From positions 1,488,001-1,552,000 of the forward strand of contig NZ_JADEXS020000001.1 of the NCBI RefSeq assembly GCF_015207005.2: DNA of 64,000 nt, written 5' to 3'. Numbering within the stretch: the first letter of the stretch is position 1; every line of letters begins with the position of its first letter. The position numbers were made by a program, and so were the translations under genes. Below are positions 1 through 64,000 of this stretch, piece after piece. The notes beneath the pieces are model-generated. The model searched no databases. It had not been told where the DNA came from and was given only the letters and a program-made list of their open reading frames with translations. The stretch is from Desmonostoc muscorum LEGE 12446. GTDB lineage: Bacteria; Cyanobacteriota; Cyanobacteriia; Cyanobacteriales; Nostocaceae.

Positions 1-137
1 AGTAAAACATATTCTTGTCCATCTACCTCAAGGGAATGCTCGATGTAACATTCGAGCGATCGCCCTTTGTCATCGGTTAAAGTGATGGAACCCGCATGAG
101 CGTTATCATTTTCTTCAGGAAATGTAGAGAAAGACAT
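1..137 (-). CDS. DUF3727-like protein, N-terminal fragment cut by the window edge
   Basis: Reading the minus strand from the ATG at 137 gives MSFSTFPEENDNAHAGSITL followed by a stretch containing DDKGRSLECYIEHSLEVDG, open to the window edge with no stop. The acidic, short beta-strand-like start resembles the cyanobacterial DUF3727 family, commonly found beside ruvX. Only about 45 residues are visible, so the family call rests on memory of the N-terminal pattern. It lies downstream of ruvX on the same strand, 120 bases away, so it may be co-transcribed with ruvX and the acetyltransferase. Function unknown. Confidence 0.6.
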   Translation of the reverse strand, partial: MSFSTFPEENDNAHAGSITLTDDKGRSLECYIEHSLEVDGQEYVL

Positions 138-256
138 GGCCAAATGTAGAACTTTAATAAATACCAGCAAGTTTGTAAATCGTTTAACTATCAAATAGCT
201 TTACACGTAGATCCAAATGCTGGGTAATCGTTTTCAGAATATCATGTTAAAAGGTA

Positions 257-754
257 TCAATAGTCAATAGCTGCCACTGAACTGTGGGAATTAATACGCC
301 TAGTATCGAGCCATTGTTGCAAAATCAAAGAGGCTGCCTTGCGGTCAATCAAAGCTTTATGGCGTGATGGGGAGCGATTCTCAGCTATGAGCAGTTGTTC
401 TGCTTGAAATGAAGTTAATCGCTCATCTACGTATTCCACAGGCAAATTCAGCGTCTTTGCAAGTCTTTTGGCAAATTTTTGCACTTGACGTGCCTGAAAT
501 CCTAGTGAGCCATCCATTGAATAAGGTAAACCCATAATCAGGATTTGCACCCGACGTTCATTAATTATTTGCCGGATTTGCTGGACATCCTGCTCAAAAG
601 ATGTACGCTCAATTGTGGTGATACCTGTGGCAATCAAACCCGTGCCATCGCACCCAGCAACACCAATCCGCTTGCTACCCAAATCTAATCCCAAAGCTGA
701 AATAAAGGGTTTTGCTTGCTCTTGCGGTATCACACTAATTCTCCTGCTGTGCAT
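257..754 (-). CDS. ruvX: RuvX/YqgF family putative Holliday junction resolvase / pre-16S rRNA nuclease
   Basis: A 165-residue RNase H-fold protein of the YqgF family. Visible motifs are LGLDLGSKRIGVA (first catalytic Asp about residue 24), the central ILIMGLPYSMDG strand (71-82) and VDERLTS (109-115) carrying the second acidic group. Family members act on 16S rRNA 5' ends and have been proposed to resolve Holliday junctions. The length is slightly above the usual 140-150 because of an N-terminal extension of about 18 residues, so a later start is possible. The gene overlaps the end of the upstream acetyltransferase gene by 20 bases on the same strand, indicating translational coupling. Confidence 0.9.
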   Translation of the reverse strand: MHSRRISVIPQEQAKPFISALGLDLGSKRIGVAGCDGTGLIATGITTIERTSFEQDVQQIRQIINERRVQILIMGLPYSMDGSLGFQARQVQKFAKRLAKTLNLPVEYVDERLTSFQAEQLLIAENRSPSRHKALIDRKAASLILQQWLDTRRINSHSSVAAIDY

Positions 755-1991
755 CTGCTGATTCCGGAATCGGCAATGCTTCCATGCTAGTGTTTTTTAC
801 CGAAAAATTAATCGGTTCTGATTTGCTTGGCTGTGGTCTATCTGACGATGGTGACTTTCCTGGTTGTACCCACGACATTCCGCCTGGTATGGGTTTTCGA
901 GCCGGTTGTAGACCTTGTAGCATATCAGTCCACTGAATTCCTTCTAAGGAGACGAATTTTGACTCCCGTAGCTTGTGCCAAACAGAGCGAGACATAATTA
1001 GCGTATGTTCTATACGTTTTGCCCCGATTCGCTCCAAATACTCTTCTCGCTCTGCCTGATAATCGGAAGAAGCTAATTGTAAGCCTTGTTGAGGAAAATC
1101 TTGGGCAATACGAGCCAGTTGAGATAGTAATTCTGGATACAGCCAAGTGTAAGCAGGATGAACCGTCAGCGTTGCAACGTGGGGTACTTCGCCCTTCCGG
1201 TCAAGTTGCACCTGAAAATAGCCGATGGCGGCTTTGCGTTGGGGTTCAAATACGTAACCACTCACTACTTCTGTTTTGGTTACCCATTGCTTGACGGCAT
1301 CAGTTAAAGCGCCGAACAAACTCGTTTTAAAGTCACGGGTATTGCGGTCAAAAACTTGACGTACCAAAGGCGGCATTGATGCCGTATCTAATTGATATAA
1401 CAGCTGGGCATCAGCATTGCTCACTGGCAAGAGGTTGGGTAAATCTGGCTCTGCTTGTGCCAATTCAACAAGCAATTCCGGCTCGATTTCCCAGTATGTC
1501 ATTTCTGCCAGACGCTGAAATCCATTTTGTCGATACAGTGCCAGCGCTTCTATGTCGTTGATGTTAACTTCCAGTAGCCAAGTGCGAGCTTCCAAAATCG
1601 ATTCAAAGCAATGACGCAAAAGCTGGGAGCCAATTCCTTGTTTATCCGCACCACGTTCTAGTAACACTTGATCGATGCGCCAAGTACTGCGTGTGCGGTT
1701 AAAAGGTGACACTTGAATCATCCCTAGAAGCATCCGCCCTTGCTCTGCTACATAAGCGCAGAGGCCATACTGTAGCGGGTTAGGAAACCAACTCAAAAAT
1801 TTGAGTAATCCATACCAGCGACGCAGCCTTTGCATCTGGCTGATGGCAAAATTTGCTCCCTTGGGAGTAAGGGCTGCGAATGACTCTTGAGTTATGCGCT
1901 CAATTCCGTCCAGATCCCGGTATTGGACTGGTCGGATGACAACGCTGAGATTTCGGGGAAGTAATGAAGTCATTTTTATTCCAGCCGCCAT
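735..1991 (-). CDS. GNAT family N-acetyltransferase, two-lobed
   Basis: A 418-residue protein. The N-terminal GNAT domain runs from about residue 18 (VVIRPVQYRDLDGIERI) to 165. The acetyl-CoA loop is near 117-124 (DKQGIGSQLLRH, the Q/R-x-x-G-x-G pattern) and is followed by the classic ALYRQNGFQR end. A second, weaker GNAT-like lobe appears around 245-345 (VFEPQRKAAIGYFQV ... LERIGAKRIEHTLIMSR), and the last 60 residues are low-complexity and polar. The substrate cannot be told. The in-frame ATG seven codons in (MTSLLPRN) is an equally good start. It is the first gene of a probable operon with ruvX, which it overlaps by 20 bases. Confidence 0.85.
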   Translation of the reverse strand: MAAGIKMTSLLPRNLSVVIRPVQYRDLDGIERITQESFAALTPKGANFAISQMQRLRRWYGLLKFLSWFPNPLQYGLCAYVAEQGRMLLGMIQVSPFNRTRSTWRIDQVLLERGADKQGIGSQLLRHCFESILEARTWLLEVNINDIEALALYRQNGFQRLAEMTYWEIEPELLVELAQAEPDLPNLLPVSNADAQLLYQLDTASMPPLVRQVFDRNTRDFKTSLFGALTDAVKQWVTKTEVVSGYVFEPQRKAAIGYFQVQLDRKGEVPHVATLTVHPAYTWLYPELLSQLARIAQDFPQQGLQLASSDYQAEREEYLERIGAKRIEHTLIMSRSVWHKLRESKFVSLEGIQWTDMLQGLQPARKPIPGGMSWVQPGKSPSSDRPQPSKSEPINFSVKNTSMEALPIPESADAQQEN

Positions 1992-2195
1992 TTAGCCTTA
2001 ACTAACTGCTCTTTGTCGGAAGTGCTGCAATCATCTTAACTACTTTCTGCTCTTGACTATTGCGCCAAAAGGGTGATTTTAGTAACTTAATACTTAAAAA
2101 AGCAGAAAAAGCAGATATCGTGAGAACACCATTGGCATTGACCCAACAACATCTGCCTTTATTTTATTTGAATTTTGATTAAAGTATGTGTATAT

Positions 2196-2408
2196 TTATA
2201 AGCCTTGTCGAGAAACTAGCTTTTCAAAGTGGGCTTGGGTTTGATGCAGTAGTTGCTGGCGACTATCGAAGAGTGTTTGTTTCAGGGGTGGAACAAGATT
2301 GCGAGCTTGCAGAGTCATGTGCAGTTGTAGGTTAGCGACATATTCACTGAAATCTTGATTCATTTCATCTGCGATCGCATCCGTTAAGAAATTTGATTCC
2401 ATTGCCAC
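2196..2408 (-). CDS. small conserved-looking hypothetical protein
   Basis: About 70 residues, acidic to neutral, predicted mostly helical (MESNFLTDAIADEMNQ ... LLHQTQAHFEKLVSRQ), with no membrane segment or signal peptide. An AGGAG ribosome-binding site sits six bases before a GTG at 2408 and twelve before the ATG at 2402, so translation probably starts there and not at the run of three ATGs at 2453. I do not recognise the family. It stands alone between the acetyltransferase and an envelope protein gene, with non-coding DNA on both sides. Confidence 0.6.
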   Translation of the reverse strand: MAMESNFLTDAIADEMNQDFSEYVANLQLHMTLQARNLVPPLKQTLFDSRQQLLHQTQAHFEKLVSRQGL

Positions 2409-2518
2409 TGTGTTCTCCTGTGTTAATCCTGTGCTGTCTCTCTTCATCATCAAAAGTTATCACGTTGTTTGGACTAACTTTTTAATTCGCAATGAAGTTT
2501 AACGCTTCTTTAGAGATA

Positions 2519-2546
2519 GCCATGTCTACGACGGGCTACGCCAACA
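2519..2546 (+). repeat. dispersed repeat, copy 1 (CTACGACGGGCTACGCC family)
   Basis: A 28-base stretch ending the upstream region of the barrel-protein gene. It shares the core GTCTACGACGGGCTACGCC with copies at 53646, 53702 and, more diverged, 54273. All lie in non-coding DNA. It is not a tandem array, so it is a dispersed repeat. Confidence 0.65.
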
Positions 2547-2554
2547 CCAGACCA

Positions 2555-3049
2555 TCAAAATCTCAAACCAATACCACCTTGCACAGAGATAGCTGTACCA
2601 CCGCTATCACGATAGGCATCAAAAGCGATGATAGCGTTACCAAAAAGCACAGTATTGCTATTTGGAATCATATAATCAATTCCTGGCTGTAAAGCAAAAC
2701 TAATTTTGTCGCCCACAGGAGAATCATCACCAGCAAACACCAACCCAGCACCCAAATAGGCATCAGTTTGCCAGTTCAGAGGAACATCATAAGAAACCGT
2801 TGGTACAATTGCGGTACCATTACCAATTAACACTTGGGCACGCAGAGAAATAGGTGCTTCCAAAAGCTTGTAGCGCCCAGCTATCACCCCCCCAATTTGG
2901 ATACCATCAGTAATACCGACACTCGGTCCGATACCAATATAACTGCCATAGGCTACTTGAGCTTGCGCTGGCTGAGCCAAACTCCAAACCAAGCCAGCCC
3001 CCAAAACTGATACCAAATACGGAATGTACTTCATAACCCAATTCCTCAC
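2555..3049 (-). CDS. exported small outer-membrane beta-barrel-like protein
   Basis: A 164-residue protein with a clear signal peptide (MRNWVMKYIPYLVSVLGAG then AQPAQAQ, cleavage about residue 30). After that come alternating strands rich in Gly, Ala and aromatic residues, and it ends in GGIGLRF. A terminal Phe after a beta strand is typical of outer-membrane barrels. The size fits a small 8-stranded barrel. No enzymatic motif is visible. I do not recognise a named family. A large heptamer repeat block lies directly upstream, so its promoter must lie within or beyond that block. Confidence 0.75.
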   Translation of the reverse strand: MRNWVMKYIPYLVSVLGAGLVWSLAQPAQAQVAYGSYIGIGPSVGITDGIQIGGVIAGRYKLLEAPISLRAQVLIGNGTAIVPTVSYDVPLNWQTDAYLGAGLVFAGDDSPVGDKISFALQPGIDYMIPNSNTVLFGNAIIAFDAYRDSGGTAISVQGGIGLRF

Positions 3050-3114
3050 ACCATTTTGTCAATTGTCATTGGGTATGGTGCATTGAGTATTGGGCATTGG
3101 CTTAGGAAAACTCT

Positions 3115-3250
3115 TCCCCAGTCCCCAGTCCCCAGTCCCCATTCCCCATTCCCCATTCCCCATTCCCCATTCCCCATTCCCCATTCCCCATTCCCCATTC
3201 CCCATTCCCCATTCCCCATTCCCCATTCCCCAGTCCCCAGTCCCCATTCC
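3115..3250. repeat. heptamer tandem repeat (STRR), CCCCATT/CCCCAGT
   Basis: About 19 tandem copies of a 7-base unit. CCCCAGT variants lie at both ends and CCCCATT in the middle. Because 7 is not a multiple of 3, the block is open in several frames and produces spurious ORFs on both strands. Such short tandem repeats are known from heterocystous cyanobacteria. Confidence 0.95.
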
Positions 3251-3253
3251 ATT

Positions 3254-5392
3254 CTACGGGCAACGGGGATGAATGCCTCCTTGTGTACAAATATACGCTA
3301 GTTGCTTGGGATCTAAATTTTTGGCTTGAGAAAAATCAACGCCTTGGACTACGGCGGATACTGAGCCTAAATCTGGGGTTTGGACAAATTGATCGGCTGG
3401 ATCTTGTTTGCTAGGGGCGAGAATTGTTCCTTGAAAATTTGCTCCTGCTACATTTGCTCCCCGTAAATCTGCAAGACTGAGGTCGGCATTTTGCAAGTTA
3501 ACGTTTTCCATCTGGGCAGAACGCAAAACTGCACCAGTCAGACGAGTGGCACTCAGGTTGGCATTGCTGAGATTAGCTCGATCTAAATATGCTCCTGATA
3601 AATCTGCCCCTTCCCAATCGGTATTAGTTAAGTTGGCAAAGGATAATTGTGTTCCTATGGCACTGACGCGACCTAAACGTGCAGCGTACAAATTGGCTTC
3701 GTTCAACTTGGCGTCACCTAAATCTGCTCCAGTTAAGCTGGCTTGTTCCAAAACTGCGTTTCGCAAATCCGCTCCCACTAGCTGAGTGCTGTTGAGCTTA
3801 GCCTCATATAAACGGGCATTGGATAAGTTGGCTCTGTTGAGGGTGGCGCGGCTCAAATCAGTACGATTCATCAAAACTCGACTGAGGTTGGCATCAGTGA
3901 GATTGGCTTGCTGCAACTGAGCTTGGCTTAAATCAGCCATCACATCGTCGAAGGTATCCCAGCGTCCATCCTCACCCACGCCCCGGAAGCGGCTACCCTT
4001 AAAACTGGCTTGGTTCAGATTTGCAGATTTTAATTTAACTCCTGACAAATCAATATTCTCTAGTACCAAGTTGAATAAGGAACTGCTTGGAGTACCGCTT
4101 TGACCTAATTGGATGCGACTCAGGTCAACACCCTCAATTTTTCCACTGTAAACAGACAGAATTTTATTGATTGTCCGCTGGTTTCTTTGTAGCCGCCCTT
4201 GGCGCAGTTCTCGTTCTGGGGTTGCACTGCTGCTCAAAGACTCTAGTTCACTCACCAGAAATTGATTCTTATTTTTTAATTCGGGGATGGCTTTGGGACC
4301 GGCACTTGTTAAAGCTTGTTGAATCGTATCCAACAGTCCGGGGTTGTTTTCCTTCACCAAGAGATCCGCGAGAAATTGAATAGATTGTGGGTCTTTGAGA
4401 CCACCCAACGCCAAAATTGCACTTTGGCGTTGCTCATTGGTAGCTACAGAGTCGGGACTCAATTGTTTGACAAGTTCCAGGAACTGTTGGCTGTTAATTT
4501 GCTTGGTTGCTCGCTGGGATTGTTGAATTTGGATATAGACTTGAGTACCTATTAAAGTTGCCAGCACAGCAGTCATGCTCGTCAGCCCTACCCCAAACAA
4601 AGTCAGATTGGGATTTTGCTGTATCCGCCGCCATATATGAGGTGCTTTGCTTGGGGCTGCGGCTTCCTGCCATTCCTCTGCTTGATCGCTATCCCCAGAA
4701 GACTGAACTTGTTTGTTAGGAAAAAGTGAAGATGGCAACGGGCGAGTAGCATCCACACTGTAAGTGCTGGCGAGTTGATCGTGGAGGGCGCGACGCCCCC
4801 GGCGGGACGGTAAAGCTATTCCTTCACCCAGCACCATTAACACAGCCAAAAATGTAAATAATCCTAAATTAGGAAAAGCAAAGCTGTAGCGCCACAGCAA
4901 ATAAGCGATGGAAACGGGTACAGTCCAACGACCAACTCCTTCTCTAATTACAACTGCTCCCAAACCAGGGGGCGCTCCTTGCTCGTTGACAACCCGCACT
5001 CCTAACCAACGTTTGGGAATTGTCCTACCAGTCTTAGCCAGTAAATACAATTGCCACCAGGAAAGAGTTACAGGTGCTAATACCGCGATTGTCCACAAAA
5101 AATTAGTCGGCCATGCTACGTTACGGATACCATAGCTCACAGGCAGAGCCAATGGCCTGGCGATCGCTCTTTCCATTGTTACCAGCACCGGGTTCAGCGG
5201 CACTCGGTTGAGATCGCTTCTCGAATTGACATAGACACCAATGCCAAAGGGAATCAACCCACTGGTAACCACTAGTGTGATTTCAGCCGCCCAAGCAGCA
5301 AAACGCCTGCCAGTTAGCAGTAGCGAATTGGCTCTTTCCGGTTCTTGTGACTGACCAGATTGATTACTTCTCCTCACAGTTGGTGTCGTCAT
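3254..5392 (-). CDS. RDD-domain membrane protein fused to HEAT-like and pentapeptide-repeat domains
   Basis: A 712-residue composite protein. Residues about 25-215 form an RDD-type membrane domain (RRFAAWAAEITLVVTSGLIP ... RWLGVRVVNEQG, several hydrophobic segments, GRRALHDQLAST). A further transmembrane segment follows near 265-285. Next is a short soluble segment with a HEAT-like helix pair (RQSAILALGGLKDPQSIQFL). From about 430 to 680 a long run of A(D/N)Lxx pentapeptide repeats forms a right-handed quadrilateral beta helix. A cytosolic helix attached to the membrane is the simplest reading; the function is unknown. The start lies just inside AT-rich non-coding DNA, and the 115-residue membrane protein gene follows upstream on the same strand. 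Confidence 0.85.
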   Translation of the reverse strand: MTTPTVRRSNQSGQSQEPERANSLLLTGRRFAAWAAEITLVVTSGLIPFGIGVYVNSRSDLNRVPLNPVLVTMERAIARPLALPVSYGIRNVAWPTNFLWTIAVLAPVTLSWWQLYLLAKTGRTIPKRWLGVRVVNEQGAPPGLGAVVIREGVGRWTVPVSIAYLLWRYSFAFPNLGLFTFLAVLMVLGEGIALPSRRGRRALHDQLASTYSVDATRPLPSSLFPNKQVQSSGDSDQAEEWQEAAAPSKAPHIWRRIQQNPNLTLFGVGLTSMTAVLATLIGTQVYIQIQQSQRATKQINSQQFLELVKQLSPDSVATNEQRQSAILALGGLKDPQSIQFLADLLVKENNPGLLDTIQQALTSAGPKAIPELKNKNQFLVSELESLSSSATPERELRQGRLQRNQRTINKILSVYSGKIEGVDLSRIQLGQSGTPSSSLFNLVLENIDLSGVKLKSANLNQASFKGSRFRGVGEDGRWDTFDDVMADLSQAQLQQANLTDANLSRVLMNRTDLSRATLNRANLSNARLYEAKLNSTQLVGADLRNAVLEQASLTGADLGDAKLNEANLYAARLGRVSAIGTQLSFANLTNTDWEGADLSGAYLDRANLSNANLSATRLTGAVLRSAQMENVNLQNADLSLADLRGANVAGANFQGTILAPSKQDPADQFVQTPDLGSVSAVVQGVDFSQAKNLDPKQLAYICTQGGIHPRCP

Positions 5393-5447
5393 TGCATAAT
5401 TCCCTTTGACATTATTTCTACGCCTTTATTGGCCAAATTAAAATAGA

Positions 5448-5795
5448 CTATTGCTTACGTTGAAAGCTATTAGACACAAAAAATTTGTATCCAACATACA
5501 CTAACACTGCTAAAAGTGCCAGACTGATTACAGATGCAACCAGTTTAAACACTGCTTGCGCGATCGCCAAGCCCAGTAGCACTGCTGCACCCGAAACCAC
5601 CAGTTTTTTTGTCCCTGATAAACTGCCAAACCAGATCCGAAATCGCTCCAGTTGCAAGTTTAAGTTAGCAAAACTAAACTCAGATGTCTGTTTTTGTTCT
5701 GGTGATTGGGGAACCACCTCAGGTAACGAATTAATCTCTGCCTCTAGCTTATCGAGGCGACGCTGTAAGTCTTCTTCTCTTTGAGGATTCATCAA
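5448..5795 (-). CDS. small membrane protein with N-terminal coiled coil
   Basis: 115 residues. The N-terminus (PQREEDLQRRLDKLEAEINS) is a short coiled coil. A hydrophobic hairpin follows at about 65-105 (KLVVSGAAVLLGLAIAQAVF and LVASVISLALLAVLVYVGYK), probably two membrane segments. It is 55 bases upstream of the RDD/pentapeptide gene on the same strand, so the two may be co-transcribed. The family is not recognised beyond a common cyanobacterial hypothetical pattern. Confidence 0.7.
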   Translation of the reverse strand: MMNPQREEDLQRRLDKLEAEINSLPEVVPQSPEQKQTSEFSFANLNLQLERFRIWFGSLSGTKKLVVSGAAVLLGLAIAQAVFKLVASVISLALLAVLVYVGYKFFVSNSFQRKQ

Positions 5796-6227
5796 TTTTT
5801 TCTACCTCAGCTAGGACACTTGTTCAACAACAGACCAATCCAATTCTATTTTGGTGGTTGTGTTAGTGATTTTAGCTAATGTCTGTGTGTGCAAGACCTT
5901 TTTCGGTAGGGAAAAATTATGTTTTTTTCTTGTTATTTTCTAGCCTACTTTCCTTACATAGTATTATTACTTAAGGAAAATGTAGAAAACGTGATAAGTA
6001 CAAATTTTCCTAGTGATGAAGTGTTAAATTTACCACATTATTAATAATGACTGATTAAATCAATTTATGAACGATGCATTTATAGCTCAGACTTTTCTAA
6101 ATTTCTATAAACAATCCTCAATTCAAGAGTATTAAAGGATACGGCAGCTTTTGGAACAAAGTAGAAATTGCTGTCGTCCATCAGATCAGAGTATATATAA
6201 CTATATTGCTCTAGAAAAATCTGGAGC
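5796..6227. other. AT-rich intergenic region between divergent genes
   Basis: 432 bases between the divergently transcribed coiled-coil membrane protein and an exported protein. It must hold both promoters. It is clearly AT-rich, and I saw no repeat, strong hairpin or RNA gene. The only open frame here (around 6080-6427, minus) overlaps the exported protein gene and has no codon pattern to support it. Confidence 0.5.
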
Positions 6228-6668
6228 ATGAATAAAATGAAGACGCTTAGGCTACTGACAATTGTTCCTACAGCTTTGGCGATGAGTTTGACGATCGCTG
6301 AAGCTAATTTAGCACAGACACCACAGATCGAAATTAATCTGAATTTGCAACCAGATCCGCTAATTTTGAACGGAAAGTCTGGGGGAACTGTCAAAAGCAA
6401 TTGTGGCAATATCACCACTGCACCCAATCAAATTATTCAGGTTACAGAGTCACTGCCTTATTTACGATTAACAGTAGAAAGCCAAGGGAAACCAACACTG
6501 CTGATTGACGGCCCTGGAGGAAAGTTTTGTGTACAAGCAGATAGTTACTCTGGAGGCAAGCCAGAGCTTTCTGGTTACTGGCAGGCAGGAATCTACTCAC
6601 TGCATGTAGGCGAACTCTCTGGGCAAGAGTATAACTACATCCTCTCAATCTCGCAACAAAAGAAATAG
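6228..6668 (+). CDS. exported hypothetical protein
   Basis: 146 residues with a typical signal peptide (MNKMKTLRLLTIVPTALAMS, cleavage near NLAQ, residue 30). The mature part of about 115 residues is beta-rich. It contains two Cys (SNCGN and KFCVQ) that could form a disulfide, and a motif GYWQAGIYSLHVGE resembling bacterial pre-peptidase C-terminal-like or adhesin-like sandwich domains. The second Met (MKTLRL) is an equally good start. It stands alone, transcribed towards a minus-strand zinc-ribbon gene. Function unknown. Confidence 0.7.
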   Translation: MNKMKTLRLLTIVPTALAMSLTIAEANLAQTPQIEINLNLQPDPLILNGKSGGTVKSNCGNITTAPNQIIQVTESLPYLRLTVESQGKPTLLIDGPGGKFCVQADSYSGGKPELSGYWQAGIYSLHVGELSGQEYNYILSISQQKK

Positions 6669-6695
6669 TCATTTATGATGGGGCATGGGGTATGG

Positions 6696-6799
6696 GGAGA
6701 TGAGGGGGATGAGGGGGATGAGGGAGTGAGGAAGAAGAATTAATAACCAATGCCCAATGCCCAATGCCCAATGCCCAATGCCCAATGACTAATGACTAA
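6696..6799. repeat. tandem repeats: GATGAGGGG decamer and CCCAATG heptamer
   Basis: At 6696-6726 there are about three copies of a GGGGGATGAG unit. At 6747-6799 about six copies of CCCAATG follow, grading into ACTAATG. The block separates two convergent genes, and the last bases overlap the end of the zinc-ribbon gene. Confidence 0.9.
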
Positions 6800-7167
6800 T
6801 CTTCCAATGATTGGGTTGGGACTTCAACTGCTTTAACATCAATAGTGCCTGCTGGCGTGAGGCGCTGAAAATGACTATTTTGTACTAGCAACGACTCACC
6901 ACAGTTAGGACACTGCACTTGGCTGTTATTTAAACCTGTAAATTCATATCCACATACTGGACACTGGTCAGCAACCAAGTTGCGTTGCAGCCACCAACGA
7001 AAACCAAAGAAAGCCACAATGGGTGCCAAGAACAGCAACCCAAAAATAATTAGCAACGAATTAACTAACCAACCCAGACCCAGTGATGCTAGCAACCAAA
7101 AAACTGCTAGCAGAGTGAGCCAGGGGCGGAGATTTAAAAGATTCAATTGGAATGACTTAAAGCTCAT
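6796..7167 (-). CDS. membrane protein with C-terminal zinc ribbon
   Basis: 123 residues. Two hydrophobic segments (WLTLLAVFWLLASLGLGWLV and LLIIFGLLFLAPIVAFFGF, about 15-55) are followed by a four-cysteine zinc ribbon, CPVCGYEF ... CPNCGES, at about 73-95. An acidic tail rich in Val and Thr ends the protein. It is probably anchored in the membrane with the ribbon in the cytosol. Role unknown. The stop codon lies at the edge of a CCCAATG repeat block. Confidence 0.75.
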   Translation of the reverse strand: MSFKSFQLNLLNLRPWLTLLAVFWLLASLGLGWLVNSLLIIFGLLFLAPIVAFFGFRWWLQRNLVADQCPVCGYEFTGLNNSQVQCPNCGESLLVQNSHFQRLTPAGTIDVKAVEVPTQSLED

Positions 7168-7218
7168 TTTTTAAATATCGTCCTGCTCTCCCTCTAGGAT
7201 AGCGATTTTGGCCATTAG

Positions 7219-8406
7219 TCATTTGTCATTATGACTCAAAACTGAGGATTGAAGCAGCTGTTGCAAGTTCAACCCAAAGGCATCCAAGCCAAACAGAGCG
7301 ATCGCTTGTTCTCGTAACCACTGCCCATCACAGCGCTGGTCATTGCCTTGGAGCATTTCTATACAAGCTGCTGCTACAGCGTCAGGATTGCGGTGTGGTA
7401 CTCGCCATCCCAGCTTACCATCCTGCAAGGGGTCAGCCGATCCATCGTCGTCACCTGATAACACAGGTACTTGACAAGCCATTGCCTCTAAATAAACGAT
7501 GCCGAAGCCTTCTTGGGAAGGCATAATATAGGCATCAGCAAGGCGATAATGTTCCATTAATTCTTCTGTGGCAACGAAACCAGCAAACACAACGCGATCG
7601 CTCACTCCTAAATATGCAGCAAGTTGAGCTAATCGCGGTTGGTCATCACCACGACCAATTACCAAATATTTTACTTCTGGGAAAACTTCGGCGATTTGTG
7701 GTAACGCGCGAATCGTCACATCCACACCTTTGTAAATATCCCCTGACCACAGCCGCGCCACTGTCATTAACACCTTAGCACCAGTTAAGTTATACTTTTC
7801 AACTAATTCTGGTTGTTTGTCACCAGGGGTGAATTTATCCCCATCAATTGCACAAGGCATCATCTGGATAATTTTGGGGTCTAGATCATTGGCAACACAA
7901 GCGCGATCGCGGCTGTAGCGGCTAATTGTCCAAATTCCCGCTGCTGATGCTAGGGCGCGACGTTCTTGATTTTTCAGCGGTTCCCAGACTTCTTTACCGT
8001 AAGTTAGCACGGTGTAGGGAATCCCCAGAGGTTGGCAAAGGGTTTGGATTAATACTGCTAAGTTAATGTGACCGCAGAAAACTTGTTGCGGACGGTTTTG
8101 CAATAGACACTTGAGTAAGGCTGCTGCCATTTTGACTCTCCCCAATTGGGGAGAGTGATTTTTAAAGTAATGAAATTTTAAATTTTCGTCTTCAAAATAA
8201 TTCAAGCAATTCTGATTATCTCGCAGTAAAAAGACTTCCGCCTTGTAGCCTTGATTTAATTTCAGATAAGCTCGAAAAATATCTTTTATGTATGATTGAA
8301 TACCACCTTCCTGAGCAAAAATTTCTAAAAACACGAAGACGTGGTTAGTTTTTTTGTTAACTTTACTACCTAATTTTAGGTTTTCTGTCACTGTAGTAAT
8401 GAGCAT
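7219..8406 (-). CDS. family 4 glycosyltransferase (GT-B)
   Basis: 395 residues with the GT-B two-lobe plan. The N-terminal lobe starts at VFVFLEIFAQEGGIQSYIKD. The C-terminal GT1 lobe contains LMTVARLWSGDIYKGVDV, then the nucleotide-sugar site EGFGIVYLEAMACQVPVLSG with the E-x7-E pattern of retaining GT4 enzymes. It probably adds a sugar to an exopolysaccharide or glycolipid. The gene begins 10 bases after the stop of the GDP-mannose 4,6-dehydratase gene on the same strand, so a GDP-sugar route (fucose, rhamnose or similar) is a reasonable inference for its donor, though not proven. Confidence 0.9.
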   Translation of the reverse strand: MLITTVTENLKLGSKVNKKTNHVFVFLEIFAQEGGIQSYIKDIFRAYLKLNQGYKAEVFLLRDNQNCLNYFEDENLKFHYFKNHSPQLGRVKMAAALLKCLLQNRPQQVFCGHINLAVLIQTLCQPLGIPYTVLTYGKEVWEPLKNQERRALASAAGIWTISRYSRDRACVANDLDPKIIQMMPCAIDGDKFTPGDKQPELVEKYNLTGAKVLMTVARLWSGDIYKGVDVTIRALPQIAEVFPEVKYLVIGRGDDQPRLAQLAAYLGVSDRVVFAGFVATEELMEHYRLADAYIMPSQEGFGIVYLEAMACQVPVLSGDDDGSADPLQDGKLGWRVPHRNPDAVAAACIEMLQGNDQRCDGQWLREQAIALFGLDAFGLNLQQLLQSSVLSHNDK

Positions 8407-8416
8407 GTTTGATTAT

Positions 8417-9406
8417 TTATACTCGTGGCAAGGGAGCGATAGCACCGCTTTCTAATCGTTCTAAATCTGTTTTTACCATTGTTTCTAAAAGTTCCTCAAA
8501 GCTGACTTCAGGTTCCCAACCAAGGTTTCTTTTAGCTTTACCGGGATTGGCAACTAATTGAAAATGCTCATCTTGCCGCAATAAATTAGTATTAATAACT
8601 ACATGCTTCTTCCAATCCAATCCTACAGATTCAAAGGCTGTGGCCACTAAGTCTCTGACGCTGTGTAGCTTACCTGTACCAATCACGTATTCTTCTGGTT
8701 CATCTATTTGCAACATTCGCCACATTGCTTCTACGTAATCGCCTGCAAAACCCCAATCGCGTTTGGCATCTAGGTTACCCATTTCTAGGGTGTCAGTCAA
8801 ACCCAATTTAATGGATGCAACTGCTAAAGAAACTTTGCGTGTGACAAACTGAGGTGCGCGTAAAGGAGACTCATGATTATATAAAATTCCACTACAGGCA
8901 AATAGTCCATAGCGCTGTCTGTGATGCACCATTGTCCAGTGGGCGTGCATCTTGGCCGCAGCATAGGGATTTTTCGGACGAAAAGGAGTTTCCTCATCTT
9001 GAGGTGAAAACAAGACATCGCCAAACATTTCTGAACTGCTGGCTTGATAAAATCTGGTAGACAAACCAACCTGTCGTACTGCTTCTAAGAGCCTGGTGGC
9101 TGTACCAGTTATCAGATCTAGGGTTCCCAACGGGTCATTCCAGGAATCTGGTACAAAACTCGGAGCTGCCAAATTATAAATTTCTTGGGGACGCAGTTGT
9201 TCAACAGCGGTCAACAGCGCCATACTATCCCTCAAGTCTACGGTAAAAATTTCTACCTGATTTGCCAGTGTTCCCAATTTTGTCAAATTCGGTTGTCGGT
9301 GCGGGGGTACTAATCCTACAACTCGATAACCCCGGTTGAGGAGTAAATGGCTGAGATAGTAGCCATCTTGACCAGTAATTCCTGTAATTAGGGCTGTCTT
9401 AGTCAT
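8417..9406 (-). CDS. gmd: GDP-mannose 4,6-dehydratase
   Basis: 329 residues, extended SDR family. Visible are the NAD(P)-binding TGITGQDGYYLSHLLL at about 7-22, YNLAAPSFVPDSWNDP, the catalytic Ser/Thr region SSSEMFGDV and the YAAAKMHAHW active-site Tyr-x3-Lys at about 147-151. The N-terminal QDGYYL and the C-terminal EEYVIGTGKLHSVRDLV match GDP-mannose dehydratases more than dTDP-glucose dehydratases. It makes GDP-4-keto-6-deoxymannose for deoxyhexose-containing glycans. It is first in a two-gene operon with the glycosyltransferase. No fcl or rmd partner is visible in the window. Confidence 0.9.
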   Translation of the reverse strand: MTKTALITGITGQDGYYLSHLLLNRGYRVVGLVPPHRQPNLTKLGTLANQVEIFTVDLRDSMALLTAVEQLRPQEIYNLAAPSFVPDSWNDPLGTLDLITGTATRLLEAVRQVGLSTRFYQASSSEMFGDVLFSPQDEETPFRPKNPYAAAKMHAHWTMVHHRQRYGLFACSGILYNHESPLRAPQFVTRKVSLAVASIKLGLTDTLEMGNLDAKRDWGFAGDYVEAMWRMLQIDEPEEYVIGTGKLHSVRDLVATAFESVGLDWKKHVVINTNLLRQDEHFQLVANPGKAKRNLGWEPEVSFEELLETMVKTDLERLESGAIAPLPRV

Positions 9407-9977
9407 ATTTTGTCCCCTGTGTCTTCTATCTCTTTAAGCACTAAATGGCACTTGTTGGAGAACAAAAATAAGACTCTCAACACTGCTGACAAATATTAAC
9501 AAAGGAGGTTCTATAACTCGAATGCTGTCTTTACTGTATTTACTAATTCTTTTTATACAAGAATACTCTTTGAGTTTTCACCAAAAGATCATAATAGTTA
9601 AGCAATTTCACCGAAAAAACATATTAGTCTAATTCACATATTACTAAAAAAGTAGTATACTCCTATCAGTCAAATAACTGCATGTACGAGCAACTACGGT
9701 TTATAGTAACACTTCTATTTGCAATATAGATGGCTAAACACCAGCCAAAACTAATCTTGGTGTTACCCCTTCTAGGGATCTTGTAAACAGGGAAAGGTAG
9801 CAACTGCCGTGATTTTTACCATGAGGCACTTGCCTTAATAGTTCCAAAAAGCATAGACAAATATCTCATGCCCTTTGTGCGTCGGGAAGGCGATTGCTAC
9901 GTACTTTCCACCAAATTTCGAATTGGTATCAAAAGCATTTTTGCCTTGGTATATCCTTGAATGCTTCACTTTGGCTT
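9407..9977. other. AT-rich intergenic region, no gene seen
   Basis: 571 bases upstream of gmd and downstream of the anti-sigma-type ATPase gene. The gmd-proximal half is very AT-rich. An AAAGGAGG stretch near 9500 precedes only a short open frame that I do not regard as coding. No repeat family or convincing RNA structure was recognised. Confidence 0.4.
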
Positions 9978-10622
9978 TCATACTCTTGCAGCATATTTGA
10001 CGATGAGCAGACAATTTCTACCATCTGTAACACGCTCGTAGACAACACGGTCAGTTGAACGCCTGAGAATCAACCATCCATACCCGCTTTCTTGCGGTTT
10101 ATCTGGCTTTGGCTCTGGGATGCTATCAGGATTGAAAGGTTTTCCATAATCCCAAATTCTAATTTCTAGGCGGTCAACCCACAGATAAACGTCAATATCA
10201 ATGGTTGTTTCCGGTGGGAAAGCACGATGAGCGTGACGAACAGCGTTGGTAAAGCCCTCTGCTAATGCTAAATTTAGTTCGGCGAGTTGAGTTTGCGACC
10301 AGCCAAGTTGAGATAAATGTTGCAGCCAAAATTGCTTAAACCAATCTTGCACTTGGTTGGAGAGGGTGAGTTCGCTCTTAACCGTAAGATGATCTTGCTG
10401 CACTATGGTAGGTACTAACTGTGACTTGAATAAAAGTAAACCCAAGTTAGTAGGGGTTAAATTTTGTGCTTTTTGCAAAATTTCTCTGACATCTAAAAAT
10501 CTAAATTGACATATTCTGCGTAACAAAATACAAAACATGAACAATTTTGGTATTCCGAGGGTTGTAACTAGCAACTTACGTGGGAGTAAATGAAAAATGT
10601 TTGTATTTGTTGACCTTGCCAA
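9978..10622 (-). CDS. HATPase_c (anti-sigma factor/serine kinase type) ATP-binding protein
   Basis: The open frame encodes up to 214 residues. The recognisable domain starts near residue 75 (QQDHLTVKSELTL) and shows the GHKL ATPase motifs: LNLALAEGFTNAVRHAH (N box), LEIRIWDYGKPFNP (G1, DxGxP) and GYGWLILRRSTDRVVYE (G2). This is the RsbW/SpoIIAB-like class, which phosphorylates anti-anti-sigma factors or controls PP2C partners. The first 70 residues look unlike the family, and a GTG at 10403 gives the family's usual length of about 141, so it may be the true start. No partner gene lies beside it. Confidence 0.8.
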   Translation of the reverse strand: MARSTNTNIFHLLPRKLLVTTLGIPKLFMFCILLRRICQFRFLDVREILQKAQNLTPTNLGLLLFKSQLVPTIVQQDHLTVKSELTLSNQVQDWFKQFWLQHLSQLGWSQTQLAELNLALAEGFTNAVRHAHRAFPPETTIDIDVYLWVDRLEIRIWDYGKPFNPDSIPEPKPDKPQESGYGWLILRRSTDRVVYERVTDGRNCLLIVKYAARV

Positions 10623-11097
10623 TTTTAGATTTTAGACTTCAGATTTTAGATTAAAAATTATTTCGGTTGATGCCGTGCCCATACTATAGTGGGTGTAACA
10701 AATCTTTTCATCCAAAATTTAAAATCTTCAAGACCCCACTCAGAGTGGTTGGGGTCAATCCAAAATAGGCGATCGGTCTTGATAAAGGTTTGTTGGTGGG
10801 AAGCCGGCGCTGGATATAAGTTGGCACAAGTGAGGAAACCCGCCCAACTTACTGGCTCAACTTTTGTCTCTGACACGCTACGCGTAGCTTGCTTCGACCT
10901 ACCATGCAAAATCCAAAATTGATTGACTTTAGTGATTTGAGATTCGTGGATGCCCAATTATGGGGCTTTTCTATCCAAAATTTCAAATCCAAGATTCAAG
11001 GTGGATTATTAAAATTGACGCCTGTTTATTTTTTCAAAAGCACATCTGCATATGCTTTCAAAATTCACAGGCGTCAAAGCACTTTTTTGAGACTAAT
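10623..11097. other. repeat-rich intergenic region before petD terminus
   Basis: 475 bases holding several degenerate copies of the ATTTTAGATTT / ATCCAAAATT heptamer-type repeat (10623-10650, 10907-10925 and 10970-11000) and a palindromic GCTACGCGTAGC at 10878-10889. Open frames exist on both strands (for example 10658-10957, minus), but their sequences are made largely of these repeats. I see no supported gene. Confidence 0.55.
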
Positions 11098-11580
11098 TTA
11101 GAATAGTCCCAAAGTCAAAGATTTGTCCAATGGCAAGGCAGCACCAATACCCAGCCACAGGGTGACAAGAGTGCCAAAGAGAAACACTGTGGTTGCAACT
11201 GGGCGGCGGAAGGGGTTTTGGAATTTATTGACGTTCTCAATAAAAGGAACCAAAATTAGCCCCAAGGGTACGGAAGCCATTGCTAACACTCCTAAAAGTT
11301 TGTTAGGAAGCGATCGCAAAATTTGGAAAACTGGATACAAGTACCACTCTGGCAAAATTTCCAATGGTGTGGCGAAAGGATTTGCTGGTTCACCGGTCAT
11401 CGCGGGGTCTAGCACGGCTAGAGCCACAATCGCAGCGAATGAACCCATAATCACGATGGGGAAGACGTAAAGTAGGTCATTAGGCCAGGCTGGTTCACCA
11501 TAGTAATTGTGACCCATACCCTTAGCCAGTTTGGCTCTTAACTGGGGATCGCTGAGGTCAGGTTTTTTCTGTGTTGCCAT
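11098..11580 (-). CDS. petD: cytochrome b6-f complex subunit IV
   Basis: 160 residues, the exact family length, beginning [20 protein letters not shown]. Three membrane segments are visible, and the Qo-site PEWY motif is at residues 77-80 ([17 protein letters not shown]). Subunit IV is the C-terminal half of a split cytochrome b and sits in the thylakoid membrane, where the complex passes electrons from plastoquinol to plastocyanin or cytochrome c6. It lies 258 bases downstream of petB on the same strand, a conserved cyanobacterial pairing. Confidence 0.98.
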
Positions 11581-11838
11581 TTTTAAATGTGCTCTCCTGC
11601 TTAAGTCTAATTAAAGCATTTGTGAAAGCCATCGGCTACTAGGCAACCCTAGCAAGCGGCAAGCAGCTTTGTGTCTGTCTACAGTCAGCCGCCTCAAGGG
11701 CGTCTAAAGCTTTTGGCAAGGTATGCAAGTGTTTGTTTTTTGTAACTTATGTACAATTATTTTCTTGTGTTTCATAAGTTTAGAACAAACAACTTCATCT
11801 GGAAACTGACAAATGTTGCCTTTTGCTAATCTCTGAGA

Positions 11839-12486
11839 TTACAAAGGACCGGAAATGCCTTGTTTGCGGATCATCAAGAAGTGAAATAGCATGAAGACTG
11901 CAATTAACCAAGGCAAAACAAAGGTGTGTGCGCTGTAGTAACGAGTCAGTGTTGCTTGACCAACACTAGAACCGCCACGCAGTAGGTCGGAGATCAGAAC
12001 ACCAACCACGGGAATTGCTTCTGGTACGCCGCTAACAATTTTCACAGCCCAGTAGCCAACTTGGTCCCAAGGTAGAGAATAGCCGGTAACTCCAAAAGAA
12101 ACGGTAATTACAGCCAGGATGACACCACTCACCCAGGTCAGTTCGCGGGGCTTTTTAAAACCACCAGTCAGGTAAACCCGGAAGACGTGCAAAATCATCA
12201 TCAATACCATCATGCTGGCAGACCAGCGATGGATGGAGCGAATTAGCCAACCGAAGTTCACTTCAGTCATAATGTACTGAACTGAGGAGAAAGCTTCAGC
12301 TACTGTTGGCTTGTAGTAGAACGTCATGGCAAATCCAGTAGCAAACTGGACTAGAAAGCAAACCAGGGTAATTCCACCCAGGCAGTAAAAGATATTGACG
12401 TGGGGAGGGACGTACTTGCTAGTAACGTCTTCGGCGATCGCTTGAATCTCCAGGCGTTCCTCAAACCAGTCGTAAACGTTGGCCAT
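11839..12486 (-). CDS. petB: cytochrome b6
   Basis: 215 residues, full length, starting [20 protein letters not shown]. Four membrane helices carry the paired His ligands for the two b hemes ([19 protein letters not shown] and the [19 protein letters not shown] region). Cys35 in NIFYCLGG is the covalent ligand of heme c_n, which is specific to b6f complexes. It forms an operon with petD. The 258-base petB-petD spacer holds no gene. Upstream is a 503-base region shared with divergent ctpA. Confidence 0.98.
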
Positions 12487-12989
12487 ACAATCTCAAGTTC
12501 CTAAGAATCGGTTGCGTTTGATAAATTGCGAAGTTTTAAATCGGCGACGAAAGTTTCAAGGGTCCCAAGCCTGGGGATGTTCGGAGTTCGGCTTTAGGCT
12601 TTCCCCCAAGGAATGCCACAGGCTAGAGTGGCAGCATAACCCCTTGCGGACTTTCTTGAAGCCGCCGAGTTGTGACTTCTCTCCCAATTAGCAATTTTGG
12701 GATTTTAGTAAAGGGGACTTTTTTGTTTGTCAGCTTTGGGCGTGCTAAGAGTTTTCAGAAACTTTACACTCTGTAAAGATGGAATGTATTGCGATCTCGT
12801 TATGCTCCAACACAGAAAATGGTGGACACAAACTAGATTTTATCCTTTGCTGAGTGGGATGAACTGCATCAGTTGAGTAAACGACTTGATGAGAAGAATG
12901 CACCACTTCTATAAAAAAAGTAACATAATCGAGAGATAGATTTCATCAACAACAGGACAACTGGGCATTTCTAGGCAATTTGGGTTGAA
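12487..12989. other. divergent promoter region of petB and ctpA
   Basis: 503 bases between petB (minus) and ctpA (plus). The petB-proximal part is GC-richer with short palindromes such as CCCAAGCCTGGGG near 12563, compatible with a structured petBD leader. The ctpA side is AT-rich. No open frame here is convincing. Exact promoter elements could not be assigned. Confidence 0.5.
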
Positions 12990-14246
12990 GTGGAATTGAT
13001 AATGGGGTTCATGAACAAACAGTTTTTTCGAGTTGGATTTTCACTGCTAATGGCGTTTTGCTTGGCCTTGGGTACAATTACTCAGCCTGCACTGGCTTTG
13101 ACGGCACAACAAAAGCTGGTTTCTGAAGTTTGGCGAATTGTCAATCGTACTTATCTGGATGAGACGTTTAATCATCAAAATTGGGCGACAGTCCGGCAAA
13201 AGGTTTTGGAGAAGCCCCTTAGCGACTCCAATGCGGCTTATACAGCCATTCAGACGATGCTCAAGAGCCTTGACGACCCTTTTACCCGCTTTTTAGACCC
13301 AGAACAGTACCGCAGCTTACAGGTCAACACTTCTGGGGAACTGACGGGGGTGGGATTGCAAATTGCTCTCAATACTGAAACTGGTAAGTTGGAAGTAGTG
13401 GCTCCCATCGCAGGTTCACCAGCAGAAAAAGCAGGGATTAGACCACGCGATCGCATTCTCAAAATTGAAGGTGTTCCCACTGAAAATCTCACTCTTGATG
13501 AAGCTGCGACGAAAATGCGCGGACCGAGTGGCAGCCTTGTGACTCTCGTCATTGAACGAGACGGAGAGCCAGAAACGGAAATTAGACTGACGCGCGATCG
13601 CATTGCTCTTAATCCTGTGGTTTCAGAATTGCGTGTTTCTGAGGAGGGCACGCCCATTGGCTACCTTCGGCTGACTCAATTCAATGCCAACGCCTCCACA
13701 GAATTAGCAAACGCTATTTCTAGTCTAGAAAAAAAAGGCGCTGCTGCCTATATTCTAGATTTGCGAAATAATCCTGGGGGGCTATTGCAAGCCGGAATTG
13801 AAATCGCCCGTTTGTGGTTAGACTCTGGCACTATTGTCTACACTGTTAACCGACAAGGCATTCAAGGTAGTTTTGAAGCGTCTGGCCCAGCCCTGACGAG
13901 CGATCCTCTGGTGATTTTGGTGAATCAAGGAACTGCCAGTGCAAGTGAGATTCTTGCCGGCGCACTCCAAGATAATGGGCGTGCCCAACTTGTAGGCGAA
14001 ACCACTTTTGGTAAGGGTCTAATTCAATCTTTGTTTGAATTATCAGATGGTTCGGGTTTAGCTGTGACAATTGCTAAGTATGAAACTCCTCAACATCGGG
14101 ATATTAATAAACTAGGTATTAAGCCAGATAAAGTGATTTCCCAAGCACCCCTGAACCGCGAACAGATTGGCACAACTGCGGATCTGCAATATGAAGCAGC
14201 ACTGGAACTATTGAGAGAAAATTCGGTTGTGGCGGGAAAGACTTAA
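12990..14246 (+). CDS. ctpA: carboxyl-terminal processing protease (D1-processing CtpA)
   Basis: Peptidase family S41. A signal peptide (FFRVGFSLLMAFCLALG ... TQPALA) sends it to the lumen or periplasm. A PDZ domain spans about residues 115-195 (GVGLQIALNTETGKLEV ... AGIRPRDRILKIEG). The catalytic dyad is Ser317 in GTASASEILAG and Lys342 in TTFGKGLIQSL, 25 residues apart as in plant CtpA. It removes the C-terminal extension of the photosystem II D1 precursor. The frame opens with GTG at 12990; ATG at 13002 or 13011 are likelier starts. Divergent from petB, an arrangement known in Nostocales. Confidence 0.95.
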   Translation: MELIMGFMNKQFFRVGFSLLMAFCLALGTITQPALALTAQQKLVSEVWRIVNRTYLDETFNHQNWATVRQKVLEKPLSDSNAAYTAIQTMLKSLDDPFTRFLDPEQYRSLQVNTSGELTGVGLQIALNTETGKLEVVAPIAGSPAEKAGIRPRDRILKIEGVPTENLTLDEAATKMRGPSGSLVTLVIERDGEPETEIRLTRDRIALNPVVSELRVSEEGTPIGYLRLTQFNANASTELANAISSLEKKGAAAYILDLRNNPGGLLQAGIEIARLWLDSGTIVYTVNRQGIQGSFEASGPALTSDPLVILVNQGTASASEILAGALQDNGRAQLVGETTFGKGLIQSLFELSDGSGLAVTIAKYETPQHRDINKLGIKPDKVISQAPLNREQIGTTADLQYEAALELLRENSVVAGKT

Positions 14247-14259
14247 AGCTCAACGCTTT

Positions 14260-17200
14260 CTAAGCAATAGTCGGATTGGTTGAGAAGCCCACACTTACCG
14301 CTTGCAAAAGTGGTAGCTGAATCACAAATTCAGTTCCTTCGCCAGGTTGAGAATTCACCTCGATCGCCCCGCCATGTTTTTCCACAATAATTTGACGGGC
14401 GATCGCCAATCCCAAACCTGTACCTTTACCAACACATTTAGTAGTAAATAAATGGTCAAAAATCTTTTGTTTCACTTCTTCGCTCATTCCCTGACCATTA
14501 TCAGCAATAATAATTTTCACACAGTTATTTTCTAGGGAAGTTGTAATTTTAATTAAATTGGGATTTAGCTTAATTTCCTCAAAGCTGCGTCCATTATTTG
14601 ATTCTTCCAACGCATCGATAGCATTGGCTAAAATATTCATAAATACTTGATTTAATTGCCCCGGAAAACATTCAATTTTGGGTAGATTACTATATTCAGT
14701 TAATACTGCAATAGCTGGATGTTGTTCATTCGCTTTCAGACGATGTTTCAAAATTAAAATCGTGCTGTCAATGCCTTGGTGGATATTAAACGGAACTTTG
14801 TAATCTCGATCGGCACGAGAGAAAGTGCGGAGACTGGTGCTAATGTTTTTTAGCCTGTCACAGGCTATCGTCATGGCATCAATCATCTTAGGCAAGTCTT
14901 CTAAGGTATAGTCCAAGTCAATTTCTTCGGCATGGTCAAGAATTTCTTCACTTTTGTCGGGTAAACTTTCTTGATAAAGTCTGAGATGTTCAACAACATC
15001 AGCAATACTTGGTTGAGCTTGTTTGAGTGTGGCAGCAATAAAACCAAGGGGATTATTCATTTCGTGAGCAACACCAGCAACTAAATTACCCAAAGCCGAC
15101 ATTTTTTCACTTTGGATCATTTGTAATTGGGCGTTTTGCAGGTTAGTTAGGGCTTGTTCTAAATCTTGTGATTTTTGCTGCAAGGCAAGTTCTGCTTTTT
15201 TGCGTTGCGTAGCTTGCCGATAGGCATCGCTAATATCTCGCATTACAGCTACCGCACCGAGTTTGTTACCCGCAGCATCAACAATCGCTTGTCCGCTGGC
15301 TAACAAAATTCTCTTCAAGCCATGCTTGGGTGCAATTACCATTTCGATATTTTGGACAATTTCCCCTTGAAAGGCACGAAACAAAGGAATTTCCGTGGTT
15401 GATAGGGGTGTTTCACCGTCAGCTTGATAAAGATCGAAGTGTTCTGCCCATTCTTCTGGTGCTAATGATTCTAGTGGTAAGCCATGAAATTCACTAGTTG
15501 CTTTGTTAAATAAGGTCAACTTGCCAGTAGCATCACAGACAACAATGCCATCGGTAATATTGTGAATGATGGCATTTAAAAACTCTCGTTCTTTGGCTAA
15601 AGATGCTTCAACTTGTTTGCGATCGCTAATATCAATCACTACCCCATCCCATAAAATTGCACCATCGGCTTGTCGCTCTGGGCGAGCAGCAGATCGAACC
15701 CATTTCACGGTTCCTGAAGGCAGGATAATCCGCCATTCTTGCTCAAAGGGTGTGAGAGTTTGGGCAGAGTAGGCGACTGCTTGGGCAACAGCTGGATCAT
15801 CGTCAGGATGATGCATGGCGTAAAGGCTATGCGTCCCCGCCATCACTGATTCTGGCTCTAATCCGTACAAGTCCAAACAGCCAGAACTAACGTAGGGTGT
15901 TGAAGTTGAACCGTCCGCCGCCAGACGGAATTGGTACACCATACCAGGAATATTATTTGCTAAATTTTGGAAGCGGATTTCACTAGCCTGCAATTTCGCT
16001 AGAGATTGTGCCAACTGTTGAGCATAGTTTTGGGAATTGCCATAAAGTCGGGCATTTTCCAGGGAAATGGCAGCTTGGGCGCAAAGTAAGTTGAGCAGTT
16101 CGACGCGATCGCTGGTAAAGGCTCCAGTCACAAGATTGTTTTCCAGGTACAATACACCAAGCAACTTACCCTGATGCAAAATTGGGCTGCACAAGATACT
16201 CTTGGACTGCTGTCGGTGAATGTAAGGATCGTTAATGAATTGTGTATGCACCCTGGCATCAGTAATTACCACGGGTTGTAAGGTGCGTTTCACGGTATTA
16301 ATCAAACTAATCGGCACATCCTCGCTGTCTTCCAGAAATTGTGGCTTCAGCAGCATTGGACAAAAATCACTATAAGTGACGGATTGCACCATTAACTGTT
16401 CTTCATAGGACAGCAGCAACACACATTTCTCGGCTCCAGAATTTTCAATGAGAATATGCAGCAATGTCGAGAGCAGTTTTTCCAGTTCGATTTCGCCAGA
16501 AAGGATTTGAGAAGCTTTGAGAATGGCGGCTAAATCTAAAGCAACAGAGATGCTGCTACTACTGGAAGTGGCGGAACTGGTGGAGGTGATAGTCCCTAAG
16601 TTGAAGATAGTTTCGTAAGTGGAGAGGGGAGAATGGGTTTGCTGGAGGATGGGGGCGAGTAGTTGGGGATAGCGTTTCTCTAAGTCGGCGACTTTGGCTT
16701 TGGCACCCCAACGAGCATAGCCATAGTAGGCTTCGGTGATGTATTCTTGGGCAATGCGCTGTTTACCCCAATCCAGGTAAAACTTAGCGGCTAATTCGTT
16801 GGCAAGTGCTTCTTCTTGGGTGTAGCCGTGTTCTTTGGCTAGAGTTATGGCGCGATCGTAGAATTCTAGCGCCTCTGATTTCTGTCCTAGAACCCGATAC
16901 CGTTCTGCTTCAACCAAATAAAACTTGTGTAAATGATTAGCTGGAATATAGCTAGCCCAAGTTTTGATCTTTTCCTGATTTTTGCTCACCCGCCCAAGAA
17001 TGTGTTGTTGTTCTGTTTCGGAAACTTGGGAATAGATTGCCAGATGAGCTAGAGAATCATAGGTGTGGAAGATTGGAACCACAAATAATCCGATGGCGCC
17101 GCCTAGATAATTTTCAGTAGCGATCGCCTCTGTCACTGCTAGTTCAAACTTCCCAAACAGATAACCGAGAAAAAGTTTACTCACATAGAAATAGTACAGC

Positions 17201-20200
17201 GCAGTTTGATCCCCTGAGTCCTGGATGACCGGCAGCATTTGCTCTTGATTGAAAGCCTTTCCAATTAGTTCCCATGCTTCGGCACCATCGCCGATTAAAT
17301 TCAAAACCGCTTGCTGAAAAATAGTCATCTGGGTGAGAAGTCCTGCTTGTTTGAGTTGAGTGAGTTGAAGGCAAAAAGCATCACTTTCCCGACTTAAGTC
17401 CCCCAGTTCTTTACCGACAAACAAACAGTGCATGATGTAAACGACTGCACAAATGGTAGCTGATTCTAAATCTCCCGTTTCCAGTCCAATTTGATAGCCT
17501 TCCCGAAAAAGCGCTAAGGTGTTCCTGAGCGGCTCTTGCCAATGCAATACAGAACAACATACTCCGACATAGGTTTTGGCTTTCAACTTTTTGGCATTCA
17601 ACTGTTCGAGTAATGTAAGTGCCAGTTGTCCAAACTGATAGCCGCATTCAATGTCTCCTACCGCCCCACAAAGCAGCAGTCCATAGTAGGCATAACCATT
17701 TGTAGAGTATGAGGTATTGCCGTACTGAAGAGATAAATTTACTTGCTCAAGAGTAATAAATGGTAAGAGTGCTGGAGCGGCAACATAGGCAGAAGAAGAG
17801 ACACCTACAAGAATCCGCATAGCAGCTAATTTGTCTGGCTCGATCATCTGAGGTAAATCGATTAAATCTGGCGGTTGTCTGCCAGCTAAGATGGATTTGG
17901 TTACCTCGAGCGCCAATGCAATATCTGATTCACCTGGTTGCTTGGGAAAATGAATTCCTAACTGCTCTAAAATCTGGAGAGCCAACTCCACGCCCTGGAG
18001 AAATTGATGTTGGGCTTGAGCGGCTTGGATTTGGATTTCATAGACTTTAACGGTATCCAATAAGGTTCTAGCATTTTCCAAAATGACTGCTGGAAATTGT
18101 GCCATCTGCTCAAAGTTGCCACTTAGGTAAGCTGCTTCGGTGGCAGCTTGATAAAGTTTCAAGGTTAGTTGATATTGTGTTTGCCACCGCTTTTGTGCAA
18201 GCATTGCAATACCGATAGTGGCATACTCAAATGCGGCGGCGTATGCTATTGCAGCTATTGCTTTTTGTGCAGCTTGTAAATTGAGTTGAGCGAGTTCTGT
18301 TTTCTGATCTAGATCGACAATTAAGCTATTACCGATATTCAGTTGATTAACAATCTCAAATAGTTTTTCATCCTGTTCTGCGGCTGGCGTATGGTTGAGC
18401 AAAAGTTGACCAATTTTCAGGTGAGTGACCTGTTTTTGCTCCTTTGGAATCAGAGAGTAGGCTGCTTGCTGGACGCGATCGTGCAAAAATTTGTAAACTG
18501 TTTTTTCTCCGTTGTCATTTGTCGTTTGCAAATCGCCAAGGGCTAATGAAGAATCTTGATAAAATTTGTAAACTTCATTGGTGGGAATTACAAATCCTTC
18601 TTGTAATGTTTTCCACAAATCCGCAGCAGTTTCTGTCTGGGACTTTTGATAAACGATCGCCAATGTACTTAAATCAAACTGATTACCAATACAGGCTGCC
18701 AGTTTCAGAACTTCCTGAGTTTTGGGTGGCAACTTTAAAAGTTGAATTGCCATAAATTCAACCACATCATCTGTGAGAGCAAGCGATCGCACTTGTGCTA
18801 CATCACACTGCCAAAAACCTGTATGCCAATCAAAGGTAATTCGTCCCTCCTCATGTAATGCCTTGAGAAACTGAGTTGTAAAAAACGGATTACCTTTGGC
18901 TTTTTGATAAACTAGTTCAGTCAACGGCAGGGCAATTTCTGTTGTACAACTCAAGGTGTCTGCAATCAAACTATTAACATCGGCTTGACTCAAGGTCATC
19001 AGCGTTAGAGTGTTAACCGTCGCCACCTTCTCAATCTCTTCGAGTGTCAGCAGCAACGGATGAGCCGCAAACACTTCGTTATCGCGGTATGCACCAATAA
19101 TCAATAGATAGCCCCTCAAGGTTTCACCCATCAACAGCTTCAGCAAATTCAGTGATGCTGAATCTGCCCACTGTAAATCGTCTAGGAACACTACCAACGG
19201 ATGTTCTGGTGTAGTGAACACCTGAATAAACTTGACAAACATCAGATTGAAGCGGTTCTGAGCAGCACTGCCTGATAGTTCTGGTGTAGGCGGTTGCTGG
19301 CCAATAATCCGTTCTAATTCCGGAATTACGTCAATTATCACCTGTCCACTCTCACCCACAGCAGACAGAATTTTATTTCGCCACTGCTGGAGTTGGCTGT
19401 CAGTTTCACTGAGCAATTGTGCTATCAAATTGCGGAAGGCTTGGACAAAGGCAGACAAGGGAATATTGCGGTTGAACTGGTCATACTTACCTTTGATGAA
19501 ATACCCATTCCACCGGACAATCGGCTTATGTACTTCATTCACCACCGCAGTTTTACCAATGCCGGAGAAACCAGCCACCAACATCAGTTCGGCTGCTCCA
19601 TTGGCAACTCGGCCAAATGCTTCTAGCAAGGTTTGTGCTTCTTGCTCTCGTCCATAGAGTTTTTCTGGGATGAGAAAGCGATCGCTGATATCATTTTGTC
19701 CTAAATCAAACCAACTATTCTTGCCTGTTGTTTGCCATTCTTGGCAACATTTCTCTATATCATATTTCAGTCCCAATGCACTCTGATAGCGGTCTTCAGC
19801 GTTCTTCGCCATCAGCTTGCAAACAATCTCTCCTAGCATTAAAGGAATTTCTGGGTTGAGATCGCAAATGGAGTTGGGCTGTTTAGCGATATGGCAATAC
19901 ACCAACTCCATTGGCTCGTCGGATGTAAAAGGCAGTTGTCCACTCAGTAGCTCAAAGAATGTCACACCTAATGAATAAAAGTCACTGCGGTAGTCAATGC
20001 CTCGGTTCATCCGCCCAGTTTGCTCTGGCGACAGATACGCTAGCGTTCCTTGCAGTCCATTGATGCTCTGAATTTCCTGAGTTTCTCTTGGTAAGAGTGA
20101 AGCAATACTGAAGTCAATCAGTTTGACTTGTTTGGTGTCGGGGTGAATTAGGATATTGGCTGGTTTAATGTCCTTGTGAATGACGCGTTGTTGGTGTAAC

Positions 20201-20595
20201 TGGTGTAAAGTTTCCAGCAGTTGCAGGGCAATGGGTAGGAATTCCTGTAATATCAGTGGTTTTCCGGTAGTAAATTCTCGTAGGGAAACACCACCAAAGT
20301 CCTCCATTACCAGCGCGTAGCCATTGTAATAGGGTTCGAGGCTGTAGGGTTTAATGATGCCGGGAATATCTAGGTTTTTGGCGATCGCATATTGGTTGCG
20401 AAACTGTAATAATTCGCCCAAAGTCGGGTATTCTCGTTTTAGGAGCTTAATCACAACTGGCTGGCGATGCCTGGGTTGGGCTGCGCCTACGCATTCTCGC
20501 ACTGCCCGATACACTTCAGTCCGAGAACCTGAATAAAGTTGTTCTACAATCTCGTAGCTAGGGATTCTTACAGTTTCAACAACTTTTTCGCTCAT
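14260..20595 (-). CDS. giant Ser/Thr kinase - AAA ATPase - GAF - PAS - histidine kinase
   Basis: 2111 residues. Ser/Thr kinase domain at about 14-280: VVIKLLKRE lysine, HKDIKPANILIHP at about 140, and LIDFSIAS in place of DFG. An AAA/STAND ATPase starts near 313 with GREQEAQTLLEAF and a P-loop GFSGIGKTAVV at about 344. A long helical, TPR-like region reaches about 1330. A GAF domain follows at about 1350-1540 (KASQILSGEIELEKLLSTLL), two PAS domains at about 1545-1790, a HisKA box around 1843 (VAGVAHEMNNPLGF) and an HATPase domain to 2100 (NAIDALEES, DNGQGMS, GTGLGLAI). This layout is known from heterocystous cyanobacteria. It ends 14 bases from convergent ctpA. No response regulator is nearby, so the partner is unknown. 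Confidence 0.95.
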   Translation of the reverse strand: MSEKVVETVRIPSYEIVEQLYSGSRTEVYRAVRECVGAAQPRHRQPVVIKLLKREYPTLGELLQFRNQYAIAKNLDIPGIIKPYSLEPYYNGYALVMEDFGGVSLREFTTGKPLILQEFLPIALQLLETLHQLHQQRVIHKDIKPANILIHPDTKQVKLIDFSIASLLPRETQEIQSINGLQGTLAYLSPEQTGRMNRGIDYRSDFYSLGVTFFELLSGQLPFTSDEPMELVYCHIAKQPNSICDLNPEIPLMLGEIVCKLMAKNAEDRYQSALGLKYDIEKCCQEWQTTGKNSWFDLGQNDISDRFLIPEKLYGREQEAQTLLEAFGRVANGAAELMLVAGFSGIGKTAVVNEVHKPIVRWNGYFIKGKYDQFNRNIPLSAFVQAFRNLIAQLLSETDSQLQQWRNKILSAVGESGQVIIDVIPELERIIGQQPPTPELSGSAAQNRFNLMFVKFIQVFTTPEHPLVVFLDDLQWADSASLNLLKLLMGETLRGYLLIIGAYRDNEVFAAHPLLLTLEEIEKVATVNTLTLMTLSQADVNSLIADTLSCTTEIALPLTELVYQKAKGNPFFTTQFLKALHEEGRITFDWHTGFWQCDVAQVRSLALTDDVVEFMAIQLLKLPPKTQEVLKLAACIGNQFDLSTLAIVYQKSQTETAADLWKTLQEGFVIPTNEVYKFYQDSSLALGDLQTTNDNGEKTVYKFLHDRVQQAAYSLIPKEQKQVTHLKIGQLLLNHTPAAEQDEKLFEIVNQLNIGNSLIVDLDQKTELAQLNLQAAQKAIAAIAYAAAFEYATIGIAMLAQKRWQTQYQLTLKLYQAATEAAYLSGNFEQMAQFPAVILENARTLLDTVKVYEIQIQAAQAQHQFLQGVELALQILEQLGIHFPKQPGESDIALALEVTKSILAGRQPPDLIDLPQMIEPDKLAAMRILVGVSSSAYVAAPALLPFITLEQVNLSLQYGNTSYSTNGYAYYGLLLCGAVGDIECGYQFGQLALTLLEQLNAKKLKAKTYVGVCCSVLHWQEPLRNTLALFREGYQIGLETGDLESATICAVVYIMHCLFVGKELGDLSRESDAFCLQLTQLKQAGLLTQMTIFQQAVLNLIGDGAEAWELIGKAFNQEQMLPVIQDSGDQTALYYFYVSKLFLGYLFGKFELAVTEAIATENYLGGAIGLFVVPIFHTYDSLAHLAIYSQVSETEQQHILGRVSKNQEKIKTWASYIPANHLHKFYLVEAERYRVLGQKSEALEFYDRAITLAKEHGYTQEEALANELAAKFYLDWGKQRIAQEYITEAYYGYARWGAKAKVADLEKRYPQLLAPILQQTHSPLSTYETIFNLGTITSTSSATSSSSSISVALDLAAILKASQILSGEIELEKLLSTLLHILIENSGAEKCVLLLSYEEQLMVQSVTYSDFCPMLLKPQFLEDSEDVPISLINTVKRTLQPVVITDARVHTQFINDPYIHRQQSKSILCSPILHQGKLLGVLYLENNLVTGAFTSDRVELLNLLCAQAAISLENARLYGNSQNYAQQLAQSLAKLQASEIRFQNLANNIPGMVYQFRLAADGSTSTPYVSSGCLDLYGLEPESVMAGTHSLYAMHHPDDDPAVAQAVAYSAQTLTPFEQEWRIILPSGTVKWVRSAARPERQADGAILWDGVVIDISDRKQVEASLAKEREFLNAIIHNITDGIVVCDATGKLTLFNKATSEFHGLPLESLAPEEWAEHFDLYQADGETPLSTTEIPLFRAFQGEIVQNIEMVIAPKHGLKRILLASGQAIVDAAGNKLGAVAVMRDISDAYRQATQRKKAELALQQKSQDLEQALTNLQNAQLQMIQSEKMSALGNLVAGVAHEMNNPLGFIAATLKQAQPSIADVVEHLRLYQESLPDKSEEILDHAEEIDLDYTLEDLPKMIDAMTIACDRLKNISTSLRTFSRADRDYKVPFNIHQGIDSTILILKHRLKANEQHPAIAVLTEYSNLPKIECFPGQLNQVFMNILANAIDALEESNNGRSFEEIKLNPNLIKITTSLENNCVKIIIADNGQGMSEEVKQKIFDHLFTTKCVGKGTGLGLAIARQIIVEKHGGAIEVNSQPGEGTEFVIQLPLLQAVSVGFSTNPTIA

Positions 20596-20895
20596 AAATT
20601 TTTACTAGAATTCCTTGTCTCAGGCTTAGAATTCCCCAGACAAGCATCCTGGTTAACAAACTTTGGAAAATTTGCTTTGGGTATTGGGAGTGCTGTACAT
20701 GGATAGCGGGGCGATGAGCCGCGTGCTGAGTGAGGAGTTACAGCACTTTTCATGTATTTAGACCACAATCTTGTTCCTTCCTTTCTTCCTTTGCGCCTTT
20801 GCGCCTTTGCGTGAGATAAAAAAGATGTGGTTCATTTACCTGAAAATAGCTGTAAGAGTTATTATTCTTCCTCTGCCCCATGCTCCATGCCTTTT
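20596..20895. other. intergenic region with a CTTTGCGCC repeat
   Basis: 300 bases with a CCTTTGCGCCTTTGCGCCTTTGCG stretch in two and a half copies near 20788-20811, an intergenic repeat seen again near 35810 and 50030. An imperfect inverted repeat pairs AGTGCTGTAC at about 20689 with GTTACAGCACT at about 20738. It precedes the kinase gene and may contain its promoter. No gene seen. Confidence 0.5.
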
Positions 20896-22275
20896 CTAGT
20901 ACCCAGGCGGACGTTGAAAAAAACCAGTTACTTGAGTTAATTTTTCAGCAATTTCTAGCAGTTTCATATCGCTTCCACGCCGCCCCACCACTTGCACACC
21001 GATGGGTAGTCCTTCTTGTGACTGTGTAAAAGGCAGCACTACCGCAGGGTTGCCAGTTAAGTTAAAAATTGTTGTGTAAGCACCTATTGTTCTCAAATAA
21101 GAAAACTCGTGACCATCTACCTCAATGGGTTCTCCTGGCTGACGATGGGTAAAGGCAGGCACTGGCACTACTGGACACAGCCAAGCATCCCAATTAGATA
21201 AAAAGTCTTCCATATTGGCAATGAGAATATCGCGCTCAATGAGGGCGGTGAGATATCGTTGTTGCTGTTGAGTCTGCGTCAGGTCTGGCTGTGATAAACC
21301 CAATTCAAAATTATAAATCTTGAGGTAAGTATCTCGTATCGCATTGCTATCAAAATTTGGCGGCTGGTTGTGTTGTTCTACACAGCATCCAAGATCCGCT
21401 AGGGATGATGCTAGTTTCTCTAGAGCGGCTTTGGTTTCAGCTGTTGCTGGAATCTGACCAAAACCTTCTGTCCAAGCGTAGCGGTACGATTGTAGGGTGG
21501 CCACTGGGTTAACTTGTGTGGATATGGGCATTACTTCTGACTGGCGCGGATCTGGGTCTTGAATCAGTGACAGACACAATTGCAAGTCTTCCACACACCG
21601 GGCAAGAGGCCCTATTGTCTGTAAATGCCGAATAGTTTTAGGTGTTCCTGGCAACTCTGGAATATGTCCAAATATTGACACTAAATCCTCGGTTGGTTTC
21701 AAGCCGAAAATCCCACAGAAGTGAGACGGAACGCGGATTGACCCACCAATATCGCTACCAATTTCCAGAAGGGATAACCCAGCAGCGATCGCACTCGCCC
21801 CACCCCCAGTGCTACCACCTGGGGTACACTCATGGTTCCAGGGGTTGTTTGTTCTACCAAACAGGGGACTGTTAGTCTGGAAGTTATCAGCTAGTTGTGG
21901 TGTATTCGTCTTGCCCAAAATAATTGCTCCAGCGGCGCGTAGTCGAGCGACAACGGTGGCATCTTGCTTTGGGACATAATTGGCTAGGGGTTGATAACTG
22001 CTAGTTGTGCGTAATCCTTTGGTTTCTAGGGTGTCTTTGATAGTTATGGGTACTCCATGTAAGACTCCCCAATTTTCTCCTTGAGCTAATGCTTGATCTG
22101 CGGCTTTCGACTGGGCGATCGCATTTTCTGCATCCAGTGTCACAATGGCATTTAATCTTGGATTGTGTTGAGCAATCTGACTCAGATAAGCTTCTATTAC
22201 TTCTTTTGAAGAAACTTGGCGATCGCGGATAGCTTTTGCCAATTGATGAGCAGTTAAAAACACTAAATCATTCAT
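20896..22275 (-). CDS. amidase signature family amidase
   Basis: 459 residues. The amidase signature is complete: catalytic Lys in VPITIKDTLETKG (about 77-90), the Gly/Ser loop CTPGGSTGGGASAIAAG with the cis-Ser, and the nucleophile Ser in GSDIGGSIRVPSHFCG. The C-terminal NLTGNPAVVLPFTQSQEGLPIGVQ is typical. It is shorter than GatA and has no gatC or gatB neighbour. It is therefore a general amidase of unknown substrate, not the tRNA amidotransferase subunit. It lies about 120 bases downstream of the PLP enzyme on the same strand. Confidence 0.9.
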   Translation of the reverse strand: MNDLVFLTAHQLAKAIRDRQVSSKEVIEAYLSQIAQHNPRLNAIVTLDAENAIAQSKAADQALAQGENWGVLHGVPITIKDTLETKGLRTTSSYQPLANYVPKQDATVVARLRAAGAIILGKTNTPQLADNFQTNSPLFGRTNNPWNHECTPGGSTGGGASAIAAGLSLLEIGSDIGGSIRVPSHFCGIFGLKPTEDLVSIFGHIPELPGTPKTIRHLQTIGPLARCVEDLQLCLSLIQDPDPRQSEVMPISTQVNPVATLQSYRYAWTEGFGQIPATAETKAALEKLASSLADLGCCVEQHNQPPNFDSNAIRDTYLKIYNFELGLSQPDLTQTQQQQRYLTALIERDILIANMEDFLSNWDAWLCPVVPVPAFTHRQPGEPIEVDGHEFSYLRTIGAYTTIFNLTGNPAVVLPFTQSQEGLPIGVQVVGRRGSDMKLLEIAEKLTQVTGFFQRPPGY

Positions 22276-22397
22276 CAGTCTTCTAAAAAACTTTTCTGGT
22301 TCCTAAAATTACCTGAATTTTCACTCCGTTTGGCTTACCCAATATTTAATTAAATCAGTTCTAGTAACTAATCCTATAGGAATCTCATCTCGTTTAA

Positions 22398-23678
22398 TTA
22401 TAATTCCAGTATTTCCCGATAAAAGAACTCGATAGCTTCGGAAATCTCTACTTTTTCATCTACAATTGGTAAAGGCTTACCCATAACAGCCGCAACTTTT
22501 TGGTTAGAAAAATTGATACCTTCATGCAGTAGTTTCATTAAAGCAGCTTCATTTAAACTACCAATGACATTATTATTTTCAATAACTGGAATCTGGGAGA
22601 TATTCAGCTTTTGCATAACTTCAATCACTTGACTCAATGTATCCTGTGGACTCACAGAAACGAGTGATGGGAAATCTTTTTTATTCACAAGTATATCTTT
22701 AATTTTTGTGATTATTCTGGTTTTTTCTTCCCAGAAACCATTTTCTTGCATCCAGGAATCAGAATAGATTTTATTGATATAGTTTCTACCAGAATCTGGC
22801 AACAGTACTACAATTTGCTTAGGTTCTGATAATCTAGCTGCGTATTTTAAAGCCCCTACTATCGCTGTGCCGCAAGAGCCTCCCACAAGTAAACCTTCTT
22901 CTCGCGCCAGATGACGAGCCATATTAAAAGACTCTTTATCGCTAACTCTCACCATTTCATCTATGACTTGGCGGTTAAAAGTTTTCGGAATAAAGTCTTC
23001 ACCAATTCCCTCCACTTTGTAAAGTTTGAGGGTATCGCCAGAAAAAATCGAACCTTCTGGATCTGCACCAACAATTACTATATTTGGATTTTGTTCCTTG
23101 AGATATTTGCCAACTCCTGAAATTGTCCCACCTGTTCCCATCGCAGCCACAAAAACATCAACTTTACCATCACTATCTGACCAAATCTCTGGCCCAGTTG
23201 TTAAGTAATGAGCTAACGGATTATTCGGATTAGTAAATTGATCGGGTCTATAAGCTCCTACTATTTCTTTAGCAAGTCTTTCTGCTACTCCGTTAAAGCT
23301 TTCTGGAGAGTCAGGAGGAACGGATGTAGGAGTAATTACTACTTCTGCACCATAAGCTTTCAGCAAGTTAATTTTATCCTGGCTCATCTTATCTGGCATC
23401 ACAAATATGCATCGATATTTTTTAATCGCAGCGATTAGCGCCAGACCAACTCCAGTATTTCCTGCTGTTGCTTCAATGATTGTCCCGCCAGGTTGCAGTT
23501 GACCTGTTTTCTCTGCTGCTTCAATCATGGCAAGAGCTATTCTATCTTTTGTGCTACCACCAGGATTGAGATATTCTAATTTACAATAAATTGTTGATTT
23601 AATTTCTTGACTAATACTATTGAGTTTAATCAGAGGAGTTCTGCCAACTGCTTCCAGAATATTATTATAAGTAGCCAT
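22398..23678 (-). CDS. cystathionine beta-synthase/cysteine synthase-type PLP enzyme with CBS domains, 3' end frameshifted
   Basis: Fold-type II PLP enzyme. From the preferred start MATYNNILEAVGRTPL, the Schiff-base Lys is K44 in PGGSTKDRIA. The substrate loop EATAGNTGVGLAL and the phosphate-binding GTGGTISGVG follow. The C-terminal region has CBS motifs (VSPQDTLSQVIEVMQKLNIS). The frame ends abruptly as FFYREILEL, but shifting one base at the AAAA run 22421-22424 continues the last CBS motif as SGNTGIIIKRDEIPIGLVTR ... DLIKYWVSQTE with a stop at 22321-22323. One missing T on the coding strand therefore truncates the second CBS domain by about 35 residues, and the natural gene would be 22321-23678. 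The catalytic domain is intact. Confidence 0.85.
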   Translation of the reverse strand: MATYNNILEAVGRTPLIKLNSISQEIKSTIYCKLEYLNPGGSTKDRIALAMIEAAEKTGQLQPGGTIIEATAGNTGVGLALIAAIKKYRCIFVMPDKMSQDKINLLKAYGAEVVITPTSVPPDSPESFNGVAERLAKEIVGAYRPDQFTNPNNPLAHYLTTGPEIWSDSDGKVDVFVAAMGTGGTISGVGKYLKEQNPNIVIVGADPEGSIFSGDTLKLYKVEGIGEDFIPKTFNRQVIDEMVRVSDKESFNMARHLAREEGLLVGGSCGTAIVGALKYAARLSEPKQIVVLLPDSGRNYINKIYSDSWMQENGFWEEKTRIITKIKDILVNKKDFPSLVSVSPQDTLSQVIEVMQKLNISQIPVIENNNVIGSLNEAALMKLLHEGINFSNQKVAAVMGKPLPIVDEKVEISEAIEFFYREILEL

Positions 23679-23710
23679 CAGAAATTCCCTATCATTTTTT
23701 AGTGTGATTT

Positions 23711-23831
23711 TTGACACTCCCCGCAGCTATTGCCGGGGGGATTCTAATTTCATCCTAGTTACTTGCTCTACCAGGCAGCTAAGCCGAGTATTTTCGAGTC
23801 GCGTCTGAAATATTAGTTTAAAACTAAGCCG
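23711..23831 (-). mobile_element. possible relic of an IS200/IS605-type (TnpB) or HEARO right end
   Basis: On the minus strand this segment ends in a hairpin CCCCCCGGCAATAGCTGCGGGG followed by AGTGTCAA. That resembles the structured right ends (omega-RNA region) of cyanobacterial TnpB elements. The bases before it read in one frame as LSCLVEQVTRMKLESPRQ and then stop, which looks like a TnpB C-terminal tail. A GACGCGACTC motif reminiscent of HEARO RNA is also present. No transposase or nuclease ORF accompanies it. It lies directly upstream of the PLP enzyme gene. The identification is from memory of such ends and is uncertain. Confidence 0.35.
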
Positions 23832-23890
23832 AATTGTGGGCAAAAATTTAAAAATTATTCTTGCTCAAAACTCTATCCCTTTATGAGTAA

Positions 23891-23947
23891 AGTATTCTGA
23901 ATTCTGTTAGCGCAGCGGGGCGTAGCCCATTCTGAATTCAGAATACT
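23891..23947. repeat. 57-bp inverted-repeat element with 14-bp perfect ends
   Basis: Arms AGTATTCTGAATTC (23891-23904) and GAATTCAGAATACT (23934-23947) are perfect reverse complements around a GC-rich core. Bases 23904-23939 recur exactly, in opposite orientation, at 58399-58434. The element follows the stop of the aminotransferase gene (minus) and could also serve as its terminator. Confidence 0.85.
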
Positions 23948-23953
23948 TTTTAT

Positions 23954-25207
23954 TTATTTTCTGTTATTGGTAGCATATTCTATAGCTGCTTGGAATTTGG
24001 GCAGGGCACGGTAAATCATGTCTTCGTTGGCAGTCAGAGAAATTCGGAAATAACCCGGTATTTCTTGGGGTGTCCCAGGGAAAACAAATACATCTTGACT
24101 TGCTAGCAACTCGGCAAAAGCACAGTCGTCTGACCAGGGTGACTCTACTAACAAAAAGAATGTCCCCTCAGGAATTTGCAACTTATAACCCATTTCCTGG
24201 AGTGCTTTCACCATCCAATCACGCTTGCGTTGTAGATGATTCATATCGAGGGTGAGTTGCTCCAAGTCAGTCAGGGCATACTGCATTAGGGCACTGGGGA
24301 AACACCAACCAAAAGGACTACCTTGCAGTGTACGAATTATGCGGCGTATTGACTCACGTTCAGGCATTGTAGGTGGCAAGGCAACATACCCGATGCGTTG
24401 ACCAGGAGCCATCCAGACCTTACTGTAACCGTAGATGAGGAAGGAAAACGGGTAGAACTGAGTGGGACTGGGACAAATCCGCCCATCGAACACAATGCGG
24501 CTGAAGGTTTCATCAGAAATCAGGTAAATGGGTTTGCCGTAGTGATTGGAGGCATTGGTGAGCAGATTTGCTAATTGCTGTAGGGTTGTTGCTGAAAAAA
24601 TCTTGCCTGTGGGGTTGTGGGGTGAATTGATGACGATCGCTCTGGTACTTTCAGTGATAACATTGGCGATCGCATCTAGATCCAGATCGAAGGTAGTTGG
24701 ATTTACAGGAACGCCAACCGGAACCGCACCAGCAACATGAATCATCCGCCTATAGTTTAACCAAGGTGGGGTAATGATTATCACCTCATCCCCCATTTCA
24801 GTCAGCATCTGAAGACAAATAGCTAGACCAATCAGACTGCCATTGGTCATGAAAATATCTTCAGGTGCGATGGAAATGCCGCGTTGCGTCTTTAGACCTT
24901 CTGACACTGTGGCTCGTGCCTCCGGCAGGTTATCTTTATAGCCGAACCAACTCTCATTTTGCGGAACGCTCCAGCGCTGAAGGGCTTCTACAAAGCCTAG
25001 TGGGGGCAACTCATGAGCGTCACCCTCAGTAAAATCAATGCTTCCCGGTTCATGCTTACGACTCATATAAGTTGTCTTGGCGAGGAACTCACTTGGAGTC
25101 TGGCCTTGAATCGCCTTGAGCAGTCGGGACGAGATGATATGACCTGTTGTCTCGGCTTCTTGTACCTCCTGTAGCATTTTGTTGGGTGGTTGTGTTTGAT
25201 CTGACAT
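23954..25207 (-). CDS. class I/II PLP aminotransferase
   Basis: About 417 residues from the preferred ATG at 25207 (MSDQTQPPNKMLQEVQ); an upstream ATG at 25237 would add ten atypical residues. The fold-type I pattern is clear: FMTNGSLIGLAICLQML, the substrate/PLP Asn in INSPHNPTGKIFS, the Tyr/Asp region LISDETFSRIVFDG, and the Schiff-base Lys in YGYSKVWMAPGQRIGYV. The C-terminal FPGTPQEIPGYFRISL arginine binds the carboxylate. This is the aspartate/aromatic aminotransferase superfamily, substrate not determined. It is followed by an inverted-repeat element and preceded by a MITE. Confidence 0.9.
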   Translation of the reverse strand: MSDQTQPPNKMLQEVQEAETTGHIISSRLLKAIQGQTPSEFLAKTTYMSRKHEPGSIDFTEGDAHELPPLGFVEALQRWSVPQNESWFGYKDNLPEARATVSEGLKTQRGISIAPEDIFMTNGSLIGLAICLQMLTEMGDEVIIITPPWLNYRRMIHVAGAVPVGVPVNPTTFDLDLDAIANVITESTRAIVINSPHNPTGKIFSATTLQQLANLLTNASNHYGKPIYLISDETFSRIVFDGRICPSPTQFYPFSFLIYGYSKVWMAPGQRIGYVALPPTMPERESIRRIIRTLQGSPFGWCFPSALMQYALTDLEQLTLDMNHLQRKRDWMVKALQEMGYKLQIPEGTFFLLVESPWSDDCAFAELLASQDVFVFPGTPQEIPGYFRISLTANEDMIYRALPKFQAAIEYATNNRK

Positions 25208-25330
25208 TATGTATCTTCTAGCTGATCCGTACTTCACCCTAGAGTTTAGTGAGTCATTAACTAACAGTCCAGCACCACCAATAAAAATTTATTTTTTACG
25301 TAGAATATTTTTTCACACAATCAAAAATAG

Positions 25331-25437
25331 TATAGCGGTTCCTATTCAGATGCGGTATAGTATTATATCGCAATGTGTAGGGGCACGGCAGTGCCGTGCC
25401 CCTACGTGTATACCTCACGTAAACGAGAACCGCTATA
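25331..25437. mobile_element. MITE-like element with TATAGCGGTTC terminal inverted repeats
   Basis: Terminal repeats TATAGCGGTTC (25331-25341) and GAACCGCTATA (25427-25437) are perfect reverse complements. In the middle, 25377-25405 is a 29-base palindrome, GTAGGGGCACGGCA plus one base plus its complement. The 107-base unit has no ORF. The outermost TA on each side may be a target duplication, as for IS630/Tc1-type MITEs. It lies between two genes and does not interrupt either. Confidence 0.85.
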
Positions 25438-25440
25438 TTC

Positions 25441-26436
25441 CTACATTACATTTGCCTTCTCGGCTTTGCTGTCTGACAATTGAGTTGGAGTAAATACAAA
25501 AGGCTTTTCAGATTTAGCCAAATAAATGCCAGCACAAATTACCAAAAAAGCTAACCAATTAATTAAACTTAACTCTTCAGAAAAAATTGCCCAGGCAAGT
25601 ATTGCGGCAATAATCGGCTCAAGTAGCAGGAACAAAGAAACAAATCCAGCAGAAAATTTTTTCAGATTATAGGTTACGAGTCCTTGTCCGACGACTTGGC
25701 ATAGAATCGCTAGACAAATTACTGCCAGCCACCCTGAGAATGAAGAAGGAAAGACTCTATCTTCAGTAATGATAACAATTGGGAGAGTGAACAAACTGCC
25801 AAGTGTGCAAGACCATAAGAGAATATTTGTTGTCTTAAACTTGGTTCTCAGTCGTTCTCTAAGTACAAAGCTTGCAGCATAGAATACGGCAGAAACTAAA
25901 GCCACACCGTCCCCGATGAAATTATCGGCAGACACTTGCCAATCTTTAATTCCGATAATAATTGTTCCGCCTAAAGCTAATACCAAGCTAATCAGAAATT
26001 TCTTGCCAAAACGATGACCTAAAAATAGCCATCCTCCGAGAGTGGCGAACAAGGGGTTGAGGTTATGGAGTAAGTTGGCATTAGCAATACTGGTCTGAGT
26101 TATAGACCAAGCCCAGGAGAGTAATGACCCGATATTAATAATAGCCAAAACCACAAAAATAATAATGTCACGAATTGTGTAAGCCTCGTTCTGGATAAGA
26201 AAATCTGCGGATAGTTTGTATCGGCTAGCCTGAATGCTATTCCACAACCCGAAAGCAACAGCACCAATCCAAAAGCGATTGAAAATCGTAGCATTTGAGC
26301 CGATTTCTTTTTCGCTCAATTTAATGAAAATTGCAGCTAGAGATAATAGAAATACGGCTACAGGCATCGATAAGTACGCTAGTATATCTGGTTTTGGATC
26401 TATTTGTTGTTGTGCTAACTCAAGTTGATTACTCAT
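25441..26436 (-). CDS. DMT-superfamily (EamA) transporter
   Basis: 331 residues with about ten hydrophobic segments arranged as two EamA repeats (first about 20-165, second about 175-315). A first segment LSMPVAVFLLSLAAIFIKLS and the repeat-end LGGWLFLGHRFGKKFLISLV / WAIFSEELSLINWLAFLVIC are typical of drug/metabolite exporters. Substrate unknown. It is transcribed in the same direction as the aminotransferase, 203 bases away with a MITE between, so co-transcription is uncertain. Confidence 0.9.
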   Translation of the reverse strand: MSNQLELAQQQIDPKPDILAYLSMPVAVFLLSLAAIFIKLSEKEIGSNATIFNRFWIGAVAFGLWNSIQASRYKLSADFLIQNEAYTIRDIIIFVVLAIINIGSLLSWAWSITQTSIANANLLHNLNPLFATLGGWLFLGHRFGKKFLISLVLALGGTIIIGIKDWQVSADNFIGDGVALVSAVFYAASFVLRERLRTKFKTTNILLWSCTLGSLFTLPIVIITEDRVFPSSFSGWLAVICLAILCQVVGQGLVTYNLKKFSAGFVSLFLLLEPIIAAILAWAIFSEELSLINWLAFLVICAGIYLAKSEKPFVFTPTQLSDSKAEKANVM

Positions 26437-26550
26437 CCGTATTAGTTTGGGGTACTTCTTTGATTATGAACACCTAAAGACCTGTTTCTAACTCTATTGA
26501 ACCAGCAGTCTCTCAATTTTAAATTGATTAAAATTCAGCAATTTGAGCCT

Positions 26551-27285
26551 CTAAAGTAGGGGCTGTAACCGCAGCAAAGCTTGTAAATCAAGAGAAGCCA
26601 GGTGCTGGTAAGCTCCATCTATGGCACGCTTTCCTCTCAAGAAACCTGTATTGGCTCCAGGACAAATATACTCAAGACTCTCTGGTGTAAAACGTTCTAA
26701 TAGCGATCGAAGACTGTTAATTTGTCGCGGCCAGTGAAAAGTTTTAGCTGTCCGTAATGGTACTGGTTGACCTTGCTGATTGGGGACTAAATGGCGACCA
26801 GAAAATAAAATGCCTCCAAGTTCACTGTAGTATAGACAAGATGAGCCAGGAGAATGACCTGGTGTCCAAATTACTTTTGTTTGTGTATCAAGAGTAAATT
26901 CTTGGCTAAAACTAGTTACAGTTAAACCTGGTAATAAATAAGCTTCTTGTTCTTGAATGAGAACTTTGCAATCAAAAATTTGCTGAATTTCAGCGGTCTT
27001 ACCAATAGCGCCTCGATGGGTGAGAAATAACCAACCCACGCCTCCATGCGCTGCTAAAAAATCTTGATTTCTTTCGTCTAGGGCAGGGCAATCTATGAGG
27101 ATATTGCTTTCATTTCTTACAATAAAATAAGAGGTTCCTCCTAATGTGTCCCGATTGGGTGGAAAAGTAAAAATGCTTTCTTGTGGGAAGTCCGTTGGCA
27201 GAGAATCTGGGCGAGGAATTTCGTTCAGGAACACAGCCCGTGGTGGGTTGGTTGTAGGACTTGGCTGTTGAGGTAAAGGGGACAT
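26551..27285 (-). CDS. metallo-beta-lactamase-fold protein with degenerate metal site
   Basis: 244 residues of MBL fold: GGTSYFIVRNESNILIDCPAL strand pair, WLFLTHRGAIGKTAEI, IWTPGHSPGSSCLYY and GGILFSGRHLVPN. Active members have HxHxDH after the LT motif. Here the position reads H90-R-G-A-I-G, so the second His and the Asp-His are missing, and the later Asp is an Arg-His. Only the GHSPGS histidine (H144) remains. It probably cannot bind two metals and may not be hydrolytic. The fold assignment is firm, the function unknown. Divergent from the M50 protease gene. Confidence 0.85.
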   Translation of the reverse strand: MSPLPQQPSPTTNPPRAVFLNEIPRPDSLPTDFPQESIFTFPPNRDTLGGTSYFIVRNESNILIDCPALDERNQDFLAAHGGVGWLFLTHRGAIGKTAEIQQIFDCKVLIQEQEAYLLPGLTVTSFSQEFTLDTQTKVIWTPGHSPGSSCLYYSELGGILFSGRHLVPNQQGQPVPLRTAKTFHWPRQINSLRSLLERFTPESLEYICPGANTGFLRGKRAIDGAYQHLASLDLQALLRLQPLL

Positions 27286-27479
27286 AATGTAAAGAACCGA
27301 AACTTAGGAGTTGTGGATAATCTGGTTAAAGTGTAAAAATTCTCAAGGATTGAAACTTAAGCGTTAACTAGCACTGTTAACCGTTGGTAAAAAAAATTGG
27401 AGTTTGAGGTCTGCCTTGTAGTTAAGGCGATGTGCTAAAGCTACTGGTGGGGCGTTGTGTCAAAATTACTGAAGATAAT

Positions 27480-29000
27480 ATGGAATTTTGGTTTTTGTTT
27501 CTCCTCCTACTGGGGCTAGCTACTTATCTAATGGTGCAGCACAGCGTCGCTCAGATCACCCGGACGCCAGTATGGTTGTTGTGGTTGGTTCTAATGACAC
27601 CAGCATTGCTGTTGATTGGATGGATGCTGATGTACGGGGCGAAACAACCTCCGCCAGTAGCGTTGTTCATGTGGTCTTTATTTATCTGCGTACTGTTCTA
27701 CTGGATCTTGTTTCAATGGGGGCGTCGAATACCACCAGATACACAGACTGAAGCCCAAACCCAAGCCTCAGAACCACAGCCAATAATCCAGCCTACCGCA
27801 GAAACAATAGTGCGTCCAATTGAACCAAGAGAAGAAACTCAACTGCGAAATTGTTTTCCTTGGTCTGTATACTACGTGCAAAATATTGAGTATCGACCAC
27901 AGGCGGTAATTTGTCGCGGTCAGTTGCGAACCAAAGCCAGCAATGCTTATCAGCAGATTAAGAGTAATATTGAAGCACAATTTGGCGATCGCTTTCTGCT
28001 AATCTTTCAAGAAGGTTTCAATGGCAAACCTTTCTTTGTACTAGTTCCCAACACTCAAGCTGCTAAACAGACAAATACACCAGAACGCGACCAAAAAAAG
28101 TTGACTCGACCAGGATTAGCACTTTTACTCCTACTTGCTACTTTGGTAACTACTACTTTGGTAGGAGTGGAAATTGCTGATGTTTCTCTCCCACGAACAT
28201 CGGAAATTGGCTCTTTTGTAAAAGTTCTATCTAGCCCAGATGTTCTGCTCAAGGGTTTGCCCTATGCTTTAGGATTATTGACGATTTTGGGCACTCATGA
28301 ACTCGGACATTATTTAACAGCTAAATTCTACAAGATTCGATCGACGTTGCCTTACTTTATTCCCGTACCTTTCTTCTTGGGAACTTTTGGTGCATTCATT
28401 CAAATGCGTAGTCCCATTCCTAACCGCAAAGCTTTATTTGACATTAGTATCGCTGGTCCCCTTGCGGGCTTTGTTGTCACTTTACCGATACTAATTTGGG
28501 GATTGGCTCATTCTGATGTGGTTCCCCTGACTGAAAAAACCCGACTTTTGAATCCCGATGCCCTCAATCCCAAATATTCTATTTTATTAGCGGTACTCTC
28601 GAAGTTAGCTTTGGGAAGTGAATTAACAGCAAAATCGGCTCTTGACTTGCATCCAGTGGCAGTAGCCGGCTTTCTCGGATTAGTTGTCACCGCTTTAAAT
28701 TTAATGCCTGTGGGACAACTAGACGGAGGTCACATTGTTCATGCAATGTTTGGACAACGAACCGCAGTTGTAATTGGTCAAATTGCTCGCGTACTGCTAT
28801 TATTACTTTCTTTAGTTCGAGAAGAATTTTTGTTGTGGGCAATTATCTTATTATTTATGCCATTGATTGATGAACCGGCACTGAATGATGTCACTGAATT
28901 AGATAATGGACGTGACATTTGGGGGTTGTTAGCAATGGCCTTGTTGGTTGTTATTGTACTGCCATTACCGGAGGCGATCGCCAACTTTTTGCAAATTTAA
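27480..29000 (+). CDS. M50 site-2 protease family intramembrane metalloprotease (EGY-like)
   Basis: About 506 residues from the ATG at 27480 (MEFWFLFLLLLGLATYLM), preferred over an upstream in-frame start at 27432. Three N-terminal hydrophobic segments are followed by a soluble region (about 115-200). The membrane protease core has the zinc site H273-E-L-G-H277 in ILGTHELGHYLTAKFY and the third ligand in LMPVGQLDGGHIVHA. The domain order resembles plant and cyanobacterial EGY proteins of the S2P family, which cut membrane-bound substrates, often regulators. Substrate unknown. Stands alone. Confidence 0.92.
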   Translation: MEFWFLFLLLLGLATYLMVQHSVAQITRTPVWLLWLVLMTPALLLIGWMLMYGAKQPPPVALFMWSLFICVLFYWILFQWGRRIPPDTQTEAQTQASEPQPIIQPTAETIVRPIEPREETQLRNCFPWSVYYVQNIEYRPQAVICRGQLRTKASNAYQQIKSNIEAQFGDRFLLIFQEGFNGKPFFVLVPNTQAAKQTNTPERDQKKLTRPGLALLLLLATLVTTTLVGVEIADVSLPRTSEIGSFVKVLSSPDVLLKGLPYALGLLTILGTHELGHYLTAKFYKIRSTLPYFIPVPFFLGTFGAFIQMRSPIPNRKALFDISIAGPLAGFVVTLPILIWGLAHSDVVPLTEKTRLLNPDALNPKYSILLAVLSKLALGSELTAKSALDLHPVAVAGFLGLVVTALNLMPVGQLDGGHIVHAMFGQRTAVVIGQIARVLLLLLSLVREEFLLWAIILLFMPLIDEPALNDVTELDNGRDIWGLLAMALLVVIVLPLPEAIANFLQI

Positions 29001-29057
29001 AAACGCTGAAGGTATGGAATAGACTAGGATTCAGAATCGACGGCTAGAGGTTACGTT

Positions 29058-29401
29058 GTGGAAGCAATTCCTTTCGATGTCGAAGTTTACGAAACTCAAG
29101 AGGGTAGGGTTCCATTTTCCGAATGGTTGACTTCTCTTAAGGATACTCAGGCAGCCGCCAGAATTTTGCTGAGACTTGATCGGACTAAACAAGGAAATCT
29201 GGGCGATCATAAGCTAATTGCAGATGGTATGTATGAGTTTCGGATTGATACGGGTGCAGGATATCGGGTGTATTTTGGGCGAGTGAGTAACTGGATAATT
29301 GTGATTCTTTGGGGCGGGGATAAAAGTTCCAACAGCGAGATATTGAAAAAGCGCAACAGTACTGGATGGATTACAGGAGTCGGGATGATGCCCAAAAGTA
29401 G
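29058..29401 (+). pseudogene. HigB/phage Gp49-like (HI1419-type) toxin gene, frameshifted
   Basis: From the GTG at 29058 the frame encodes VPFSEWLTSLKD, RLDRTKQGNLGDHKLI, YEFRIDTGAGYRVYFG and VILWGGDKSS, the RelE-superfamily addiction-module killer pattern. After codon 91 the expected tail is found only in the +2 frame: from 29330 it reads QQRDIEKAQQYWMDYRSRDD and AQK, then TAG at 29399-29401. Adding one C to the CC at 29329-29330 restores a complete toxin of about 115 residues. As it stands the toxin frame runs on into the antitoxin frame, giving an apparent 204-residue fusion. The toxin end overlaps the antitoxin start by 14 bases, as usual for such pairs. Confidence 0.75.
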
Positions 29402-29672
29402 AAGCTACGAGCAAGAGTTGATGGGATATTTGCAAGATTCAGAACGGGCAGTTGCCTATCTCAACGCTGCTTTGGAAGAGGGTGAGGAGGAGTTGTTTTT
29501 AGTGGCATTGCAAAATGTGGTAAAGGCAAGTGGCAAAGGGGCTGACTGGTTTGAGCAGCTAGAAAATGTTCAGCCTGACTCAGCAGATAGAACGGCTCAT
29601 CAATTGTTTATGTTACTTAAAGAGCTAAGACTGGGATTAAAACCAATGGAATTTCCCAAAGTGGTAAGCTAA
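29388..29672 (+). CDS. HigA-like (HI1420-type) addiction-module antitoxin
   Basis: 94 residues from the ATG at 29388: MPKSRSYEQELMGYLQDSER, then AVAYLNAALEEGEEELFLVALQNVVKASG. This is the HTH-type antidote pattern of the downstream HI1420 family, which binds its toxin and represses the operon. The C-terminus departs from the usual helix-turn-helix (WFEQLENVQPDSADRTAHQL), so DNA binding is not assured. The start is in the same frame as the beginning of the upstream toxin only because of the toxin's frameshift. The intact antitoxin beside a broken toxin is part of a pattern in this window. Confidence 0.75.
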   Translation: MPKSRSYEQELMGYLQDSERAVAYLNAALEEGEEELFLVALQNVVKASGKGADWFEQLENVQPDSADRTAHQLFMLLKELRLGLKPMEFPKVVS

Positions 29673-29773
29673 TAATCATTCAAATTGCATCAGAGCGTCT
29701 TTCTGAGGCTAAGGATTATGCAACTTAAAGGCGGATTAGCTTATAAGTGTTGACTTAATTTATATAAAATTTA

Positions 29774-29796
29774 ATTCCCCCAAAAAAAGGGGGAAT
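29774..29796. terminator. hairpin between convergent genes
   Basis: ATTCCCCC, a seven-A loop and GGGGGAAT form a perfect 8-bp stem between the antitoxin gene (plus) and the lyase gene (minus). On the minus strand it is followed by a U-rich run (TTAAATTTTAT), so it best fits a terminator for the lyase gene and may work both ways. Confidence 0.6.
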
Positions 29797-29821
29797 ATGT
29801 TGTCTATATATTGTCTTCAAA

Positions 29822-30388
29822 CTAACTCGATACTGAACTAGCCGCCTCGGAAGTTTTCGCCGCAGGTGGAAAGCCACCCAAGCGAATCTCGGAAGTGAAG
29901 GAAGTGATACTAAACCCACCAGAGCGCTTTAAGACATTCACCCGCATTCGCAAATTGGGACTAGCAAACCACAGACGCTCCTCAGACTTCATGGTTTCAT
30001 CTTCTGTGATTAGAGTCAAAGCACCATCACTATCTATCTGATAGCGTCCGGGAACTGGAGTTTTCTCGCCATCAACTATTTGCCTCAATAACTTGCCTTG
30101 GGCCGGATTATCGGCATCAGGTATTGAAACTAAGACACTTGAGCCACTATGTTTTACTTGCTCCCGTTCCATTGTGCCGTTCCAGGTGACTTTGAGACCA
30201 TAGGAGGTGGAACTAGGATTAATTCCGTACTGTTGACACAATTTGCTCACTTCTGGATGATCTGCGGCTAGTGTCTCAATGATGGTGTCTGACTTGCCAT
30301 GTTCAGATTGATTCAAAGCTAAATGATGAATAGTACGATGGGAAAACCATTTACCAGTACTTAACTCAAAAAATTCTTCAATATTCAT
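29822..30388 (-). CDS. CpcS/CpeS family phycobiliprotein lyase
   Basis: 188 residues of the lipocalin-like CpcS/CpeS family: [20 protein letters not shown] start, a beta-barrel region with [36 protein letters not shown], and [20 protein letters not shown] near the C-terminus, where the family binds bilin. These lyases attach phycocyanobilin to Cys84-type sites on phycobiliproteins. The particular subtype (CpcS, CpeS1, CpcS-III) cannot be fixed by eye. It lies 75 bases downstream of the NblB-like gene on the same strand, which places chromophore attachment next to phycobilisome turnover. Confidence 0.88.
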
Positions 30389-30463
30389 GAATGAAATTAC
30401 CCTGCATCAAAATGCAAAAATTCCCACTTAATTATTATTAAAAGGTAAGAGGAAGCTTTAATA

Positions 30464-31144
30464 TTAAGCTTGATTACCTATTTCCTCAAGCCTCTTGAGG
30501 CTAATTCTCGCTGCTTCGGAAACGTTGGAATGACTGTCTTTTTCCATGTATTTCAAAGCTGAGACGCTCTTGGGAGTGGGAAGATTGCCCAAAGCTTCTG
30601 CCAGACGCTGCCTAACTAACCAATCATCGGATTGGGCAAACCGCAGGATACTATCGACAGACTCAACGTCTCGAATTTCTCCGAGTGCAGAGATTGCAGC
30701 CTCTTGCAATACTAGTTCTTTACTATCGAGGGCTTGCAGCAGAATTTGACGGGCACGAGGGTCTTTAATGTTACCGAGAGATACGGCTGCACTAAAGCGC
30801 ACTAACCAATCAGTATCTTCATAAAATGCCCGTGAGAGTACCTCAAAAGCTCTGGCATCACCCAAATATCCTAAAGCACCAGCGGCATCAGCACGAATGC
30901 CATAATCTGGGTCATTTTCGAGAATTCGCACCAAAATTTGATAACATTCTGGCGTAGGCTTGACTCCAAGGGCAAATATTGCCATCGATCGCAGTTGCAA
31001 AGATTCGTCGTCTAGTACTTTTTTAATCAAAGGTACTGCATCCTCAGGAGGAACATGACGCAGATTAGCAAGGGCTACCATGCGATCGCGCAGATTCGGA
31101 CTTTCTAACTGAGTAGAAATTTCTTCTATGCTTAAAGCTGTCAT
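30464..31144 (-). CDS. nblB: HEAT-repeat protein, NblB-like
   Basis: 226 residues made of about six HEAT/PBS-lyase repeats (IRADAAGALGYLGDARAFEVL, VRFSAAVSLGNIKDPRARQIL, LQEAAISALGEIRDVESVDS). NblB proteins share this repeat with the CpcE/CpcF lyases and are needed for phycobilisome degradation under nutrient stress, probably by detaching or binding the chromophore. Length and position beside a CpcS/CpeS lyase support NblB over CpcE/F, which come as a pair in the cpc operon. The symbol is an inference from family and context. Confidence 0.75.
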   Translation of the reverse strand: MTALSIEEISTQLESPNLRDRMVALANLRHVPPEDAVPLIKKVLDDESLQLRSMAIFALGVKPTPECYQILVRILENDPDYGIRADAAGALGYLGDARAFEVLSRAFYEDTDWLVRFSAAVSLGNIKDPRARQILLQALDSKELVLQEAAISALGEIRDVESVDSILRFAQSDDWLVRQRLAEALGNLPTPKSVSALKYMEKDSHSNVSEAARISLKRLEEIGNQA

Positions 31145-31414
31145 TTAGTTCAAAACGTTTTCTTTACTTATCTTAATTTACCTGATCCCTTCATCACGCT
31201 GTCGCCACAGTGAAGTAGGAGTTTGGCGACTTTACAAAATAGCTCGATTATGAGTCAAAAATAAATAAATGTTACTTACCGCGAGATTGTGTATTGAATT
31301 TAGCAGTAAGATTTAACACTTAGCTGTGCCTGAGGTATGAAGAGAAGACTTGGTAAGGGACGTAGGTTAAGGGTGTGACTGTGAAATACAGCGTTAACCT
31401 TTAGGAGAATCACG

Positions 31415-31966
31415 ATGGTTCAACTTAGCGAACGTCCCGGCACCAAAAAAATCACAAATTTGCACGATAAGTTCATCTATGAACTTGGTGCGATGTACGA
31501 TGCTGAACATCGCTTTTTGGAAGCTCAGCAGCTAATGTGGCAGTGTAGCCACCATAACCAGTTGAAGTCCTTGCTCGAAACCCATATTCGGGAAACCGAG
31601 CAGCAAATTAGAAATCTGGAGCAGTCATTTAGCAGCTTGGGACAGCAACCACAGCGGGTGACTTGTGATGCTGCGGCTGGTTTGATTAGTGATGCTCAAA
31701 AATTAACACTATTGGCTGCTGATAATCCTAAAATTGTCGAGCTGATAATGGCAGGAGCGCAGGCTAAAGTCGAACAATTAGAAATTGCTTGCTATCGCGG
31801 CTTGATTAAAGGTGCTGAGCAGATGGGGCAAAACGAAGTCGTGCGACTGCTACAGCAAAACTTGCAGCAGGAAGAACAAACAGCTCAAAAGATTGAGCAG
31901 CACATGCCACAGTTACTTCAAGAAGCAAAATCTGCTGAAATTTCAGGTGGTAATAGGTCTCGGTAA
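31415..31966 (+). CDS. DUF892 (YciE-type) ferritin-like protein
   Basis: 183 residues, four-helix bundle pattern. Carboxylate/His pairs are visible in FIYELGAMYDAEHRFLEAQ, LETHIRETEQQIRNLEQ and LLQQNLQQEEQTAQKIEQHM, matching the DUF892 ferritin-like family, which is stress-induced in many bacteria. The metal content and reaction are unknown. A good Shine-Dalgarno AGGAG lies before the ATG. A strong hairpin terminator follows at 32000. The gene stands alone between divergent and convergent neighbours. Confidence 0.88.
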   Translation: MVQLSERPGTKKITNLHDKFIYELGAMYDAEHRFLEAQQLMWQCSHHNQLKSLLETHIRETEQQIRNLEQSFSSLGQQPQRVTCDAAAGLISDAQKLTLLAADNPKIVELIMAGAQAKVEQLEIACYRGLIKGAEQMGQNEVVRLLQQNLQQEEQTAQKIEQHMPQLLQEAKSAEISGGNRSR

Positions 31967-31999
31967 TTTTTTGTAATATTTATGTAGTGTAAAATTTCC

Positions 32000-32034
32000 A
32001 ACAAAAGCAAGGTCACAAGTGCCTTGCTTTTGTT
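32000..32034 (+). terminator. strong rho-independent-type hairpin after the DUF892 gene
   Basis: AACAAAAGCAAGG and CCTTGCTTTTGTT form a perfect 13-bp stem with a 9-base loop, 34 bases after the stop codon. The 3' arm ends in a T-rich run, fitting a terminator. Confidence 0.8.
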
Positions 32035-32107
32035 ATTGCTGTATCAGCACTGCTTTGAATGAACTACAAAAAGTAAAAAAATAGCGATCGTTGACAGGAT
32101 ACATATT

Positions 32108-33019
32108 TTATTGGTGCTGTTGCAACCACGCTACTAAATCAGCTTCAGTGGAAAAATCTAGTAAGGCTTCCGCTAAGTCTTCTAACTGAGTTAACGATAA
32201 CCCACTCAGCTGCTGTTGTAATTCTGGAGTAATTACACCGATTCGTCTTGTTAATTGACGCTGGATAATTTTCAATTCTCCTTGTTGCAGACCTTGTTGT
32301 ATTCCTTCTTCCATCCAACTGGTGACAATTTGCATAACTACCTCTTGTTGAGTTGGTTCAAATTGAGCAATTTCAGCCTGGAAAATTTCTGTTTATTGGG
32401 CATTTAGTCGTAGGTAGGTGTCAATAAAGCCAGAAATCAATTGCATCCGCGCTGGATCTAACTGCAACGTAGCTAACAGACGGAGACACTCAGATTTTAC
32501 TCTGGGGCGGTCTTTTGGCGCTATGTTCATTTTAGCCATGAGTGCGCTAGCTACGGGATTTTGTTGTTGCAAAAATTCTCGCCAATTCAAGCGATTCAAC
32601 TGGATGACATCATAGTTGAACTGCAACACAACTTTATTGGGAAATACTACCTGATGAAGATTGGGTTCGGCTTTCTTGGGACTATCGTAAGAAAATAAGG
32701 CGATAGGATAAACTGGCAGGGCGTATTTTTCGTATAATCTAGCGAAGTAGCGATACATTCGTAAATCAAAAGCTTCTTGATAATAAGCTTGATGTTCTAG
32801 ATGTACGAGAAAAAATGATTCTTGCCCTCTAAATCTGGCTTTTACTACTATGTCAGTTTCATATTTTTCTCCAGCGGTGACATCGGTAAATACTTCTTTG
32901 TCGAGAAAGGTGATGGTGTCTCGTTCTAGATATGCGGTTATCTCTGGAAAGAATAATTGCAGGAATTCCCAGAAGAAAGTGGTTAGTAGTTCTTTGAATA
33001 AGCGATCGTGGTCTATCAT
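32108..33019 (-). pseudogene. Rpn/DUF4351-type PD-(D/E)XK nuclease gene interrupted by a stop codon
   Basis: From ATG 33019 (MIDHDRLFKELLTTFFWEFL) the frame encodes the Rpn-type nuclease core: EKYETDIVVKARFRG and FFLVHLEHQAYYQ give the D ... ExQ active site. It stops at TAA 32393-32395 after YLRLNAQ. Reading straight through that stop in the same frame gives TEIFQAEIAQFEPTQQEVVM and then the DUF4351-type tail (GELKIIQRQLTRRIGVITPE ... LVAWLQQHQ) ending at 32108. A single CAA-to-TAA change explains the split. The N-terminal piece keeps the catalytic residues. Relatives are often multi-copy in Nostocales and linked to DNA recombination. Confidence 0.8.
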
Positions 33020-33217
33020 GTCAAATTTATACCATGTCTTTGATTGATGAGCGATCGCTTTTGATCTAAGACATAAAGAAGTTTTAGTAGCAGGCAACTC
33101 TTGGATAGGCTAAGCATGGGGAGACTCGACTGGTGATACCTGCGGCAAGCTACGCTAAGCCGCACTCTTAAATAACAGAATTAATGTTATAATTATATAT
33201 CCATAAAGGAGAAGATT

Positions 33218-33673
33218 ATGAGCAATCAATCTGTTCCTAAAACCAGTAATCTTTATGCAGAAGATTATCATTTGTGGTTGGAACATACTGTTTATTTATT
33301 AAAGAATAAAATTTTTTTAAATTTAGATTTAGAAAATTTAATTGAAGAAATTGAAAGTATGGGGAGAAGTGATAAAAATGCTTTAAGGAGTAATCTTAGA
33401 GTGCTTCTAATGCACCTCCTCAAATATAAATTTCAACCCCAAAACCGATCAAATAGCTGGTTATATACAATTTATGAACATCGTCAAAGATTACAAGAAG
33501 CATTTTTAGATAGTCCTAGCTTAAAATTATACTACACGGAAGTTTTTGATAATTGTTACCAACACGCTCGAAAAGAAGCATCTATTGAAACAGGACTTCC
33601 CCTGTCTATTTTTCCTAAAGAGTATCCTTTTTCTGTCGATCAAACGCTAGATTTTGATTTCTTCCCAAATTAA
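33218..33673 (+). CDS. DUF29 family protein
   Basis: 151 residues with the DUF29 pattern: TSNLYAEDYHLWLEHTVYLL, then LIEEIESMGRSDKNALRSNL, LLMHLLKYKFQPQNRSNSWL, and YQHARKEASIETGLP near the end. All-helical and cytosolic. The function is unknown; the family is expanded in cyanobacteria. It has a clear AAGGAG ribosome-binding site. The gene is visibly AT-rich compared with the core genes, in keeping with an accessory strip. Confidence 0.88.
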   Translation: MSNQSVPKTSNLYAEDYHLWLEHTVYLLKNKIFLNLDLENLIEEIESMGRSDKNALRSNLRVLLMHLLKYKFQPQNRSNSWLYTIYEHRQRLQEAFLDSPSLKLYYTEVFDNCYQHARKEASIETGLPLSIFPKEYPFSVDQTLDFDFFPN

Positions 33674-33865
33674 TCATCATCCTTTTTTTGTCTCGCGCAG
33701 AGGCGCAGAAAATAATGTGGAAACCAAATAAATTCTCCAAGCACTCCTAAACTTAAGTGTAAGCGATCGCCTAAAGATAGCTGAATCAACACTGCAATTG
33801 GTTCTTCAAGAAAAAGTTTATAAAGTCAGGTTAGGCGGTAATAACTTTGTCAACGCACTAACCAT

Positions 33866-34084
33866 TTAAGCTACTTTACAAACGGTCGGCTTTGGAAGTG
33901 CTTCTCCTGTGGCTTCGTAAGCCATTATTAGTGACTCCAATGCTTGAGTACCATTTGCAACAGCTTCTTCATAAGTATCGCCATGCGTCCGAAAAGGCTG
34001 TCCAGGGAAATCGGGAAATCCAACTAAAAAGCAGTTGTCTTCATCAGACCATTGAATTAGCATTTGATATTTAAATTTGCTCAT
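33866..34084 (-). CDS. hicB: HicB family antitoxin
   Basis: 72 residues: MSKFKYQMLIQWSDEDNCFL then VGFPDFPGQPFRTHGDTYEEAVANGTQALESL, the partial RNase H-like HicB fold. It lacks the C-terminal DNA-binding domain found in longer HicB proteins, as is common for this short type. The ATG overlaps the end of the upstream hicA gene by 14 bases, the standard operon layout with hicA first. The frame is complete, whereas its toxin partner is frameshifted. Confidence 0.88.
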   Translation of the reverse strand: MSKFKYQMLIQWSDEDNCFLVGFPDFPGQPFRTHGDTYEEAVANGTQALESLIMAYEATGEALPKPTVCKVA

Positions 34085-34302
34085 CTTCTTGATTGTCTCG
34101 CTGTTTTTCTTCTATTTCTTGAATTGCTTGTTGAACGTCTTTCTCTTGATAGCGTTTTGCGTCTGAACTGTCTTTACCAGAAACCGTGAGTTTTCCTGCA
34201 TATAGAAGGATGTATCCAGTTTGTATGACTTCCTTTACCTGGGATTTCTGTAAAATTCGCCCTTAGCAACATTTGTTTGAGTTCCCTGATTTTCTTTGGC
34301 AT
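34071..34302 (-). pseudogene. hicA: HicA mRNA-interferase toxin gene, frameshifted
   Basis: From ATG 34302 the frame reads MPKKIRELKQMLLRANFTEI and then PGKGSHTNWIHP, the HicA dsRBD-like fold with the catalytic His in GSH. It then shifts into SICRKTHGFW and a stop at 34174-34176 (42 residues). Removing one base near 34206 (CCTTCT to CCTCT on the coding strand) restores LYAGKLTVSGKDSSDAKRYQ and EKDVQQAIQEIEEKQ, ending at 34071 and overlapping hicB. The reconstructed protein is about 76 residues, normal for the family. The truncated product keeps the His but loses the last strand and helix. Confidence 0.8.
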
Positions 34303-34591
34303 TTTCAGGTCTAGACGCTTAATTAATCCCAAGATATCGCACTTACAGCATATCGGAGAATGTGATACTCCAAGACGAGTCCAGGTCGCGTTTCAACAAA
34401 AAGCAAGCGGTCGCACTGTGGAGTTTTGGCGATCGCTCTTTTTAACGAACCACAGAGGCGCAGAGAACACAGAGGAAGAAGAGGGCGATCGCACGCTGGA
34501 GATTTTGCAGGTGATCGCCTTTTTTACCAATATTTACCAGTATAGATGTACTATAATCTATAAACTAACTCTAATAAGGAGAAACCACAAT

Positions 34592-34894
34592 ATGTTCGGT
34601 AATGTAAGTCCTAATTATTATTCATTGGCGCTGGCCTATCAAACGGCTCAAAATGCAGCCCAATTAACTAAAATTCAAGCAGTATGGGAAAAGGGTTTTA
34701 TTCTTCCAGACTGTGATCCAAGGATATGGCGGAAAGATCAGTTTGGAAGATTGATAAATAGATATAAGTATGGAAAGCGTCAATCTACTTATGGATGGGA
34801 AATTGACCATATAATACCAAAATCTCAAGGGGGCAGCGATCATATTTCCAACTTACGCCCCCTACAATGGTACATCAATATTGTTAGACAATAG
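34592..34894 (+). CDS. small HNH endonuclease
   Basis: 100 residues from the ATG at 34592, chosen because AAGGAG lies 10 bases before it; the same frame is open further upstream but without similarity. The C-terminal half is an HNH core: GWEIDHIIPKSQGGSDHISN (His73, then His84 and Asn87), followed by LRPLQWYIN. The N-terminal half (YYSLALAYQTAQNAAQLTKI) is helical. It lacks zinc-binding Cys pairs. A second, unrelated HNH gene follows 61 bases downstream on the same strand. The target is unknown; such genes occur in mobile or defence settings. Confidence 0.85.
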   Translation: MFGNVSPNYYSLALAYQTAQNAAQLTKIQAVWEKGFILPDCDPRIWRKDQFGRLINRYKYGKRQSTYGWEIDHIIPKSQGGSDHISNLRPLQWYINIVRQ

Positions 34895-34955
34895 GTTAGA
34901 TTCCTCTGTTGCTCTACCCCACCGACAATAAATTTTAACTGCAACAAGGCAAACA

Positions 34956-35675
34956 ATGGCTAAACGATCTAAGTCAGGAAGATGTGTACATTGTTTACAA
35001 AATGTGGAATATTTGACACGAGATCATATATTCCCCTTTGCTTGGTATCCAGATAATACTCCTGAAAATTTGCAAAGATGGACAATTCCATCATGCAAAA
35101 AATGCAACGAGCAATATGGTAGATTGGAAGAAGATCTACTCTTGAGACTAGGTTTGTGTATTGATCCTGAAGATGCAAAGTCAAGCGGAATTACAGATAA
35201 GGTATTACGTTCAATAGATCCACACTATGCAAATGATAGAAGAGAAAAACGAATAAGAGAAAGAAAAAGAGAGAAGATAAAACAAGAAATAGTTAAATGG
35301 GAAGCAATTCCACCTAGAGGTTTACATCCAAATTTTCAAGTACAAAGCAATGTTTATTATCCAGAATATGCATCTATTCCAATATCAGCCGATAAGTTAG
35401 AACGTTTGTGTCATAAGATAGTTCGCGGCATAACTTATTTTGTTGATCAGACTTTTATAGAAAACAATTTTGAGATTCAATTTCTTACTGTAGATGATAA
35501 AGCTGCTCAACCCATACTAAAAAAATATCAACAACATTTGAACACATACGATCGCCCAGGTATTAAAGTAGTACGTGCTATGACAAGTGAAAATCCAGAT
35601 GCTGGTTTTTATGCTATAGAAATATGGGGCAGATTAAAAATGTACGCCGTAGTAACGCCAAAGAAATTGTCATGA
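34956..35675 (+). CDS. HNH-type endonuclease-like protein with CxxC zinc knuckles
   Basis: 239 residues. The N-terminus is a zinc-stabilised HNH finger: C10-V-H-C13, then LTRDHIFPFAWYPDN (His24) and IPSCKKCNEQYG (C47, C50, Asn51). After a strongly basic helix (RREKRIRERKREKIKQE, about 92-108) comes a domain of about 120 residues with no recognised family (CHKIVRGITYFVDQTFIENN ... FYAIEIWGRLKMYAVV). The basic linker suggests nucleic-acid binding. The gene is AT-rich. It may form a pair with the preceding small HNH gene. Confidence 0.75.
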   Translation: MAKRSKSGRCVHCLQNVEYLTRDHIFPFAWYPDNTPENLQRWTIPSCKKCNEQYGRLEEDLLLRLGLCIDPEDAKSSGITDKVLRSIDPHYANDRREKRIRERKREKIKQEIVKWEAIPPRGLHPNFQVQSNVYYPEYASIPISADKLERLCHKIVRGITYFVDQTFIENNFEIQFLTVDDKAAQPILKKYQQHLNTYDRPGIKVVRAMTSENPDAGFYAIEIWGRLKMYAVVTPKKLS

Positions 35676-35744
35676 TAAATTCTATAAATAGTTTATGCAA
35701 GATAAACGCCAAAATCGAAATTTGCAAAAGTCACTTTATTTGAC

Positions 35745-35784
35745 TAAAAAACTTGCCTCAGAAGCATCACACCCCCAAGGCAAG
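35745..35784 (-). terminator. rho-independent-type terminator of the pnt operon
   Basis: On the minus strand CTTGCCT and AGGCAAG form a stem around a 19-base loop, followed by TTTTTT, 55 bases after the pntB stop. Orientation and U-run fit termination of the pnt transcript. Confidence 0.7.
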
Positions 35785-35838
35785 CAAACTCTCTAATTCT
35801 TTCTTTACTTCGCGCCCTTTGCGCCCTTTGCGGTTCGT

Positions 35839-37245
35839 TTAAAGTTGCTTCACTTCCGAAACCAACTTCGACACCATATCTTTCGCGCTACCAAAAAGCA
35901 TCGTAGTTTTATCCTTGTAGAACAACTCATTATCTACACCGGCAAAACCCGTACTCATCCCGCGCTTAATTACAATTGTCTGCTTCGCCCGATCCACTTC
36001 CAAAATCGGCATACCATAAATCGGGCTATTTGTATCACTCCGCGCCGCTGGATTCACCACATCATTTGCCCCAATCACCAAAGCCACATCAGCTTGTTCA
36101 AACTGGGGATTAATATCATCCATGTCGTACAACTGCGTATAAGGCACATTTGCCTCAGCCAACAACACATTCATATGCCCCGGCATTCTTCCAGCAACGG
36201 GGTGAATGGCATACTTGACATCTACGCCCATTTTTTCTAACTGATCTGACAATTCGCGGACGCTATGTTGTGCTTGGGCAACTGCCATCCCATAACCAGG
36301 TACAATTACCACAGAACGAGCATAACCCAACATCATCGCTCCTTCTTCGGGATCGATGCTGCGGACAGTTTGATCTGTTGCACCACCACCAGCAGCACCA
36401 CCGCCAGCAGTAGAACCTGTACCAAAAGCGCTGAACAGCACACTGAAGAGGGAGCGGTTCATTGCCTTACACATAATTTCGGTGAGGATTAAACCAGAGG
36501 CTCCCACCAACGCCCCCGCGATGATTAACATATTGTTCATCACCACAAAACCAGCAGCAGCAGCCGCCACACCTGACAATGAGTTCAACAGTGAAATTAC
36601 CACCGGCATATCGCCACCACCAATGGGGATGACGAACATCACACCCAGCACTAAGGAAACAGCAACTACTCCCAAGAATATGGGTAGGCTATCTGGTGTG
36701 ATGATTAAGTAAACACTGCCAGTTACGTAAGCAGCCAGAAGCACCAGGTTAAATGGTTGCTGGAATGGAAATGTAATGGGGGAACCGCTGATTAAACCTT
36801 GCAATTTGGCAAAGGCGAGAAAACTACCCGTGAAGGTAACACCACCGATTAACACGTCCAACAGCATGGAAATGTTCACATCTAGGGGTACGGGTGCGCC
36901 AGAATCCAATAACCGCCAGAATTCGGCAACGGCGACTAATGCCGAAGCTGCACCGCCTAAACCGTTGAGCAAACCCACCATTTGGGGCATTTCCGTCATT
37001 TGGACTTTGTAGGCAACGATCGCACCAATTCCCGATCCAATGGCCAAGCCTAACAAAATCATTTCATAGTTCAACACATGCTGATCCAGCATTGTTGCCA
37101 CAATTGCCAGCAGCATCCCCACCGCTGCGATGACATTACCATTCCGCGCTGTCGCTGGCGAACCCAGCTTTTTCAAACCAAAAATGAATAAGGATGCAGC
37201 GACTAAATATGTCAGCTGAATGCCAGTTGGTAAAAAGTCGCTCAC
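35839..37245 (-). CDS. pntB: NAD(P) transhydrogenase subunit beta
   Basis: 468 residues. About nine membrane helices (domain II) occupy residues 1-270. The NADP(H)-binding domain III follows: VIVPGYGMAVAQAQHSVREL, the GRMPGHMNVLLAEANVPY loop, VALVIGANDVVNPAARSDTN and VIKRGMSTGFAGVDNELFY. Together with PntA subunits it uses the proton gradient to drive NADPH formation from NADH in the thylakoid or plasma membrane. Starts with GTG overlapping the pntA2 stop by four bases, so the two are translationally coupled. Last gene of the operon. Confidence 0.96.
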   Translation of the reverse strand: MSDFLPTGIQLTYLVAASLFIFGLKKLGSPATARNGNVIAAVGMLLAIVATMLDQHVLNYEMILLGLAIGSGIGAIVAYKVQMTEMPQMVGLLNGLGGAASALVAVAEFWRLLDSGAPVPLDVNISMLLDVLIGGVTFTGSFLAFAKLQGLISGSPITFPFQQPFNLVLLAAYVTGSVYLIITPDSLPIFLGVVAVSLVLGVMFVIPIGGGDMPVVISLLNSLSGVAAAAAGFVVMNNMLIIAGALVGASGLILTEIMCKAMNRSLFSVLFSAFGTGSTAGGGAAGGGATDQTVRSIDPEEGAMMLGYARSVVIVPGYGMAVAQAQHSVRELSDQLEKMGVDVKYAIHPVAGRMPGHMNVLLAEANVPYTQLYDMDDINPQFEQADVALVIGANDVVNPAARSDTNSPIYGMPILEVDRAKQTIVIKRGMSTGFAGVDNELFYKDKTTMLFGSAKDMVSKLVSEVKQL

Positions 37246-37535
37246 GCCTTAATCTCCTTCTTCTTGAACATTTGCAGCATTCTGTCTGTAACTAGAAAGC
37301 CACCGACAACGTTGACTGTAGCTAGTATCACAGCAATTAAACCGAGAATCACTGACACACTTGTTTCTCTAGCACCTGAGGCCACAATTGCCCCAAGTAC
37401 CGAAATGCCAGAAATTGCATTTGAGCCTGACATTAAAGGTGTGTGTAGCGTCGGTGGTATTTTGTTGATGACTTCAAAGCCGATAAAAGACGCCAGAACA
37501 AATACAAACAAAGCAGCAAGTAATGCCTCTGTCAT
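37242..37535 (-). CDS. pntA2: NAD(P) transhydrogenase subunit alpha, membrane part
   Basis: About 97 residues from the ATG at 37535 (MTEALLAALFVFVLASFIGF), preferred over an extension to 37634 whose upstream residues are translated from the ATTTTGGATTTT repeat. Three or four membrane helices with PPTLHTPLMSGSNAISGI and LGLIAVILATVNVVGGFLVT, then a basic tail. This is domain II of the alpha subunit encoded separately, as usual in cyanobacteria. It overlaps pntB by four bases. Confidence 0.93.
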   Translation of the reverse strand: MTEALLAALFVFVLASFIGFEVINKIPPTLHTPLMSGSNAISGISVLGAIVASGARETSVSVILGLIAVILATVNVVGGFLVTDRMLQMFKKKEIKA

Positions 37536-37574
37536 GAAATAAAACTCCTCTTGTAAATGGGCATAGGGCGATTC

Positions 37575-37645
37575 AATTTTGGATTTTAGATTTTGGATTT
37601 TAGATTGAAATTTAATCCAAAATCTAAAATCCAAAATCTAAAATT
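37575..37645. repeat. heptamer inverted repeat forming a long hairpin inside the pnt operon
   Basis: Units TTTGGAT/TTTAGAT on the left arm and ATCCAAA/ATCTAAA on the right arm are arranged head to head around a short AT loop. A stem of over 20 pairs can form. It sits in the 125-base gap between pntA1 and pntA2 and could attenuate or process the transcript. The same repeat family occurs at 47662, 47825 and 57117. Confidence 0.85.
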
Positions 37646-37660
37646 ATTACCCCCCAGTCC

Positions 37661-38836
37661 CTAATTAACCGCCGGTTGTTGACTATTCAAAGCTTGTAGT
37701 GCATCCCGTACTCGTTGATTGCGAATTTCTCCGGCGTGGGTAACGCAAGCTGCATCTACGATGTCGTCGCCAAAGTCCACCTGCAAAGCTTTCTCTTTGT
37801 TAATCAACAGTTGAATCAGCGATGTTACGTTCTTGGAATATAATTGGCTGGCGTGGACTGGCATTGAAGATGGTAGATTTATCGGGCCGATAATTGTTAC
37901 GCCATTCCACACAATGTCTTTACCAGGTTCAGTACAGGCGCAGTTACCACCTTGTTCAGCGGCTAAATCTACAATTACTGAACCGGGTTTCATCTGTGCC
38001 ACCATTTCTTCTGTAACTAGCCGTGGTGCTTGTCTTCCAGGTACTTGGGCGGTGGTAATCACCACATCAGAATTTTTGACGTGTTCGGCGACAACTTCTT
38101 GGGTACGTTGTTTGCTAGCCTCAGAAATTTCCTTGGCGTAACCACCTGCGGCGACGGTTTCTTCTTCGAGTTTGACTTCGACGAATTTTGCCCCTAAGCT
38201 TTGTACTTCTTCTTTGACGGCGGGACGAATATCAAAGGCTTCTACGACTGCACCCAAGCGTCTGGCGGTGGCGATCGCTTGCAATCCAGCCACACCAGCA
38301 CCCATAATAAATACTTTAGCTGGAGCGATGGTGCCTGCGGCTGTTGTCAGCATCGGGAAATATTTCGGTAATGCAGCTGCGGCAATCAATACTGCCTTGT
38401 AACCTGCTAGTGAAGCTTGCGAGGACAAAGCATCCATACTTTGCGCCCTGGTGGTACGGGGGATCATTTCCATACTCAAGGCTGTGACTTTGCGATTTGC
38501 CAATTGCTGCGCCACCACGGGATTTCCCAAGGGATTCAGGAAACTGACTAATACAGCTCCTTCCTTTAACAACTCAATTTCTGAGCGTCCATCTTCTCGC
38601 TCTTGGGGTGGGCTAACTTTCAGCAGAATGTCTGCTTCGCTCCATAATTTGACAGAATCGCTGATTATTGTAGCTCCTGCTGCTTCATAGGCGGGATCGC
38701 TGAAAAAAGATCGCTCTCCTGCACCCGATTCTACCCAAACTTCCAAACCTTGTTTTACCAATCGGGCAACCATGTCAGGAATTAATGCCACACGACGTTC
38801 ACAAACTTCAATTTCTTTAGCAACTGCTATTCTCAT
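37661..38836 (-). CDS. pntA1: NAD(P) transhydrogenase subunit alpha, NAD(H)-binding part
   Basis: 391 residues from the ATG at 38836 (MRIAVAKEIEVCERRVALIP), preferred over a start 12 codons upstream. It is homologous to alanine dehydrogenase and transhydrogenase domain I. Visible are AITKE-type start, RTTRAQSMDALSSQASLAGY, the NAD fold KVFIMGAGVAGLQAIATARR, and VITTAQVPGRQAPRLVTEEM plus the SVIVDLAAEQGGNC motif. First gene of the pntA1-pntA2-pntB operon, separated from pntA2 by a repeat hairpin. Confidence 0.95.
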   Translation of the reverse strand: MRIAVAKEIEVCERRVALIPDMVARLVKQGLEVWVESGAGERSFFSDPAYEAAGATIISDSVKLWSEADILLKVSPPQEREDGRSEIELLKEGAVLVSFLNPLGNPVVAQQLANRKVTALSMEMIPRTTRAQSMDALSSQASLAGYKAVLIAAAALPKYFPMLTTAAGTIAPAKVFIMGAGVAGLQAIATARRLGAVVEAFDIRPAVKEEVQSLGAKFVEVKLEEETVAAGGYAKEISEASKQRTQEVVAEHVKNSDVVITTAQVPGRQAPRLVTEEMVAQMKPGSVIVDLAAEQGGNCACTEPGKDIVWNGVTIIGPINLPSSMPVHASQLYSKNVTSLIQLLINKEKALQVDFGDDIVDAACVTHAGEIRNQRVRDALQALNSQQPAVN

Positions 38837-39596
38837 GAAATCTCCTGAAGATAAATACTTAATCTCTGCCAAGTAAGCGATCGCCCCGTTCAGGGATATC
38901 TCGCACTTTTTAGTACTGAGGCAGGTACATCAGCCATGATTTTTACTAGTAGATTGAACCTTGAATTTTTCCTCTCCCAGTCTTACTTCTCAGGCAAAGC
39001 CTGACTTTGGCGCTTGCAGATGTTGCATTTTTAGATAGTTGCAAATAGGGTTACGTATTGCACATCCTAAGTTGATTCCCAAATTTTGCATCTTTATCTT
39101 CAGCTTATTTTCGGGATTGAGAAATTGGCTATTCCTTTCTTATAGAGTAATATTGACCAAATTTTTGAAGCTTGATAATTTTCAAATCAAATTTTAATAA
39201 TTCCGACTTTCATTCCAACTTATTTTAATCAATTTATCTCAGGTTAACTGGCGATCGCTGATTGCACGGCTCAATTTTTATAACAAAATTCTTAAATTTA
39301 GATACACTTGTACATATTCGGAAACACAATCCAATCTCAACTGTGTTTTCATTTAGTTCAAAATTTGACTAACCTAGCAATCAAATCAAGACTCTGTAAG
39401 GATAATCAAGTGAATAGAATTAAAGTTAAATTTAGTACTAAGCAATATTACTGTCAGCCAAAACGCACAAAAAATGGCACTTTTTTTTGCTATTGAACGT
39501 CCATTGTCAGGAAGTCAGTAGTAAAGTTTAGTAAAGAATACTAACACACAGTTATTTTAGATAACCGATTTATATTTTGGTGGAGAGAGCCTAACT
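38837..39596. other. long AT-rich intergenic region
   Basis: 760 bases between the divergent pntA1 and DUF2808 genes. It holds one HIP1 octamer near 39251 and must contain both promoters. A 62-codon open frame at 39308-39496 lacks a ribosome-binding site and protein-like composition. No repeat, tRNA or structured RNA recognised. Confidence 0.45.
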
Positions 39597-40109
39597 ATGC
39601 GACGTTTATTTTCTGCTTTAGCCGTGACTGGCTGTTTGCTGACTGCATTTCCAGCCCTGACTTGGGCGCAAAGCTTACCTGGGTTTACGCTCTTTAGCGG
39701 TGTCAAAGGTGAGAATCAGCTGCCCTTCCGGTTAGATTTTGGTGGACAATCTAATGGTTGGGATCGTTATAGATTGAGGATTCCAGGTCAAAGAATGAAA
39801 TTGGCAGTTGCTCAATTTGCCATTACCTATCCTAATTATTACGAAGGAATTTTTGACCCCAAAAAAGTTGAGGTACGAGTAAAAGGTAAACCGGTGAAGC
39901 TTTCTGAGGTGAAGTGGGACAAAGAAGGTAAGCTGATTAGTATTTTTCCCGAAGAACCGGTACCAGCAGGTAGTGGAGTTGAGTTAGTGTTATCTAACGT
40001 CAAAAACCCCTCCTTTGGTGGAATGTATTATTTTAACTGCCAAGTTCTCTCCCCTGGCGATGTACCACTACTGCGTTACATGGGGACATGGATTTTGAGC
40101 ATTAGTTAA
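39597..40109 (+). CDS. DUF2808 exported protein
   Basis: 170 residues with a signal peptide (MRRLFSALAVTGCLLTAFPA then LTWAQ, cleavage about 25) and the DUF2808 pattern GWDRYRLRIPGQRMKLAVAQ, ITYPNYYEGIFDPKKVEVRV and IFPEEPVPAGSGVELVLSNV, GGMYYFNCQ. The family is largely confined to cyanobacteria, predicted periplasmic or envelope beta-sandwich, function unknown. It lies upstream of rpmH, separated by a repeat-built hairpin of about 100 bases. Confidence 0.88.
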   Translation: MRRLFSALAVTGCLLTAFPALTWAQSLPGFTLFSGVKGENQLPFRLDFGGQSNGWDRYRLRIPGQRMKLAVAQFAITYPNYYEGIFDPKKVEVRVKGKPVKLSEVKWDKEGKLISIFPEEPVPAGSGVELVLSNVKNPSFGGMYYFNCQVLSPGDVPLLRYMGTWILSIS

Positions 40110-40110
40110 G

Positions 40111-40246
40111 TCTGGGGACTGGGGACTAGGGATTAGGGACTGGGAACAGGAGACTAGTAAATAAATACTTAGCAATACTTTCTCAGCACCCAATACCCAG
40201 TCCCTAGTCCCCAATCCCCAGTACCCCATTCCCCATTCCCCATTAA
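40111..40246. repeat. heptamer repeats arranged as a long inverted repeat
   Basis: GGGACTG/GGGATTA-type units at 40118-40144 and CCCAGTC/CCCAATC-type units at 40196-40222 are nearly perfect reverse complements over 27 bases, followed by CCCCATT units. A large hairpin can form between the DUF2808 and rpmH genes and may end the upstream transcript. Confidence 0.85.
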
Positions 40247-40302
40247 GGTGATAAAATTGGAGATTGTGAGTTTTTATAAAAATCACCTAAGAGGAGAATA
40301 GT

Positions 40303-40437
40303 ATGCAAAGAACACTAGGCGGCACTTCTCGTAAGAGAAAAAGAACCTCTGGTTTTCGCGCTCGGATGCGGACACCAGATGGCAGAAACGTGATTAGGGC
40401 TAGAAGAAGAAAGGGGCGTCACCGTCTGAGCGTTTAA
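40303..40437 (+). CDS. rpmH: 50S ribosomal protein L34
   Basis: 44 residues, too short for a standard length cutoff: [20 protein letters not shown], then [20 protein letters not shown] and RLSV. The basic composition and the RTxxGRxVIxARRxKGR pattern are diagnostic of L34. GAGGAG lies eight bases before the ATG. It is followed after 23 bases by rnpA, the near-universal bacterial order, and opens the rpmH-rnpA-PH-yidC-jag-yceD cluster. Confidence 0.97.
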
Positions 40438-40460
40438 GTATATCTACTTGTAAGGTATCT

Positions 40461-40883
40461 GTGGCTTTGCCCAAAGCAAATCGGCTAAAATCCCGAAAAG
40501 ATTTCCAGGCAGTTTTCCGGGAAGGAATTCGGCGTCATGGCTCTTACTTAACATTGAGAGCCTTAAAACCTTTATGTTCGATAAATCCTTCTTTGGATAC
40601 CCCCACTGAGACTACACAAGCAACCGACTCAGGACATCTTGCCAGCACGCAAATTGGCATTTCGATTAGCACAAAAGTCAGTAAAAGAGCAGTGGTTCGC
40701 AACCGAATCAAACGGCAGATTACTGCTGCTTTACACGATTTATTGCCCAAATTATCACCAGGATGGCGGCTAGTGGTGGTTGTCAAACCCACAGCAGCAG
40801 AATCTAAGTGCGTAAGCCCACAATTTCTGCAAGAATTAGAGCAGTTGTTGGCACAAGCTGAGGTGTTCGATGGGCATTCGTGA
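40461..40883 (+). CDS. rnpA: ribonuclease P protein component
   Basis: 140 residues starting with GTG: (M)ALPKANRLKSRKDFQAVFRE. The RNR motif KRAVVRNRIKRQITAALHDL and the C-terminal WRLVVVVKPTAAES are typical. A short insertion (DTPTETTQATDSGHLAS, about 49-65) lengthens the protein relative to enterobacterial RnpA, as in other cyanobacteria. It binds the RNase P RNA and aids tRNA 5' maturation. The last 14 bases overlap the following PH-domain gene. Confidence 0.95.
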   Translation: MALPKANRLKSRKDFQAVFREGIRRHGSYLTLRALKPLCSINPSLDTPTETTQATDSGHLASTQIGISISTKVSKRAVVRNRIKRQITAALHDLLPKLSPGWRLVVVVKPTAAESKCVSPQFLQELEQLLAQAEVFDGHS

Positions 40884-41262
40884 AGAAGTTTATTATGAAG
40901 GCGGTCCCCATGTTGGGGATCTAATTATAAACCTGCTAATTGGGCTAAGCGTCGTTGGCATACCCTTGACAGTAGGGGCAATTGTTAGAGCATTATGGCT
41001 GCGTTTCCGCATCACCGATCGCCGAGTTACCGTGACAGGAGGTTGGCAAGGGCGCGATCGCACTGACGTAATTTACTCAGAAATTGTCAAAGTTGTCAAA
41101 GTCCCCCGTGGCATAGGCCTTTGGGGAGATATGGTACTAACCCTGAAAAACGGCAGTCGTCTGGAATTGCGTGCAATTCCTAATTTTCGGGAAGTCTATG
41201 ACTACATTAATGAAAAAATTGCTGCGAAAAATCCCCAATATAGCGGCGCTGCTAACAATTGA
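40870..41262 (+). CDS. bacterial PH domain membrane protein
   Basis: 130 residues: an N-terminal hydrophobic segment (DLIINLLIGLSVVGIPLTVG, about 16-40) is followed by a bacterial PH-like domain (FRITDRRVTVTGGWQGRDRT, IVKVVKVPRGIGLWGDMVLT). It overlaps rnpA by 14 bases and lies before yidC, a conserved cyanobacterial gene order. It is probably a membrane-anchored accessory factor, role unknown. Confidence 0.88.
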   Translation: MGIREEVYYEGGPHVGDLIINLLIGLSVVGIPLTVGAIVRALWLRFRITDRRVTVTGGWQGRDRTDVIYSEIVKVVKVPRGIGLWGDMVLTLKNGSRLELRAIPNFREVYDYINEKIAAKNPQYSGAANN

Positions 41263-41263
41263 T

Positions 41264-41384
41264 GGGAAGGGACTGGGGACTGGGAACTGGGGACTGGGGA
41301 CTGGGGACTGGGAAAGAGTTTTCCTAACCAATGCCCAATGCCCAATGCCCAATGCCCAATGCCCAATGCCCAATGCCAAAATTT
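41264..41384. repeat. heptamer tandem repeats GGGACTG and CCCAATG
   Basis: About six GGGACTG-type units at 41268-41312 and about seven CCCAATG units at 41329-41377, between the PH-domain gene and yidC. The block interrupts an otherwise tight gene cluster. Confidence 0.93.
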
Positions 41385-41481
41385 GTGCGGCTATCCGTAG
41401 CGAAGGATAGTCGCACATAAGTCATGATTTAGATAAATTAGATCCAGTCAGTTTACAGTACCTCAGGTTAAATTCAGAATA

Positions 41482-42633
41482 ATGGATTTTGGTATCGGCT
41501 TTCTCTCGAACAACGTGATGCTGCCAATCATAGATTTTTTCTATGGTATTTTTCCTAGCTATGGATTGGCGATCGTTGCTTTGACACTGATAGTCCGCTT
41601 TGCGCTCTATCCCCTGAGTGCTGGCTCAATTCGCAACATGCGGAAGATGCGAATTGTACAACCTCTGATGCAAAAGCGGATGGCAGAAATCAAAGAGCGC
41701 TATAAGGACGATCCGCAGAAGCAGCAGGAAGAAATGGTCAATGTCCAAAAAGAATTTGGCAACCCATTGGCGGGCTGTTTTCCCTTGCTAGTACAAATGC
41801 CTGTCTTATTAGCGCTGTTCGCCACTTTACGGGGTTCGCCTTTTGCAGGTGTGAACTACAGCGTTAACTTGCAAGTCTTTCCCGCAGAACAGATCGAACA
41901 AATTCAACCCCAAGCCTTTGCCACTCCTCCTCAAAATATTTACGTTGCTGATGGCGAACACGTTAAGGTAACTGCAATCCTGCCCAGCGGTAACAAACTA
42001 GCGGTGGGAGAACAAACCAAAATACAGTATCAGACCATCGAGGGCAAACCATTTCAGGTACTTTTAGCAGAACACCCAGAAACAAAGCTGATTCCTGAAT
42101 GGAAAGTCACCAAAGGGGAAGAAAGGGTAAAAGTTGACGCCGAGGGCAATTTGCAAGCCTTGCAACCAGGAGAGGTGACTCTTCAAGGAACAATTCCTGG
42201 ATTAGCAGCAGAAAAAGGCTTCTTATTTATCGATGCCTTAGGTAGGGTTGGTGCAACCGATCCAGATGGCACAATCCACTGGGATATCGTCGCCATGATT
42301 GTCTTCTTTGGAATCAGCCTTTATGTTAGCCAAATGCTTTCCGGGCAAAATTCCAGCGGTGGCAATCCGAACCAGGACACAGTTAACAAAATCACCCCAG
42401 TCATCTTTTCTGGAATGTTTTTGTTCTTCCCCTTACCTGCTGGGGTGTTGATGTATATGGTGATTGGTAATATTTTCCAAACCGCACAAACTTATCTTCT
42501 CTCCCGCGAACCGCTACCAGAAGAACTGCAAAAAATCGTAGCAGATCAAGAAAAACAAGCAGCAGTCACAGAACAAAAAGCATTACCATTTGAGCCGAAA
42601 AGTTCCAAGAAAAAAGCTACAGGGGGTTCATGA
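41482..42633 (+). CDS. yidC: membrane protein insertase YidC/OxaA
   Basis: 383 residues. The first helix and hairpin [33 protein letters not shown] lead to the cytosolic [20 protein letters not shown] loop. Then [20 protein letters not shown] gives the 60KD_IMP core. A soluble insertion of about 140 residues (130-270), characteristic of cyanobacterial and thylakoid Alb3-type proteins, separates it from the last helices ([37 protein letters not shown]). It inserts thylakoid and plasma membrane proteins. Its last four bases overlap jag. Confidence 0.95.
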
Positions 42634-43142
42634 GTAATATTCCCATGCAGCGAGGTCAGCAGTGGTTAAAAACACTGCTGGAACTCAGTGGAATATCTAC
42701 TGAGATTCACGGTAATGTAGAAACTGCCCAACCAGACGAGGATTCCCCAGAATCAGATAACTACTGGTTGACAATTGATCAAACGAATTTGACACCAGAA
42801 CAAATCCAGGTATTAATTGGTGCCGATGGTTCTGTACTAGATGCCATTCAGTATCTAGCAAATTCGGTTCTTAACTTGAGCCAATCCCAAGAAGAACAAG
42901 CTTCTTACACTATTGAGTTGAATGGCTACCGTGTCAAAAGAGAAGCCGAAATTCGCGCACTAGCAGAAGCAGCAGCCGATGAAGTGCGCTTTTCTGGTAG
43001 AGAAGTAGAAATCAAATCCCTCAGTTCTGCGGAACGGCGTCAAATCCATACTTTCTTGAAAGACTTTGGAGATTTGGAAACCTTCAGTCGCGGTAAAGAA
43101 CCACATCGTCATTTGGTTGTGCGTCCAGCTGGGTTGGAATAA
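42630..43142 (+). CDS. jag: Jag/KhpB-like KH-R3H RNA-binding protein
   Basis: 170 residues: a type II KH domain (about 40-95, [20 protein letters not shown]) and an R3H domain (about 100-165, [20 protein letters not shown] then [20 protein letters not shown]). It lacks the N-terminal Jag domain of firmicute SpoIIIJ-associated proteins. It is cytosolic and binds RNA in other bacteria. It overlaps yidC by four bases, so the two are translationally coupled. Confidence 0.9.
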
Positions 43143-43202
43143 GTTAGGAGTTAGGAGTTAGGAGTTAGGAGTTAGGAGTTAGGAGTTAGGAGTTAGGAGT
43201 TA
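43143..43202. repeat. heptamer tandem repeat AGTTAGG
   Basis: About eight uninterrupted copies of AGTTAGG directly after the jag stop codon, which lies in the first unit. The same unit, in both orientations, builds the block at 59950-60139. Confidence 0.95.
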
Positions 43203-43329
43203 ATTTAAAACTCGTAACTATAATAATTTCAAAATTTCTATTATCCCTAAGAGATAAAATAAAAAATGTATTATCAGCCCAATTGCTGGTAATCAAGATA
43301 AATTTTCGTGAGGATGTCTCACAAATCCT

Positions 43330-43860
43330 ATGGACGCAATTTATATTCCGCAGCTAACTAGAGCATCGGAGCGGACAGAGGAAGTTGAAATTCAGGAATT
43401 TCTGCCTGGTCTGGAAACCTTGACACCAGTTCGTGGTCGTGTGCGTGTGCAGCATCATGGCAATTACCTGGAAGTGTCCGGTCAGGCAGAAACAATTATT
43501 ACTTGCACCTGCAACCGCTGTTTGCAGCAATACAATCGACGTTTAGGGCTTGAGACAAAGGAAATCATCTGGTTAGAAGAAACTGCAAATCAGCTAAAAG
43601 ACTTGCCTCTAGAAAGGGAAGTGACTATGGAAGATTTGGTAGAAACTTTACCACCTGATGGTTATTTTTCTCCCAGCGAATGGCTGTATGAGCAGATGTC
43701 TTTAGCAGTGCCTCAACGCCAACTGTGCGATCGCAATTGTCCAGGTATTCCTGCAAGTAGTACTATTGATAGTTCTGATATTTCTGATACTTCTGAAACT
43801 CCAGTTGATAACCGTTGGGCTTCTCTGGAAGCACTGAAAAAGCAACTTCCCGGACAATAA
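43330..43860 (+). CDS. YceD/DUF177 family protein
   Basis: 176 residues with the DUF177 pattern: LTPVRGRVRVQHHGNYLEVS, the Cys pair CTCNRCLQQYNRRL, EIIWLEE and the late pair LCDRNCPGI. The family includes plant DUF177 proteins needed for plastid 23S rRNA and bacterial YceD, often beside rpmF. Here it ends the rpmH cluster and has no rpmF neighbour. A strong terminator follows. Confidence 0.88.
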   Translation: MDAIYIPQLTRASERTEEVEIQEFLPGLETLTPVRGRVRVQHHGNYLEVSGQAETIITCTCNRCLQQYNRRLGLETKEIIWLEETANQLKDLPLEREVTMEDLVETLPPDGYFSPSEWLYEQMSLAVPQRQLCDRNCPGIPASSTIDSSDISDTSETPVDNRWASLEALKKQLPGQ

Positions 43861-43903
43861 CGTATCTAGTAGTTTTCTCAATTAATTTATGAGATTTATA
43901 TAG

Positions 43904-43936
43904 AACCCGATTTCTTGAAGAAGTCGGGTTTCTAGT
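43904..43936 (+). terminator. rho-independent terminator after the yceD-like gene
   Basis: AACCCGATTTCT and AGAAGTCGGGTT form a stem of about 12 pairs with a very short loop, followed by TCTAGTTTATTTTTTT. It ends the rpmH-to-yceD cluster. Confidence 0.85.
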
Positions 43937-44036
43937 TTATTTTTTTGCATAAATAGTATATTTCAATATTTTTTCATGAAAGTAAATTTTAATATTGTAA
44001 AATCCTAAAATGCCCTAATCAGATAATTGATGTAAA

Positions 44037-45998
44037 ATGTTTATATCCAAGTTTCAAGTATTTAATTATAAGTCATATCTCGATTCTGGTCTAATTCAAT
44101 TTACTCCAGGTATCAATATAATTGTCGGGCAAAATAATTCAGGTAAAACTTCTTTACTTGAAGCATTTACACTCAATTTTGATAATCAACCACATTTAAG
44201 CTTAAAAACTTTTCCTACTAAATCAAAAAGAATAAATCAAGAATCACAAGTAAAGGTTTCTTTATTGATTCAAAAGGAAGAATTGTTGACTTTCTTAAAA
44301 GATATTCAATCTCCAATTGGAATCCTAGAACCAGCAATAATATTTGATGACGAAGAGTCTGCTATTCAATATTATATGGATTTAAGAAATGAAAGTCCTC
44401 CTGAGGCGATGGATATGCGAAATAATCTGATAGTTGATATATTCAAAAAATTTAAGAATTTTTTGGATACTTCTGAGCATATAGAGATAAATTTATCGAT
44501 ATTTTCTAAATTTAAACTAGAAACTAGTACCTTAGAAAAATTATCTACCTTTGAATTTTATAGTCCAGTTGGATCAACCGAAAAAGGTGAATATACATTT
44601 TATAAAATCAAATATGATGAAGATGAAGAATTAATTATTGAAATAAATGAAGATCTGTATGATTGGATTAATTCTTATCAAGCACAAATTAATGAAAGCA
44701 TGGGCTATAAATTATTTGAATTTTTTGCACATAAAATATATCGATTTAAAGCTGAACGTTTAATTATTGGAAATTGTAGGTTTGAAAATAATCCTGAACT
44801 TAAATCAGATATGTCTAATCTGGCTGAAGTTCTCAGCATATTACAAGGAATAAATCCAGAACGTTTTAGAAGGTTTAATGATTATGTTTCGAGTGTTTTA
44901 CCACAAATAAAAGGTGTTTCTGTACGACATCAAGATGATTCTATAGTTGAAATTATGATATGGACAATAGATCCTAAGAGTGAAAGAGATGACTTATCAT
45001 TCCCACTTGCATCATGTGGAACTGGAGTAAGTCAAGTTCTGGTAATTTTATGCATTTTGATTACCTCTCAAGAACCGCGTACTATCATTATTGATGAACC
45101 ACAATCATTCCTACATCCAGGAGCAGCAAAAAAACTTATAGAAACTCTTAAACAATTTCCACAGCACCAATATTTTATTGCTACTCATTCGCCAGAAATT
45201 ATCGCATCTGCGAATCCATCTACTATTATCAAACTCCAATATCAAGATTGTGAAACAACAGCATCAGTAATAAATACAAAAGATATAGAATCACAAAACG
45301 AAATTTTAGCTGAACTTGGAGTTAGGTTATCCGATGTTTTTGGTGCTGATAATATTCTCTGGGTAGAAGGACAAACTGAGGAGAAATGTTTTCCACTTGT
45401 ATTGGAGAAAATTGCAAGCATACCATTAATGGGTATTAAAATTTTATCTGTCAATAGCACTGATGCTCTTTTGGATGGAAAACGGTCTGACCTTGTTTTT
45501 GATATTTATAAAAAACTTACAACGGGAGCAACTCTGTTTCCGCCAGCAATTGGATTTATATTCGATAGAGAAAATAAAACAGAAGCAAAGATTCAAGAAC
45601 TAGAGAAGAGAGGTGCGAATTTTTTACGCCTACCTATGTATGAAAATTATCTACTTGATCCTGAACCTATATCAATGGTAATTAATGAAGAAGCTAGATG
45701 GCTAGAAACACCTATCAGCATTACTCAAGTTCAAGAATATCTTGACAAAATCAAACAGGAAAAATCCTATCTGCTTCAAGGCGTAAAAAGAGAACAAGTT
45801 TCAGATAATAATTGGTTATATAAGATTCACGGTGCAAAGATACTTGAAAGCATGTTCCAAGAATTATGTGAGAATAAATTGGAATTTAGAAAAACTAAAC
45901 ACTCTTATAAGCTTACAGAATGGTTAGTTGAGAATAAACCTGATTTCTTGTCTGAACTGGCTGAAGAATTAGGAAATTACTTAAAGAAAAATCAGTAA
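44037..45998 (+). CDS. OLD-family-like ATPase with TOPRIM nuclease domain
   Basis: 653 residues. The SMC/ABC-type ATPase starts MFISKFQVFNYKSYLDSGLI with Walker A GQNNSGKTS (31-39). The signature is split by a long helical insert. Walker B TIIIDEPQSFLHPG is at about 350 and the H-loop YFIATHSPEIIASA follows. A C-terminal TOPRIM domain shows LWVEGQTEEKCF at about 440 and IFDREN at about 508. OLD nucleases act in phage exclusion or, with a UvrD-like helicase, in Gabija. No helicase or other defence partner is adjacent. The gene is strongly AT-rich and contains no HIP1 octamer, unlike both neighbours, which suggests transfer. Confidence 0.88.
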   Translation: MFISKFQVFNYKSYLDSGLIQFTPGINIIVGQNNSGKTSLLEAFTLNFDNQPHLSLKTFPTKSKRINQESQVKVSLLIQKEELLTFLKDIQSPIGILEPAIIFDDEESAIQYYMDLRNESPPEAMDMRNNLIVDIFKKFKNFLDTSEHIEINLSIFSKFKLETSTLEKLSTFEFYSPVGSTEKGEYTFYKIKYDEDEELIIEINEDLYDWINSYQAQINESMGYKLFEFFAHKIYRFKAERLIIGNCRFENNPELKSDMSNLAEVLSILQGINPERFRRFNDYVSSVLPQIKGVSVRHQDDSIVEIMIWTIDPKSERDDLSFPLASCGTGVSQVLVILCILITSQEPRTIIIDEPQSFLHPGAAKKLIETLKQFPQHQYFIATHSPEIIASANPSTIIKLQYQDCETTASVINTKDIESQNEILAELGVRLSDVFGADNILWVEGQTEEKCFPLVLEKIASIPLMGIKILSVNSTDALLDGKRSDLVFDIYKKLTTGATLFPPAIGFIFDRENKTEAKIQELEKRGANFLRLPMYENYLLDPEPISMVINEEARWLETPISITQVQEYLDKIKQEKSYLLQGVKREQVSDNNWLYKIHGAKILESMFQELCENKLEFRKTKHSYKLTEWLVENKPDFLSELAEELGNYLKKNQ

Positions 45999-46146
45999 TT
46001 ATTTTTATACTGGTTATCTCATCACGATTGCCACAACAGACCGATCGCACTGGCAAGCGCTATGAACTGGTAGATGTTGGTTTTTTAGTTGTTAGAGGTG
46101 ATACAAACCTGAACAATGAGAGAAGAACTAATAAGCACAGCTACAT

Positions 46147-47658
46147 ATGAACTTTCGTGAAGAGTTTAAACTGCTGCTACGCGCCCGCTACCCCTTGATT
46201 TATATTCCTACCTATGAGGAGGAGCGGGTAGAAGCAGCTATCCGGGAAGAAGCAACTAACCAAGGTAATCGCCCAGTCTATACTTGGGATTTTGTCGATG
46301 GTTACCAGGGAAACCCTAATGATGCGGGGTTTGGGCGGCGTAACCCGTTGCAAGCTTTAGAATTTATCGAAAAATTACCAGCCTCTGCGCCAGCAGTATT
46401 GATTTTACGAGATTATCATCGCTTTTTAGATGATGTGGCGATCGCTCGCAAACTCCGCAACCTCGCCCGACTCCTGAAGTCGCAACCAAAAAATATTGTA
46501 CTGCTGTCCCCACGCATCGCCATTCCTGACGATTTAACCGAAGTGCTGACAGTCGTCGAGTTTCCGTTACCCAGTGCCCCAGAAATTAAAACTGAGATCG
46601 AACGCTTACTGCAAAGTACTGGTAACTCACTTTCTGGGAAAGTTTTAGATGACTTGGTGCGCTCTTGTCAAGGGCTTTCGATGGAAAGGATTCGGCGGGT
46701 TTTGGCAAGAGCGATCGCTAGCCACGGTCAATTGCAGCCAGAAGACGTGGATCTGGTTTTGGAAGAAAAGCGCCAAACTATCCGCCAGACCCAAATCCTG
46801 GACTTCTACCCCGCCACTGAGCAAATTTCTGATATTGGCGGACTGGATAACTTAAAAGATTGGCTGATTCGTCGGGGAGGCTCATTTAGTGAACGGGCAA
46901 GGCAGTACGGATTACCGCACCCCCGTGGTTTAATGTTGGTGGGTATTCAGGGAACTGGTAAATCGTTAACTGCAAAAGCGATCGCTCATCACTGGCATTT
47001 ACCCCTGCTACGTTTGGATGTGGGGCGGTTATTTGGTGGTTTGGTGGGCGAGTCAGAATCTCGCACCCGCCAAATGATTCAGGTAGCTGAAGCCCTCGCC
47101 CCCTGTATTTTGTGGATTGATGAAATAGATAAAGCCTTTTCGGGGCTTGGTAGCAAAGGTGATGCCGGTACTACTAGCCGCGTCTTTGGCACATTTATTA
47201 ACTGGCTAGCCGAAAAGACCTCACCCGTGTTTGTCGTCGCCACCGCCAACGATATTCAAGCCCTACCGCCAGAAATGCTGCGTAAAGGGCGGTTTGATGA
47301 AATTTTCTTTGTGGGTTTGCCCACCCAAGAAGAGAGAAAAGCAATTTTTAATGTTCATTTATCCCGACTGCGCCCCCATAACTTAAAAAGTTATGACATC
47401 GACAGGTTAGCATACGAGACACCCGACTTTTCTGGGGCAGAAATTGAGCAAACTTTAATTGAAGCGATGCACATTGGATTTAGCCAAAACCGTGATTTTA
47501 CTAAAGACGATATTTTAGAGGCTGCTAGTCAAATCATCCCCTTAGCGCGAACTGCCGTCGAGCAAATTCAGCAACTTCAAGAATGGGCTGCTGCGGGGAG
47601 AGCGCGTTTAGCATCGAAACACAGTCCTTTGAGCGATAGCTTCGGTAAGCTACGGTAA
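46147..47658 (+). CDS. Ycf46-like AAA ATPase
   Basis: 503 residues. A degenerate N-terminal ATPase-like half (FKLLLRARYPLIYIPTYEEE) precedes a canonical AAA module. Walker A GIQGTGKSLTAKAIA is at about 266-280, Walker B ILWIDEIDKAFSG, sensor FVVATANDIQALP, and an arginine-finger region MLRKGRFDEIFFVGLP. This order matches the cyanobacterial and algal plastid Ycf46 proteins, linked to CO2 use in photosynthesis in cyanobacteria. It stands alone, 148 bases after the OLD-like gene, and is rich in HIP1 sites, so it belongs to the core genome. Confidence 0.9.
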   Translation: MNFREEFKLLLRARYPLIYIPTYEEERVEAAIREEATNQGNRPVYTWDFVDGYQGNPNDAGFGRRNPLQALEFIEKLPASAPAVLILRDYHRFLDDVAIARKLRNLARLLKSQPKNIVLLSPRIAIPDDLTEVLTVVEFPLPSAPEIKTEIERLLQSTGNSLSGKVLDDLVRSCQGLSMERIRRVLARAIASHGQLQPEDVDLVLEEKRQTIRQTQILDFYPATEQISDIGGLDNLKDWLIRRGGSFSERARQYGLPHPRGLMLVGIQGTGKSLTAKAIAHHWHLPLLRLDVGRLFGGLVGESESRTRQMIQVAEALAPCILWIDEIDKAFSGLGSKGDAGTTSRVFGTFINWLAEKTSPVFVVATANDIQALPPEMLRKGRFDEIFFVGLPTQEERKAIFNVHLSRLRPHNLKSYDIDRLAYETPDFSGAEIEQTLIEAMHIGFSQNRDFTKDDILEAASQIIPLARTAVEQIQQLQEWAAAGRARLASKHSPLSDSFGKLR

Positions 47659-47661
47659 TAC

Positions 47662-47857
47662 CATTTTGGATTTTAGATTTTAGATTTTGGATTGAGAATT
47701 TCTCGATGTTAGAGGGTTCTATGAATCCATCTGTTGCATTCATTTTCCAAATTGGTATAACAGAGTGGCAGCTAGAATAATCGATTGAAACAGACCACAC
47801 TGCGTCCCCTTGTGGTCTCTTTACAATCCAAAATCCAAAATCCAAAATCTAAAATTG
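47662..47857. repeat. inverted pair of ATTTTGGATTTTAGATT repeats enclosing a hairpin
   Basis: Left arm 47662-47694 and right arm 47825-47857 are built of TTTGGAT/TTTAGAT units in opposite orientation. Between them AGACCACA and TGTGGTCT (47792-47818) form a stem that may be a terminator of the Ycf46-like gene. The whole intergenic region thus can fold as one large structure. Confidence 0.8.
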
Positions 47858-47886
47858 ATTGACCCCTTGATAATCAGGTATTAATT

Positions 47887-48399
47887 ATGTTGTCTGGCTT
47901 AGTAAAGTATATACTTGGGATTTTCTTAGCGATCGCTGTATTAATAGGTGGCGGTGTTGCAGTTGCACTCTATTTTATGAATCGCACCGGCATACCCCCT
48001 GCCAAACCGATTTTTTCTAATGACAGCCCCTCGGTGAAAGCCCAAGCTCCAAAAGCAACCGAGGCTGGAGGTAAACCCACCCCTACACCCGGAACGCCCA
48101 CTGAATCATCTCCCAGCTCAACCTCTACTCCCACTCCCACTGAATCACCTCAAGCTACTCCATCCCCAAAACCATTGCCATCGGGAGCTTACCGAGGGCG
48201 TGTGAGTTGGGCTGAAGGCTTGAGTCTGCGGTCAAAACCAAATCAAGACGCTGAACGTATTGGTGGCGTTGGTTTTAATCAGAAAATTATTGTCTTGGAA
48301 GAAAGCGAAGATAAAGCTTGGCAAAAAATCCGTTTGGAAGATAGCGAACAAGAAGGTTGGGTGAAAGCAGGTAATACTGAAAAAACTGATGAACAATAA
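47887..48399 (+). CDS. membrane-anchored SH3-domain protein
   Basis: 170 residues: an N-terminal membrane anchor (LVKYILGIFLAIAVLIGGGV), a Pro/Thr/Ser-rich linker (about 40-105, repeated TPTP/SPSP) and a C-terminal bacterial SH3 domain (GRVSWAEGLSLRSKPNQDAE ... AWQKIRLEDSEQEGWVKAG). Probably tethered at the outer face of the plasma membrane with SH3 touching peptidoglycan. A peptidoglycan-binding protein gene follows. Confidence 0.85.
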   Translation: MLSGLVKYILGIFLAIAVLIGGGVAVALYFMNRTGIPPAKPIFSNDSPSVKAQAPKATEAGGKPTPTPGTPTESSPSSTSTPTPTESPQATPSPKPLPSGAYRGRVSWAEGLSLRSKPNQDAERIGGVGFNQKIIVLEESEDKAWQKIRLEDSEQEGWVKAGNTEKTDEQ

Positions 48400-48404
48400 G
48401 TATT

Positions 48405-48473
48405 GGGCATTGGGCTGGGGGAAAAAACTCTTCTCCCCTACCTCCCCACTCCCTACTCCCCACTCCCCAAGTT
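48405..48473. repeat. degenerate CCCCACT/GGGCATT heptamer repeats
   Basis: Short runs TTGGGCATTGGGC and CTCCCCACTCCCTACTCCCC in the gap between the SH3 and peptidoglycan-binding protein genes, a decayed STRR block. Confidence 0.7.
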
Positions 48474-48559
48474 AACTAGTTGTAAAGAATCATACAAAAA
48501 ATAAATATTACACCGAGCAAATGGTATAATCTTGTATGGTCATAACTTGAAAAAAACAA

Positions 48560-49963
48560 GTGAAAACAGGGGTAGATAGCTCTGTAACCGAGCTTGCCTC
48601 AGTCTTTGAGGCATCTGAAAATATCAAGGTTGTTCATCTGCCAGTTATTTTAAAATTTTTGAATTGGAAAAATTTACCTAGCCCTGCTGCGATGCGTCTT
48701 TTGTCTGTAGCATTGACTATGGGAATTCTCAGTATTGCTGGGGAAGTTTCAGCAGCTCAGAAAATAGGAAGTAACGGTTCACAAGTTGCCAATAGCCAAA
48801 GATGTTTAAAAAAATTAGGTTACTTTAAAGGCCCGGTGACAGGCAAGTTTGCTAGTTTGACTCAGAATGCTGTGATCAAATTTCAACAAGCCAATAGACT
48901 ACCTGCGATTGGGGTTATAGGTCCTAGTACTCAAAAAGCGTTGCAAAGAGCGTGTCAGAGTAGAGCCTCTAGTAGGAATGTTAATCGAAATTCGCAATCT
49001 TCAGTCAATGAATATCCTACTCTTTCTCAAGGCAACACTGGTGCAGCCGTGACTAAGTTGCAACAGCGTCTGAAGCAGCGGGGTTATTTTAATGCTAATC
49101 CCACCGGAAATTTCGGGCGAGTCACTAAAGATGCTGTGATTGCATTTCAGCGAAATGCTGGTATATCTGCCAATGGAATTGTCGGTCGGCAAACTTGGAA
49201 CGCACTACTAGGTTATTCTCAAGCTCCTGCTAGATCGAGTCTCTCCACTCAACAAATCAGAGAATTGCAAGAGCGTTTACGACAACTAGGCTACTTTAAA
49301 GCTAATCCCACTGGGAATACTGGCCCAGTTACCAGAGAAGCGATCGCCAAATTCCAACAAGATTATAGACTACCTGTGAATGGCGCAGCCAATACCCAAA
49401 TTTTGGCAGCAGTACGTCAAGCCTCAGCTGGTGGATATCCTACTCAACAACCAACTAGAAATTATCTCACTGTTGGCGATCGCTCAGATAATGTGAGATT
49501 AGTTCAAGACCGTTTGTCGCAATTGGGCTTTTTTAATGCCAATTCTGATGGCTATTACAGTGATTACACCAGAGAATCAGTGTTCGCATTCCAGCAATCT
49601 TCTCGACTCAATGCTACTGGAAATGTAGATTGGCAAACTTGGGAAGCATTAGGATTGAATAACTCGACTGCCAGTAATTATATTGAGACAAATCCCTATG
49701 TAGCACCTGTTACTAATGGTTATTTATTACCTGAAACTAACGGTAACATCTTAGCTGGTAACAATCGGTATACAGTTATCGTACCAATTTTTAGTAATGA
49801 TACTCTTACTAAGGTGCAACAATATATACCTTATGCTGTGGCAGAGGAATCGAATCTGGGCGATTATGTGAATGCTGGAGGATTTAGCGATCGCAAAGAA
49901 GCAGAAAGAATAACGAAAATGCTCCGCTCCTATGGTTTGGATGCACGGATTAAATACAATTGA
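48560..49963 (+). CDS. exported protein with four peptidoglycan-binding domains and a SPOR-like C-terminus
   Basis: 467 residues starting GTG. A hydrophobic export segment lies at about 45-68 (AAMRLLSVALTMGILSIAGE). Four PG_binding_1 modules follow, each with the LQxRLxxLGYF ... TGxxxxxTxxAVxxFQ ... G pattern, at about 73-135, 152-205, 230-280 and 302-360. The last 70 residues (YTVIVPIFSNDTLTKVQQYI ... AERITKMLRSYGLDARIKYN) resemble a SPOR domain, which binds denuded glycan. The protein is thus a cell-wall binder; no catalytic domain is visible. Confidence 0.88.
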   Translation: MKTGVDSSVTELASVFEASENIKVVHLPVILKFLNWKNLPSPAAMRLLSVALTMGILSIAGEVSAAQKIGSNGSQVANSQRCLKKLGYFKGPVTGKFASLTQNAVIKFQQANRLPAIGVIGPSTQKALQRACQSRASSRNVNRNSQSSVNEYPTLSQGNTGAAVTKLQQRLKQRGYFNANPTGNFGRVTKDAVIAFQRNAGISANGIVGRQTWNALLGYSQAPARSSLSTQQIRELQERLRQLGYFKANPTGNTGPVTREAIAKFQQDYRLPVNGAANTQILAAVRQASAGGYPTQQPTRNYLTVGDRSDNVRLVQDRLSQLGFFNANSDGYYSDYTRESVFAFQQSSRLNATGNVDWQTWEALGLNNSTASNYIETNPYVAPVTNGYLLPETNGNILAGNNRYTVIVPIFSNDTLTKVQQYIPYAVAEESNLGDYVNAGGFSDRKEAERITKMLRSYGLDARIKYN

Positions 49964-49969
49964 AGAAGA

Positions 49970-50150
49970 AGTCAGAATTCAGAATTCAGAATCACTTAGT
50001 ACAACATTTCATTAATTCGTAGCAAATTCTCTGCGCCCCTTTGCGTTTATCTTTGCGCCCCTACCCTACGGGAAGGCGAAGCGCCTATGCGTTTAAATTC
50101 CAACCCTCAATTCGCCACGATTTTACGCAAAGCTGTATTCTGAATTCTTA
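49970..50150. repeat. intergenic inverted-repeat region with dispersed repeats
   Basis: AGAATTCAGAAT repeats near 49977-49991 face ATTCTGAATTCT at 50136-50147. Inside are CTTTGCGCCCC repeats and CTACGGGAAGGCGAAGCGCC. The outer arms match the ends of the element at 23891-23947. Confidence 0.65.
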
Positions 50151-50154
50151 CCAA

Positions 50155-53100
50155 TTAAATTGACAAACTCAACTGCGAACCTTGTTGAGTTTTATTCACC
50201 TCAATCCTAGCTTGGAAAGCTTCTTTGAGGTGAGGCATGTGGGTGACGGTGAGAATGCAAGCGAAATCAGAAGCGATCGCATTAATCGCTGCAACTAAGC
50301 GATCGCATCCTTCAGCATCCTGTGTACCAAAACCCTCATCTACAATTAACAATTGCAACGCCGCCCCCGCCCGTTGTGCTAATAATTTCGCCAACGCCAA
50401 ACGGATGGCAAAGTTAATTCTAAAAGCTTCTCCACCAGAATAAGTTTCATAAGCCCGCGTTCCTCTGGAATCGGCGATTAAAATATCCAAGGTGTCTATC
50501 AACTTGGCGTTTTTCTTAGTTGATTTACCATGACGCCCAGCTTTTTGAGTAATAAACTGTACATGAAATTGATTAGCACTCAACCGCGAAAGTAATTGAT
50601 TTGTCTCAGCTTCCAGTTGTGGTAAGACATTTTCAATCATCAGTGCTTGGATACCATTTTTACCAAAAGCTTGCGCTAATTCCTGATAAACACGGTATTC
50701 CTGCTTGCAAGATTGTAGTTGTTTGTACTGTTGTTCGTACTGAATTTGCAGCGTTTCCAGTTGATGCGCCAACTGTTCTAAACGTCCCAACTTGGCTATT
50801 TGCTCATCGAGTTGGCGTCTGCGTATTGCTAGCTGCTGCTCTAGGGCTTGAATTTGGGCAGATGGGTTGGCTGTTGCTTGGAGTTGCTCAATTATGCTTT
50901 CGATTTGGCTGGCGAGTTTTTGCCACTCTGTTATTCTGGCGCCTCTGGAATCCTCTAATTCTTTTAATCTCGTCTGGAGTTGGGGATATTGCTGCTGGGC
51001 TGCTAAAAGTTGCTGATATCGCAAATGCCAAGATTGAGCTTTCTTAACAGCCATACGGAGGTTGTTGTGCAGCTCCAAACTGTAGCCAATTTCAACAATG
51101 TGACGTTCCAGAGCCGCAATTTGCTTGGCACATTCAGAATTAGTTTGTTCTTGGTGGATTCTGGCTTGTAATTCGGCAATAGTAGCTAGCAGTTCTGGTT
51201 TTCGGGCTGCTAGTTGCGCTTGTCGCTTAGTAGCGTCTTTAATCTGGCTTTGTTTAATTTCTGCCCAGCGCCACCGCTCAACTTCGCTGCGAGCTAGGGC
51301 GTGATCTTGTTCATTATAATTAACGTGTTGTAGATATTGGTCTAACTTTCGGAGTTCGGCTTGTTGATTGGGAGCGTAATCACCAGCTTGTAGCGATCGC
51401 TCTAAATGTTGTTTTTCCGCAGCAATGTGTTCTAATTGATGTTGGACATCAGTTGTGGCTTCTAACTGTGCCGCCAATTGTCCCCGCTGTTCGCGTAAAC
51501 CATCATAAATTGCCAATTGTTGCGATATTTCTCGATATTCCTGCCTCAGTACCTGAATTTCTCTATCAGACACAGCCATTTGTTCCCGCACTACCCAAAA
51601 CTGTCCTTGAGTATCATCTAACTCAGTTTGGGTTTTTTCCACCACACGGCTCCAATGATGTTCATCCAGTGGACGTTCGCACAACGGACAAAGAGCATTG
51701 GGATTTTGGAGCATTTGTAGTTTTTGCTCTAATTCTCCCAGCAGTTTTTCATAATCCCGTTGGTGAGCTTGTAGACGTTCAATAAAGTGACGCCTTTCTT
51801 GCCCTTTTTCCTGGACTCGTTGCAAATAAACCCGCTTTTTCTCCAATTCCTCAATCTGGATTGCTACATCCATCACCGCTTGTTGCAATTGCGGTTGGCG
51901 TCGGTGCTGGCGTTGCAATTGGTTTTCTGTATTTTGCAGTTGTTCGAGCCGCGCTACTAAACCAGCATGAGTCCGATCTAATTGGCTTTGTAAAGTTGCT
52001 CGTTGTTGCAACAAAGGAGTCACCTGCATTTGCAACTGATCTAAATGAGCAAGATGGTGACGTGCTGCGCCCAGTTGGGACAAAGCAGCTTCAACTTCGC
52101 CGGATTTGGTGAGAGTTTGCTGAATTTCTCGCTCTTGTTGCTGCAAAGCTTCGATTTGGGCTTGGGCTTGTTGCAGTTGTCGTTCGATTTCCTGAATTTG
52201 TTTGGTAAGCTGTTGTTGTTTTTGTTGGCGAGTTTGTCCGGCGCGGCTATATTCTTCAAATTTGGCAGCAAAAGCTTCTTCTTGAGATTGCAGACTTTGA
52301 TATTGGGCATATCCAGCTTTAATTTCAGCTTCTTGATGTAAGATTTTTTCTATCTCTGATAGCTGATAACCAATCGCTAACTGCTCTTGTTGTAGGCGAT
52401 CGCAGTCTTGGTTAAGATTTTGATATTGCTGCTTGACAAAACTCAGTTGTTGTTCCCAATTTTGGCGCTGGTGCTGGACAACTTGCAAACTTTGTAATTG
52501 AATATTGTCAAAAGCTTGTACCTGTTGTAGTTGATTCAGTTCAGCTTCTAACTGATCCCTTTGCGCTTCGGTTGTCTGGCGTTGTTGCAGCTGAACTTTA
52601 ATCGAATCCAAAGAACGCTCTAGTTCCTCAGCCCGTGCTTTAAACTGACGAGAAGATTCCTTTGCCCGTTCTTCCAAATCATCATATTGATTTAGTTTCA
52701 ACAACTGGGCTAAAATTTCTTTGCGTTCCGTAGGTCGTTTGAGCATGAATTCATCTGCACGACCTTGACGTAAGTAAGCAGAATTAATAAAAGTATCGTA
52801 ATCGAGCTTAATGTGTTCTAAAATCGAATCTTGGGTTGCTCTTACCCCTTTGCCCGTGAGTGGACGAAACCCAGAGGGTGTTTCTATTTGAAATTCCAGG
52901 ACGCTAGTAGCTCCCCGAATTCGAGTACGAATCACCCGATATGTTTGCTGGTTACTTTGGAAAGTAAAATCAACCCGAACTTCTTTCGCGCCAGAATAAA
53001 TAACATCGTCTTCAGTACTGGCGCGGCTTTCACCCCAAATTGCCCAAGTGATTGCTTCTAAAAGAGAAGATTTACCCGCACCATTGGAACCAGAAATACA

Positions 53101-53181
53101 AGCCGTATGCAAACCGCGAAAATCTAAAGTTGCATCACGGTAACTGAGAAAGTTTTTGAGGATAATTTGTACTGGGATCAT
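50155..53181 (-). CDS. sbcC: SbcC/Rad50-type exonuclease ATPase subunit
   Basis: 1008 residues: N-terminal ATPase half with Walker A GSNGAGKSSLLEAI (about 32-45), then two long Gln-rich coiled coils. They flank a zinc hook CPLCERPL near residues 497-500 that dimerises two molecules. The C-terminal half has the signature TYSGGEAFRINFAI and Walker B LLIVDEGFGTQDAEG. With SbcD (Mre11) it processes DNA ends and hairpins. SbcD is not encoded in the window. The start MIPVQIILKNFLSYRDATLD is typical of the family. Confidence 0.95.
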   Translation of the reverse strand: MIPVQIILKNFLSYRDATLDFRGLHTACISGSNGAGKSSLLEAITWAIWGESRASTEDDVIYSGAKEVRVDFTFQSNQQTYRVIRTRIRGATSVLEFQIETPSGFRPLTGKGVRATQDSILEHIKLDYDTFINSAYLRQGRADEFMLKRPTERKEILAQLLKLNQYDDLEERAKESSRQFKARAEELERSLDSIKVQLQQRQTTEAQRDQLEAELNQLQQVQAFDNIQLQSLQVVQHQRQNWEQQLSFVKQQYQNLNQDCDRLQQEQLAIGYQLSEIEKILHQEAEIKAGYAQYQSLQSQEEAFAAKFEEYSRAGQTRQQKQQQLTKQIQEIERQLQQAQAQIEALQQQEREIQQTLTKSGEVEAALSQLGAARHHLAHLDQLQMQVTPLLQQRATLQSQLDRTHAGLVARLEQLQNTENQLQRQHRRQPQLQQAVMDVAIQIEELEKKRVYLQRVQEKGQERRHFIERLQAHQRDYEKLLGELEQKLQMLQNPNALCPLCERPLDEHHWSRVVEKTQTELDDTQGQFWVVREQMAVSDREIQVLRQEYREISQQLAIYDGLREQRGQLAAQLEATTDVQHQLEHIAAEKQHLERSLQAGDYAPNQQAELRKLDQYLQHVNYNEQDHALARSEVERWRWAEIKQSQIKDATKRQAQLAARKPELLATIAELQARIHQEQTNSECAKQIAALERHIVEIGYSLELHNNLRMAVKKAQSWHLRYQQLLAAQQQYPQLQTRLKELEDSRGARITEWQKLASQIESIIEQLQATANPSAQIQALEQQLAIRRRQLDEQIAKLGRLEQLAHQLETLQIQYEQQYKQLQSCKQEYRVYQELAQAFGKNGIQALMIENVLPQLEAETNQLLSRLSANQFHVQFITQKAGRHGKSTKKNAKLIDTLDILIADSRGTRAYETYSGGEAFRINFAIRLALAKLLAQRAGAALQLLIVDEGFGTQDAEGCDRLVAAINAIASDFACILTVTHMPHLKEAFQARIEVNKTQQGSQLSLSI

Positions 53182-53743
53182 TCACGCTATGGCGCCACAT
53201 CTACTTTTAATAATTAAGAGTACAGATGCACTGTTTGTTAGTTTAGCTATCTAGATATCAGGTTTCTAGTCTTGAAGACATGAAATTTACAAAAATTTAC
53301 AATTTGATGAGTGAATTTTTTCTTGTTGCATGAATAATTTTTGCTCTATGCAGAAAAAATTAAACAGTCTTGGAGATTGATAAGGAGATATTATTTCTTG
53401 ACGGCAGTCGCACGCCACTTGCTTCAACCGGGGGAACCCCCAGCAACGCAGTGGCTCCTCAAGTCGGGAAACCCGCCACCGCGCTGCCTCCGCTATGCGT
53501 CTCGAAACAAATGTTTTTACCTCGTTCCATAAATAAATAATGGTGTTTAAACCATTTTTCTTTTTCTTTATGAATGCCTTTTAAGTTTTTACTTTTGCCT
53601 TGTTTGGTCAAGCGATCGCATTCTTGAGATCGTGACGATGGAAAAGCGATGTCTACGACGGGCTACGCCTACGCAATTCATTTGATGTAGAGTAAAAAAA
53701 AGCGATGTCTACGACGGTTTACGCCTACGCACTGTGGGTAAGT
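53182..53743. other. repeat-bearing intergenic region upstream of sbcC
   Basis: 562 bases. 53399-53510 carries a GC-rich dispersed repeat with hairpins GGGGGAACCCCC and GTCGGGAAACCCGCC. 53646-53674 and 53702-53730 are two copies of the GCGATGTCTACGACGG...TACGCCTACGC repeat 27 bases apart. An open frame at 53341-53532 is made mostly of the first repeat. No gene seen. Confidence 0.6.
53646..53730 (+). repeat. two direct copies of the GCGATGTCTACGACG repeat
   Basis: Copies at 53646-53674 and 53702-53730 differ by two bases (GGGC versus GTTT). A third, diverged copy is at 54273-54301 on the other side of the RelBE-like module, so the module is flanked by this repeat family. Confidence 0.85.
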
Positions 53744-54004
53744 TCAGAATCTATAAACATCTCTACGATGCTTTATTTTGACCACCGTCACTAATAATAA
53801 ACTATCTTGTATTTCGTAAATGATTCGATATTTTTCCAATCTGACTCTGTATAAATTATCCGAACCTTCTAATTTTTTCACCCCATCAGGACGAGGCTCA
53901 AAAGCAAGTTATTCCAATTTAGCAACCAGTTTTTGTTGAACATCACGGGGTAATTTTTTTATCTGTCTTTTTGCAGCTGGAGCAATTTCTACTTCGTAAC
54001 TCAC
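53744..54004 (-). pseudogene. RelE-family toxin gene with an internal stop codon
   Basis: From GTG 54004, overlapping the antitoxin stop, the frame reads SYEVEIAPAAKRQIKKLPRD, VQQKLVAKLE and then TAA at 53909-53911 (codon 32). Past the stop the same frame continues LAFEPRPDGVKKLEGSDNLY, RVRLEKYRIIYEIQDSLLLV and TVVKIKHRRDVYRF to TGA at 53744. That is a complete RelE/ParE fold of 86 residues with its C-terminal KIKHRRDVYR active-site region. A CAA-to-TAA change explains the stop. Reinitiation is unlikely to give an active toxin. Confidence 0.82.
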
Positions 54005-54198
54005 AAACCTAATTCTCTTTTGAGTTCACCCAAGGAAATCGTACCAACCTCTTCTGCTTCTTTTAGTGCAGCTTTTGCATCTTCTAAATCTTCTTTATCT
54101 TCTTTGGCTTTCAAAAAAAGTAAAAAGTCCAGAACCTCGTAAATGATTTCTTCTGGTACATTTTCGATCTCTTCAATTATTTTTTGTTTGGCATTCAT
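54001..54198 (-). CDS. RelB-like/DUF2281-type antitoxin
   Basis: 65 residues: MNAKQKIIEEIENVPEEIIY, then EVLDFLLFLKAKEDKEDLED and a short tail GTISLGELKRELGL. The helical, acidic start with a single hydrophobic helix (LDFLLFLK) is the DUF2281 antitoxin pattern, and LKRELGL is a typical toxin-binding end. Its stop TGA overlaps the GTG start of the downstream relE pseudogene by three bases, confirming the operon. The antitoxin frame is intact. Confidence 0.8.
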   Translation of the reverse strand: MNAKQKIIEEIENVPEEIIYEVLDFLLFLKAKEDKEDLEDAKAALKEAEEVGTISLGELKRELGL

Positions 54199-54771
54199 AA
54201 ATTCAGCTTTATGCTGGTTGACTCTATTATACGATGATGATACTGAAGTCTTGCTAACTCAAGTTAGAAATTGCGATGCCTGTGGCGGGCTGCGCCAACG
54301 CACTTCATCATGGAGAACATCGCACTGTGGGTAGTGACAAAGGCTTACGCAGTTTCTCATGTATGAGAATGAGAAAGCGATTATACCGTTTATTTGTAAA
54401 GCTGCATATAATTCACCCCCCGATGCCTTGGAGGGACTACAGGGGGGTATTATTATGTGCATCTTCATACAGAATTGGTATTACTTGACTAGGTATCGAC
54501 AGTCCAATATATTTACCTAGAGCAATGAAAAAGTTCTGTATGTGATCGCGATAAATTGCCAAATTGGCAGTTAAAATCAGCACAAATGTCATGCTGAGAT
54601 GATATCCTGGCGATCGCTTTGCTGTTCTCCAAGTTGCTAAACCAGCCACATCATCAGTACCGCTTTGGGTAATTGGTAAATCCTATACCCCAAGCGTTTG
54701 CTTTTCGAGAAGTTGGTGAAATTGCATTGCGATTAAAAATCCGAAATTTCAAATACTCAGGCAGTAACCCG
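54199..54771. other. intergenic region with repeat copy and short palindromes
   Basis: 573 bases. 54273-54301 is a diverged copy of the GCGATG...CGCCAACGC repeat, and TTCTCATGTATGAGAA near 54353 is palindromic. Open frames on both strands here have no ribosome-binding site or family pattern. The methyltransferase frame is open back to a TTG at 54673, but similarity appears only from 54772. Confidence 0.5.
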
Positions 54772-55734
54772 ATGATTGAAAAAACAGTAAAAGTAATAAA
54801 AGGCGAATTATTGCCAGAGGGAGATTATGTTTCACCAGGATTTTCTACTATTCAGCCAGATTCATGTTTTCCGAATATGATTTTGGGAAATACATATAAT
54901 AGTTTTTGGTTTTACCTGCGGCGGGATATTGCTCATAACTGGTACGTGGATAGACGACAGCAGGATACAGGATTTGTCAGCAGAGATGAAGCTCATATTC
55001 TTTACAATACAGCCTTAAAATTTCAGGGAAAAAAAGCTTTAGAAATAGGCTGTTGGATGGGTTGGTCAGCTTGTCATTTAGCTTTAGGAGGGGTGGAGTT
55101 AGATGTTATCGATCCGATGCTATCCACAGAATTATTTTCTGAAAGCGTCACAGATTCACTGAAGTCAGCTGGCGTCAAAGAATCTGTAAATCTCATACCA
55201 GGATATAGCCCTCAAGCAGTAGAAGAGTTAGCAAATAAATTTGAACGTAAATGGTCATTGATATTTATAGATGGTCACCACGAAACACCAGCACCACTGA
55301 ATGACACAATGATTTGCGAACAATTTGCAGAACCAGATGCTTTAATTTTATTTCATGATTTAGCTTCTCCCGATGTTGGTGAAGGATTGGACTACTTGAA
55401 AAACAAAGGGTGGAACACAATGGTATATCAAACTATGCAAATCATGGGAGTTGCATGGCGGGGAAATGTTGAGCCGGTAATACATCAGCCAGATCCTGAA
55501 ATTAACTGGCGTTTACCTCCACATTTGCAACATTATTCTGTTAGCGGTTCAATCTCAAATGTGGCGGAAGATAAATCTGGAAAAATGCTCAAATCAGTCC
55601 GACCAAATACTTTATTAACTGAAGCAAAGTTATTGTCGTTGTATAGTCACGTAGACCAATTATATTATTATATTTCTTGGCTGCCACGAATGTTCAAGCA
55701 GGCGATCGCCAGAAAGAAACCTCAGAAAAGCTGA
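54772..55734 (+). CDS. class I SAM-dependent methyltransferase
   Basis: 320 residues from the ATG at 54772 (MIEKTVKVIKGELLPEGDYV). The SAM-binding motif I is KALEIGCWMGWSACHLAL at about 118-135, followed by ELDVIDPML. A motif LIFIDGHHETPAPLNDTMIC then resembles the Methyltransf_24/cephalosporin-hydroxylase-like group, and ALILFHDLASPDVGEGLDYL completes the core. The acceptor is unknown; such genes often modify glycans or natural products. It stands alone beside decayed toxin loci. An upstream in-frame TTG would add 33 unsupported residues. Confidence 0.85.
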   Translation: MIEKTVKVIKGELLPEGDYVSPGFSTIQPDSCFPNMILGNTYNSFWFYLRRDIAHNWYVDRRQQDTGFVSRDEAHILYNTALKFQGKKALEIGCWMGWSACHLALGGVELDVIDPMLSTELFSESVTDSLKSAGVKESVNLIPGYSPQAVEELANKFERKWSLIFIDGHHETPAPLNDTMICEQFAEPDALILFHDLASPDVGEGLDYLKNKGWNTMVYQTMQIMGVAWRGNVEPVIHQPDPEINWRLPPHLQHYSVSGSISNVAEDKSGKMLKSVRPNTLLTEAKLLSLYSHVDQLYYYISWLPRMFKQAIARKKPQKS

Positions 55735-55801
55735 ACATCTTGATGGGATGGGCAAATAGCCCGTCCTGCTATTGTAAAATTGCTAATTGCGATCGTTTGA
55801 C

Positions 55802-55867
55802 CTAGACCAACAAAAATGTACTAATTAGCACATTAGTATCAAAAACAAACCGTCGATTATTCTTCAT
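55802..55867 (-). pseudogene. N-terminal remnant of a PIN-domain toxin
   Basis: From ATG 55867, overlapping the end of the antitoxin frame, 21 codons read MKNNRRFVFDTNVLISTFLL V and stop at 55802-55804. RFVFDTNVLIS is the first strand and first catalytic Asp of a PIN-domain RNase toxin; intact members have about 130-140 residues. Nothing of the rest is found downstream in any frame to 55740. The toxin gene has lost about 85 percent of its length. Confidence 0.72.
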
Positions 55868-56206
55868 CATTCAAAATGGATTCTAAGATTTCAGGCGTTA
55901 ATCCTCGCTCTTGTGCTTCAAGGCTTGCTTTATCCATCGTGTTTTTTAAACGTGCAATCGTCTCTTCTCTCTTCGTTGTAAATTGAGACTGCATAATTGC
56001 TGCAATCTTAAGTTGCAATTGTTCACGCTCTTCTTCAGTGGCATTGCGGTATGCCTCTGCTAAGCTAATCAGCATTCAAGTTGCATAATCAGGGCGGGCA
56101 AGATGCCCACCCCACAAGATATTGAGAAAATTTTCATCTGCAAATTAGATGTGTTTTAGCTTACCTCAGAGGGAACTTTGATAGTAATTTCGTCTTTAGT
56201 AATCAT
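55857..56206 (-). pseudogene. antitoxin gene of the PIN module, split by a MITE
   Basis: The 5' piece from ATG 56206 reads MITKDEITIKVPSEV and stops one codon into the element at 56156-56158. The 3' piece reads AEAYRNATEEEREQLQLKIA ... LTPEILESILNDEE. Removing 56063-56161 and one TA joins them in frame as IKVPSEV-AEAYRNATEEE, the usual antitoxin sequence of this PIN-linked family. The surviving open frame (55857-56075, 72 residues) uses an ATG at 56073-56075 that lies inside the inserted element, so a shortened antitoxin with MLISL at its start could still be made. Confidence 0.78.
56063..56161. mobile_element. 99-bp MITE inserted in an antitoxin gene, TA target duplication
   Basis: Ends AGCTAATCAGCATTCAAG... 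(56063) and ...ATGTGTTTTAGCT (56161) are imperfect 23-base inverted repeats, about 16 matches, with identical six-base tips AGCTAA/TTAGCT. TA occurs directly outside each end (56061-56062 and 56162-56163). The centre holds GGGCGGGCAAGATGCCCACCCC, an imperfect palindrome. No coding capacity. TA duplication fits mobilisation by an IS630/Tc1-type transposase supplied elsewhere. Confidence 0.85.
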
Positions 56207-56338
56207 GCCTTGTTTGTTTCCATAATTTCTGATCTTTCATCATGTTAAGCAGCAATCTTGAACACTCATCTAGCAAATAGTTTATTGTTATATTCCACAG
56301 ATAATTCAACTGTTAAATCAGTTGCTAAAACTGCCAAT

Positions 56339-56626
56339 TTAAGAATCAGCTTCCAATTGCTTTTTATCTAATGGTGAATTCTCAGGTAACTGCCAAGAAC
56401 GTCCTTGACAAGAAACATAACCATTGGCGATGGAAATACCAAACATTTGTCGCATGATTCTGTTTGCTTCTTTCCTCTCTTCATCTGTCAAGTAATCCTG
56501 ACCTTTAAAGCCTGCTCGGTAATGTTTTGGATTACCACCAGCTTCTACATAACGCTGCTTCCCAATTTCTAAAATTTCTTGGAACCTTGCATACTTTTGT
56601 TTTTGTTTTTCAGTCCAATTTGCCAT
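56339..56626 (-). CDS. small hypothetical protein
   Basis: 95 residues from the ATG at 56626 (MANWTEKQKQKYARFQEILE), preferred over an ATG five codons upstream. Basic, mostly helical N-terminal half, then LTDEERKEANRIMRQMFGIS and a compact end with one Cys (YVSCQGRSWQLP). No recognised family. It is transcribed towards the split antitoxin gene, 132 bases away. The composition looks protein-like and the start has no strong ribosome-binding site. Confidence 0.6.
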   Translation of the reverse strand: MANWTEKQKQKYARFQEILEIGKQRYVEAGGNPKHYRAGFKGQDYLTDEERKEANRIMRQMFGISIANGYVSCQGRSWQLPENSPLDKKQLEADS

Positions 56627-56641
56627 AATTACAAGTCCCAA

Positions 56642-57541
56642 TTATTCGGGACAATATCAATATTTTGCAACATCATAGCAATCGGCAAGACGGGCTAGGC
56701 TTATTTATATACCAATTGCCACTATCTCCATCATAGAACTTATTACCGAGTAAATCTAGGATAATCGGTGCGTTAATAATTAAGTATTGCGCTCCAGCCG
56801 GTTACCTCAGGAATTACTCTACAAATTGACTTTAGCAATTCTAAAGGAAAGAGAAAGTATATCCCAAGTCTTAGTAAAGAAATCTATAGTAATCCGCTTT
56901 GATTTTTGAACTTACTTGGCTGAGCAGGCAATAGGTACAGACGTGATTAATCGCGTCTGTACGGGAATAGTCACACGATTTTGGATTTTGGATTGACGAT
57001 AGCGTAGCGTTAGCGACGTAGGAGCGTCTTTTGGATTAACCTCTCCTTAGAAAGAAGAGGCTTGAATATTGAAACATGAAAGTTTTTATCTCCGTAAACC
57101 CAGAGGCTTGAAACCTTTTTTAGATTCTAGATTTAGATTTTAATCTAAAATCCAAAATCTAAAATCTAAAATTGTCTCGGTCAAGAAGCTTTTCGAGTTA
57201 TACCTAGTGAAAGAAAAAATCAAATACGAGTCCTATACAATGGAAGTAATAGTTCGCAATGGCGTAAGTATGTGGACGTAAGCAATGAAACAAAGTCAGG
57301 AAACAATTAAACTAATTTGGCGTCATTAAAAGTATCTCGCCTCCTATTTAGTAACGCACATTAGCAGAATAAAAATCCTGACGAGTGATATCTCCGATGG
57401 GCTGCGTCTAAGCACATACTCCAGTCAAATAAGTGCTTTTACCTTCGGAATATGCCTAAAGTCACGTTCAAGAATAGTCAGAAACAAACTCAGTGAACCG
57501 TCGTCATTACACACATCACATACATAAAGGTCAACTCACCT
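56642..57541. other. long intergenic region rich in dispersed repeats
   Basis: 900 bases without a supported gene. 56978-57042 has ATTTTGGATT units around a GC-rich insert CGATAGCGTAGCGTTAGCGACG. 57117-57172 is an inverted TTTAGAT/ATCTAAA heptamer hairpin. 57392-57416 is a weak match to the GATGGGCTGCGTC repeat. The last 150 bases before 57542 must hold the promoter of the exported protein. Confidence 0.6.
57117..57172. repeat. heptamer inverted repeat (TTTAGAT / ATCTAAA)
   Basis: TTTTAGATTCTAGATTTAGA on the left and ATCTAAAATCCAAAATCTAA on the right pair into an AT-rich hairpin. Same family as 37575-37645. Confidence 0.8.
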
Positions 57542-58225
57542 ATGACTCGCATACATCGATGGAAATCTGGAACTGCTGCACTCATGGCAATGGCTGTTAC
57601 CACCAGCGTCATTACACCCATGATTCCCTTTGCTCCTGCTAATGCACAATATAATGTCGGGCAATATGGAAATGTGACGATTCCTTCTGGAGTGAATTTG
57701 CCCGTTAGGTACGAAAAGGAAACAATTACTATCGTTCCTGGCGAAAGTAAATCCATAACCTTGAGAATAGCGAATAACATTACTGACAGTAATAGAAATG
57801 TCTTGATTCCCGCTGGTACTAAAGTAACTGGACGCCTAGAACCTGTTGATTTAGATGGTTATTCCACAGATGATGATAACCAAGGAAAAGGCGTGCGGTT
57901 TGTAGCCCAAGAATTAGAATTTTCTAATGGTCGCCGTCAGTCAATTAATGCAAGTTCTCGGACATACACCACAACTCAAAAAGTTAAACAAAACCCTAGC
58001 ACTGGTCAAGTGTTGACTGATGCAGGTATTGGTGCCGGTGCTGGTCTTTTAGGTTCACTAATTACTGGTAACAACAGAATTGATGATTTAAAACCTGTGA
58101 TTGGTGCGGCTGCGGGTGCAGGAGCAAGTGTCCTGCTGCGGAAAAAAGAAGTGAATGCCTTCGTTATCAGACCCACACAAGATTTGAGGCTGACACTGAA
58201 TTCTAACTTAACCCTATACCGCTAA
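57542..58225 (+). CDS. exported glycine-zipper protein, paralogue of the SLH protein downstream
   Basis: 227 residues. Signal peptide MTRIHRWKSGTAALMAMAVT ... APANAQ, cleavage about 35. A beta domain follows (VTIPSGVNLPVRYEKETITI, VLIPAGTKVTGRLEP, VRFVAQELEFSNGRRQSINA), then a Gly/Ala-rich segment (GAGAGLLGSLITG, AAAGAGASVLLRKK) and FVIRPTQDLRLTLNSNLTLY. The whole mature part aligns by eye with the C-terminal half of the SLH protein at 58705, including the signal-peptide start RWKSGTAALMA. It lacks SLH domains. A likely cell-envelope or outer-membrane protein, function unknown. Confidence 0.8.
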   Translation: MTRIHRWKSGTAALMAMAVTTSVITPMIPFAPANAQYNVGQYGNVTIPSGVNLPVRYEKETITIVPGESKSITLRIANNITDSNRNVLIPAGTKVTGRLEPVDLDGYSTDDDNQGKGVRFVAQELEFSNGRRQSINASSRTYTTTQKVKQNPSTGQVLTDAGIGAGAGLLGSLITGNNRIDDLKPVIGAAAGAGASVLLRKKEVNAFVIRPTQDLRLTLNSNLTLYR

Positions 58226-58269
58226 TAGGTTTAACTTTATTCAAGTTGTGAACTTAATCATCCCCCATA

Positions 58270-58313
58270 GGCGATCGCCACTTTAACTATAGTGTGCGAT
58301 CGCCTTCATTTTT
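58270..58313 (+). terminator. terminator hairpin built from two HIP1 sites
   Basis: GGCGATCGC (58270) and GCGATCGCC (58296-58304) pair, extended inward by CACT/AGTG, and are followed by TTCATTTTT. It lies 45 bases after the exported protein gene. Confidence 0.75.
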
Positions 58314-58398
58314 AACCCCAAAAAATCTATTTTCGCGCAACTATTCTATCTCTCTATCGTCTTACTGAGTATTGAGAGTTTTGGGAATAATTACAGCA

Positions 58399-58434
58399 GA
58401 ATTCAGAATGGGCTACGCCCCGCTGCGCTAACAG
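58399..58434 (-). repeat. second copy of the 36-bp element found at 23904-23939
   Basis: GAATTCAGAATGGGCTACGC followed by CCCGCTGCGCTAACAG is the exact reverse complement of 23904-23939. The outer 14-base arms of the first copy are missing here except for the GAATTC side. Confidence 0.9.
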
Positions 58435-58704
58435 AAGTAAAACAGGCTCTATACTTACCTCTCAGAGAAATCCTTGTGTACTTCACTTTCTTTGAAATCT
58501 GCTCTATTGAATAATAGTAACCGGAAAAAAGCTAGTTATCCTATTAACTATTGCCTAGCTCTTTTGGTAGATGTTTTTTGATTTTGACTCTATTTATCAA
58601 GTAAGATTTCTTATAAAAAGTCTCAAGTGATGGGAACCTAAAATTTCAAAAAGTGTCTAATTAATTAATAGTGAAAAACATAATTTTAATGGAGTAAAAA
58701 AGCA
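58435..58704. other. AT-rich upstream region of the SLH protein gene
   Basis: 270 bases of AT-rich DNA with a TGGAGT ribosome-binding site before the ATG at 58705. No ORF or clear promoter consensus was assigned. Confidence 0.4.
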
Positions 58705-59946
58705 ATGCTTACTTTAAATCGTTGGAAATCTGGAACAGCTGCACTCATGGCTTTAAGCGTCACAGTTGGGACTGTAGCACCCTTGTTGACAGCTGCACCT
58801 TCTTTTGCCCAAACTACTTTTTCTGATGTTTCATCTAATTATTGGGCAGCAGATTTTATTCAACAATTATCGCAACGAGGTGTGATTGCCGGATTTCCTG
58901 ATGGTAGTTTCCGCCCTGAAGAAGCAGTAACACGCGCTCAATTTGCTGCTATGGTCAACAAAGCTTTCCAAAAAGCACAACAGCGATCGCCAATCAGTTT
59001 TACTGACGTGCCTAGCAATTATTGGGCATCCAGTGCCATTCAGCAAGCTTATACCATTGGTTTCTTATCAGGATATCCCGGCAACCGCTTTGAGCCTAAC
59101 CAAGCGATTCCCCGCCAACAGGTTTTAGTTTCCCTCGCTAACGGTTTGGAATATACTGCCAGTGGTAATACCGAAAGCATCCTGCAATACTTCAACGATG
59201 CTTCTAACATCGCTAGCTATGCCCGTAGCCCCATCGCAGCAGCCACTGAGAAGCAAATCGTGGTGAACTATCCGAATGTGAAGTTCCTGAATCCAACTGC
59301 AACCGCCACTCGCGCCCAAGTAGCAGCTTTTATTTACCAAGCATTGGTTAGTTCTAATCAAGCCTCAGCAATTAACTCGCCCTACGTCGTAGCTCTTGGG
59401 TCTACTAACCCAACACCTGTATCTGTCACAATTCCCCAAGGGACAGCTATCCCTGTGAAGTATGACAAGGCAGAAAAAATTCTGGTTACCAAGGACGAAA
59501 CAGCACCTTTGACACTGACAGTATCCCAAAATGTAGTTACGCAAGAAGGATCTGTAGTGATTCCTGCTGGTAGTCAAGTTGTTGGTCAACTCAAACCTGC
59601 TACAGGCGGTTCTCAATTCATTGCCCAGAAACTAGTTTTGCCCGGAGGTCAAGAATATCAACTGAACGCTAGTTCTGAAGTGATTACCAAAACTGAAACC
59701 GTCAAAAAGGGTACTAGTACTGGATCAATCATTCAGAATACCGTATTGGGCGCAGGAGCCGCCGCTGCGGTATCTGCCGTCACTGGCGATCGCGCCATTG
59801 CCACAGAAGAAGTCTTGGGTGGTGCTGGTATCGGGGCGTTGATTGGTCTATTCTTCGGTAGAAATAGTGTTGACTTAATCGCAATTGACCCAGATACCGA
59901 TTTACAAATGACAATCAATCAAAACTTGTTGGTTTCAGTTAGATAG
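58705..59946 (+). CDS. S-layer homology domain protein with envelope C-terminal domain
   Basis: 413 residues. Signal peptide MLTLNRWKSGTAALMALSVT ... PSFAQ. Three SLH domains at about 38-225: FSDVSSNYWAADFIQQLSQR with GVIAGFPDGSFRPEEAVTRA, FTDVPSNYWASSAIQQAYTI with GFLSGYPGNRFEPNQAIPRQ, and a third, weaker one. SLH domains bind pyruvylated or other cell-wall polymers. From about 240 the protein is homologous to the 57542 protein: VTIPQGTAIPVKYDKAEKIL, SVVIPAGSQVVGQLKP, and a glycine-zipper GGAGIGALIGLFFGRNSVDL. Probably links peptidoglycan to the outer membrane. Confidence 0.92.
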   Translation: MLTLNRWKSGTAALMALSVTVGTVAPLLTAAPSFAQTTFSDVSSNYWAADFIQQLSQRGVIAGFPDGSFRPEEAVTRAQFAAMVNKAFQKAQQRSPISFTDVPSNYWASSAIQQAYTIGFLSGYPGNRFEPNQAIPRQQVLVSLANGLEYTASGNTESILQYFNDASNIASYARSPIAAATEKQIVVNYPNVKFLNPTATATRAQVAAFIYQALVSSNQASAINSPYVVALGSTNPTPVSVTIPQGTAIPVKYDKAEKILVTKDETAPLTLTVSQNVVTQEGSVVIPAGSQVVGQLKPATGGSQFIAQKLVLPGGQEYQLNASSEVITKTETVKKGTSTGSIIQNTVLGAGAAAAVSAVTGDRAIATEEVLGGAGIGALIGLFFGRNSVDLIAIDPDTDLQMTINQNLLVSVR

Positions 59947-59949
59947 TGA

Positions 59950-60139
59950 AAAGTTAGGAGTTATGAGTTATGAATTGAAGATAGTGAAAAGTTAGGAATT
60001 AAGAGTTATAAAGAACGAATTAAAGCAAGGTTTTAATTCTTAACTCCCAACTCCTAACTCCTAACTCCTAACTCCTAACTCCTAACTCCTAACTCCTAAC
60101 TCCTAACTCCTAACTCCTAACTCCCAACTCCTAATTCTC
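59950..60139. repeat. heptamer repeats AGTTAGG / CTCCTAA between convergent genes
   Basis: Left part holds degenerate AGTTAGGAGTTATGAG units; 60037-60139 holds about 14 copies of AACTCCT in the opposite sense. The two arms are complementary, so a hairpin can form between the SLH gene and the histidine kinase gene. The block overlaps the last codons of the kinase. Confidence 0.93.
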
Positions 60140-61486
60140 AACTTCCGGCAACCAAATAATAAACGTGGTTCCTGGTCTATTAGGTGAAGTTAATTTAGAG
60201 TTGATTGCAGGGCTGAAAACCTCGATTTCGCCCTGCATTTGCTCTATTAATTGTTTAGCGATCGCTAACCCCAAACCTGTACCGGGGATTTCTGTTTGCG
60301 CTTGTACACCCCGATAATGCCGTTCTCCAAGATGCTCTAAATCTTCAGGTGGAATGCCAGGTCCATTGTCACTGATAACAATTCCTTGAAAATTACCTTT
60401 TTGTTGCCCGCCCTGAATCAAAATTTTACCGCCAGCAGGAGTGTATTTCAATGCATTATCGATAATGTTATTTAACACTTCTCGTAATGCTTTGATGTTG
60501 GCACGTACTAAGGGCAAATTATACTTAAATTCGGTTACTAGTTTTAGCTTGCGCTCTTGTGCTATTGCTTTAGCTGATATTAATAATGGTTCTAATATAT
60601 CTGCCAGGGAGCAGTCAACTGCTTTATCTCCCGTTCCCGGCAATAATAGGGGCGGTTTAGCATCTTTTTGGACAGTTGCTTCTACAAATACTTCATTTTC
60701 CGGCAGATGTAGTGGTGCTAAATCTGCCTCTGTCAAGTCAATTACTTGCTCAAATTGTTGCAGTAATTCTTGCAGGCGATCGCTTTCTCGCACGATACTA
60801 CTTGCTACATCCCGGTTAGTGTCTGCTGGTCTGAGTCGCTTTAATAAAAGTTTACCAAAAGTCCGCAATGCGGTTAATGGGTTACGAAACTGATGCAACA
60901 GGTTGTCTAACAAATCCTGCTGTTTTTCTTGGAGAATTTGTTGTTCGTGCAACTGTTGCTGTAACCATGCTCGTCGCTGATCTAAAATACAAGCGATCGC
61001 CAGTGTTTGGGCTATGCGTTGAATCTGACTTTGCTCGTGTTCGTTCCATTCCCGGTCTTTCCTACCAGTCACCAGCAACCCCATCATCACACCCTCATAG
61101 ACCAGAGGTAAAACAATTTGGTTACCACTCAGTAGATATTCCTCTTGTAAATGAGGCCCAGACGCATCCGGTATCCCAAACTCCCGTGACGAGGTTGGAG
61201 ATTCCGATCCTGGTGTTAATAACCTTTGTTGATGATTGGGTAATACCAATCTATTTCCAACTTGAAGCTGCTTAGGTACTGTAGTCTGGGCAGTTTCCTC
61301 TGCTTGCGGTAATAATGCTGTTTCGGGATAAATCATTACAGGAATCAGTTTTGCCTCGCCAGAGGGAGTCTCTACCAATTCTTGTGTTAGGTACACAATA
61401 CTTAAAGTTGCTCCCAGCCCTTGGGTCAGGAGTGCTATTTGCTCTCGGCACAGAGCAAGAAAATCAGAACTGGCAGACATTAACAT
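60131..61486 (-). CDS. GAF-domain sensor histidine kinase
   Basis: 451 residues. A GAF-type sensor occupies about 8-180 (FLALCREQIALLTQGLGATL ... VLPLVYEGVMMGLLVTGRKD). A HisKA-like dimerisation box follows with LLHQFRNPLTALRTFGKLLL (about 195-215). The HATPase_c domain has the N box LREVLNNIIDNALKYT, G1 ISDNGPGIPPEDLEHLGERH and G2 GTGLGLAIAKQLIEQM. No membrane segments, so it is cytosolic. No response regulator is nearby. The gene points towards the SLH gene. Confidence 0.92.
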   Translation of the reverse strand: MLMSASSDFLALCREQIALLTQGLGATLSIVYLTQELVETPSGEAKLIPVMIYPETALLPQAEETAQTTVPKQLQVGNRLVLPNHQQRLLTPGSESPTSSREFGIPDASGPHLQEEYLLSGNQIVLPLVYEGVMMGLLVTGRKDREWNEHEQSQIQRIAQTLAIACILDQRRAWLQQQLHEQQILQEKQQDLLDNLLHQFRNPLTALRTFGKLLLKRLRPADTNRDVASSIVRESDRLQELLQQFEQVIDLTEADLAPLHLPENEVFVEATVQKDAKPPLLLPGTGDKAVDCSLADILEPLLISAKAIAQERKLKLVTEFKYNLPLVRANIKALREVLNNIIDNALKYTPAGGKILIQGGQQKGNFQGIVISDNGPGIPPEDLEHLGERHYRGVQAQTEIPGTGLGLAIAKQLIEQMQGEIEVFSPAINSKLTSPNRPGTTFIIWLPEVEN

Positions 61487-61773
61487 TTTTTAGTTCTTGC
61501 TCATGATTACAGATTTTGAGGCATGATTAAGAAAGGATAGTTAGTTTTTACCTCATTCTTTTAATACAGCTTAACTGAAATCTTCTGAGTGATGTTTTGC
61601 ACCAGCGGATTATATCCTTAGCGAGCTTTCTTTTATCTATAACTTCTAAAGATATTAATTTTATTGGATTAAAAGTTAAAAAACTATTGATTTTTTGAAC
61701 TAGAACTTCTATAATGACGACGGATTTTGTAGCTATCACTACAATCTATAGCTTGAAAGAGGAGGACAATAGG

Positions 61774-62091
61774 TTGGCAAGGAGACGCAAAAGAAAAAGT
61801 CGTCGTCGTCAGGAAGGACGGCGGATTCTGGAACATGTGCCTCAATATAGCATCGAAAGTGGCGAAGAAAAACCTGTGACAGCAGCGAGAAGGTTCATTC
61901 AAGCTGAAGGTATATTGCCACCTGCGTTGCTACTCGTAAAGCGAAACGAACACACCACAGACCGTTATTTCTGGGCAGAAAAGGGACTGTTTGGTGCTCA
62001 ATACGTAGAGGAAAACCATTTCTTGTTTCCCAGCCTGAGGACTTTAGAAGCTCCTACAGGTCAAGAAGCCCTTGCTTTAACTGCTCGCTGA
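61774..62091 (+). CDS. DUF3155 family protein
   Basis: 105 residues from a TTG start at 61774: (M)ARRRKRKSRRRQEGRRILEH, then VPQYSIESGEEKPVTAARRF and RYFWAEKGLFGAQYVEENHF. GGAGG lies nine bases before the TTG, and the family normally begins M-A-R-R-R-K, so the upstream ATG at 61714 is unlikely. The very basic N-terminus suggests nucleic-acid binding. The family is restricted to cyanobacteria; the function is unknown. Confidence 0.85.
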   Translation: MARRRKRKSRRRQEGRRILEHVPQYSIESGEEKPVTAARRFIQAEGILPPALLLVKRNEHTTDRYFWAEKGLFGAQYVEENHFLFPSLRTLEAPTGQEALALTAR

Positions 62092-62539
62092 TAAATTGGT
62101 CATCTCAAGCATTGAATGTGGCTCCTGACTATTAATTAACTGGCAAAGTTGCTAAGTTTATGCAAAATTTCATTTTTTTTTAGTTTGTAGGTGATTTGCC
62201 AGTCACCCTAGTCCAGGTAATTGAAAAGTCAATTTGTGTCAAACCACGCTAGCTTGCATGGCTTGATACTTGTTTGGAAGATGCGTAAAGGAGCGGATAT
62301 AGAGCCAAGCGCCTCCAAAAGCGCTAGTGAAGTTGCGCTCTTATCCAGTAGATTGTAAAGGAAGCTCTGTCAACGAATTTAAATCAATAAATTCAAATTT
62401 TTACCCACAACACAAGTTATGGGTAAAACTGACAAAGCAGCAATCTTGATTCCCTCCTTACTACTTTTCATTGCTTTAAGAGTAGGTCAGGTCAGAAATC
62501 TGCACCTCATAGTTAAGAGATGGTCATAAAAAGCAAAAA
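62092..62539. other. intergenic region with a GC-rich hairpin
   Basis: 448 bases between convergent genes. Around 62309-62340 AAGCGCCTCCAAAAGCGC forms a short stem-loop followed by TTGCGCTC. No open frame is convincing on either strand. A small RNA is possible but not supported by any recognised consensus. Confidence 0.4.
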
Positions 62540-63070
62540 TTATTCACTAGGCTTTAGCTGTAGGGTCTTCCGTAACTGGGTGAGTTCATCTCGATGGGCA
62601 ACTACAGTAACCTTACTTGAGAAGGTTTGTTCGCTCTGAGTTGTTTCTAGCTTGAGCGACACCTTCTCAAGTCTTCCAGATTTTTTCCAATAAAACACAC
62701 CAGTCAAAGGCGACAGCAGTACCATCGCCAGAAAAAGGCTACTAAGGCTCGGAAAAATTAGATACACCACCAGTGACAGACAAACAATACCAGTAGCTGC
62801 CAACAAAGTGAGAAATATAGCTAAGAACCAGCTGGGGCGAACATTACCTTCAAAAGTTACTTGGTTTTGTTCTCGGTCTACCGCTGCCACTCGGTAAGAC
62901 CGCGATTGAAAATACTCTTTTAATTGAGACATGAAAGCGGCTTCGCCTTGTTCGGATACCAAGTGCGCTATTTCTGTACGGTCTTTAGTCGAAGCACGAA
63001 TAAAGAAAAACAGCCCGACCGATAACAACAAGGTTAGCAGCAACGTAGATGGCAGAATAGGAGTATCCAT
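62540..63070 (-). CDS. CCB1-like cofactor assembly protein of the cytochrome b6f complex
   Basis: 176 residues. N-terminal membrane segment (ILPSTLLLTLLLSVGLFFFI) then RASTKDRTEIAHLVSEQGEA, a soluble stretch, two more membrane segments (FLAIFLTLLAATGIVCLSLV and SLSSLFLAMVLLSPLTGVFY) and a basic tail. The FFFIRASTKDRTE start is the pattern of CCB1, a chloroplast and cyanobacterial factor for attaching heme c_n to cytochrome b6. petB in this window encodes that substrate with its Cys35. It lies 52 bases downstream of the PadR gene on the same strand. Confidence 0.7.
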   Translation of the reverse strand: MDTPILPSTLLLTLLLSVGLFFFIRASTKDRTEIAHLVSEQGEAAFMSQLKEYFQSRSYRVAAVDREQNQVTFEGNVRPSWFLAIFLTLLAATGIVCLSLVVYLIFPSLSSLFLAMVLLSPLTGVFYWKKSGRLEKVSLKLETTQSEQTFSSKVTVVAHRDELTQLRKTLQLKPSE

Positions 63071-63122
63071 AACTAATTGTTATTGTTTGACTGGAGGAGA
63101 CTTATTCATTATCAATTATTCG

Positions 63123-63470
63123 TTACTTTGTTCGCCCGTTGATGTAGTCTTGCCAAAGAAAAGCTAAATCCTGCGCTGGAACTTGCCATTCTGGAGAAAC
63201 TTGGTACATCCGCCTGGGGCGTCCCCGTCCTTCGAGTTTTTTCCAATATCCATTAATTGCCCTTTCGTCTTCCAGAAACTTGATTGCACTGTAAAGTACG
63301 GTATCGGAAAGCCTATAGGTGGGATATTCAGTTTCTAATCGTTGGATTAACTCGGTTCCGTAGGATTCACCTTCTAACAAAATAGACAGTATGTAACAAA
63401 CTGCTAATTCCTGACAAAGGTAAGTTGGCGGAGGATTTTCAAAGAATTGATATATATCCTCAAGTTTCAT
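63123..63470 (-). CDS. PadR-like transcriptional regulator
   Basis: 115 residues: a winged helix with LAVCYILSILLEGESYGTEL, IQRLETEYPTYRLSDTVLYS and AIKFLEDERAINGYWKKLEG, then RGRPRRMYQVSPEWQ. The YGTEL...LSxxxLYxAxxxLE order is the PadR pattern. The long C-terminal effector helix of PadR is short here, so it is a compact member. It is the first gene of a possible operon with the CCB1-like gene; whether it regulates it is unknown. Confidence 0.85.
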   Translation of the reverse strand: MKLEDIYQFFENPPPTYLCQELAVCYILSILLEGESYGTELIQRLETEYPTYRLSDTVLYSAIKFLEDERAINGYWKKLEGRGRPRRMYQVSPEWQVPAQDLAFLWQDYINGRTK

Positions 63471-63897
63471 GGTTAGTGAATGGCTAAAAAAATGCCTTAG
63501 GGTAAAGTCTACAATCCTCGTAGTCAGTATATAGCCCTACTCTTAGATGAGTAATATATATAAAGCTACTTAAGCTAGATTTCCAAAGCGGAAACACCAA
63601 ATGATTACCCACGCCTCTGAGAGTTGTGGGACTAGTCTGTGAATTTTAAGGGACAGGATAGTATGCTCCCACCCAAGCTAAATCAGGTATGGTGAGGAGG
63701 GAACAAACAGTGGCGAAGTCACTGTTTTGGTGTTAAACGATGCCGAGTTGGTTAGAACTGCTTAAGCAATAAGATGCCATCGAAGAAATTTTACAGGTAA
63801 AATGCTATTTTGTCTGTAGAACTTAATAAACACTTTTTTTTACAGTGATTTTCCCAATGCAAATTTTAAAAACTTAAGCTAAAGGATATGTTTAAGT
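63471..63897. other. intergenic region with paired hairpins (possible small RNA)
   Basis: 427 bases. CTCCCACC at about 63666-63673 can pair with GGTGAGGAG at 63691-63699. Next AACAGTG (63706-63712) pairs perfectly with CACTGTT (63720-63726), followed by TTGG. The short GCGGAAACACCAAATG stretch precedes them. The structure suggests an RNA or leader, but no family was recognised. Confidence 0.45.
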
Positions 63898-64000
63898 TCA
63901 AAGTGCTACTTTTGTAAACACACCTGGGTAGTAAATATTAATAATTTTCTGGACTTGAGATCCTCTCGTGCCATCTGGTAAATGTGATAGTAAATTTCTC
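63898..64000 (-). CDS. possible C-terminal fragment of a gene running off the right edge
   Basis: A minus-strand frame open from the window edge for 33 codons (LLSHLPDGTRGSQVQKIINI then YYPGVFTKVAL) to TGA at 63898-63900. The composition looks protein-like, but the piece is too short to identify. It may equally be chance. Confidence 0.3.
   Translation of the reverse strand, partial: RNLLSHLPDGTRGSQVQKIINIYYPGVFTKVAL

What the first reader, a model, noticed from the sequence alone, without database searches (positions are those of the whole stretch)
29058..56206. Every toxin of four toxin-antitoxin modules is broken, while three of four antitoxin frames are intact
Seen by reading the alternative frames: HigB-like (frameshift at 29329-29330), HicA (frameshift near 34206), RelE (stop at 53909-53911) and PIN (cut to 21 codons at 55802) are all damaged. 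HigA-like, HicB and RelB-like antitoxins are open end to end. Four independent lesion types in the toxins and none in the three antitoxins is hard to explain by chance. Inference: antitoxins kept for anti-addiction or regulation, or selection against active toxins in this strain. The PIN module is the exception because its antitoxin is also split.
Basis: partly seen in the sequence, partly recalled or inferred. Interest (0 to 1): 0.85.

Follow-up and report, generated by a model that had tools for sequence, protein, structure and literature searches.

The report
Toxin-antitoxin modules that decay toxin first
Four small toxin-antitoxin gene pairs in this cyanobacterial stretch have lost their toxin genes while three of the four antidote genes stay open; the same order of loss is seen in related genomes and is what one expects, since losing the antidote first would harm the cell.

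Summary
The lesions are real. HigB (frameshift), HicA (frameshift), RelE (stop codon) and PIN (cut to 22 codons) are broken; HigA, HicB and RelB are open; the PIN antitoxin is split. All four modules are absent from the syntenic sites of the one same-species genome held. Intact relatives of each toxin exist; a HicAB copy about 99% identical has an intact toxin, so that lesion is recent. The asymmetry is not peculiar to this strain: among 135 distinct related loci (window copies excluded), 97 have both genes intact, 34 a broken or missing toxin beside an intact antitoxin, 4 both genes bad, and none an intact toxin beside a broken antitoxin. Strain-wide selection against active toxins is not supported: 20 of 25 PIN-profile matches in this genome are full length, 4 of 10 ParE/RelE-like loci have an intact toxin, and an intact HigB paralogue exists. 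Whether orphan antitoxins are kept by selection is unresolved: one substitution test suggested it, a stricter one did not. Best reading: ordinary toxin-first decay of mobile type II modules, as the addiction logic predicts. Orphan antitoxins are already known to be common.

The parts
29058..29672 (+). single 204-codon ORF: HigB-like toxin N-terminal part fused in frame to HigA-like antitoxin by the lesion
29058..29330 (+). HigB-like toxin, N-terminal 91 codons
   Evidence: NCBIfam TIGR02683 91 bits, positions 6-80 of 95; Pfam PF05973 16.7 bits, below cut-off 23.9
29324..29401 (+). HigB-like toxin, C-terminal end left in another frame
   Evidence: open stretch 29324-29398 resembles the C-termini of relatives
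29385..29672 (+). HigA-like antitoxin, open; C-terminal half diverged from most relatives
   Evidence: PF21716 28.4 bits over residues 12-50; 91 of 217 family genomes match, most over residues 1 to 50-62
34174..34302 (-). HicA toxin, N-terminal piece (42 codons) before the frame change
   Evidence: PF07927 21 bits, below cut-off 27; intact HicA in relatives
34071..34205 (-). HicA toxin, C-terminal piece in another frame
33866..34084 (-). HicB antitoxin, open, 72 codons
   Evidence: PF15919 29.6 bits; identical protein in G110
54001..54198 (-). RelB-like antitoxin (DUF2281), open, 65 codons
   Evidence: PF10047 26.7 bits, cut-off 26.5; 98% identical in G168
53909..54004 (-). RelE toxin, 31 codons and the stop
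53744..53908 (-). RelE toxin, part beyond the stop
   Evidence: PF05016 33.7 bits
55802..55870 (-). PIN toxin stub, 22 codons
   Evidence: intact PIN of relatives 137-142 aa, TIGR00305 92.4 bits
55857..56075 (-). PIN-associated antitoxin, second part
   Evidence: match in 85 of 217 family genomes
56156..56206 (-). PIN-associated antitoxin, first part, ends in a stop
   Evidence: uninterrupted antitoxins in relatives
29003..29767 (.). module 1 segment absent from same-species genome G170 (61 other bases there)
33063..34428 (.). module 2 segment (with a DUF29 gene) absent from this site in G170
53377..54478 (.). module 3 segment absent from G170 (223 other bases there)
55809..56247 (.). module 4 segment; G170 has about 8.1 kb of other DNA there

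Best explanation
These are four strain-variable type II toxin-antitoxin modules (HigBA, HicAB, RelBE-like, PIN-type) at an early stage of ordinary decay. A lesion in a toxin is tolerated or favoured because it removes the cost of the toxin; a lesion in the antitoxin while the toxin still works leaves a free toxin and is removed by selection. The toxin therefore goes first and the antitoxin stays open for a while, then may also decay, as in the split PIN antitoxin. Shown: the lesions, the presence/absence polymorphism and the 34-to-0 order of loss in relatives. Inferred: that toxicity of unpaired toxins is the cause.
For: Lesions. Same asymmetry in relatives: antitoxin-seeded loci, toxin broken or missing in 31 of 100 with an intact antitoxin (HicAB 6/29, RelBE 5/17, PIN 11/28, HigBA 9/26); toxin-seeded loci, antitoxin broken in 0 of 90 with an intact toxin (29, 12, 22, 27); distinct loci pooled 97 / 34 / 0 / 4. 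It holds in both gene orders: toxin gene first (HicAB, HigBA) 15 of 55, antitoxin gene first (RelBE, PIN) 16 of 45, so it is not polarity. In the same genome, of 10 ParE/RelE-like loci 4 have intact toxins, 5 a broken toxin beside an open antitoxin-like ORF (the window's included), 1 is a toxin remnant without one. Recent: HicB is identical in protein to that of G110, whose HicA is intact; G176 carries its own RelE frameshift; the HigBA paralogue has an intact toxin here and a broken one in same-species G170. Modules absent from G170 at the four sites.
Against: Toxicity of these proteins was not tested. An E. coli survey also reports many orphan toxins (PMC10790755, passages seen), so toxin-first loss is not universal under every definition. 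Of the 34 losses, 4 have no recognisable toxin and 2 (L125, L054) only a 12-residue remnant, so partner exchange is possible there; three groups of close relatives (L185/L196/L321, L206/L210, L135/L148; at least 93% antitoxin DNA identity) could share lesions, which would leave at least 30 events. Only the best-scoring loci of each search were classified, and the two seeded sets share loci.
Confidence: 0.85

Rival explanations
1. The open antitoxins are kept by selection after toxin loss, as anti-addiction factors against incoming related modules or as regulators of other modules in the genome.
For: RelB versus G168: 9 synonymous, 1 nonsynonymous change. Antitoxins beside broken toxins pN/pS 0.22 versus 0.20 beside intact ones. 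Looser piecewise test: toxin remnants 0.288 versus their antitoxins 0.181, ratio 1.59, 95% 1.21-2.26. Full-length relatives of HicA and HigB occur elsewhere in the genome.
Against: Stricter test with homologous positions and the same neighbour: 0.258 versus 0.224, ratio 1.15, 95% 0.90-1.49, not significant. Lesions look young, so there was little time for relaxation. The PIN antitoxin is split. HigA remnants of G106 and G047, beside which no HigB N-terminal part was found in the stretch held, are themselves damaged, and HigA versus G047 shows pN/pS 0.63 (versus G106 0.21).
Confidence: 0.25
2. This strain specifically selects against active toxins.
For: Four of four toxins in the window and 6 of 10 ParE/RelE-like loci of the genome, the window's among them, are damaged.
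Against: 20 of 25 PIN-profile matches are full length without stops, though not all need be toxins; intact HigB paralogue; full-length HicA matches at two other loci; relatives show the same pattern.
Confidence: 0.04
3. The lesions are sequencing or assembly errors.
For: Reads were not available.
Against: Errors would hit antitoxins alike. 7,215 aligned bases shared with G170 have six gaps: one of 11 bases outside ORFs, one of 12 bases (in frame) in a DUF4351 ORF, and four of one base, none in an ORF with a Pfam match (two, at 53354 and 54491, fall in short ORFs that were not scanned). One lesion is a stop codon and one a truncation.
Confidence: 0.04
4. The HigB-HigA fusion ORF is a functional product (self-neutralised toxin, or programmed frameshifting).
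For: One 204-codon ORF without a stop.
Against: None of the relatives whose toxin was read whole shows such a fusion; it lacks the toxin's C-terminal end; HigA keeps its own start; no classic slippery site was noted by eye.
Confidence: 0.03

Closest known systems
Orphan antitoxins of Klebsiella pneumoniae (PMC7192599, passages seen)
   Same: antitoxins without a working partner toxin, proposed as remnants or anti-addiction factors
   Different: there defined by similarity search across one species complex; here the damaged toxin can mostly still be read and the order of loss counted
Decay of chromosomal ccdO157 in E. coli (Mine et al. 2009; seen only as cited in PMC2654758)
   Same: degeneration of a chromosomal type II module within a species
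   Different: other family and host; the paper itself is not held
Orphan toxins and antitoxins in E. coli lineages (PMC10790755, passages seen)
   Same: abundant orphan antitoxins
   Different: also reports many orphan toxins; no intact toxin beside a broken antitoxin was found among the loci counted here

Membership tests
HicAB | HicA toxin (PF07927) | tested here: inconclusive
   window N-terminal piece 21 bits, cut-off 27; a relative's intact HicA 32.7 bits
HicAB | HicB-like antitoxin overlapping the toxin's end | tested here: met
   PF15919 29.6 bits; starts at 34084 while the toxin's last frame runs to 34074
RelBE/ParE | ParE/RelE toxin (PF05016) | tested here: met
   C-terminal piece 33.7 bits; a relative's intact toxin 48.4 bits
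RelBE/ParE | RelB-type antitoxin | tested here: inconclusive
   DUF2281 just over cut-off; NCBIfam VapB and RelB models 18-20 bits, below cut-offs
HigBA (HI1419/HI1420 type) | toxin TIGR02683 | tested here: met
   91 bits on the N-terminal piece, cut-off 62.85
HigBA (HI1419/HI1420 type) | antitoxin PF21716/TIGR02684 over its whole length | tested here: inconclusive
   PF21716 28.4 bits over residues 12-50 only; TIGR02684 18 bits, cut-off 53.7
PIN module (TIGR00305) | PIN domain toxin | tested here: not met
   the 22-codon stub has no Pfam match; a relative's PIN matches TIGR00305 at 92.4 bits
PIN module (TIGR00305) | uninterrupted antitoxin upstream | tested here: not met
   split in the window; a relative's antitoxin has no Pfam or NCBIfam match
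all four | toxicity of the toxin and neutralisation by the antitoxin | not testable with these tools
   needs expression experiments

The most novel reading that the evidence does not exclude
Nostocales genomes hold a standing stock of orphan antitoxins that stay under purifying selection after their toxins die, acting as acquired immunity against the steady inflow of related toxin-antitoxin modules; toxin loss would then be a conversion from selfish module to anti-addiction gene.
Probability: 0.2. Interest if true: 0.65.

Novelty: new member of a known kind. Interest (0 to 1): 0.35.

Why it matters
It turns an odd local observation into a countable natural experiment: among 135 relatives of four module families, the toxin alone is bad 34 times and the antitoxin alone never. 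This is what the addiction logic predicts, and the young orphan antitoxins of Nostocales are a set on which anti-addiction could be tested.

Tried and rejected
Considered and rejected: (1) HigA scrambled by a second frameshift: first suspected because most family matches end near residue 50-62; dropped after reading relatives, though its C-terminal half is diverged. (2) A polar effect of gene order: the asymmetry holds in both orders. (3) Strain-wide loss of toxins: intact toxins elsewhere. (4) Plasmid origin of the module 1-2 region: no match in the plasmid collection, megablast mode only. (5) Counting changes on tip branches with ancestral states: not available.

Rows dropped before counts: window copies (L122, L151, L242; L031); L032 and L033 (damaged HigA remnants in G047 and G106), which would add to 'both bad'; L170-L180 (distant RelB hits, 11 of 30 loci); L255-L270 (RelE-seeded hits under about 60% identity, 16 of 30, whose antitoxins may belong to other families); L338-L386 (49 of 80 PIN loci, more distant). 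L403, the HigBA paralogue of the window's own genome, is among the loci counted. With a shorter antitoxin query PIN gave 12 of 29 instead of 11 of 28. In the substitution tests, 26 and 27 of 32 broken loci (30 relatives and 2 of the window) passed the limits, and 91 of 97 intact loci.
Full report
What is there. The window is bases 1488001-1552000 of contig C1 of a 9.64 Mb genome in 12 contigs; the names of records with close relatives of the PIN toxin (mostly Nostoc and other Nostocales among the best) suggest a Nostoc-like cyanobacterium. The HigB frame changes near 29330 and, as an addition, runs on in frame into HigA as one 204-codon ORF. HicA is in two pieces in different frames. RelE has a stop after 31 codons. 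PIN ends after 22 codons. HicB, RelB and HigA are open; the PIN antitoxin is interrupted. Of the 87 ORFs listed, 40 further ones were scanned with Pfam and showed no further toxin-antitoxin module; the only toxin-named hit was a weak, sub-cut-off CptA match on a clear CCB1 protein.

Where it sits. One genome of the same species, G170, was available. It lacks 29003-29767, 33063-34428 and 53377-54478 at the syntenic sites, and has about 8.1 kb of other DNA in place of 55809-56247. All four modules are thus strain-variable. G170 has a different HicAB elsewhere, 86% identical in HicB, with both genes open. In 7,215 aligned bases shared with G170 there are six gaps: one of 11 bases outside ORFs, one of 12 bases in frame in a DUF4351 ORF, and four of one base, none of them in an ORF with a Pfam match; two of the four fall in short unscanned ORFs. 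This argues against a high error rate in the assembly but is no substitute for reads.

Relatives. HigA-like: 91 of 217 family genomes match; HicB: 206 of 217; RelB: 156 of 217; PIN antitoxin: 85 of 217 (own genome included). The closest HicB, in G110, is identical in protein (2 synonymous changes in 72 codons) and sits beside an intact HicA, so the HicA lesion is recent. RelB is 98% identical in G168, which has an intact RelE; G176, 97% identical, has its own RelE frameshift.

The test of asymmetry. Loci found with the antitoxin were asked whether the toxin is whole, and loci found with an intact relative's toxin were asked whether the antitoxin is whole, with similar limits on coverage. Toxin broken or missing given an intact antitoxin: HicAB 6 of 29, RelBE 5 of 17, PIN 11 of 28, HigBA 9 of 26, together 31 of 100. 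Antitoxin broken given an intact toxin: 0 of 29, 0 of 12, 0 of 22, 0 of 27, together 0 of 90. Fisher's exact test gives 1.7e-10, though the two sets share loci. Pooled and reduced to distinct loci: 97 both intact, 34 toxin bad and antitoxin intact, 0 the reverse, 4 both bad, of 135. Of the 34, 4 have no recognisable toxin and 2 only a 12-residue remnant; three groups of close relatives may share lesions, leaving at least 30 events if every such lesion were shared. Toxins are somewhat longer than antitoxins, which cannot give 34 to 0. Draft-genome errors would strike both genes.

This genome. With the ParE profile, 11 matches at 10 loci: 4 intact toxins, 5 broken toxins beside an open antitoxin-like ORF (the window's among them), 1 remnant without one (neighbours judged by position and length, without a family search). 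With the PIN profile, 20 of 25 matches are full length without stops; not all need be toxins. HicA has full-length matches at two other loci. A HigBA paralogue is intact here and has a broken toxin in G170. So there is no strain-wide ban on intact toxins, though the ParE/RelE-like ones are more often broken than not.

Are the orphan antitoxins kept? Antitoxins beside broken toxins have pN/pS 0.22 against their nearest intact relatives, those beside intact toxins 0.20. Comparing toxin remnants with their own antitoxins, a looser method gave 0.288 versus 0.181 (ratio 1.59, 95% 1.21-2.26; ratio at intact loci 1.11, 0.98-1.26); a stricter one, using homologous positions and the same neighbour, gave 0.258 versus 0.224 (ratio 1.15, 95% 0.90-1.49), while intact toxins and their antitoxins both gave 0.205. 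Toxin remnants are thus mildly relaxed, antitoxins not detectably so, and the difference between them is not established. HigA against the remnant of G047 gave 0.63, against that of G106 0.21.

Mechanism. The simplest account, and the one I commit to, is that a working toxin without its antitoxin is selected against, so decay starts in the toxin; the orphan antitoxin then drifts or finds a use. The order of loss is shown, its cause is inferred from the known logic of addiction (recalled; addiction, anti-addiction and decay are discussed in PMC2654758, passages seen).

Literature. Orphan antitoxins are reported as abundant in Klebsiella (PMC7192599, passages) and E. coli (PMC10790755, passages), with anti-addiction or remnant status proposed; the E. 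coli paper also reports many orphan toxins. The Biol Direct survey (PMC2701414, passages) notes that pseudogenes and truncations of TA genes are hard to detect and that solo toxins and antitoxins are many. The main text of the Synechocystis TA paper (PMC4963859, term search) does not hold the words frameshift, truncated or orphan. The searches (the last found nothing) listed no count of toxin-first against antitoxin-first loss in Nostocales; beyond the listings only passages of five papers were seen, so this is no proof of absence.

Noticed in passing
window 32108-33097 (-): A YhgA-like transposase (PF04754) / DUF4351 gene is split by a stop at 32390-32392; the syntenic copy in G170 has no stop there, so a non-TA accessory gene is broken too.
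   Followed up: yes
L393 (G170 site of module 4): About 8.1 kb in the same-species genome with a small ORF that holds a GG-type leader motif and a 723-codon stretch that reads like a peptide-exporting ABC transporter (both by eye).
   Followed up: no
window 29650-29720: The 3' flank of HigBA is a dispersed repeat with matches in many family genomes (query 651-721).
   Followed up: no
window 56058-56163: The stretch that interrupts the PIN antitoxin overlaps a dispersed repeat with four listed matches elsewhere in G170 (query about 3556-3664).
   Followed up: partly
L002, L003 (G106, G047): Damaged HigA remnants in another genus of the family: G106 with deletions, G047 without its N-terminal part; no HigB N-terminal part found in the stretches held.
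   Followed up: yes
L206, L210: Two relatives share a longer PIN-module antitoxin (77 instead of 68 codons over the same part) but differ in where the PIN toxin is broken.
   Followed up: partly
L207, L209: Two relatives have a PIN stub of 21 codons, much like the window's 22-codon stub.
   Followed up: no
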